From positions 1-29,360 of IMG/VR virus record IMGVR_UViG_3300049459_000096: a DNA stretch of 29,360 nucleotides, one strand, 5' to 3'. Source of the DNA: a virus. Below are positions 1 through 29,360 of the stretch, one piece after another (positions within the stretch are counted from its first letter, which is position 1; every line of letters starts with the position of its first letter). The notes under the pieces are model-generated. The model was not told the DNA's origin. It searched no databases and worked only from the letters and a program-made list of their open reading frames with translations. A program made the position numbers and the translations under genes.

Positions 1-34
1 ATTTGATCAAGCCAATGGAGCAGGACGGCTTGTT

Positions 35-265
35 CTAAGTAGGCACCAGCGACTTCAGCCGATCTTCAGTGGCGACATCGAAGATGACATAGAGTTTATC
101 AATGGTTGATTCGTTCAGCGTTCCGGCCGTTTCCAGGCCTAGGACGAATCCCTCTGCCCGTGCCCCGGCCTTCACCGCAATTATCATCGAATCAGCCCGT
201 GCGATCTGAGCAAGAAGTTTATCGGCTTCGCGCTCAATCCTTGGGCTAAGCGATATACCGTCCAT
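35..265 (-). CDS. Small helical protein of unknown function
   Basis: The last gene seen on the left, encoding 76 aa from the ATG at 265. I prefer this start over the ATG at 280 because AAGGA lies 7 bases before it, while the upstream ATG has no visible ribosome binding site. The first half is rich in Glu, Arg and Ala and looks helical. The second half (DKLYVIFDVATEDRLKSLV) looks alpha/beta. There is no signal peptide, membrane segment or known motif. It lies 52 bases downstream of the endolysin, probably in the same late transcript. I do not recognise the family and give no function. Confidence 0.6.
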   Translation of the reverse strand: MDGISLSPRIEREADKLLAQIARADSMIIAVKAGARAEGFVLGLETAGTLNESTIDKLYVIFDVATEDRLKSLVPT

Positions 266-316
266 TTCCCCATCCTTCATTCAGAGAATGGGTGGAAGGA
301 TAGCTGCATGCTCGCC

Positions 317-742
317 TCATGGAACATCGTTAAAGAAAACATGACCGCCGAGTTTCAGGGTCTGCTTAGCCTTCACCGCCCAGGCCGGCGCATTCTTCAT
401 GGCGGTCGCGTAGTAGTGCGTGGCTCCGCCGGTAGGATCTGGAATCTTTCCGGCGATCACCTGGTCAGCAGCGATCTGCGCCTGGGCGAACTCGCGAAAC
501 GGGATGGGCTTCGCACCACTCAGGTACACATAGTTCGGGTCGTTCCTGTTCCAGCAGCTGAACTGGTACGGCTTCTGGCACACGCCAGCATAGCCCTCAC
601 CCCACCACGACCTGTCCTTGCCGTCGTTCACGCGATTGCGAATCGTCCAGGCCACGGCGATCTGACCGGCTAGGCTTTCGCCACGGGCTTCACCCCACAG
701 CGTGCGTGCGAGGATGTCGCGGTCTCGTTCTGTTGCAGTCAT
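317..742 (-). CDS. SleB-like cell wall hydrolase, probable endolysin
   Basis: Encodes 141 aa. It resembles the Hydrolase_2/SleB family, which cleaves peptidoglycan glycan strands. The family signature is seen at residues 11-40 (LARTLWGEARGE, with Glu18 the likely catalytic acid, then AVAWTIRNRV) and continues with QFSCWN (60-64) and the late DPTGGATHYYA (102-112). The start at 742 is chosen because GGAGGAAAGTG directly precedes it; the open frame runs further upstream to 949 but only through the terminator and the antisense of another gene. There is no signal peptide, so release should need the holin at 22965-23291. It is separated from holin and spanins by more than 22 kb, and a terminator hairpin lies just upstream. 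It could instead be a virion-associated lysin, but its size and lack of other domains favour an endolysin. Confidence 0.85.
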   Translation of the reverse strand: MTATERDRDILARTLWGEARGESLAGQIAVAWTIRNRVNDGKDRSWWGEGYAGVCQKPYQFSCWNRNDPNYVYLSGAKPIPFREFAQAQIAADQVIAGKIPDPTGGATHYYATAMKNAPAWAVKAKQTLKLGGHVFFNDVP

Positions 743-758
743 CACTTTCCTCCAGTCG

Positions 759-785
759 AAAAAAAGCCCGCACAGTGGCGGGCTT
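759..785 (-). terminator. Intrinsic terminator between tail gene and endolysin
   Basis: On the minus strand an 8-bp stem AAGCCCGC/GCGGGCTT with a 6-base loop is followed by a run of seven T (759-765). It ends 17 bases before the endolysin start. It lies inside the late operon, so the endolysin must be read through it or transcribed from its own promoter. Confidence 0.85.
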
Positions 786-801
786 GATGCTGAGTGCAAT
801 T

Positions 802-1755
802 TCAGTTGAAGATTTGCGATACACCGCCGTTGGCCAAAGCACTGGCGGCGATCCGCGCCTGGACGCGAAGCCAGTCGGCATCGGCCACGACCACTGGGTC
901 GCGCCCGCTTCGCGCCAAGTTCTCGACGTACAGACGATACCCTCGCCATTTGATCGAGTTGGTAGCGCCTGGCGCGCTAGGCACCGAGTAGGTATTGCCA
1001 GCACCGAAGCGCCCAGTGCAGCCGCTGAAGTTCTCGCTGTTATCGGCGCCCACGACACCGGTCGTTGTGCGCCGCCCCTGCGCGGTTCGCAGACTCAGGC
1101 CGACACCGCCAGCGTTGCGGAAGAACGTGAGCTGGGCCAGAAGGCCGTACTCGTTGTCGTTCACCACGATGCTGGTGGTCACCAAGGTGTTGCCGACAGT
1201 CTGGCGGATGGCCTCGATGCGGGACGAAATCGACGATTGGCCGATGGTCACCAAGTCGGGCACACCTGCCGCGGCGTTGGCGGCACCCCATGCCAGGATT
1301 GGGGCCAGCGCTGTTGCGGTGTTCCAGTTTGCCTTGGTCGGAAGTTTTAAATAGGCCGTAACCATGAACTGCTGCGATTTACCGGCGAAGGCAGCGTAGA
1401 TATCAGCGGCAACCTCGGGCGGGATGGACAGATAGTTGCCGGCCAAAGTGATCGCCGAGTAGTCAAAGCCCCCACCGGCGTAGTTTATAATCTGGCCGCC
1501 GCCAGTCAGGACCACGCTACCGTTTTTATGTTCGGCCACGTCCGCAACCATTGCGCCGTTGCCGGGGGGGGATGGCGCTGGACGTGTGGCGTATGGTCCG
1601 CCCGGGTAGCAGAACCCGAAGCCGAGGTCCGCAATAAAGCGCACGCCAGCATTCGCAGCACCAGTAATCAGCGGATCGCGAACGGCTTGGGGCAGGCTTG
1701 GATCAGTAGAGACAATCGGTGATGCGAGCACGAAAGAACCCTGTAACTCTGTCAT
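802..1755 (-). CDS. Tail-associated protein downstream of the tail fibre, unknown fold
   Basis: Encodes 317 aa. The start at 1755 has AGGAGT 7 bases upstream. It begins 14 bases after the tail-fibre gene ends, so the two are likely co-translated. The sequence is rich in Gly, Ala, Ser, Thr and Val with alternating hydrophobic residues, suggesting a beta-rich virion protein. The C-terminus (IKWRGYRLYVENLARSGR, then DADWLRVQARIAAS) ends in a helical segment. The position suggests a tip, adhesin or carbohydrate-binding part of the fibre, perhaps with a lectin-like jelly roll, but no motif proves this. There is no signal peptide or membrane segment. Confidence 0.75.
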   Translation of the reverse strand: MTELQGSFVLASPIVSTDPSLPQAVRDPLITGAANAGVRFIADLGFGFCYPGGPYATRPAPSPPGNGAMVADVAEHKNGSVVLTGGGQIINYAGGGFDYSAITLAGNYLSIPPEVAADIYAAFAGKSQQFMVTAYLKLPTKANWNTATALAPILAWGAANAAAGVPDLVTIGQSSISSRIEAIRQTVGNTLVTTSIVVNDNEYGLLAQLTFFRNAGGVGLSLRTAQGRRTTTGVVGADNSENFSGCTGRFGAGNTYSVPSAPGATNSIKWRGYRLYVENLARSGRDPVVVADADWLRVQARIAASALANGGVSQIFN

Positions 1756-1769
1756 GTGGTTACTCCTAA

Positions 1770-3743
1770 TTAAATTTCGGTGTAGAAGTTAAATAGCGCG
1801 CTCGCGATGACCCGACCCCCAGTCGGACCATCCGGGTGGAGTAGATCGGCCGCATACCAAGGTCGAGCCGCGTTGGCCGCCGCATAGTCAAACGCGAAGT
1901 TAGCTGGCGAGCCAAACACGTATTGAAGATCAACAAAGCCGATATCATTCGACACGGCATATTCTCTGACGGCCTTGGCGTAGTCGGTCATCTTCACTGT
2001 GGTCGTGGTGCGTTGGTTCTCGGCAGGGATAGCAGCCACACGGTCGGCGTAAGGCATGACCACTGACAGGTTGTTGAATACGGTCTGTACGTTGTTGGCC
2101 ACGGTAGAAGGCGAGTTTGAATCGGTCTGGTCATTGGGTCCGATCATCATCTGGTGGCAACTGCTGTTAAGCGCCAACATCTGCGTGCGCCACGGCGTGC
2201 CGACACCCACCCACTGGACCGAACGGGCGCCCGAACTACCGAGCTTGTGGATACGCACACCTGGCGCGTTGTTTCGCAAGTCAACACCGCCGACACCCAC
2301 CGCACCCGATACAACTTTGATGCGAGCGATACAGCCGGCAGCCGGCACACCAGGGAGTGCGATGTTATCGGCGCCAACCGTAGCCAGAGCAATGTTCGCA
2401 CCATAGGTCACGCCGTCATCCCAGCTCACTGCGATCACACCAGTACCGTCACCACTGTAAAAAAGCTGTGCGGTGTTGGTGTATGCGCCACCGGCAGGCG
2501 GTACGCTGAATCGCAGATAGTCGTCAGCAACGGTCGATGTGACCTTGTATAGGGCTGGCATGTTGGTAGCTGGCGAGTTGTAGGCGCAGACCCACGTCCC
2601 GATGATCTGACAGATAGGCACCAGGTCGGTACGAACACCACCGGCAATACCGACTGGCTGTGAGCCTGCCGTCCATGTGCCGGATATCGGGGCGCTGTAC
2701 CATCCGAAGCCGACCCAGCCAGCACCAGCCAAGCCGTAGACAGCCTGTAGGCGCTTGGCCAGCGTCTGAGAGTAGTAGCTGCGATCGTTAGAGTAGCTGT
2801 CTCCCAGCAAGGCCAGCACCCACTGCACGGAATCACCGCCGAGAATTCGCTCAAAGCGCATACGCGCATCACGAACCGACCAGCGATTGGCGTAGGGGCC
2901 AAGCACGTCGCCGTAAGGGGTAAGGCCGTGGGACAGTCTCGATGATAACGACGCTTGGCTGCCCGCCGACAGGGCCAGCTCAGCGAGGATTGGCGTCACA
3001 ACCGGGCCAACAGGCTCAAGCTTGCCGAGGATATAGCCATTGGCGTCGACGAACATAATCTGAGCGCTTGGGTCGAGCGACTCGTAGAAATCGCTCTTGA
3101 CCGCCTCAGCCTGCAGCTCTGAGGTTGACGCTGCTACGGCAGCAACAATAAGGCTTAGCGATGCTGGGGCCATGCGCGCAAGGACCTTGTTGTTGGGGTC
3201 CATCAGCCAAACCTCACCATCCGTGGCCATGTCCAGCGTCTCGAAAACATCACTTTTGACCATGCTGTTCTCAATCACGGGGATACGACTATCTGGAAAT
3301 TCGGCAAGCATGCGGCCGCCAGGGTCGAGCAGCATCGCTGGGGGCGTGGCGGGGTCAAGGCTTTCATAAAGCTGGGGGACCATAATCGGCTGAGAGCCAG
3401 CGATCCATTCGACGTAGCTATTCAGTCCCTCTACACGCTCCGCGCTCGAATAGCGCCCAACCTCGACAGCAGTACCGGCGTCGTTCCGGTATCGAATTTC
3501 ATAGTCCGCGCCTGTCCCTGGAACAGTGAAGAAGCGGTTGCTCGTGCCAGTTCCACTGGTCTCCAATAAACCTTGCGCAATTGTCGGATACGCATGCAGG
3601 CTCGACAAAAACTCAGCGTAGATTTTCTTGAGCGTCGGCTTGGTGACACCGTTGATGACGACGTAATCGCCATCGGAAAGAAACAATTGGTTGGCGCTCA
3701 AGACAAGCTGCTCAAACAACTGAAGATCGGAAGCTCCGCTCAT
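1770..3743 (-). CDS. Tail fibre with SGNH/GDSL hydrolase domain
   Basis: Encodes 657 aa. The N-terminal part (to about 120) is probably virion-attaching. Residues 124-241 hold three imperfect repeats of a YESLDP...LLDPGGRMLAE type. Residues about 305-657 are an SGNH hydrolase: block I LLGDSYS with nucleophile Ser316, block III IGPNDQ with Asn537, and block V DLLHP with Asp633 and His636. Between blocks I and III (about 400-490) is a beta-rich insert. SGNH domains on phage fibres commonly remove acyl groups from capsule or O-antigen sugars, so the inferred role is receptor recognition and deacetylation. The start has GAGGG 8 bases upstream. An intrinsic terminator sits just before it. The substrate cannot be told from sequence. 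Confidence 0.88.
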   Translation of the reverse strand: MSGASDLQLFEQLVLSANQLFLSDGDYVVINGVTKPTLKKIYAEFLSSLHAYPTIAQGLLETSGTGTSNRFFTVPGTGADYEIRYRNDAGTAVEVGRYSSAERVEGLNSYVEWIAGSQPIMVPQLYESLDPATPPAMLLDPGGRMLAEFPDSRIPVIENSMVKSDVFETLDMATDGEVWLMDPNNKVLARMAPASLSLIVAAVAASTSELQAEAVKSDFYESLDPSAQIMFVDANGYILGKLEPVGPVVTPILAELALSAGSQASLSSRLSHGLTPYGDVLGPYANRWSVRDARMRFERILGGDSVQWVLALLGDSYSNDRSYYSQTLAKRLQAVYGLAGAGWVGFGWYSAPISGTWTAGSQPVGIAGGVRTDLVPICQIIGTWVCAYNSPATNMPALYKVTSTVADDYLRFSVPPAGGAYTNTAQLFYSGDGTGVIAVSWDDGVTYGANIALATVGADNIALPGVPAAGCIARIKVVSGAVGVGGVDLRNNAPGVRIHKLGSSGARSVQWVGVGTPWRTQMLALNSSCHQMMIGPNDQTDSNSPSTVANNVQTVFNNLSVVMPYADRVAAIPAENQRTTTTVKMTDYAKAVREYAVSNDIGFVDLQYVFGSPANFAFDYAAANAARPWYAADLLHPDGPTGGRVIASALFNFYTEI

Positions 3744-3763
3744 TGCGCGCCCTCTATAAATGC

Positions 3764-3783
3764 AAAAACCCGCACAGGGCGGG
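3764..3783 (-). terminator. Intrinsic terminator upstream of the tail fibre
   Basis: On the minus strand CCCGC, a 5-base loop, GCGGG and then TTTTT (3764-3768). It lies between the stop of the 158-aa tail gene (3810) and the fibre start (3743), with its T-run 20 bases before the ATG. The stem sequence resembles those at 759 and 11707. Confidence 0.75.
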
Positions 3784-3809
3784 CTCAGAAGTAGGTGGGT
3801 AAAGTGGGG

Positions 3810-4286
3810 TTACGCAGCGCCTGGCCAGTTCTTCGTGTACCAGGCCTCAAGCTGGGCTCGCAGCTCGGCGTTCATGACCGTGAGGTCCAAGCCAGCGAGC
3901 AAACTGAGAAATTCGTTCTCATCAACAATTGGAATTTCGAACAACTCAGCCGGTACCGAAAAACGCCAGTGATCGAAGCCGACCAGTTCCGGCCCGCTAT
4001 AGATGTCGGTGAAGCGAACTTTCGTTGGTGTAAGCCCCATGGGGCTCTTGATCGGACACCGGAACCAGTCGATGTAGTTGACCCCCCATTTGAACCAGCC
4101 TTGGAATAGCCGGGCCTCCTCCGAATCCAGAATCCAGGACAGGGTGACCGCAGTGGGAAAGCTTCGGAACCTGATGCGCTGAATCGACCTTCCGCTCACA
4201 AATTGTGATCGGGCAATCGGGCTGACCGGCCTGAAGCCGTAACCTTCACGCAAGGGCAGCGGCAAGTTGTCAGGGTATGTGAGCAT
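3810..4286 (-). CDS. Tail protein of unknown function, after J
   Basis: Encodes 158 aa. It resembles a conserved protein often placed just after the J-like tip gene in siphophages of Pseudomonas and relatives (remembered resemblance). The N-terminus reads LPLPLREGYGFRPVSP, followed by an Arg-rich beta segment, an aromatic block EARLFQGWFKWGVNYIDWF and a final helix. There is no catalytic motif, signal peptide or membrane segment. Being between J and the fibre, it may connect the fibre to the tip. It is followed by an intrinsic terminator. Confidence 0.75.
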   Translation of the reverse strand: MLTYPDNLPLPLREGYGFRPVSPIARSQFVSGRSIQRIRFRSFPTAVTLSWILDSEEARLFQGWFKWGVNYIDWFRCPIKSPMGLTPTKVRFTDIYSGPELVGFDHWRFSVPAELFEIPIVDENEFLSLLAGLDLTVMNAELRAQLEAWYTKNWPGAA

Positions 4287-4315
4287 AAGCTCGTCGTCCT
4301 TTTGTCAGAGGCCCA

Positions 4316-7300
4316 TCAAGCGGGTGCCGCGCTGCCGTCATAGGTGTAAACGCGGGCGTCGTAGGGCATACCCTTCAGTGCCACGTTGCCGTTGGATGGA
4401 GATGAGCTCGTAGTCAGGATCGGATAAGCCCACTTACTCGCCGGCCCGATCAGCAGCTGGGGCAGCTCAAGGGTCATGCTGGTGTCGGGGGTAAAGTCGA
4501 GATCAGTGATCTGCAGATGGTTCTCGTCGATCGCGATCACTGGATAGGGTCCAGAAAGCGAGCCATCGAGCCGGCTGATGCCGACCCTGTACGCTTCGGG
4601 CGCCGACCAGTCGATCGGCTCGGATGACTCCAGCAAGAAGCCACCGGCAACCGCCTGCACGCTTAGCAATAGAGCGCTTTGGCAGAGGCCTGGGGTGTCG
4701 CTGGCGACGGCACAGAAACTCAGGTATCCCGAGTTCATGCCGGCCAACTCGGTTTCCCATGTGTAGGTGTCCTGCCGAAACAGCTGATGCCCGCGGCGAC
4801 GCATACCGAACTGGTACGCACGGTTGCGATCACCGACCCCGGGCAGTTTGATTTTCTCGACCTTGAGTCCAGCGTCACCCGGCCAGCGACACGGCACCGT
4901 CTCCCATGCCCACGTCCGGTTCGAGTAATACTCAACGTCGACCCCGTCGAAGTCGTTGATCGATGGCAGGGGACCGTCGATCGTTAGGGGCTTGGTCATG
5001 TTCTGCGGTGAGTAGGTCTGCGTCTTCGGCCCGTAGGTGATATCGAATGCCGCGCGGGGCTCGTCACGCACCAGGCTGACCAAACCGTTTTTGATGGTCA
5101 GTTCGGCATAGCCGCACGCTAGCGCGTCATTGATTCGGTCCTTGGCGGTACTGGTGTCGTCGATGACCTCGTCGTAATACTGGCCGGCGGCCTCAAAGAC
5201 CGTGTGCAAGCGATCCCACTCCGGAAGATCGATATCGGCATCGGTGTAACCGAGTGACTTCAGCACGTTCAGGCACCAAGGGACGATACCTCGGGTGGGT
5301 TGCGGTGCAGTCCAGCCGCCACCGGTATAGACCGGCAGCATCCGGGTGCCTATCAGATTGGCCTGGCTCTCCGACTGAGACGACAGGCGATCGCCGCCAC
5401 GGATCTGAAGCGCCATCACTGTCATGCCCCGGTAACTGGTCGGGCGGATCTGCCGAAGGCTGCGAAAGCCATACCAGCTGATGTCGTCCTGCTTTTCCGA
5501 GTCGATCCGCCCGGGCTGGCTGACGAAGCGCTTCTTGATCCGTGCCTCTGGATTGCCCATCGGATAAGGGAGGTCTATCCGATAGGTGAATCCTTGGGCA
5601 TCGCGACTTCCCCCAACGTGCTCCTTTTCGATTACGGTCCATGGGCCAGCGATATCAGCGTCTCGATATTCAAAGGTATGGAACGAGCGAACCTCGTATA
5701 TCTGACCTTCTCGGCCGATGCCGCACAGTCCATTGGCATGGAACACGGTCCACTCCAACGCTGTGATCAGTTCGCCCTTCGGCGCGCAGCTGAACGGGCC
5801 GCGATAGCCTCCATCCAGGTTCGACGGATCCAGGGTGATCAAGCCGTTGACGGTTTCAGTCAGGACGAACCCCGGCCAGCCCGAGTCGACCGCGCCGACC
5901 GAGGTCAAGCGCTCGACGGTCATCAGCGTCGAGCTGAAGGCGGTGATGCGGTAGCGCAGGCCGCGCGGGGCGATGGTGGCCAAGCCTGAGCCGAGCGCCA
6001 GGCCGACTACCGGTTGCCCGCCGTCGTAGTTCAGGGTCATTTCCGCTGGCTGTTCAGGCGTTCCAGCCGACGCCGCGGTGCCGATCGTATTGACCGGACT
6101 GGAGCCGAGCACGTCGGAACCGCCGGACGAAACCAGGGCAAAACCGTTGTTGGTACCAGTCTGGGTCAGCAGAACCTTGCCCGCCGAAGCGCTGGCAATG
6201 AACGGGGCGCTACCTTTAGCGGTGTTGATTGCCGCGACCAAGCCGGCAAGGTCGGTCGTGGCTGTACTAAGGGCGACCGAGTACGGGGTCGCTCCGAGCG
6301 ACACGGTAAAGGACAGCGGCGTGACGTTGTAGTCGTAGCGAGCCGGAATACTGGAGCCCAGAACCGTCGATGGCGTGCCCGCCGTTGGCGGAACAGCCGG
6401 CGCATACGGGGTGAACGAGTTGACCACGTAGAAACCAGCGTTTGCCCCTCGGACTTCGATCAACATTCCCGAAAATGGGTTCAGCATGGTCAGCGGGCCA
6501 CGCACGATGTCACGCCCAGCGCCGCCATCGACGACGGTGTACTCGTAGGGTGACTGCACGTGAATGATCAGGCCGCTTTCCCAGTCAGCCGGGTAGGCAC
6601 CGGCGCCAGCTGGTATGCCGATGTTGGTGCCGTTGAACTGGTAGGCCGAGGCCGTCGCGGTCTGGCTCAATGCAGTGGATACGGTCATTTCAAGACCGGC
6701 CGAACCACTGGAGCTGGCTCCGACCTCGTCCACGTTGTACCAGAGCATGGAGGCAGTGTTGCCAGCCACCCACGCGCCCGGCGGGTAGATGTTGCAGATG
6801 GCGTCAGACCCGAGCGAGATGATCGGCGTTTCGCCGATCTTGATATCACTGGTCGAGACCTGCACGTCGCCGGCCGACACATACAACAGCATTTCGGTCC
6901 ACTGCTCGCGAGGCCCAGCAAACCAGGTGCGCGGCTCAGCCAGATAGGCCGGGAACAGTTTTTGCCGGCCAGCCAGGTTACGCACAGGATCACCCAGCTT
7001 GACCTTGTTGCCCTTGGCGCTCGCCTCGTCAATCGGGTCGCCCTGCGTGGTGTTTCCAGTCGATGGCATGCCCGGCATTTTTGGCATCAGCATTTTGCCG
7101 ACAGCCTTCACGCCCTTGAACAGCAAGGCGGTGATGGTGAACGGGTCGGTGCCCTTCGGCTCGCGCCAAATCTGGACGCGATCGGACGGCTTGAATTTGA
7201 CCTTGTGCCATAGCGTCGGGCAAATCAGCTCGTCGTTGATCGCCACGCTGATCGGCTGCACCGGTGCACGCTGGTAAGCCGACGTCTGCTGCTGAACCCA

Positions 7301-7384
7301 CGCCTCGATCGTCATCCGCTCGCGCGTGGTGAAGGTGGCCAGCGGTGACGTGTTGGCCAGCTTGTTCGGGAAAAATTCGATCAT
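4316..7384 (-). CDS. J-like tail tip / host specificity protein
   Basis: Encodes 1022 aa from the ATG at 7384, which forms an ATGA overlap with the NlpC/P60 stop; the upstream ATG at 7411 would overlap that gene far more. In siphophages this protein makes the hub and central fibre that contacts the receptor. The N-terminal 150 residues include a hydrophobic stretch (about 80-105) seen in J-type hubs. The middle is Gly/Ala/Ser-rich. Residues about 357-435 (near 6090-6320) resemble a flagellar hook/FliD-type repeat: SFTVSLGATPYSVAL, then DLAGLVAAIN, then GKVLLTQTGTNNGFALVSSGG. The part after about 500 (WTVIEKEHVGGSRDAQGFTY, then the IPSINDFDGVDVEYY-like region) looks like J-type FNIII/hub domains. 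Size and position fit the J family. Confidence 0.88.
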   Translation of the reverse strand: MIEFFPNKLANTSPLATFTTRERMTIEAWVQQQTSAYQRAPVQPISVAINDELICPTLWHKVKFKPSDRVQIWREPKGTDPFTITALLFKGVKAVGKMLMPKMPGMPSTGNTTQGDPIDEASAKGNKVKLGDPVRNLAGRQKLFPAYLAEPRTWFAGPREQWTEMLLYVSAGDVQVSTSDIKIGETPIISLGSDAICNIYPPGAWVAGNTASMLWYNVDEVGASSSGSAGLEMTVSTALSQTATASAYQFNGTNIGIPAGAGAYPADWESGLIIHVQSPYEYTVVDGGAGRDIVRGPLTMLNPFSGMLIEVRGANAGFYVVNSFTPYAPAVPPTAGTPSTVLGSSIPARYDYNVTPLSFTVSLGATPYSVALSTATTDLAGLVAAINTAKGSAPFIASASAGKVLLTQTGTNNGFALVSSGGSDVLGSSPVNTIGTAASAGTPEQPAEMTLNYDGGQPVVGLALGSGLATIAPRGLRYRITAFSSTLMTVERLTSVGAVDSGWPGFVLTETVNGLITLDPSNLDGGYRGPFSCAPKGELITALEWTVFHANGLCGIGREGQIYEVRSFHTFEYRDADIAGPWTVIEKEHVGGSRDAQGFTYRIDLPYPMGNPEARIKKRFVSQPGRIDSEKQDDISWYGFRSLRQIRPTSYRGMTVMALQIRGGDRLSSQSESQANLIGTRMLPVYTGGGWTAPQPTRGIVPWCLNVLKSLGYTDADIDLPEWDRLHTVFEAAGQYYDEVIDDTSTAKDRINDALACGYAELTIKNGLVSLVRDEPRAAFDITYGPKTQTYSPQNMTKPLTIDGPLPSINDFDGVDVEYYSNRTWAWETVPCRWPGDAGLKVEKIKLPGVGDRNRAYQFGMRRRGHQLFRQDTYTWETELAGMNSGYLSFCAVASDTPGLCQSALLLSVQAVAGGFLLESSEPIDWSAPEAYRVGISRLDGSLSGPYPVIAIDENHLQITDLDFTPDTSMTLELPQLLIGPASKWAYPILTTSSSPSNGNVALKGMPYDARVYTYDGSAAPA

Positions 7385-7764
7385 CGGTAATACACCACTC
7401 GTTGATAGCACGACTCAAAGTCACGCACTGGGCGAATGCGGGGGCCGCCTGGGTTGGTGTCGAGTACCTTCAGTTGGCCGTCCAGGTGCACGACCACGCC
7501 TACGTGCTCCAGCAGATCACCGACGAAAGCGGCCGCAATGGCGCCAAGCTCTGGCTCGCACTCTTGCATGCCGGTCTTTAGCTCCCGGTATGCCAGGGTG
7601 TTTTCGCGCAGCTTGGTCCGCCCCACGCCACCCAGTGATGGCAATAAAGGCAGGCCGAAGACTTCATGCCTCACGGCAATGACGAGCCCATAGCAGTCGA
7701 AGGCCAACGGTCCGCGCGCGCCATCCTTGTAGGGGGCAGACAGGTAGTTGCTGATTGGGGTCAT
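7381..7764 (-). CDS. NlpC/P60-like cysteine peptidase of the tail tip
   Basis: Encodes 127 aa from the ATG at 7764, in an ATGA overlap with the preceding DUF1833 gene. The longer open frame to 8121 is antisense-like noise over that gene. It has the NlpC/P60 nucleophile motif FDCYGLV (Cys24) and the histidine motif EHVGVVV (His87); DTNPGG (102-107) follows where the third polar residue would be expected. It corresponds to lambda gpK, a tail-tip assembly factor that may also locally cut the peptide cross-links of peptidoglycan on infection. The neighbours (DUF1833 upstream, J downstream) support this. Confidence 0.85.
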   Translation of the reverse strand: MTPISNYLSAPYKDGARGPLAFDCYGLVIAVRHEVFGLPLLPSLGGVGRTKLRENTLAYRELKTGMQECEPELGAIAAAFVGDLLEHVGVVVHLDGQLKVLDTNPGGPRIRPVRDFESCYQRVVYYR

Positions 7765-8243
7765 ATGTACAGCAGTCCGGGGGCAACGCTCGGGGTCAGT
7801 TGCTCGCGCGGATACGCAGTGCCGAGCAGGTCGAACAGACCGCAAGTCAAGGTGGCAGTGACGGAGTCGTACTGCCGGTTCAGCAGCGACATGCGATAGC
7901 GCTCGGCCGGATAGGTCAGACTGCCTTCCAGGTAACGCCGAAAAATCAAGGTGACCTTGGCGTTCGCAGCTTTGGCCTGCTCGATCTTGAGTTGAACGGC
8001 TCCGGATGTGTTGTCCAGGGCGAGAACCAAGTTCTGGAAACCACTGTTGTCCTGGTTTGGCAGAGCCTGCTCGAGCGCCATAGCGGTGAAGACGAGCGTC
8101 CGTGAATCCTCGGTGCCGCAAATGCGATCCTCATAACCGTCGCAGACCATGATCGGGGACGGCCAAACAGAACAGGTCGCCTCGATGGTGTTGATCGGCA
8201 GCGGCCCACCCGAGGCGTAGCAGATGTTGATGGGGTTGCTCAT
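7761..8243 (-). CDS. DUF1833 tail tip protein
   Basis: Encodes 160 aa. It resembles DUF1833 phage proteins, which sit between the tape measure and NlpC/P60 genes. The pattern TLVFTAMALEQALPNQDNSG, VTLIFRRYL and YPAERYRMSL fits this family. It is inferred to be a distal tail/tip component, in the place of lambda M/L. It starts 15 bases after the tape measure stop with GGAAA upstream and ends in an ATGA overlap with the next gene. Confidence 0.8.
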   Translation of the reverse strand: MSNPINICYASGGPLPINTIEATCSVWPSPIMVCDGYEDRICGTEDSRTLVFTAMALEQALPNQDNSGFQNLVLALDNTSGAVQLKIEQAKAANAKVTLIFRRYLEGSLTYPAERYRMSLLNRQYDSVTATLTCGLFDLLGTAYPREQLTPSVAPGLLYI

Positions 8244-8258
8244 AGGGTTTTTCCAAAA

Positions 8259-11200
8259 TCAGATTCCTTGGGATTGCCAGCCATACTTTTGCTGGCCAGC
8301 CTGGTGCACATCACCCTCGGACTGGATGTCTGAGATCCAGATATCGATAACGTCCTGCCGATCTAGCTGTCGGCGACTGACCTTGCCGGCACGGCTTGCG
8401 TCTTCAATCAAGTTGATGGTCATGGGTCGAGCGACAGGCTGGCCATCGGCAGTTTCGCTTTGGCCCCCCGCCGATCCTGAACTGCCCACCGTCGAGTTCT
8501 CACCGCCAATCATCGCGGTCTTGCCGTTGCTCAATGCTTCCAGAGTTCCCACACCAATACGCGCGGTTGCCTCTGCATCGAAGACGTACTCTCCACGGTG
8601 TACAGGTCCGGCAATCTCATCGCGGCGCCCATTGCCGGTATAGCCACCCTCCATGAAACCAGCGCCCGACATGGCAGTGATACCCACGGCAGCTGCAAGG
8701 GGGCCGGTAATGGAAAGTGCCGTCGCCATGGCCGCTGGGGCGAGGACAGGACCAACGAGCGGTATTGCGGCAGTGGACGCAAATGCAGCCAGACCGGCCT
8801 GCAGTGAAGTCGCCTGAGCGTTTGCCCCCATCATCCCTGCCGCACTGACTTGGGTAGTCTTGCCCACCAGCATCTGCACGCCTTGATAGATCAACCATTG
8901 GGCCGCCATGTCAGCCAGCGCATTGATCATCGAACTCGCGAAGTTGCCAATCATGTTCCCAAAAGCATCTCCGGCATCTTCTGCGCCGGTGACCACGTCC
9001 GAAAAGAATGTGCCCAGTTCGCTCCTGGCACTGCCCAGAGCACCCGATGTGAAGTCGGCGGCAATCTGAAAAGAGTTCTGTGCTGCATCGGCATAATTTG
9101 CCCAGGCTTCGTGCACACCATTGATCCAGTTCGATTGGTACTCATCGATCTGGGCGTAGTAGTTTTGCTGAGCAGCCAGGCGTTTTGCCAACTCGTCCTG
9201 CAGAACGGTTGTCTCGCTGGCATAAAGTTCAGGACTGATCTGACCGGTGTTGCGTTGCTCATTGAGACTCGCCAGATCCTCGGCATACTTTTGCTGCAGA
9301 GCGAGGTCAGCTCGCATGCGATCGCGGGCTTTGTCGCCCATACCGATCCCAGCCAACTCTTGATCGAATCCGTCCTGAGTAGTTTGCGTACCGGTGGTCT
9401 GCACATTCTTGAACGCCGTCAGCTTCAAGTCGTCTTCGTTGGCCTTCTTGATCTTGTTCAGCGCGTCCAGCTCTGCGGCCATGCCTATCAAGCGTTTTTT
9501 CTGGGCTTCACTCAACTTGCCGAGCTTCCCCTCCTGGAGCTCGAACGACAGTTTTTGGACCTCGGTCGCGTCCTTCTGCTTGTCGCCGGTGGTATTGATC
9601 AGTTCGATCTGGCGCTTGTAACCTTCTTCGGTGGACTCGAAGGCTTTGAGCTGCTGCTTGGCGGCCGACTCTGCTTCGCTGGTATGCTTTTTCGAAGCCT
9701 TGGCGGCGGCATCGTCGGCAGCCTTTTGCGAATCCTTGGCAGCTGCGGCCGAGCGAATGGCGACGATCATCCCTTCGGTGAGGTCGGTGTTTTCGGTAAT
9801 GAATCTGTTCGCAGCTTCGAGGGCTGTTTTGTCCTGAGCTGCGCCGAGTTGTTTTTGCAGCTGCTCAAGGTACTTCTGACCAACCTGATCGGCGGCGGCG
9901 ATCGCAGCGTTGTTTTTGCCGCGAGCGGCGGTATTTGCATCAGTCTCGCCTGTCAGTTCTGCCAGCGTCTGCCGCTGCTTATCGAGGATTACAGTCAGGT
10001 CTGATACTTTAATTTGCCCAGTCTCAATCGACTGAGCCATCTCCTCCGTAACACCTGGAATCAGCCTGATCTGGTCCGCTACCGTCTTCCAATCTACCGC
10101 TTGCCCGTTTGAAGAATCGGCAACAGCTTTGTTGACGATATCCATCGCCGACTGAAACTCCGCTGGCAGCGGGACAATGCCAGCCATAAACCCTGACGCG
10201 CCTGCCAGTCCAGCATTCGTCAGGCTTGCCTGGAACTCAAATGCAATTGAGGCTGCAGCGCCGGCAAGATCGCTTTCTGTGTCCGAGATTGAGGCGCGCA
10301 ACTCGCGCAACGTGACCGACTGAGTGGCGCGATTGAGTTTATTGAATCGCTCGGCCAACTTGTCGAGCGGATCATTCAGATCCCCCAGCTTCTCCTCAAG
10401 AACGCTGGTGTTATCTCGCAGAGTGAGAAAAGCAGTGGCGGCCCCAATGGCCAGAGCGGCGACCCCGATAGGACCGCCCAACATCCCGAGTAAACCAACA
10501 CCGGCACGACTGACCCCAACCTGAGCGGCAGCCACAGCATTTGTGGCCCTGGCTTCAACCATACGAGCTTCAGCAAGCTGCAGCGACATCTGGGTCTGCA
10601 CTGCCGTGCCACGCGCGGCTACGGCCTCTTTCTGCGCTAGGAAGACAGTGGTCTGCGCTTTCTGCTGCTCAGCCTGAGCGGCCAGCAACACAGCTGTTGC
10701 CTGTGCCTTGCGAGCCGCTACGTCCGTGTAAGCGGAATAAGCAGACCTTGCAGCAGAGCTTGCGGCACTGGCCCCATAGCGTGCGAGGGCGGCTACGGCT
10801 GTGACAATTGCAACATCTGCAAGGGCTTCAAAGTTGTCACCGAGAGCCCCGATACCATTGGCCAGCACTCCAGTGAAATCGGTGGTTTCGTTCAGACGAC
10901 CGACGTAGACGCCGAACGCGTTTGACAGGTTCTGCAAAGCATCACGGACCGCGACGCTCATGCTATCCGCAAGAACGCCGTTGGCCTGGGCGGACGCCTG
11001 CAAGCCTTCAGTCAGTACGTCAAGGCTTAGCTTGCCTTGGGCCCCAAGACTGCGAATTTCCTCGGCGGTGTTGCCGGTGGATTGGGCGATGGTGTCGACC
11101 ACGGTCGGCATCGCTGCGAGGATGGACTGCCATCCGTCAGCCTCAACCTTCCCAGTTTGAAGCGCCTTCGAATAAGCATCGATTGCCGAACTCGCCTTAT

Positions 11201-11690
11201 CAGCAGAAGCAGAGTTTGTAACCAGTAAAAAGCTGAAACTGTCCATCACATCCAGCGCCTGGCTGGTGTTGTAGCCCATCGACTTCAGACTGTCCGAGGT
11301 CCGAATGTAAAGCTCTTGGGCCTCACTTAACGGGCGATAGGTTCGCTTCGCCGTTTCCAGCAAGCGCTGCTGCACCAGGTCGTATTCGCCGACGCTGCCG
11401 GTAGCCATGCCAATGCGATCGGACATCTGCCCGTAGGAGTCAGCAGCCTCAATGATCTTGCTGATGGACGCCGCGCCAATTGCTCCCGCAAGGGCCGTCT
11501 TGATCAGGCCGGCAGCGCTCTGCGCGCTCTCTCCAGCACGGTCAAAGGCTTCGTCGACACGCCCCAAGCTCTTGTCGATTTTCCCCGACGCCTGCGCGAC
11601 GCTGGAATCTGCACGCGCCATTTCCTGACGGAGCTGTGCAGTGGTCGCCTCGATGCGGACCAGCATCCCCTGTACGTCGGTATCGGCCAT
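8259..11690 (-). CDS. Tail tape measure protein
   Basis: Encodes 1143 aa, the longest gene in the window. It fixes tail length and occupies the tail lumen. The N-terminal half (about 60-230) shows the tape-measure N-terminal domain: GQMSDRIGMATGS, LYIRTSDSLKSMGY and a SAIDAYSKALQTG stretch. Residues about 290-430 are Ala-rich with hydrophobic stretches that may cross the inner membrane during DNA entry. Residues about 600-870 are Lys/Glu/Gln-rich coiled coil. The C-terminus (about 900-1090) resembles the lambda gpH C-terminal domain, with FTSGALGSARSELGTFFSDV and the conserved GFMEGGYTGNGRRDE, HRGEYVF. GGAGA precedes the start at 11690. Tail length would be about 1143 x 0.15 nm, near 170 nm, by the usual rule. 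Confidence 0.93.
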   Translation of the reverse strand: MADTDVQGMLVRIEATTAQLRQEMARADSSVAQASGKIDKSLGRVDEAFDRAGESAQSAAGLIKTALAGAIGAASISKIIEAADSYGQMSDRIGMATGSVGEYDLVQQRLLETAKRTYRPLSEAQELYIRTSDSLKSMGYNTSQALDVMDSFSFLLVTNSASADKASSAIDAYSKALQTGKVEADGWQSILAAMPTVVDTIAQSTGNTAEEIRSLGAQGKLSLDVLTEGLQASAQANGVLADSMSVAVRDALQNLSNAFGVYVGRLNETTDFTGVLANGIGALGDNFEALADVAIVTAVAALARYGASAASSAARSAYSAYTDVAARKAQATAVLLAAQAEQQKAQTTVFLAQKEAVAARGTAVQTQMSLQLAEARMVEARATNAVAAAQVGVSRAGVGLLGMLGGPIGVAALAIGAATAFLTLRDNTSVLEEKLGDLNDPLDKLAERFNKLNRATQSVTLRELRASISDTESDLAGAAASIAFEFQASLTNAGLAGASGFMAGIVPLPAEFQSAMDIVNKAVADSSNGQAVDWKTVADQIRLIPGVTEEMAQSIETGQIKVSDLTVILDKQRQTLAELTGETDANTAARGKNNAAIAAADQVGQKYLEQLQKQLGAAQDKTALEAANRFITENTDLTEGMIVAIRSAAAAKDSQKAADDAAAKASKKHTSEAESAAKQQLKAFESTEEGYKRQIELINTTGDKQKDATEVQKLSFELQEGKLGKLSEAQKKRLIGMAAELDALNKIKKANEDDLKLTAFKNVQTTGTQTTQDGFDQELAGIGMGDKARDRMRADLALQQKYAEDLASLNEQRNTGQISPELYASETTVLQDELAKRLAAQQNYYAQIDEYQSNWINGVHEAWANYADAAQNSFQIAADFTSGALGSARSELGTFFSDVVTGAEDAGDAFGNMIGNFASSMINALADMAAQWLIYQGVQMLVGKTTQVSAAGMMGANAQATSLQAGLAAFASTAAIPLVGPVLAPAAMATALSITGPLAAAVGITAMSGAGFMEGGYTGNGRRDEIAGPVHRGEYVFDAEATARIGVGTLEALSNGKTAMIGGENSTVGSSGSAGGQSETADGQPVARPMTINLIEDASRAGKVSRRQLDRQDVIDIWISDIQSEGDVHQAGQQKYGWQSQGI

Positions 11691-11706
11691 GCTTTTCTCC
11701 AGGCAT

Positions 11707-11727
11707 AAAAAAACCCGCCGAAGCGGG
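11707..11727 (-). terminator. Intrinsic terminator after lipoprotein, before tape measure
   Basis: On the minus strand CCCGC-TTCG-GCGGG, a UUCG-type tetraloop hairpin, is followed by seven T (11707-11713). It begins 17 bases after the lipoprotein stop and ends 16 bases before the tape measure ATG. Confidence 0.85.
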
Positions 11728-11744
11728 CGATACAGTTGAAAAAA

Positions 11745-12080
11745 CTAATGACAGAGCTTGGACCAGGCTTGCTCAAAGTCGCTCAAGCTTAAGCGACCAT
11801 CCTTCTCGAAAACGACCATCTCTTTGGTCGCTGCGATGAACCTCCTGAAACCGACATATCCCCCAAAGGAATTCTTCGAGTTCACCTCACCGCAAAATCC
11901 TCGCTGATTACGAAACTCAGCGCTGTCTGGATCTTTCAAAACTCCGGATACAAACTCCCTAGCCACACGCTGATATCGTATTTCAGTCATTTCGGCCTTA
12001 TGCCTTGCCTTATCCGCCTCTGACTGGCCGCAAGCTGCCAACAACAAAAAAACCGTAAGCATCACTATCAGCTTTTGCAT
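11745..12080 (-). CDS. Lipoprotein of moron type between tail chaperone and tape measure
   Basis: Encodes 111 aa with a lipoprotein signal: a short basic start, a hydrophobic stretch and lipobox LAAC (Cys17; Gly at +2, which favours the outer membrane). The mature part has a charged helix, then DPDSAEFRN, CGEVNSKN and FGGYVGFRRFI, a pattern I recall from small periplasmic proteins of Proteobacteria. GAGGGAT precedes the start. It is followed at once by a strong terminator. Its position between G/T and tape measure matches that of the HK97 gp15 superinfection-exclusion gene, so a role in blocking other phages or altering the lysogen surface is an inference, not shown by sequence. Confidence 0.82.
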   Translation of the reverse strand: MQKLIVMLTVFLLLAACGQSEADKARHKAEMTEIRYQRVAREFVSGVLKDPDSAEFRNQRGFCGEVNSKNSFGGYVGFRRFIAATKEMVVFEKDGRLSLSDFEQAWSKLCH

Positions 12081-12122
12081 TCGTCGATCCCTCGCCTTTA
12101 AGCGGTGAAGACTATCAAAACG

Positions 12123-12700
12123 CTACGCTGACTGCCTCCCCGCGAGCGCCTGTCGCAGCTTGGCCGCTACAGTCGACGGCTTAGGCTTTTCCTTCTGTAC
12201 GCCAGATTTACTGCCGAAGGGATTGGTCATTTGGGTCCATTCGATTCGGGCATCAATGGCCATGAACAGTTCCGGTAGCGGCGTGCGCCAGGCTAGGTCG
12301 GGCGGCCACCCCAACCAGCCCGTGGCGATCGAGTAGAGCCGATCTACGTAGCTGCCGTCCTCGACAGCATTTACTCCTCCACTGCCGTCGGCTTTCCCGA
12401 CTTTGGCCCCTTCGGATTGTAAAGTGCCACCAGGTAGGCGTTTAGTTGTGCGGACACACCAAGGACACCTGCCTGCCAAACTTTTTCAGGAACCGCATCC
12501 GCGTCCTTGCCTTTAAGCCCGGCACCAGCAACAACGATGGCGGAACAGCCCTCAACGCTCAGTGCGTTGATGGTCTGCGATGCGCCCCGCAAACCACCGA
12601 AACGGGCTTCGATTGCACGCACGGCCGCCAGTGTGGGTACCAGTTCATAATCCTCACCGTCGAGGGTAATAGTGATGGTGCCAAACAGAGTTTTGCTCAT
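12123..12700 (-). CDS. Tail assembly chaperone G-T, made by -1 frameshift
   Basis: Predicted fusion of about 192 aa: 103 codons of G to the slippery GGGAAAG (12392-12398), then the -1 frame from 12392 to the stop at 12123. The T part adds 89 aa, including DRLYSIATGWLGWPPDLAW and a basic C-terminus, with no good start codon or ribosome site of its own. The frame relation was checked: codon starts in G and T differ by exactly -1. In lambda, gpG-T recruits tail tube protein to the tape measure, and a G:GT ratio matters. The shift efficiency cannot be known from sequence. Confidence 0.82.
12371..12700 (-). CDS. Tail assembly chaperone, G-like (unshifted product)
   Basis: Encodes 109 aa. It resembles GTA-gp11/TAC_11-type tail chaperones: ITLDGEDYELVPTLAAVRAIEARFGGL, then a helical part. 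It lies between the tail tube and tape measure genes, the place of lambda gpG. AAGGA is 9 bases before the ATG. The gene ends after a GGGAAAG slippery site so that a longer G-T protein can be made. It binds the tape measure during tail assembly and is not expected in the virion. Confidence 0.85.
   Translation of the reverse strand: MSKTLFGTITITLDGEDYELVPTLAAVRAIEARFGGLRGASQTINALSVEGCSAIVVAGAGLKGKDADAVPEKVWQAGVLGVSAQLNAYLVALYNPKGPKSGKPTAVEE
12392..12398 (-). other. Programmed -1 frameshift site GGGAAAG
   Basis: The heptamer reads G GGA AAG in the G frame, 19 bases before the TAA of G (12371-12373). It is the same heptamer used by lambda gpG/gpT. Confidence 0.85.
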
Positions 12701-12719
12701 GCTTCAATTCCTTGAGAGA

Positions 12720-12735
12720 CAGGGCCGGAGCCCTG
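12720..12735 (-). other. Stem-loop after the tail tube gene
   Basis: A 6-bp inverted repeat CAGGGC/GCCCTG with a 4-base loop lies just after the tail tube stop (12741) and before the G chaperone. There is no T-run, so it is not a clear terminator. It may protect the abundant upstream message. Confidence 0.45.
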
Positions 12736-12740
12736 CCAGA

Positions 12741-13241
12741 TTAAGGCGCGACTGCGGCCGGTAGAATTTCGAGAATCTCCGAGTTGATGCCAATGGTGAT
12801 GTTGCGGCGGACTACGTTATCGGCAGCGCCCGCAGCAACGGTGTTGTTCATCACCTTGCCGCGCATGTAGAACGTGGTCGGGGTAATCGACGGCGTTGCA
12901 TCAGGGTCGCCATCGTTCAGGGTGATTTTGATGTTGTAATCGCCTGTACTGCGGTCCTTGTGTGCAACCTTGACCGCAGCTTGACCGGCGTCGCCGTTGT
13001 CCAAGCCCACAGTCAAGGTCAGGTCACCAGCGTCTGCCAGTCCCTTGAACTTACGGACGCGGCCATCGCTAAGGGAAGAGAACGTCACCGAACTGAACGT
13101 ATCGCCGAATTCGCCCAGGTCTTCGATTTCACCCACTTCGACATAGGTGTCAGCCTTAAATGCCGCTTCGGTATCGGCGCCGGACTTCGTACCGAGCGAG
13201 AATCGGCAGCCGGCGGCTGTGTTGAGGTTGTCATCGGCCAT
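12741..13241 (-). CDS. Major tail tube protein
   Basis: Encodes 166 aa from the ATG at 13241, which has GGAGGA 6 bases upstream. The frame is open to 13451, but that part overlaps the next gene antisense and has no such site. It resembles lambda gpV/HK97-type tube proteins: an N-terminal Asn/Thr-rich arm, then EVGEIEDLGEFGDTFSSV, SDGRVRKFKGLADAGDLTLTV and a beta-rich core. It polymerises into the tail tube. It lies between the tail terminator and the chaperones, as expected. Confidence 0.87.
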   Translation of the reverse strand: MADDNLNTAAGCRFSLGTKSGADTEAAFKADTYVEVGEIEDLGEFGDTFSSVTFSSLSDGRVRKFKGLADAGDLTLTVGLDNGDAGQAAVKVAHKDRSTGDYNIKITLNDGDPDATPSITPTTFYMRGKVMNNTVAAGAADNVVRRNITIGINSEILEILPAAVAP

Positions 13242-13296
13242 GGGGGTTCCTCCAAAGGCACATTGGATAAAGCCGCGGGGCGGCCGGTGTTGAGAT

Positions 13297-13683
13297 TTAG
13301 TGGGTGGTGATAACGCGGACCGTAATCGATCCCTGATAGGTGACGCCGTCAGCATCGCGCTGGGCATCGGCTTGCTCAACTCGGACAGATACGGCCCTGC
13401 CCACTGCCAGCGACAGCCGCCGCTCATCCAAAGCAGCAACGATCTCGCCATTGATCCGCTTCACTTCGGCTTGGCCGTGGGCATCAGACCAGACCGAAAG
13501 GTAAATCAGGCGCTGTTCGCGCTTTCGCCCAGCAATAGGGCTAGTGTTCGCCGAGATCTCACGATCGAACGAGATGTACGGCATCGGCGTGTCCAGCGGC
13601 GCGCCGTCGTACACGGGGCAGGATACTTCGGCCTCCAGACGTGCAAACAACGCCTCCTGCAATGCAACAGATGGATCAGCCAT
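13297..13683 (-). CDS. Tail terminator protein, DUF3168 family
   Basis: Encodes 128 aa. It resembles DUF3168/gpU-like tail terminators, which cap the tail tube and form the tail side of the neck. Typical features are the N-terminal LQEALFARLEAE, VYDGAPLDTPMPYISFD, the LIYLSVWSDAHGQAEVKRI strand-helix and the final VTYQGSITVRVIT. It overlaps the end of the gp10-like gene by 8 bases. Confidence 0.85.
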   Translation of the reverse strand: MADPSVALQEALFARLEAEVSCPVYDGAPLDTPMPYISFDREISANTSPIAGRKREQRLIYLSVWSDAHGQAEVKRINGEIVAALDERRLSLAVGRAVSVRVEQADAQRDADGVTYQGSITVRVITTH

Positions 13684-14254
13684 CGGTGGCGCCCTCGCTC
13701 GCTTTGCGCAATGTTCTGGCTACCGCCGCCCGGATATTGGCCAGCACAAACTCGCGATTCACCGCCATCGCAGGGCGAAGCCATGGATGGGCTGGACGGG
13801 CTGGGATGTCGGGATAGTTGCCGTAGAAGGTCGTGCCATTGCTCTTGTTCTTCGTAGGTCGTTGCTGAAGGGCATTTCGGCGACCCTTGAGCTGTGACTT
13901 ATCCCGGTTGTTCGTGTGCTCGCCCCCTACGGCATTGGCATCGGCACGTCGATAGATCGCCCCGCTATAACCTTTGGTACCGTACTCGAGAAACCGCAGA
14001 TAGAAGAAACGCTGCATATCCTTCTTGCCACGGATGCCGATCTGCGCATCCAAGCCGCTTTTCGACACGAAGGTCTTGAGAGCGGACGCCGCAGCTCCGG
14101 TGTCCTTAGGAATCAATTGGCGCATGGTCGACAGGATCTTGTCAGCAGACTCCTGCATCACCGGTACCAATTCGTTATCCATCGTTGAGTGGATGTTGCG
14201 CAGCGTGCGACGCAGCTTGAAGTCGCCAGACATGCGCGAGCGGCGGGCAGCCAT
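13676..14254 (-). CDS. HK97 gp10-like tail completion protein
   Basis: Encodes 192 aa. It resembles the HK97-gp10/lambda gpZ-type family: helical start, IPKDTGAAASALK (about 49-61), FFYLRFLEYGTKGYSG and the C-terminal PARPAHPWLRPAM. Residues about 100-145 (basic, Asn/Lys/Arg-rich) form an insertion between the two conserved blocks. It acts in joining heads and tails. It starts three bases after the small gene upstream ends. Confidence 0.85.
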   Translation of the reverse strand: MAARRSRMSGDFKLRRTLRNIHSTMDNELVPVMQESADKILSTMRQLIPKDTGAAASALKTFVSKSGLDAQIGIRGKKDMQRFFYLRFLEYGTKGYSGAIYRRADANAVGGEHTNNRDKSQLKGRRNALQQRPTKNKSNGTTFYGNYPDIPARPAHPWLRPAMAVNREFVLANIRAAVARTLRKASEGATDG

Positions 14255-14257
14255 GGA

Positions 14258-14428
14258 TCACTCCTTGACCGGATCGGCCTTTTTAACGGGAGGCTGCGGC
14301 TCGTCAGCTGCGCGCACCAGGCCTCGGCTGATGAGGTCAGCGCCGATCTTCGCGTCAACGGTGAAGTCTTCACCTTTGGCTTTTTCGCCAACGGCACCGG
14401 ACAGATTGCCCAGGGCAATTACTTTCAT
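14258..14428 (-). CDS. Small 56-aa protein in the head-tail connector cluster
   Basis: A short gene with GAGGTG 5 bases before the ATG at 14428. It fills the space between the stopper (ends 14438) and gp10-like (starts 14254) genes. The protein begins MKVIALGNLSGAVGEKAKG, then DFTVDAKIGADLISRGLVRAA, and ends Pro/Lys-rich. The pattern resembles short phage proteins that carry a tvd-Aa-Li-G module; the C-terminal third of the 111-aa protein at 15113 has a similar ending. I do not know its function. Confidence 0.75.
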   Translation of the reverse strand: MKVIALGNLSGAVGEKAKGEDFTVDAKIGADLISRGLVRAADEPQPPVKKADPVKE

Positions 14429-14437
14429 GTCACACCT

Positions 14438-14770
14438 CTATGGGTTGGGAACGTTTGAACACAGAAGCCGGAGCATGGCGCGCTCATTGTCGATGAGAGC
14501 GGCCTCAATCAAATAGGTAGTAGTGATGCCGCTCGCAATATGAACCAATCGATTTCCGGCCATAGCATCAACGCGAGGTCGTATGCGAATCTCGGCCGAA
14601 ACCAGCGCTTTTAGTTGCTCAGCTACAGGCGCGATACGGCCGGTAGGCAGAGTGATTTCCGCCCAAAGTTTTCCGACCTCAGACCAGGTGACATCGAAGC
14701 CACCAGAACTATTCTTAACGCGTATGGGTTTGTACATCGTGCAACGGTGACGCAAGGATCCGGCTCTCAC
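14438..14770 (-). CDS. Head closure / stopper protein (gpFII/SPP1 gp16-like)
   Basis: Encodes 110 aa. It starts with GTG at 14770, sharing one base with the TAG stop of the upstream gene. It fits the head-tail joining family: MRAGSLRHRCTMYKP, GGFDVTWSEVGKLWAEI, then a beta-rich core ending ERAMLRLLCSNVP. It plugs the portal-connector channel and docks the tail. Confidence 0.82.
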   Translation of the reverse strand: MRAGSLRHRCTMYKPIRVKNSSGGFDVTWSEVGKLWAEITLPTGRIAPVAEQLKALVSAEIRIRPRVDAMAGNRLVHIASGITTTYLIEAALIDNERAMLRLLCSNVPNP

Positions 14771-15111
14771 TACACCCCCCAGCCAACTCGATATGGCGTT
14801 AACAGAGATCGAGATCCCATCGGAAGTTCGGACGAAATCGTACCGACGACGACATCTTCTCGATTAGCGTAAAGATTGCCGACAATCAACAAACAAGCGG
14901 CGCGAATCGAGGGGTTGATCAGAATGGGTTTGGAACCTGCAGAGCCGTCTACCACTGCCGACGCCAATGAGTCCTCGTCAACATAAAAGCGCCGATTTAG
15001 AAACTGCACGGCGCTGTCTTCGGCGGCAGCCAATAACAATTCGACATGCTGCCGATCATCGTCTTCAGCTCGCAGATGGTGCATTGCCTCATCGATGGGG
15101 ATGACGTTCAT
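14770..15111 (-). CDS. Head-tail connector, HK97 gp6-like adaptor
   Basis: Encodes 113 aa. It matches the gp6-like family in outline: IPIDEAMHHLRAEDDDRQHVELLLAAAEDSAVQFLNR, then a helix INPSIRAACLLIVGNLYANRE and a C-terminal PYRVGWGV. In HK97 this forms a ring below the portal. It follows the 111-aa gene by one base. Confidence 0.85.
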   Translation of the reverse strand: MNVIPIDEAMHHLRAEDDDRQHVELLLAAAEDSAVQFLNRRFYVDEDSLASAVVDGSAGSKPILINPSIRAACLLIVGNLYANREDVVVGTISSELPMGSRSLLTPYRVGWGV

Positions 15112-15112
15112 A

Positions 15113-15448
15113 TCAGGCCTTTGGATCGGTGTCGGTCGCGAGGCCTGCAGCGATCAGTGAAGTCGCGTCATGCTTCGGCGAAAGATAACCGGCACCGCCC
15201 CGGCGGCGAATTTCTTTGCCGTCCAGATAGCTGCGCAGCGGGTAAATCATGATCGCGTTGTCCGATTCTTGTACGCTTGCCGCGCTGACGGCATGCGCAT
15301 CGGCCGCGGCGGCATCCATCGCAGCAGAGTCGCCGGGAAAAATCTGCCGAACATCGTCAGCAGCCTTTACGTCAGCGGGAGACGCGGTCACAGACGTATC
15401 AGTGGTATTGGCATTTTCCGCAAGCGAGCTTGAAGTGGTACGCGCCAT
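15113..15448 (-). CDS. 111-aa protein between capsid and connector, unknown
   Basis: GGAGA is 6 bases before the ATG at 15448. The first two-thirds are rich in Ala, Ser, Thr and Asp and probably disordered or helical. The last third (IYPLRSYLDGKEIRRRGGAGYLSPKHDATSLIAAGLA) looks folded. Placed just after the major capsid, it might be a decoration or minor head protein, but no motif shows this. Confidence 0.7.
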   Translation of the reverse strand: MARTTSSSLAENANTTDTSVTASPADVKAADDVRQIFPGDSAAMDAAAADAHAVSAASVQESDNAIMIYPLRSYLDGKEIRRRGGAGYLSPKHDATSLIAAGLATDTDPKA

Positions 15449-15472
15449 ATCGATATCTCCAAAATCAGCGAG

Positions 15473-15488
15473 GCCGCCCGCAGGCGGC
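15473..15488 (-). other. Stem-loop after the major capsid gene
   Basis: GCCGCC, loop of 4, GGCGGC, lying 18 bases after the capsid stop and without a T-run. It may stabilise the capsid message or weakly limit transcription. Confidence 0.45.
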
Positions 15489-15505
15489 GCTCTGTCTCAT
15501 AGGGG

Positions 15506-16699
15506 TCAGGCTTCGGTCAGTGGGCCGGTGACGAACGCTTCCGGACGATATACCGCGAAAGCTAGGCGCTCTTCGGCGCGGATCGAAACCATGTTTTTCT
15601 CGAAGTCGTCGGCGTTCTCAGTGGAAATCAGTACCTCGATCCCCATGCGATCGTAGATCTGCGCGGCCAGGCTGAAGGCGCCAACCAGGAACTGGTCCTG
15701 AACGATGGCCTGGGTCTCGACTACAGGCAGGTTCCACAGGCGCGGCGTGGTGCCGTCCTGCGGCTTGCCGATGATGTAGCGACCTTCGCCATCCTTCAGC
15801 AATTCGATGGCAGCCCAGTCGATTGGATTGAGAACAATGCCGGTGGATGGAAACTCGGCCAGCATGGCTTGCAGCAGCGCCAGGCGAATACGGTCGATAC
15901 GTTGTTCGGCCTCGACCACGATGCCAGCGGGAGCCGCATAGGCTTGAGCCTGAGGAATGATGCCCTTCAGGTTGTTGCCGGTACCGTTGCCATAGAGCAG
16001 CTGAGCTTCCTCTGCCAGCAGCAAGCCATAGCGAGCGCGCGCGTCGATATAGCTTTGCAGTGCAGCGGCATCATCGAGGATTTGACGGCTTCCTTTGAAC
16101 AGGTGCGCGATGGTGCGCACGTTTGCGTTTTCAAGCGCAAATGTTAGTTCGCTGTACGGCTTAGATAGACCTTCGCCGACGATCGCGGCGTTGTTGGTAA
16201 ACCCTGTTTCACGAACGTATTCGACCGAGCTGCTGCCAGTCGTGCCTGGGGCAACCAAGTCGCGGATGGTAAGGCGACGCTGCGGCGCGAGAATCACACC
16301 CACGCGCTCAGGCTGGACCAGCGCCCCGCCCGAAGTCGGCACAGAAGTGATGGCGGCGCGAGGCACTTCAACGCGGCGGGAACCGCGGAACGAACTGGTC
16401 ACGCCTTCCTCGGCCATCTTGGTCGCAACCAGGTCACCAGCGGATTGCTGCACGCCGGGTTCATGTTCCTTTCCAGCATTGACCAGCTTCTGCTCCGCTT
16501 CCTGCATGCGGGCCTGCAGCTCGCCCTGCTTCATCAGCAGTTCATCCACCTTGCCACGGGTTTCAGCCTGCATTTCACCGGAGGCTTTGATTTCCTTCTC
16601 GGTGCGTTCGGCATAAGTTTTGATCTGGTCGCCGACGGCTTTTAGGTCGGCCTGGGTTTGCTTCTGAGAAGCTTCAATAGCGGAAAGATCTACAGGCAT
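15506..16699 (-). CDS. Major capsid protein, HK97 fold
   Basis: Encodes 397 aa. The first about 90 residues are Gln/Glu/Lys/Ala-rich coiled coil, the internal scaffold (delta) domain. From about 100 on it is HK97-type capsid: GGALVQPERVGVILAPQRRLTIRDLV, SSVEYVRETGFTNNAA, VGEGLSKPYSELTF, RQILDDAAALQSYIDARARYGL, YGNGTGNNLKGI and a C-terminal DNFEKN-like region. The protease upstream probably removes the scaffold near 90-110. AAAGGA is 7 bases before the ATG, which comes directly after an intrinsic terminator. Confidence 0.93.
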   Translation of the reverse strand: MPVDLSAIEASQKQTQADLKAVGDQIKTYAERTEKEIKASGEMQAETRGKVDELLMKQGELQARMQEAEQKLVNAGKEHEPGVQQSAGDLVATKMAEEGVTSSFRGSRRVEVPRAAITSVPTSGGALVQPERVGVILAPQRRLTIRDLVAPGTTGSSSVEYVRETGFTNNAAIVGEGLSKPYSELTFALENANVRTIAHLFKGSRQILDDAAALQSYIDARARYGLLLAEEAQLLYGNGTGNNLKGIIPQAQAYAAPAGIVVEAEQRIDRIRLALLQAMLAEFPSTGIVLNPIDWAAIELLKDGEGRYIIGKPQDGTTPRLWNLPVVETQAIVQDQFLVGAFSLAAQIYDRMGIEVLISTENADDFEKNMVSIRAEERLAFAVYRPEAFVTGPLTEA

Positions 16700-16720
16700 G
16701 GTTTTGTCCTTTCAGAAATG

Positions 16721-16743
16721 AAAAAACCGCCACACGGGCGGTT
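16721..16743 (-). terminator. Intrinsic terminator between protease and major capsid
   Basis: On the minus strand a 7-bp stem AACCGCC/GGCGGTT with a 5-base loop is followed by six T (16721-16726). It lies 25 bases after the protease stop and 21 bases before the capsid start. Confidence 0.82.
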
Positions 16744-16768
16744 GATAGTCGGTTTCAGTTTCAGTCGT

Positions 16769-17638
16769 TTAGCCGCCGGGAATGAGACTCCGGAGTGCTG
16801 ACGCCTGGTTTGCGGTTTCTTCAAACGCGGATAGATCAAGGGCAGCGCTAGGCATGCCCGGTACGACAGCGCGAAGCGTGTCACCGACGACAGCGCTAGG
16901 CGTGCCGGTCTTGATTTCTGAAATCAGCTTGCGACGTTCGCTGCGGGGCATGCCAGACTTGGCCAAGGCCGCGTCCAGCTTGCGAGTCGCATGTGCTTGA
17001 GCCTGCTCTTCGTCGGGCGCCTCCGTCACTTCGGCAGCGGAGATAAGCGCTGTTGCAAAACCCTTCTCCACTGCGTTCGCGCCGTTCATGTAAGTCTCGG
17101 CGTCGAGCATCTTCTCAACTGTCTTTTCGTCCTGCCCACTAGTGTCGGCATACAGGCTGATCATCGCTCGGTCGAACTCTTCCATGGTGTCGGCCAGTTC
17201 GCGAATCGCATGCCGGTTGCCGGCGAAGTAAGTCCAGCAATTATGAATCATCAAGAAGGCCGTCTTGGCCACTTCCCGCCTGGCCCCCGCCATCGCGATC
17301 ACGGACGCAGCAGAGGCAGCCAGTCCGAGCACCTTTATAGTGATCTCTTGCGAATGCTCCAGCAGCCGGTTGTAGATAGCGATACCTTCGAACATATCGC
17401 CGCCAGGGGAGTTGATGTATACCGTGACAGGCTTATCACCAATCGCTCGAAGCGCGGCATCTACTCGCTTGAGCGTCACGCCCTCTCCATACCAGTCCTC
17501 GCCAATAATGCCGTACATGGTGATGGTGTCTGTCCCAGACTCCAGCGCAGCGCGAAGATCGGGGTTCCACATATCGAGCGCACGAGGGCTCAGCTCACAG
17601 CGAAAGCTGCCGGCCTTGATGTTCAGCTGCATGGTCAC
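16769..17638 (-). CDS. ClpP-like prohead protease
   Basis: Encodes 289 aa. The protease domain (about 35-200) has VYINSPGGD (73-81), the nucleophile motif GLAASAAS (Ser109), LMIHN (His132) and DAETYMNG (probable Asp179). The C-terminal 80 residues are helical and basic, possibly a scaffold or capsid-binding tail. It processes capsid and scaffold during head maturation. Its first ATG forms an ATGA overlap with the portal gene. Confidence 0.9.
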   Translation of the reverse strand: MTMQLNIKAGSFRCELSPRALDMWNPDLRAALESGTDTITMYGIIGEDWYGEGVTLKRVDAALRAIGDKPVTVYINSPGGDMFEGIAIYNRLLEHSQEITIKVLGLAASAASVIAMAGARREVAKTAFLMIHNCWTYFAGNRHAIRELADTMEEFDRAMISLYADTSGQDEKTVEKMLDAETYMNGANAVEKGFATALISAAEVTEAPDEEQAQAHATRKLDAALAKSGMPRSERRKLISEIKTGTPSAVVGDTLRAVVPGMPSAALDLSAFEETANQASALRSLIPGG

Positions 17639-18936
17639 TCCTGGTTCTGGCCAAGCCAGTTTTTTAATGCGGCCTGGGCGGCCTGGCTATCTGTTGACTT
17701 GCCCAACTGATCTATCGGGGCCAAGTTGGTTTGCACGGTGAGCACCGCGGCATTCCCACCATGGCGTGGCAAATTCTCTTTAACCCGGCATTCATCGCGG
17801 GTCATGATCCCGTTCTGGGTCATCTGGCTGTACCAGGCTGAACGGCCCGAGCTATCTGCCTTGAGGAAAGCCTCCAGAGAAAATTCGGCGTAGTAGGATT
17901 GACGCTCCACTGGTGTCAGCAGTCGCTTGTTCACACATTGTTGAATTTGATTAGTAATTGAGCTGATGCTGAACGTGAGAAACGCAATCATCTGCTGCTC
18001 AAGCCCCGTCCCCCAGTTGCTACCGGCGTCTGTCTTGCCGACCATCCAAGGCGGCACACCGAACCAGCGGCACACCTCTTCAATGCTATAGCCTCTCGAT
18101 TCCAGCAGCTGAGCATCCACCGGGTTGATCCCGATCGACTCAGGGGTAATCCCCTGCTCCAGTACCGGTGAGCGGCCTGCGTTCAGTGCTCCCGATATCT
18201 GCTTTACATAGTCGCGGAATTCTTCGCGCTGTTCTGGCTTCAGGATTCGGTCAACCTTAAAGGCAACCGCTGGCAACAGACCGTTCTTGAATGTGCCATT
18301 GGCAGCATCATCCGCGGACATTGCAGCACCAAAGACGTCAGCGCCGTAACGGATCGCTGATAGACCCACCCGGCCATCTAGACTGAAGGCGGGGATATGG
18401 AGCATGTTCTCCCGATCTATCTGCCGGCGAGCGCCTTTCCGAGGTCGATACCAATACGTAACACGCCCATTGTCATCGACATCCAAGTCAACCCGTGAGG
18501 GCAGGAGAAAATCCAAGGCAACAATGCGGGGACCGATGCGCAGGATCTCTGCAAAGGCGTTTCCGCGCAGCAGCATCGCGGCCACCATCGCCTGCCAAAA
18601 CTGGAATGCGGTCATGTCCTCATTGGGGCTGTTATGAATCACGTCGTACAAACCAAAATCACGGGCGTCCTTGCGTCCACCGTCGGCTTCGCGGCGATAT
18701 ACGCCAAGCGGAAGCCCCGCGACCGACGTCGAAATAATCCTGACGCATGCCCACACCGCCGAAAGCTGCATTGCGTTGTCGACGTTTACCGTCTTCCCTG
18801 AACTGGACTGGCCGCCAAGGAACTGTCCCCAGAATCCGCCGTCGCTCAGCTTGATGGATTTCCCAAACCATTCCCCCAGGGAAGCACTGGGCTTTCTGGC
18901 AGCGCGACCGATTACGACCGATAAGGATCTAGTCAC
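17635..18936 (-). CDS. Portal protein, HK97 family
   Basis: Encodes 433 aa, starting with GTG at 18936. The family signature is clear: VWACVRIISTSVAGLPLGVYRR, IHNSPNEDMTAFQFWQAMVAAMLLRGNAFAEI, PSRVDLDVDDNGRVTYWY, NMLHIPAFSLDGRVGLSAI and EVCRWFGVPPWMVGKTDAGSNWGTGLEQQ. It forms the dodecameric vertex for DNA entry and exit. It overlaps the small membrane peptide gene upstream by 8 bases. Confidence 0.93.
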   Translation of the reverse strand: MTRSLSVVIGRAARKPSASLGEWFGKSIKLSDGGFWGQFLGGQSSSGKTVNVDNAMQLSAVWACVRIISTSVAGLPLGVYRREADGGRKDARDFGLYDVIHNSPNEDMTAFQFWQAMVAAMLLRGNAFAEILRIGPRIVALDFLLPSRVDLDVDDNGRVTYWYRPRKGARRQIDRENMLHIPAFSLDGRVGLSAIRYGADVFGAAMSADDAANGTFKNGLLPAVAFKVDRILKPEQREEFRDYVKQISGALNAGRSPVLEQGITPESIGINPVDAQLLESRGYSIEEVCRWFGVPPWMVGKTDAGSNWGTGLEQQMIAFLTFSISSITNQIQQCVNKRLLTPVERQSYYAEFSLEAFLKADSSGRSAWYSQMTQNGIMTRDECRVKENLPRHGGNAAVLTVQTNLAPIDQLGKSTDSQAAQAALKNWLGQNQE

Positions 18937-19090
18937 TTGTCAGCCCCTTGCGCAAAAAACCAGAGATGAAAAGCAGCGAGGCAGCCGCCGCCAATAATGC
19001 CCAGCCCAAGCCGAGCAGGACATACACGCCAGCTACCGCCAAACCGAACCCGGTCAGGGACGCGAAAATAAAAATGAGCATTGGGTTCAT
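18929..19090 (-). CDS. 53-aa membrane peptide between TerL and portal
   Basis: The ATG at 19090 forms an ATGA overlap with the large terminase stop, and the gene ends by overlapping the portal start. The peptide is almost wholly hydrophobic: two probable membrane helices (about 4-18 and 20-45, Gly/Ala/Leu-rich), then RKGL and TSD. Overlaps at both ends argue that it is real. Its function is unknown; a similar small membrane ORF is sometimes present here in related phages. Confidence 0.7.
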   Translation of the reverse strand: MNPMLIFIFASLTGFGLAVAGVYVLLGLGWALLAAAASLLFISGFLRKGLTSD

Positions 19091-20775
19091 ACGATGATCG
19101 GATTCCGAATGGCAGCCATGAAATCATCATTTCCCCGGCCTTCCGGGTTGAGAGAAATCAAGGTCACCGCGTTGAATAGGGCCATCAGGGGATCGATCTT
19201 GGCCGAGCCGCTGGCCTGCTTGGTAATCAGGATGGAGTTCGCACGCGGCTCGACCTTCGCGTTGCTGACGCACCAGGCCATCATGGGTTGCCCGCCGTGT
19301 TTCATTCCGCCCTCGGCCAACTTGCGCTCCGCAGTCTTGATCGCACCGCCGAGCTTCCAGCCCTGACTAATGGCGACGATTTTTTCCGGTGGAATTTCAC
19401 GTTCAATCATCGCGTCGTAAATCGCGCCGATACCGACCGGGTCAACACCGACCTTATCCAGAAGGCCCGACTCCTCAACCTGCTCAACTAAATCGGCAAC
19501 CTCAAGGACGTCATCGCCGATCCGTTTCGAAAGAGTCAGGTCTCCGTCTTTTTCAAAATCATGGAAGCGTGGGGCTTCTGCCTTTCTTCGCTCGAGCACG
19601 GAGGGATGCGCCCAGGCATGAGTCCACACCAACCAGTCTCGGGTGCGTTTGTCCCGCCCTACGGCGGCGAAGCCAAGCAAGTCGTCAAGACCACCACCAT
19701 CGATTCCGATATCGATGACGTCGCACCTGGTGATCAAATCATTAAGAGTGAGCTTCTTTTCTGCTGCCGCAATCCAATAATCGGCGCCAGCCCAGCGGTC
19801 TGAGCGCAACGCCAAACCTATCTCGACATTCAGATGCTTGGACATGAATCCAAGCACCTCAGCCTCACCGGCCTCCTCCGCTTTTTTCATCTCTCGAATC
19901 AGGAATTTCTCACTAACCGAGTAACCCATGTTCGGGTTGGTAATGTAGAAATTCTCTGCCTTGCGGTGATCATCCGCATCGAGGATTTTCTGGGGAAACT
20001 CGTAGATCACCGGCAGAAAGTTCGGATCGATAATTGTGCCATCGCGAACACCCCGGGCGTACTGGAGCTTTTCGCGAAACACTCCCGCAGGAGGCTGGTC
20101 AGACTGCGTCGTGAGGTAGATGACGAAACCTTCGGGACGAGAGGCGAGACCGCCAGTTGCTTCGCGCAGCATGTTGGCCGCATGCGGGTTCTTGCCGAAC
20201 AGGTGAAGCTCGTCGACCAATACAACAGCGGCTTTTTTCCCGCCGACGGTGTTCTGGTCAGCAGCGACCACTTTCAACGTGGCGCCGGACTCGCGATGCG
20301 TGATCGTCCGGACGTGGTCTTGCACATGCAGCAGGGCCGATAGCTCTTCATCGTGTTTGACCATGTCACGCGCGGGTGCATATGCGTTGTTCGCAACCTC
20401 GATCGTCGGCGCCAGGATGATGAACTCGGCCGACTGGCGCCAGTTTCGGATCAGTACGGTGAGCATGATCGCAGCGGCAATGGTGCTCTTGGCGTTCTTC
20501 TTGCTGATGAGGAGAAAGAACTCCTGGATCAGCCGTTCACCGGTGTTGGAGTTGTACGCGCCGAAAATGGCGCCGGCTAGGTCATTGATCCACGGAGCAC
20601 AGGATTCTCCAATCAGCGGGCTACCAGGTGCGTCGACGATCCGCAGGTCGTTCAACACCTGCATGCACGCAGCTGCTTCGTCGGGAAACAGTGGCGGAAA
20701 CGGCACCAACGATTGTCGGTTGATGATTCTTGATTCCCAGTCTGGGCACGCTGTGTCCCAGGTGGGTTCGTTCAC
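19087..20775 (-). CDS. Terminase large subunit
   Basis: Encodes 562 aa, starting with GTG at 20775 directly after the small subunit TAA. The ATPase part has the Walker A-like SKKNAKST (91-98), Walker B VVLVDE (Asp188, Glu189) and motif III YLTTQSD (220-226). The RNase H-like nuclease part has Asp359 (GIDGG), Asp445 (GVDPVG) and Asp528 (KIDPLMAL). It packages DNA into the prohead and cuts it. The family resembles HK97-type Terminase_1, which fits a cos phage. Confidence 0.93.
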   Translation of the reverse strand: MNEPTWDTACPDWESRIINRQSLVPFPPLFPDEAAACMQVLNDLRIVDAPGSPLIGESCAPWINDLAGAIFGAYNSNTGERLIQEFFLLISKKNAKSTIAAAIMLTVLIRNWRQSAEFIILAPTIEVANNAYAPARDMVKHDEELSALLHVQDHVRTITHRESGATLKVVAADQNTVGGKKAAVVLVDELHLFGKNPHAANMLREATGGLASRPEGFVIYLTTQSDQPPAGVFREKLQYARGVRDGTIIDPNFLPVIYEFPQKILDADDHRKAENFYITNPNMGYSVSEKFLIREMKKAEEAGEAEVLGFMSKHLNVEIGLALRSDRWAGADYWIAAAEKKLTLNDLITRCDVIDIGIDGGGLDDLLGFAAVGRDKRTRDWLVWTHAWAHPSVLERRKAEAPRFHDFEKDGDLTLSKRIGDDVLEVADLVEQVEESGLLDKVGVDPVGIGAIYDAMIEREIPPEKIVAISQGWKLGGAIKTAERKLAEGGMKHGGQPMMAWCVSNAKVEPRANSILITKQASGSAKIDPLMALFNAVTLISLNPEGRGNDDFMAAIRNPIIV

Positions 20776-21270
20776 TTATTTCACCGATCGCAAATGAGTA
20801 GGGGGTGGGGGCGCCGCGCCGAATTTACCTTTAGCGGCTGTCTTCGCTGCGCTTTCCTTTTCTTCCTTTTTGCCGCCTTCTCCTTTACGCGGATGAATGA
20901 ACGGCATTAGCGCTTTTGCGGCATCGACCCGAAGCTTCGCGTCCGCGTCGTAATCGTTCATGGTCGCGATCAGAAATGCTTTCGGATCGGTAAACGTCAT
21001 CGCTTTGGAAAAATCGAAAGAGGACTCGTCATCGCTCTCGGCGGAATTTGCGGGCGGAGGCTTTTCACGTGCAGGCTTGGCGCCGGCTTTAACATTTTTG
21101 TTAATCGGCGAGGACGCCATTGCAGCGAGTACGTTCGGGTGTTTTGCCAATCGTGAACCGGCCACCGAAGCGCTGGAAGCCGCATATCCTGCGGCGATGG
21201 CTGCGTCTTTGTTGGACGCACCTCCCCTCACAGCGTCGACGAAAGCACGCTGCTTGGTTGTTAACGCCAT
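20776..21270 (-). CDS. Terminase small subunit
   Basis: Encodes 164 aa from the ATG at 21270. The N-terminal DNA-binding domain resembles Terminase_2: TTKQRAFVDAVRGGASNKDAAIAAGYA and ASVAGSRLAKHPNVLAAM. It is followed by a Lys/Glu-rich linker and a C-terminal Pro-rich end. The ORF continues upstream to 21366, but that part carries no family similarity and lacks a ribosome site. It recognises the packaging site and recruits the large subunit. Confidence 0.85.
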   Translation of the reverse strand: MALTTKQRAFVDAVRGGASNKDAAIAAGYAASSASVAGSRLAKHPNVLAAMASSPINKNVKAGAKPAREKPPPANSAESDDESSFDFSKAMTFTDPKAFLIATMNDYDADAKLRVDAAKALMPFIHPRKGEGGKKEEKESAAKTAAKGKFGAAPPPPTHLRSVK

Positions 21271-21426
21271 TAACAAAAAACCTGTATGGGGGAAAAAATC
21301 TGTCCGTGCGGTCGGGGGCGGTGTCCTATGCGAAACCTTGGACGGTTTCGACCCGCCCCGGGGCACTGGCGTGCCACAGCACCAAATCGATACCGATTCG
21401 CATTTGATCGACGGAATTGTCGGACC
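21271..21426 (-). other. Non-coding gap, candidate cos/packaging region
   Basis: A 156-base gap between HNH and small terminase. It contains a stem CGAAACC/GGTTTCG with a 6-base loop (21331-21350) and a 10-bp palindrome GCCCCGGGGC (21355-21364), within a GC-rich block. HK97-type cos phages usually have their cohesive-end site next to terS and an HNH gene, so this is the best place for cos. The cut positions cannot be told. Confidence 0.4.
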
Positions 21427-21750
21427 TCATGCTCGCCCTGCCCCCTCGATCGACTCGGCAGCGGTCTTCAGCTTGTGACATGGGACGCAGAGTGCTTGTA
21501 GGTTCTCTTCATCGTCTGACCCGCCACGGGCGCGGTTCACGATGTGATCCACCTCTAGCTGCAGCGTGATGATGCCGCAGGCCTGGCATGTGTACTCATC
21601 ACGCAAGAGGATCGCGGCGCGCTTACGCCGCCAAGGTCGACCACCACGTCCCGAACCCCAGCCCTCTGCGCCTTCCGGCGCGACGGGGACGGCGAATGGC
21701 CTACCTTCGGGCGGTTTTATTCGGGGCGGCAGAGTTGTAAGTCTGGACAT
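21427..21750 (-). CDS. HNH endonuclease next to terminase
   Basis: Encodes 107 aa. The ββα-metal motif is intact: CQAC (55-58), DH at 68-69, Asn83 in EENLQALC, and CxxCH (Cys88, Cys91, His92). The two CxxC pairs bind a structural zinc. In HK97 and similar cos phages the HNH protein is needed by the terminase for specific cutting at cos. It lies directly upstream of the probable cos region. Confidence 0.87.
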   Translation of the reverse strand: MSRLTTLPPRIKPPEGRPFAVPVAPEGAEGWGSGRGGRPWRRKRAAILLRDEYTCQACGIITLQLEVDHIVNRARGGSDDEENLQALCVPCHKLKTAAESIEGAGRA

Positions 21751-21753
21751 ACC

Positions 21754-21926
21754 TCAAGACTCCAACGTTAACTTGATCGTGGCGAGCATTACACCGAGCG
21801 CGGCGGACTGGGATGCCTTGGCGATCTCGATCACCTGCGCCTCGACACGAGCGACCTCAGCCTGCTCCTTGTGGTCATATCACTGACCATGCCTTTGATC
21901 TGGTAGTACTCGGCCTCGTTACTCAT
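21754..21926 (-). pseudogene. Small gene split by a frameshift
   Basis: The ATG at 21926 (overlapping the P-loop stop) opens a frame reading MSNEAEYYQIKGMVSDM, which stops at 21831 in a basic Arg-rich tail of noise. From about 21874 the -1 frame reads DHKEQAEVARVEAQVIEIA, then KASQSAALGVMLATIKLTLES, to a TGA at 21754, 3 bases before the HNH start. The second part looks like a genuine helical protein but has no proper start. A one-base insertion or loss near 21873-21882 (or a sequencing error) explains both. No canonical slippery heptamer is visible, so programmed shifting is unlikely. Joined, it would be about 57 aa; function unknown. Confidence 0.6.
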
Positions 21927-22374
21927 CAGCAGTCACCCGCTTCCACTGCTCACCCAGCAAAGCCTCAAGGTGGCAGCCAAGCTTGACGGCCAACTCACCT
22001 TCAGCCTCGCCAGCTAGACGCACAGCCTGGTCAATAGCCTGCTCAAGCGGATCAAGCCTGAACCCCGCAGTGAATCCTTGCAGGGCCTCAACTTTGCTTA
22101 CTAGCGATTCGATATCGGAAGTATCCACCTCGACCTTCAGGCTGCTCACCAATTGGCCGCTAACGACGCCGCGCTCCTTCAGACTGAAGATGGTCTCAGA
22201 TACTTTCGGCTTATCGCCTGGACTGCCAAGGCCACGCTCGCAGGACAGATCGTGGGATGCGATCTGCACATGATGCCCATACTCGCTACGCAGGGCGCGA
22301 TCGATCAGATCAAGCACATGCGACTTACCAGAGCCGGTGGCTCCGAAAACAACAATCTCGATAACTTTGGTCAT
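21919..22374 (-). CDS. Small P-loop NTPase-like protein
   Basis: Encodes 151 aa from the ATG at 22374, with GAGGA 10 bases upstream; the alternative ATG at 22404 lies inside a palindrome and lacks a site. The start is a strand and Walker A, FGATGSGKS (10-18). No clear Walker B (hhhhDE) follows. The rest contains ASHDLSCERGLGSPGDKPKVSE (about 48-70) and a helical C-terminal half rich in Leu, Glu and Ala. It lies between spanins and HNH. A role in packaging, nucleotide binding or phosphorylation cannot be distinguished. Confidence 0.75.
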   Translation of the reverse strand: MTKVIEIVVFGATGSGKSHVLDLIDRALRSEYGHHVQIASHDLSCERGLGSPGDKPKVSETIFSLKERGVVSGQLVSSLKVEVDTSDIESLVSKVEALQGFTAGFRLDPLEQAIDQAVRLAGEAEGELAVKLGCHLEALLGEQWKRVTADE

Positions 22375-22392
22375 GGTGCTTGTCCTCGCCGC

Positions 22393-22404
22393 GTGTCGCG
22401 ACAC
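22393..22404. promoter_or_regulatory. Perfect 12-bp palindrome GTGTCGCGACAC
   Basis: It lies between the Rz1 stop and the P-loop gene start. The same pattern GTGTC-N2-GACAC recurs twice inside the antirepressor gene (29151-29194). A part copy GTGTCGCGGAC follows at 22424-22434. It looks like an operator for a dimeric protein, but no binding protein is shown. Confidence 0.4.
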
Positions 22405-22433
22405 AATTTAGTTATTCGCGAAAGTGTCGCGGA

Positions 22434-22706
22434 CTACTTGCTCTGGCTGCGCTTGATCTGGGCGTCCACCTGGTCGGCACACGTGTCCAGCAACTCGACG
22501 ACCTGGTCTTTGAGATCCCATACATCACCGTTGTCGCGCAGGTCAGCCTGATCGGCATCAACTCGTTCGCACGGGATCAGTTCAGGGGGCTCGACTCTTA
22601 CTGCCGTTGTCTTTGTTACCAGCGGCGGGCTTCCCGCGCAGGCCGTCAGGCAAAGGCTGAGCAGCCCAATCACGAACAGGCTTGCTGTTGAGCTTGAGTT
22701 CTTCAA
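22434..22706 (-). CDS. o-spanin, Rz1-like lipoprotein
   Basis: Encodes 90 aa, starting with TTG at 22706 (GAGGA 7 bases upstream) inside the Rz gene in another frame and running 148 bases beyond its stop. The signal is a hydrophobic stretch with lipobox LTAC (Cys23); Ala at +2 favours the outer membrane. The mature part contains PPEL and further Cys residues. It pairs with Rz to fuse inner and outer membranes in the last step of lysis. The ATG at 22841 would give a 45-residue basic extension before the signal, so TTG is preferred. Confidence 0.8.
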   Translation of the reverse strand: MKNSSSTASLFVIGLLSLCLTACAGSPPLVTKTTAVRVEPPELIPCERVDADQADLRDNGDVWDLKDQVVELLDTCADQVDAQIKRSQSK

Positions 22707-22968
22707 AGTCTTTCCTCGCCTTGTTGGCTTTCTTTTCGCTGGCCTTGATTCGTGCGGCCAGGTCGGCGGTGTAGTCGGCGTTGCGTTTGGCTTCGGCGCG
22801 TAGGGTGGTGATCGTCGCCTGACTCTCGGTGTTGGCCGCAATGGCGTCCTGTTTGCCCTTGGCCTCGATCGTCACCTGTCCTTCAAGTGCAATGACCTGG
22901 TAGTGCTGGATGCCGAGTAACAGGCAAGCAACGAGAGCGATGATTGCTGCGGCGGCAAAGGCCTTCAT
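22582..22968 (-). CDS. i-spanin, Rz-like
   Basis: Encodes 128 aa. An N-terminal membrane anchor (about 4-20, AAAAIIALVACLLLGI) is followed by a long periplasmic coiled coil rich in Ala, Glu, Lys and Gln, typical of Rz. It overlaps the holin by ATGA. It spans the periplasm with Rz1. Embedded Rz1 gene architecture is characteristic of this pair. Confidence 0.85.
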   Translation of the reverse strand: MKAFAAAAIIALVACLLLGIQHYQVIALEGQVTIEAKGKQDAIAANTESQATITTLRAEAKRNADYTADLAARIKASEKKANKARKDFEELKLNSKPVRDWAAQPLPDGLRGKPAAGNKDNGSKSRAP

Positions 22969-23291
22969 AGCGAATCAGCCTTGCGACCCAGGAAGCGGGT
23001 CACCACCTCGCGAATGGCCGTGACGCCCAGAAACCCAATGGTCCCGCCGGCGGCAACAGACAGACTCGATGGCCAGGCCATCCACTCAATGACGCTACTG
23101 GCAGACAGGCTCAACCCACCACAGATCAGCGCCTCGAAGAAGATCCGGCGCTTGCTGGTCTCTTTGGCGTCATACAGGACGCGCAGAAAGGAGATAAGGA
23201 TCGCCATAATTGCGCCCTGCCAAAGTGGATTGCTCAGGGCCACCCAGATAGCGGCCCACGTGTCCGGGTTCTTTTCGGGCATGAGCTTCAT
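22965..23291 (-). CDS. Holin, lambda S-like family, with dual start
   Basis: Encodes 108 aa with three membrane helices (about 25-41, 52-70, 75-92) and a charged C-terminus (FLGRKADSL). The start region reads MKLMPEKN; lambda S reads MKMPEK, where the first Met gives an antiholin (extra Lys blocks TM1) and the second the holin. By analogy starts at 23291 and 23282 make the two forms. GGAGG lies 7 bases before the first ATG. The family block ALSNPLWQGAIMAILISFLRVLYD supports the lambda holin family. It makes lethal holes for the cytoplasmic endolysin. Confidence 0.9.
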   Translation of the reverse strand: MKLMPEKNPDTWAAIWVALSNPLWQGAIMAILISFLRVLYDAKETSKRRIFFEALICGGLSLSASSVIEWMAWPSSLSVAAGGTIGFLGVTAIREVVTRFLGRKADSL

Positions 23292-23379
23292 CCGATGTCC
23301 TCCCTTGCGGGGAGCGTGATAGGTTCGGCCCCAGCAGCACTCCCAGCTCGGAGCAATGGGTGTGGTGGAGCCGAAAACG

Positions 23380-23407
23380 AAAAAGCCCCGGCAAATGCCA
23401 GGGCTTT
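23380..23407 (-). terminator. Intrinsic terminator between lipoprotein and holin
   Basis: On the minus strand an 11-pair stem with one C-A mismatch (AAAGCCCtGGC, loop ATTT, GCCgGGGCTTT) ends in a T-run (23380-23384). It lies 16 bases after the lipoprotein stop. Confidence 0.82.
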
Positions 23408-23423
23408 GGTATTTCTTGACGTC

Positions 23424-23783
23424 TTAAGCGCGTGCTTCGCACCCTGGACGCGATGTATCGATGACCAAGTCGCCTTCAACACGGAAGCCGATCATCCCGA
23501 ACAAGAAGGAATGGTTCAGCTGACTCATAACAACATCAGTCAGGCCTACTGCGCAGGTATCCTGCTGGATTGCGTTATCCATCGCCGTCTTCATATTTGG
23601 GATGCCTGTTGGGAAGATAATTACCGGATAATTATCCTCGCCAGTCACGCGCTTACCCTTTACAAATTTTGAGGCGTTGATGTTGTAGTTCTTGGTGCTC
23701 GCGACGGTCATATCAGCAACACGAAGAGTACAGCCCGAGGTAGCAACGGCGGCAAGAAGTAGTGCAATGGCGGCTTTTTTCAT
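23424..23783 (-). CDS. Lipoprotein in its own terminator-bounded unit, moron-like
   Basis: Encodes 119 aa from the ATG at 23783, with AGGAGGG 5 bases upstream; the frame is open to 23816 but that ATG lacks a site. Signal KKAAIALLLAAVATSGC with Cys18 (lipobox T-S-G-C, slightly atypical) and Thr at +2 predict an outer-membrane lipoprotein. The mature part contains a conserved VTGEDNYPVIIFPTGIPN and CAVGLTDVV, plus more Cys, and resembles small lipoproteins of Gammaproteobacteria. Terminators on both sides suggest expression separate from the late operon, in line with lysogen expression. A role such as surface change or exclusion is inferred only. Confidence 0.82.
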   Translation of the reverse strand: MKKAAIALLLAAVATSGCTLRVADMTVASTKNYNINASKFVKGKRVTGEDNYPVIIFPTGIPNMKTAMDNAIQQDTCAVGLTDVVMSQLNHSFLFGMIGFRVEGDLVIDTSRPGCEARA

Positions 23784-23848
23784 GAGTCCCTCCTGAATTG
23801 GGGCGGGAATTATCAATTAGCCACTATTACAAACAGAAATTTTCCCAC

Positions 23849-23875
23849 AAAAAAGCCCAGCGATTAACTGGGCTT
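23849..23875 (-). terminator. Intrinsic terminator after Q-like gene, tR'-like
   Basis: On the minus strand an 8-bp stem AAGCCCAG, loop of 7, CTGGGCTT, is followed by six T (23849-23854). It follows a candidate promoter by about 45 bases, as an early stop that a late antiterminator would overcome. Confidence 0.85.
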
Positions 23876-23919
23876 CAGATGTCATCTCTCATAACGCGCA
23901 AGATCGACATGATGGGGTT

Positions 23920-23949
23920 AATTTACGATCAAAGCGCCACTACGGTCAA
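23920..23949 (-). promoter_or_regulatory. Candidate late promoter pR'-like
   Basis: On the minus strand TTGACC (-35, 23944-23949) overlaps the Q-like stop, with an 18-base gap to TAAATT (-10, 23920-23925). A start near 23913 would give a short leader ending at the terminator 23849-23875. The match is fair, and the layout copies lambda's late promoter. Confidence 0.4.
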
Positions 23950-24632
23950 GCGGCATCTACGAAAATTTCTTCCATGTCAAAAAGCTCGGTGGCGTGCACT
24001 ACTGCGGCCTCTTCCAACCGCTCAAGACACCGGGCTATTCCGGTCTTCCAACGGCGCCGGGTGGACTCTGGCTTGCCTTCCATATCCCAGGTATTCATGT
24101 CGTAGAACTCAGCCGGCAACACGATCATGTCGGTGGAGCGCTTCACGTACTGGTCACGCTCGACCTTCACCTCGGTCTTCCAGCCAGACGCGATCATCTT
24201 TCCGACAGCGGCATGTTCCAGATCCTCCCGCAGGCGACGGCTAACCACTTCATGACCGCTGCGGTGAGCAACCTGCACGCCCTTCAGCTTGGGGATCGCC
24301 CAGGCTGTCACCGCCTTATAAATGAATAACTGAGGCGCTGGCGATTGAATCCGGCTGATGAGCCGGCCGATTGCAGCGACTTTATTAGCCTTGTGCGTCG
24401 AGTACTTGGCGACCAGAACATCCCACTGCGCAGGTTCAAGGTGACGGTGCAGCAGCGCGTGCAGGCAGCAGTCATAGTCGAACTTGTCGCGGACCGAGAT
24501 AGAGCTGCCCGTACCGCCTTGGCGAAGGTCGGCATCGATCAGCTTCTGCCACGACTGCTTGGTGCTGTTATCGATGTTGTCGGCGGCCAGTACCCGGACC
24601 AGCGTTCCCATCACGTCCTTATAGATGCCCAT
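23946..24632 (-). CDS. Q-position late regulator, possible antiterminator
   Basis: Encodes 228 aa. The start at 24632 has GGGGGA about 7 bases upstream. The protein is mostly helical: residues 50-105 (YDCCLHALLHRHLEPAQWDV, then KYSTHKANKVAAIGRL) resemble a sigma-like/HTH region, and the C-terminus (ESTRRRWKTGIARCLERLEEAA) resembles an HTH. The gene is last in the early operon and just before a promoter-terminator pair, as Q is in lambda. I do not recognise a proven Q signature, so the call relies on position and fold guess. No membrane or enzyme motif. Confidence 0.55.
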   Translation of the reverse strand: MGIYKDVMGTLVRVLAADNIDNSTKQSWQKLIDADLRQGGTGSSISVRDKFDYDCCLHALLHRHLEPAQWDVLVAKYSTHKANKVAAIGRLISRIQSPAPQLFIYKAVTAWAIPKLKGVQVAHRSGHEVVSRRLREDLEHAAVGKMIASGWKTEVKVERDQYVKRSTDMIVLPAEFYDMNTWDMEGKPESTRRRWKTGIARCLERLEEAAVVHATELFDMEEIFVDAA

Positions 24633-24635
24633 GGA

Positions 24636-24941
24636 TCAATCCCCCTTGAACGACGAGCCGCCCGGCCCGCGACGATTAATGTCTTGATACTGCGCAACAA
24701 CCCCATCAACCGCTGGCGAACGTTGCCGCTCCCGACGAACAATCCGACCGAGCTGAACCACCAGGTCCTCCATCAACAACGGCTCCATTGTTTGAGCATG
24801 AACGAAGCCGGACGAGTGACAGCCGATGCAGTCAAGCTGGTGAAGCAAACCGTTGATGTATCCCTTTCCGGCACACGAAGGGCACTCGGTCATCGGTATC
24901 AAACTGCGCACAAGGGCGGGGCCATGCTGCTTTTTCATCAT
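24636..24941 (-). CDS. Small CxxC zinc-ribbon protein
   Basis: Encodes 101 aa. CPSCAGKGY (Cys20, Cys23) and CIGCHSSGF (Cys38, Cys41) form a DnaJ-type zinc ribbon. The remainder is Arg/Gly-rich with a helix (EDLVVQLGRIVRRE). It lies between the recombinase and Q-like genes in the nin-like region. GGCGAGG precedes the ATG. Role unknown; nucleic-acid binding is plausible. Confidence 0.75.
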   Translation of the reverse strand: MMKKQHGPALVRSLIPMTECPSCAGKGYINGLLHQLDCIGCHSSGFVHAQTMEPLLMEDLVVQLGRIVRRERQRSPAVDGVVAQYQDINRRGPGGSSFKGD

Positions 24942-24943
24942 TT

Positions 24944-26224
24944 TTAAACCTCGCCTATGGTTGATTCTTGAATGGCCTCGCAGGCCTTATGTTCTATGGC
25001 TTCCAGCGCATTACCGGAATCTCCGAATCTAAAGCCAGTCAATCCGTGAATCAGTGCGAAGCCCTTCCCGTCTAGATGGGTGTGCCATTGTTCCAGGGCA
25101 TCGCGTTTGCGGCTCATCACGTCCGACTGGATGTACACCTTCACGTTGTGGCCCATCGCGTGATTGATCAGCAGCTCGCCGATCAGGTGGTCAATGCCGA
25201 TGTCTGCCCAACCGGTACGGGCCACTTTGCGCAGATCGTGGCTGGTCCACTCGCCCTGCCCCAACCGGGTGAACACGGCGCTGGCCTGGCCTTCACTTAG
25301 GGCCTTGCCATTGCGTGCCGGAAACAGGAACTGGCCGTCGTAGCCTCGGGCGTACTGACCATCGCGGTACTGGACCAGCAGCGCGCATGCCTGCTCGGTC
25401 AATGGCAGGTGATGCTCGACACCGGTCTTGGTGTGTTCGGCGGGAATAAACCACTCACGCTCGGCCAGGCTGATGTGCGACCAGCGTGCCTGCCGGGTTT
25501 CGCCGATGCGTGTGCCGTGGCAGAGCATCATCAGAGCCAGCATGGCATCCAGCGGCGCAGCGACCATGCCACCCGCCAGTTGCTCCAACAGTCCCGACAG
25601 CTGTACGCCACGCAGGCGCGACGGCTTGATCCCGACCTTGGCCTTCGAGAAGTCGTTGAACTTGATGGCTGCCATCGGGTTCGACGAGATATGGCCCAGC
25701 TTGAACGCCTGACGGAATGCCAGGGCCAGCAGCTGGAATGCCGAGCGCACGTAGTCGATGCCGATCTTCTCCTGCAACGGCCACATGAACTGGCTATCGA
25801 GGGTGGCCTTGTCGATGCCGGCGAGCGGCAGATTGCCCAGACACGGAATCAGGTGGCACTTGATCAGCGAAGCGCCTGTCTTTTTGCGCTTGCTCGACAG
25901 GTTGCGGTCGCGGGACATGCGTTCGCCGTACCAGTCCAACAGCTCGCGAGTGGCGACCCACTTCGATAGATTCGACCCGGCACCGGCCTCAAGGCGCAGG
26001 CGGATCGCCGGCAATGCCGCGACGACCTGTTTCGCATTGAGATCGGGAAAGGTGCCGATCCGATTCCACTCACCCTTTTGCACCAAGTACCACGAAGCCC
26101 GGGCGCGATCACGATTGAATCGCAGGTAAAGCCCACGGTTTTCAATATCTCGAAGATCGCGAACGTCGCCGCCGGCCTGACGCTTGATCTCGGCGTCGGT
26201 GATCTTTACGGCAGCACTGCTCAT
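24944..26224 (-). CDS. Tyrosine recombinase, P4-integrase type
   Basis: Encodes 426 aa. The N-terminal part (about 1-85) looks like an arm-binding domain; residues 90-200 are the core-binding domain. The catalytic part is intact: Arg239 (HGTRIGE), Lys266 (HTKTG), His329 and Arg332 (SHDLR), His359 (MGH) and Tyr364, which aligns with the P4-type Tyr 16 residues before a conserved Trp. It starts in an ATGA overlap with VRR-NUC. It is inside the delayed early operon, not next to an attachment site that I can see, so it may or may not be the prophage integrase. It could instead resolve replication products or serve a mobile insert. Confidence 0.88.
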   Translation of the reverse strand: MSSAAVKITDAEIKRQAGGDVRDLRDIENRGLYLRFNRDRARASWYLVQKGEWNRIGTFPDLNAKQVVAALPAIRLRLEAGAGSNLSKWVATRELLDWYGERMSRDRNLSSKRKKTGASLIKCHLIPCLGNLPLAGIDKATLDSQFMWPLQEKIGIDYVRSAFQLLALAFRQAFKLGHISSNPMAAIKFNDFSKAKVGIKPSRLRGVQLSGLLEQLAGGMVAAPLDAMLALMMLCHGTRIGETRQARWSHISLAEREWFIPAEHTKTGVEHHLPLTEQACALLVQYRDGQYARGYDGQFLFPARNGKALSEGQASAVFTRLGQGEWTSHDLRKVARTGWADIGIDHLIGELLINHAMGHNVKVYIQSDVMSRKRDALEQWHTHLDGKGFALIHGLTGFRFGDSGNALEAIEHKACEAIQESTIGEV

Positions 26225-26652
26225 GCAGCCACCACAGTCGGAGCCAGGCGCAGATAGGCGCGGATCTGCTCCATCGCGTCAAAGTGGCCACGGCACACCA
26301 CCGCCAGATAACCCTGCTCATTGAGTTTGCGAATTCGCTCGTGCTGGCTGGCCGAGATCGCGGCATCGTTCGGCGGCGTGGCCTTGAACTCGATGTACAG
26401 ACCGAAGTAACCGCCACGCGCCATTGTCAAAACCAAGTCGGGAATACCGGCCACCACGCCCTGCTGCTTCAGCTTCGCGGCCACAGCCTTGTGACGCTGC
26501 CCGCCGTTGGGGACGTGATAGATCAGGTCGGCAACAACCGGCATGCGGGCGCGTAACTCAGCCATAAGCGCGGCCTGTTCAAGGCCCTCACGGTCGATAG
26601 GCTTGGCCCGCGCAGGAGCTTGCTTGAAAAGCTTTGGTGTGAAGGACTTCAT
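26221..26652 (-). CDS. VRR-NUC nuclease
   Basis: Encodes 143 aa. The VRR-NUC fold is shown by Glu25, VPNGG (47-51), GVVAGIPDLVL (Asp72), GLYIEFKA (Glu88, Lys90), Gln103 and the QGYLAVVC strand. Such PD-(D/E)XK enzymes act on branched or flapped DNA. ATGA overlaps link it to the 37-aa peptide and the recombinase, so it probably helps DNA replication or recombination, like Rap or RusA in lambda. Confidence 0.88.
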   Translation of the reverse strand: MKSFTPKLFKQAPARAKPIDREGLEQAALMAELRARMPVVADLIYHVPNGGQRHKAVAAKLKQQGVVAGIPDLVLTMARGGYFGLYIEFKATPPNDAAISASQHERIRKLNEQGYLAVVCRGHFDAMEQIRAYLRLAPTVVAA

Positions 26653-26762
26653 TTACGATCGCCCCGCGCCTTGTGATAACGGTCGTTAAGTCGCCGGCAC
26701 ACTTCATAGAGCGCCCAGGTGGCGAGGATCATCAGGATAAGCAGGGTTCTTGGGTCGATCAT
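26649..26762 (-). CDS. 37-aa membrane peptide
   Basis: The ATG at 26762 forms ATGA with the YbcO-like stop and has AAGGGGG 5 bases upstream, an excellent site. One membrane helix (LLILMILATWALYEV) is followed by a basic tail (RRLNDRYHKARGDRK). The frame is open further to 26843, but the strong site is here. Function unknown. Confidence 0.75.
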   Translation of the reverse strand: MIDPRTLLILMILATWALYEVCRRLNDRYHKARGDRK

Positions 26763-27061
26763 GCAGCCCCCTTCACGGTCAGTATTCCGGCCCGGATCAG
26801 GGCCTCGTGTGTTTCGGCGATCGCGCGAGGCATGTCCTGCCAATCCACGTCGCCAGCGCCGCGGCCGTCGATCACATCGTGGCAGGCGCTACACGCGTAG
26901 ACGGCGACAGTGTCGAAGCCCTTCATGCCCATGCCCTTCTGTCCGCACGGCAAGTGCGCGAGAACGGTGGTCGACGGGTTAAAGTTGCACGTGCCGGGCA
27001 GGCGGACGGTGCAGTCCTGGCCGTTGGCCGAGGCGCGGAGTTTCTTCGAGGTCACGCGCAT
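26759..27061 (-). CDS. YbcO/DUF1364 protein, putative nuclease
   Basis: Encodes 100 aa from the ATG at 27061. It matches the DUF1364 family represented by E. coli DLP12 YbcO: DCTVRLPGTCNFNPSTTVLAHL and GMGMKGFDTVAVYACSACHDVIDGR. Cys17, Cys25, His36, Cys57, Cys60 and His61 form metal and catalytic sites. The earlier ATG at 27109 overlaps the preceding gene with no conserved sequence. Located in the nin-like region, it probably acts on recombining or replicating DNA. Confidence 0.87.
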   Translation of the reverse strand: MRVTSKKLRASANGQDCTVRLPGTCNFNPSTTVLAHLPCGQKGMGMKGFDTVAVYACSACHDVIDGRGAGDVDWQDMPRAIAETHEALIRAGILTVKGAA

Positions 27062-27261
27062 ACCCGTTCCCCAGTGATGACGTCGATCACTTCGAAATGT
27101 TGCGGCCACATGGCCTGGCCGAATTTGAAAGCGAGAATTTGATGCTCGAACAAGGCCACCGCACGATCAGGTTTGTCGGTGAGGTCCAACTTGTGCGCGC
27201 AGCAGTGCACGGCGAATCGGTAATCGGCAGGGTTGGTCGGTGCAAGGCGGGGATCAGGCAC
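27052..27261 (-). CDS. 69-aa protein of unknown function, GTG start
   Basis: Starts with GTG at 27261, with GGGAGGT 7 bases upstream and an 8-base overlap with the P-like stop. The longer frame to 27525 is only the shadow of P. The peptide is PDPRLAPTNPADYRFAVHCCAHKLDLTD at first, then a helix and EVIDVITGERVCA. No known domain seen. Confidence 0.65.
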   Translation of the reverse strand: MPDPRLAPTNPADYRFAVHCCAHKLDLTDKPDRAVALFEHQILAFKFGQAMWPQHFEVIDVITGERVCA

Positions 27262-27955
27262 GGGCAGCACCTCCCGAGCGCATTGCACGAAGAGCGGCCA
27301 GCGCTTGATTACCAACTTCTGGAGTGCGCTCAGTCGCCGGCGGGGCCAATTCCGCCACCGGCACCGGGCCGAGCTGCTCGCCCGTCCAGACCTTGCGGAC
27401 CTGTTCGAGATAACGTTTCTCGAAGCTGGCCAGGCCCAGTTCCCGGCTGAGCAGTGGCAGGCTGTTAAACCCAGCCGCCGCGGTTGCGTGATACACGGCA
27501 GGGTGGAACCACTTCGCAACGCCATGCATTGTTGGGTGGCAGTTGCGCAGGGCCTGTTTGTAAGCGGCCTCGACGCCCGGCAACGGCGGGTTGAGCATTT
27601 CAGGTGTCGGCACGCAGCCTTGAATAAACTTGCCGACGCTCGGGATGAAGTCAGACGGTTCTGCCCGGCAACGGATCAGGCCGATATCGATCTGCTCTTG
27701 GGTGCAGATGCCATTCTCGATGAACGCCTGCAGCCAGGTGGCTTTCGATTCCTTGTAGGCCGTTGCGTCTGGCCAAGCCTGACGCCACGCTGTCCGAATC
27801 GAACGCAGCTGGCGAAACAGCTGGTTGATCACCTTGCCCGTTTCCTGGGCCTGATCCTTCTGGGCCTGGATCAACAGCTCGGTGCTCGTTTCGATGAACT
27901 CACCGTGGCGAACTTTGGTCATGGCCTGGTCCGTTACCGTGGAGACTGTTCTCAT
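27254..27955 (-). CDS. Replication protein P-like helicase loader
   Basis: Encodes 233 aa from the ATG at 27955, which overlaps the O-like stop (ATGA) and has AAGGGGG 7 bases upstream; the ATG at 27976 is less likely. It resembles the lambda P family: INQLFRQLRSIRTAWRQAWPD, helical, then FIPSVGKFIQGCVPTPE (the family signature) and a C-terminal LSRELGLASFEKRYLEQV. It would bring host DnaB to the O-bound origin. Confidence 0.85.
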   Translation of the reverse strand: MRTVSTVTDQAMTKVRHGEFIETSTELLIQAQKDQAQETGKVINQLFRQLRSIRTAWRQAWPDATAYKESKATWLQAFIENGICTQEQIDIGLIRCRAEPSDFIPSVGKFIQGCVPTPEMLNPPLPGVEAAYKQALRNCHPTMHGVAKWFHPAVYHATAAAGFNSLPLLSRELGLASFEKRYLEQVRKVWTGEQLGPVPVAELAPPATERTPEVGNQALAALRAMRSGGAARA

Positions 27956-28746
27956 TTCGAACCCCCTTTCATCCATTCGGTGTCGTCGTCATCGAACTCG
28001 TCCGTCTGCACAGCACCGCCGGCGGCTCTGGTCTTGTCTCGCTTGGCCCACTTAACCAACTCGAAGCACCAGCCAGCGGCGCTCTGGACTGACCCCGGGC
28101 GGGCAACGTAGAAACCCATGAACGTTTCAAGCAGTTGTTCGGTGATGGCTTCGGCGGGAAGCCTGGCGATCGCGAGCTGGTCGGCCAGCGACTTCTCGTT
28201 CGGAATCCAGGCGGCGAACATGGCGAAGCGCTGGCGGTCATCCAGTGCTTCGATGGCTGCCTGATCCTGCTCGGCAATCACATCGGCAATCGGCTGCCGC
28301 TGCTGCTGTTCGGTTCCTTGATGGTTAATTGATGTATTGGGTGCAGCCGCTGCACCCCGTTCTGTTTCAGGCTGCACCCCGTTCTGTTGTGAGTTGCACC
28401 CCGTTGCGTCATCTGCACCCCGTTTTGTACGGGGTGCAGGATTTGCACCCCGCGATAGTTGAAGGTCGTAAACAACTGGGCGGCGGTCATGACGGTCAAT
28501 GTGAACGGCGGCAATGGCTTGATTTCCCTTCTGAATCAGTCCGGACTTCTCCAAATCATCCAGCTTGTAACGCACGGTGCGCTCGGACAGGCCGGTGTCT
28601 TGAGCCAGGGTAGAAGCAGACGGAAAGGCACCAGCACCGTTGGAGCCGGCGTAGTTAGCCAGGCACAGCAGCACGTGACGCGCGCTTGAGTCTTTGAGGG
28701 ATTGGACGGGCAGAGAGAGCGCCCAGGACATTGCTTGAACGCTCAC
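27952..28746 (-). CDS. Replication initiator, O-like with DnaT-like C-terminus
   Basis: Encodes 264 aa, starting with GTG at 28746 (AAGGAA 8 bases upstream; overlaps the antirepressor stop). Residues 22-75 form a winged helix (SASTLAQDTGLSERTVRYKLDDLEKSGLIQ). Residues 99-137 are a low-complexity linker coded by the iterons. Residues 172-238 (FAMFAAWIPN, LLETFMGFYV, GWCFELVKWAKRD) resemble the DnaT ssDNA-binding domain. It should bind the origin inside its own gene, then meet the P-like loader. The fusion of both parts in one protein is common in phage O-type proteins. Confidence 0.83.
   Translation of the reverse strand: MSVQAMSWALSLPVQSLKDSSARHVLLCLANYAGSNGAGAFPSASTLAQDTGLSERTVRYKLDDLEKSGLIQKGNQAIAAVHIDRHDRRPVVYDLQLSRGANPAPRTKRGADDATGCNSQQNGVQPETERGAAAAPNTSINHQGTEQQQRQPIADVIAEQDQAAIEALDDRQRFAMFAAWIPNEKSLADQLAIARLPAEAITEQLLETFMGFYVARPGSVQSAAGWCFELVKWAKRDKTRAAGGAVQTDEFDDDDTEWMKGGSK
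28339..28452. repeat. Iteron cluster, probable replication origin
   Basis: TGCACCCCG occurs at 28351, 28373, 28395, 28414 and 28444, plus one inverted copy at 28430-28438. The first four carry TT after it. The first three are 22 bases apart, close to two helix turns. A hairpin GGGTGCA...TGCACCC lies at 28339-28357. All are inside the O-like gene, as in lambda ori. Confidence 0.75.
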
Positions 28747-29360
28747 AACGAGTTTCCTTGAAGTTGTTCGGCCAGGGTGGTGATGCCACGACGCGTGACC
28801 ATTACTTGCTCAACGACCTTGAGCTCTTCCCGGTCGGCACCGACCTTCACCAGCTTGTGCTCGAGCAGGCCGCTGGATAAGCGGGGCTGGAAGGCAGACC
28901 AACTGGAGTGGCTCGTCCGGCGATAGATCCAGCGGTTGTCACTCAGCCACTTGAACAGCCGCAGAGGTGCCACCTTGAGCTGTTTGGCAGCACTGGTGAT
29001 GCATACGGAACCGTGGGTATTGGCGAGGCGATTCAAGGCCTCGACCTTCGGCGCCTGCTTTTGGATGACTGCCTGAAGTTGAAGATTTTGCTCTGCCTGA
29101 TCGGCTGCGAGCCTGAGCGCTTCCGGGAGAGTTTGCGGAACCGTGACGACCTGTCGTGACACGTTTTCGAGTTCGCCCAAACGTGTCACGACACGATGCC
29201 GAAGCGGAGTGCTGTACCCGGTAAGTAAAGTCATGACCAGGTCGTGCCCGAGAAAGTATTCGGTTTGAGCGCGATTGCGGTCGTCCCGGTAGATGCATCC
29301 AAAAGTGGATGCATCTATATTCAGTTCGGCAAGGTTTCGTTTTATGTCGCGGACGACATG
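28743..29360 (-). CDS. Rha/KilAC-type antirepressor, cut by the window edge
   Basis: The frame is open to the last base of the window, giving 205 aa; the true start lies outside. An ATG at 29234 is internal. The first 55 visible residues match the Rha N-terminal domain: HVVRDIKRN, DASTFGCIYRDDRNR, EYFLGHDLVMTLLTGY, LRHRVVTRLGELE. The rest (about 85-200) resembles KilAC: VEALNRLANTHGSVCITSAAKQL, PLRLFKWLSDNRWIYRR, and a basic end. Rha proteins influence lysis-lysogeny and KilAC proteins act as antirepressors or bind DNA. It leads the visible operon. Confidence 0.8.
   Translation of the reverse strand, partial: HVVRDIKRNLAELNIDASTFGCIYRDDRNRAQTEYFLGHDLVMTLLTGYSTPLRHRVVTRLGELENVSRQVVTVPQTLPEALRLAADQAEQNLQLQAVIQKQAPKVEALNRLANTHGSVCITSAAKQLKVAPLRLFKWLSDNRWIYRRTSHSSWSAFQPRLSSGLLEHKLVKVGADREELKVVEQVMVTRRGITTLAEQLQGNSL
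29151..29194. repeat. 15-bp inverted repeat with GTGTC-N2-GACAC sites
   Basis: TGTCGTGACACGTTT (29152-29166) and its exact inverse (29179-29193) flank a 12-base loop inside the antirepressor gene. Each arm is itself near-palindromic. The two site centres are 32 bases apart, about three helix turns. It could be a pair of operators or an mRNA hairpin. Confidence 0.6.

Follow-up and report, generated by a model that had tools for sequence, protein, structure and literature searches.

The window, i.e., the whole stretch of DNA that was analysed, is a virus record of 29 kb, and all of its late genes are carried on the minus strand. The gene order starts with the O and P replication genes, a tyrosine recombinase, phrog_5085, phrog_3412, a small lipoprotein, and the holin and spanins. 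These are followed by the terminase, portal, protease, HK97-type major capsid, connector, major tail, and tail chaperone genes. The last part consists of a lipoprotein, the tape measure, tail tip proteins, tail fibre, and endolysin. The close relatives of the window were mostly prophages within Pseudomonas genomes. The features are listed in Table 1.

Table 1. Genes, terminators, hairpins, and candidate promoter of the window
Feature	Position	Strand	Remark
Endolysin (cell wall hydrolase, Hydrolase_2)	317..742	-	terminator upstream
Intrinsic terminator AAGCCCGCCACTGTGCGGGCTT + T-run	764..785	-	last T 16 bases 5' of endolysin ATG 742
Tail fibre protein	1770..3743	-	terminator upstream
Intrinsic terminator GAGCCCGCCCTGTGCGGGTTT + T	3766..3786	-	last T 20 bases 5' of tail fibre ATG 3743
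Tape measure protein	8259..11690	-	terminator upstream
Intrinsic terminator GCCCGCTTCGGCGGGT + T-run	11713..11728	-	last T 16 bases 5' of tape measure ATG 11690
Small lipoprotein-like accessory gene	11745..12080	-	variable slot, tail chaperone/tape measure interval
Hairpin GGCAGGGCTCCGGCCCTGTC without T-run	12718..12737	-	major tail/tail chaperone gap
Hairpin GGCCGCCCCGCGGCT with short T-run	13271..13285	-	5' of major tail gene
Hairpin GCCGCCTGCGGGCGGC without T-run	15473..15488	-	gap between major capsid and next gene
Major capsid protein (HK97 type)	15506..16699	-	terminator upstream
Intrinsic terminator AACCGCCCGTGTGGCGGTT + T-run	16725..16743	-	last T 21 bases 5' of major capsid ATG 16699
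Holin	22965..23291	-	
Strong intrinsic terminator	23382..23407	-	3' of small lipoprotein gene, about 90 bases 5' of holin ATG 23291
Leader terminator (tR'-like) GAAGCCCAGTTAATCGCTGGGCTTT + T	23852..23876	-	about 37 bases past the inferred late transcription start
Candidate late promoter TTGACC-18-TAAATT	23920..23949	-	-35 includes TGA stop of phrog_3412 gene
phrog_3412 protein, 228 aa, candidate Q/AlpA-type late antiterminator	23946..24632	-	phrog_3412 family match and fold of a relative
Gene before phrog_3412	24636-24941		

Intrinsic terminators of the late region

Terminators were called by a stem energy of -10 kcal/mol or lower together with a T-score of 4 or higher. By this criterion, the whole window held six terminators on the minus (late) strand and none on the plus strand. 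In 200 dinucleotide-preserving shuffles of the window, the mean was 0.105 terminators and the maximum was 2. Intergenic gaps account for 4.3% of the 24.7-kb late region, and all six lay within them. The elements are GC-rich hairpins with an immediate U-run, i.e., they have the defining form of intrinsic (Rho-independent) terminators.

The original prediction placed a hairpin and T-run before the endolysin, tail fibre, tape measure, and major capsid genes, and all four were found on the minus strand. It also described the stems as alike, CCCGC-type in three, which agrees with the GCCCGC-type stems observed at three genes and the ACCGCC/GGCGGT stem at the capsid gene. Its count of six was reproduced, with the correction that one of them (23876-23852) does not separate two late genes but belongs to the leader, ahead of the first of them.

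The simple consensus scan was unselective (14 found versus 12.8 expected in the first 15 kb), so the energy and T-run criterion was required to reveal the excess. Folding z-scores of these short elements, calculated on single strands, were modest, i.e., -1.0 to -4.2. The evidence is therefore their combination with T-run, placement, and conservation.

At the four genes, the gap of 16-21 bases between T-run and ATG is occupied by the Shine-Dalgarno sequence. As no room for a promoter is left there, the gene behind each hairpin can be expressed only by read-through. The motif CCTGGAG was located between T-run and start codon in 23 of 86 tape measure, 26 of 42 endolysin, and 8 of 14 tail fibre linkers, and it is probably a local Shine-Dalgarno variant. 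Only two promoter-like sites (2170-2143 and 23949-23920) were recognized on the minus strand of the window by consensus scan. No match to the window was obtained in the Rfam search, which indicates that no known riboswitch or leader RNA lies there.

Elements of this kind are known, since terminators are annotated in the HK97, N15, D3, and phi80 records and are present in lambda. In the HK97 record (AF069529), a 'putative terminator' is placed directly 5' of the protease, gp6, major tail, tail chaperone, tape measure, I, and J genes. The N15 record (AF064539) shows putative terminators on both sides of the major head gene, after the major tail gene, and ahead of the tail tip gene, and in the D3 and phi80 records such late-operon terminators are annotated singly. 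In lambda, terminators were found 16 bases before E, 21 bases before J, and also before the side fibre gene. The junctions shared with the window were the tape measure (HK97 and D3), the capsid (lambda, N15, and phi80), the tail tip or side fibre (lambda, HK97, and PseuP_222), and the endolysin (PseuP_222). As in HK97 and N15, the hairpins of the window lie between co-directional late structural genes, and no promoter separates a hairpin from its gene. The window differs from HK97 and N15 in that its T-tailed elements stand before the capsid, tape measure, tail fibre, and endolysin genes, T-less hairpins stand behind the capsid and major tail genes, and the stems are mostly of the GCCCGC type.

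Conservation in relatives and the tape measure slot

The sample of relatives comprised 427 loci, fetched by homology to the capsid, tape measure, endolysin, tail fibre, and phrog_3412 proteins. A terminator was scored as placed at a gene when it ended 60 bases or less from the start, and distinct upstream sequences were counted. Terminators were observed at the start of the tape measure gene in 87 of 102 distinct relatives, the endolysin gene in 65 of 76, and the tail fibre gene in 10 of 17. Holin genes had one in 25/72, 33-39 bases ahead. For capsid genes, the overall count was 27/120, and the terminator was near-universal only in the clade of the window; nearly all relatives with a capsid identity of at least 76%, and most of those above about 75%, had it. 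Because capsid terminators are absent from distant capsid relatives, they are not essential. About 25 other junctions had almost none, except for a weaker terminator 5' of the major tail gene (10/76).

The placement was also apparent when terminators, not genes, were the starting point. On the coding strand of the relatives' loci, 460 of 818 strong terminators had an RBS and an ORF after them, in most cases at a distance of 18-23 bases from the stem. Of 124 terminators on the opposite strand, only 5 did. The five gene groups named above predominate among these RBS-abutting placements, and other tail and lysis genes show the same.

The stems of the tape measure terminators existed in 22 sequence versions, and 23 of 25 stem-and-loop combinations were fully complementary. 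In an alignment of 16 rows, all seven pairs had changes on both sides, 93.8% of cells were paired, and the covariation score was reached by no shuffle. These 16 rows were selected for folding, so the independent evidence is the folding frequency, i.e., 86% versus 4% in shuffles. The terminators are thus kept in position while their sequence changes, in the tape measure stems through compensatory changes. The original prediction would have been refuted by a lack of hairpin conservation; this refutation fails, as the hairpins keep their positions in relatives while their sequences vary. A long-standing curiosity of annotation, i.e., terminators abutting the RBS, is found to be kept at specific genes in diverged relatives, and this, together with a candidate antiterminator and its promoter, makes it a testable system.

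A chance origin of the six terminators, or a prediction artefact of a GC-rich genome, might be argued from the simple consensus scan, whose count over the first half was close to that in shuffled sequence. It is ruled out by the six terminators versus 0.1 in shuffles, by the positional conservation, and by the compensatory changes, and we give it practically no weight.

The interval between the tail chaperone and tape measure genes is a variable slot. An insert was present in 73 of 93 scorable relatives, and the inserted genes fell into 20 protein clusters with many lipoproteins and signal-peptide proteins. In 70 of the 73 insert-bearing relatives, a terminator was located at the downstream edge of the insert. 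It is therefore conceivable, if rather unlikely as the main explanation, that inserted genes, i.e., morons, brought the terminators with them, so that each now closes the insert on its 3' side and borders the next essential gene on its 5' side. The window itself has a lipoprotein gene in this slot and another between leader and holin. In HK97, the tape measure gene is preceded by gp15, an annotated moron, and a putative terminator separates the two. However, 14 of 20 insert-free relatives retain the terminator before the tape measure gene, so morons are not the reason for its persistence, and inserts leave the selection on T-runs and stems unexplained. Morons are also not an obvious source of the capsid-gene terminator, as the protease-capsid junction of the window has no insert. 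The arrangement of a variable gene followed by a terminator, absent in relatives, was found at the tape measure junction only. Morons are likely the source of some terminators. No sigma-70 consensus site was detected by consensus scan from the tail chaperone to the lipoprotein gene of the window.

Hairpins without T-runs

A second kind of border was found at sister junctions of the operon. Behind the capsid gene, a strong hairpin was present in 95% of 111 distinct relatives versus 9% of shuffles, with a mean energy of -15.4 versus -3.6 kcal/mol and a mean of 2.4 T in the next 8 bases. A hairpin before the tail chaperone gene was observed in 87% of 54 distinct relatives versus 19% of shuffles, followed by 1.9 T in 8 bases, and a T-less hairpin lay behind the major tail gene in 81% of 63 relatives. 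Among 30 distinct relatives, 70% had a hairpin ahead of the major tail gene, with 4.2 T in 8. For the hairpins upstream of the tape measure, endolysin, and tail fibre genes, the next 8 bases contained 5.5-6.3 T on average. Because the T counts differ between the hairpin classes, the T-run is a separate conserved feature and no by-product of the hairpin.

The presence of T-less hairpins at sister junctions makes it likely that hairpins have some role besides termination in this operon. One such role would be as RNA borders, i.e., after read-through the hairpins protect the upstream 3' end, and cleavage at the U-run gives the downstream message a clean 5' end with an open RBS. The T-less hairpins come after the genes for the capsid and major tail proteins, which are the products made in the largest amounts, and the hairpins upstream of genes stand directly ahead of the Shine-Dalgarno sequence; both findings suit this explanation. 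Yet a pure border would work without the T-runs that are conserved ahead of the tape measure, endolysin, and tail fibre genes, and as the main explanation it is doubtful.

phrog_3412 and its proposed role in the control of late transcription

phrog_3412 is the last gene ahead of the late genes. The TTGAC at its stop codon was found in 76 of 76 distinct window-type relatives. It was also present in 19 of 19 distinct F10-type relatives, a set picked for having a leader terminator, although the phrog_3412 proteins of this type are only about 45-60% identical to that of the window. In 83 of 87 relatives, a leader terminator lay no more than 420 bases 3' of the phrog_3412 gene, in almost every case 65-97 bases past the stop; in the F10-type relatives with a leader terminator, the distance was mostly 67-69 bases. 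The region downstream of phrog_3412 is conserved, with TTGAC invariant, and no -10-like pause or protein binding element could be assigned in it with confidence. Judged from the sequence, the promoter and leader terminator behind phrog_3412 follow the lambda pR'-tR' plan. In lambda as in the window, the antiterminator gene, or its candidate, is the last before a single late promoter and leader terminator; the difference is that the known Q families offer no match to the phrog_3412 sequence.

By profile searches, phrog_3412 had no match in Pfam, NCBIfam, the function-named PHROG families, or PDB sequences, and no sequence similarity to known Q families or AlpA was detected. The known Q types and AlpA share no sequence similarity with one another (PMC9371919), so similarity is not defining for the antitermination mechanism. 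Members of the phrog_3412 family in phage records are mostly hypothetical proteins; the member in PseuP_222 is annotated as an antitermination regulator.

A structure model whose alignment was limited to close relatives was of poor quality (pLDDT 49) and was left unused. The model used was an AlphaFold2 prediction for a relative of 187 aa, with an alignment from the loci found with the window queries (pLDDT 80). In Foldseek, the best PDB match of this predicted structure was 7xyb chain G, of an AlpA-loaded complex, with a probability of 1.00 (TM 0.56/0.62, rmsd 6.4, E 8.6e-3), and the second-best match had a probability of 0.14. With this E value and rmsd, the antiterminator fold, i.e., an N-terminal ring and a C-terminal helix-turn-helix, is a tentative assignment for phrog_3412. 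AlpA is a demonstrated antiterminator of Pseudomonas aeruginosa that binds an element in its promoter and takes the polymerase past an intrinsic terminator beginning 54 bases after the start site (PMC7969949, PMC9371919). Its target operons contain predicted terminators further inside, and its fold is that of phage 21 Q, although the two sequences are not similar (PMC7969949, PMC9371919). The phrog_3412 system resembles that of AlpA in having a promoter followed by an intrinsic terminator, a helical protein of similar predicted fold, and internal terminators. It differs in that no sequence similarity is detectable and that the target in the window is a phage late operon. On the architecture and the predicted fold together, phrog_3412 most likely serves these phages as their Q protein. 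A possible function is thereby indicated for a large, so far uncharacterized family of phage proteins.

RBS-abutting terminators were compared between phages of different late control. At least one was present in 10 of 10 phages with Q-type or presumed Q-type control, i.e., the window, lambda, HK97, HK022, N15, phi80, D3, F10, MD8, and PseuP_222. None was found in Mu, P2, B3, and D3112, whose control is of the activator type as annotated (Mu and P2) or by kinship with Mu (B3 and D3112). YuA had one, in the region of mapped sigma-54-type promoters. Window-type capsid relatives had 0.66-0.91 RBS-abutting terminators per 10 kb, in 72-89% of loci, versus 0.04 per 10 kb and 7% of loci in the D3112/Mu type. 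The P2-type loci had 0 per 10 kb and 0% of loci in a set that is near-identical (nearly clonal) and hence represents few lineages. RBS-abutting terminators are thus common in relatives of the window and rare in Mu- and P2-type phages, a contrast that is confounded with phage lineage. The D3112 group has the same host as the window-type phages, i.e., Pseudomonas.

Terminators within a late operon have also been considered in Salmonella phage L. As in the window, they are predicted inside a late operon of a presumed single promoter (PMC8022706). Phage L has one terminator at the end of the procapsid module, in contrast to at least five internal ones in the window, four of which abut the RBS. A 2020 paper stated that the roles of late-operon terminators were not known. 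The authors of the phage L paper named the blocking of stray transcription and partial termination as candidate roles (PMC8022706).

Partial termination would mean attenuation, i.e., the terminators pass part of the polymerases and set the ratio of upstream to downstream proteins. It is generally known that the tape measure, tail fibre, and endolysin are needed less than the major tail and capsid proteins, which agrees with this. The terminator ahead of the capsid gene speaks against simple down-tuning as the main role, because it precedes the most abundant protein and everything after it. An antiterminated polymerase would, moreover, escape attenuation. We consider attenuation improbable, and less probable than moron remnants or RNA borders.

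The terminators are best read as making sense only if an antitermination protein carries RNA polymerase through them, and phrog_3412 is a good candidate. The original prediction left a choice among strong antitermination, 5' message elements, and regulation of expression level. Antitermination is favoured by three lines of evidence, i.e., the conserved promoter and leader terminator, the AlpA-like predicted fold, and the scarcity of RBS-abutting terminators in activator phages. The elements may possibly tune expression level or shape message 5' ends as well. Our main reading, to which we give a probability of about two in three, is that the late operon is antiterminated and that the terminators segment it, acting as firebreaks when the antiterminator is absent. 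Points against this reading are that the AlpA match involves a predicted structure (E 8.6e-3) lacking any detectable similarity in sequence, that the contrast with Mu and P2 coincides with phage lineage, that distant capsid relatives do without the capsid-gene terminator, and that the T-less hairpins speak for a different job of some hairpins.

According to this antitermination reading, the six hairpins would be genuine intrinsic terminators, and the one late operon that contains them would have a single promoter, located where the phrog_3412 gene ends. In the lytic cycle, the product of this gene, an antiterminator of Q/AlpA type, would be loaded onto RNA polymerase at the late promoter, and the modified polymerase would ignore the leader terminator and the five terminators downstream. 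In the prophage, without the phrog_3412 protein, transcripts from stray or moron promoters inside the operon would end at the next segment border, i.e., ahead of the holin, capsid, tape measure, tail fibre, or endolysin gene. The terminators would then be firebreaks or logic gates that admit only modified polymerase. That phrog_3412 modifies the polymerase is what we infer from the predicted fold and the architecture; the terminators would act in vivo, phrog_3412 would override them, and selection would keep the insulation.

A fuller version is proposed tentatively, at somewhat less than even odds. It holds that phrog_3412 is an unnamed type of late antiterminator of AlpA-like fold that occurs widely in Pseudomonas phages. 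RBS-abutting terminators, and the T-less hairpins after the capsid and major tail genes, would segment the operons under its control so that they are open to modified polymerase alone, which would build a lock on lysis and virion genes into the prophage. To our knowledge, and the original HK97/HK022 and N15 papers aside, the conservation count, the split into T-tailed and T-less hairpins, the contrast with activator phages, and the AlpA-like predicted fold of phrog_3412 are new.

The gene at 24636-24941 was considered as an alternative Q gene and rejected. Its product showed only a weak match to a DnaJ-type zinc finger (E 0.016), and the gene does not adjoin the promoter. Its apparent positional counterpart in phage MD8 is annotated as 'antitermination protein Q', and the product may be a partner of phrog_3412.

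Candidate antiterminator and its neighbours

The phrog_3412 gene was assigned as a candidate Q/AlpA-type antiterminator by a fold match of its product to chain G of PDB entry 7xyb. The family is annotated as of unknown function, and its members in Pseudomonas phages are mostly named 'hypothetical protein'. In phage MD8, the label 'antitermination protein Q' is placed on a gene positioned like the small gene 5' of phrog_3412; this label possibly marks the wrong gene, or a partner of the antiterminator. The tyrosine recombinase gene lies between the replication genes on one side and the antiterminator gene on the other, an unusual position for an integrase.

Features of the window and compared loci
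Feature	Position	Strand	Remark
Accessory-gene hot spot, tail chaperone/tape measure gap	11691-12122; also loci L161-L240	-	
Hairpin without T-run, directly 3' of major capsid gene	15473-15488	-	
Non-coding stretch, lipoprotein gene to holin gene	23298-23402		
phrog_3412 gene	23946-24632	-	candidate Q/AlpA-type antiterminator
Small CxxCxGxG zinc-finger-like protein gene	24636-24941; also locus L433:39657-39953	-	5' of phrog_3412
Tyrosine recombinase (Phage_integrase) gene	24944-26224	-	426 aa

Non-coding elements

The motif CCTGGAG recurs in linkers between T-run and start codon (loci L161-L347), and such linkers precede non-homologous genes, i.e., tape measure, endolysin, and tail fibre. The stretch before the holin gene showed 88-91% identity to unannotated stretches in Pseudomonas phages VW-6S and SC_8_H2H8_2017, with few other matches to them in the rest of the 10.9-kb query; by this identity, it is a conserved non-coding piece surrounding the terminator. 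Of 111 distinct relatives, 95% carry a very strong hairpin lacking a T-run right after the major capsid gene. Judged from its sequence, it is no terminator.

Accessory-gene slot

The gap separating the tail chaperone gene from the tape measure gene is an accessory-gene hot spot in the window and L161-L240. Its 73 inserts fall into 20 protein clusters, and many are small lipoproteins or signal-peptide proteins. These may be lysogenic conversion genes.
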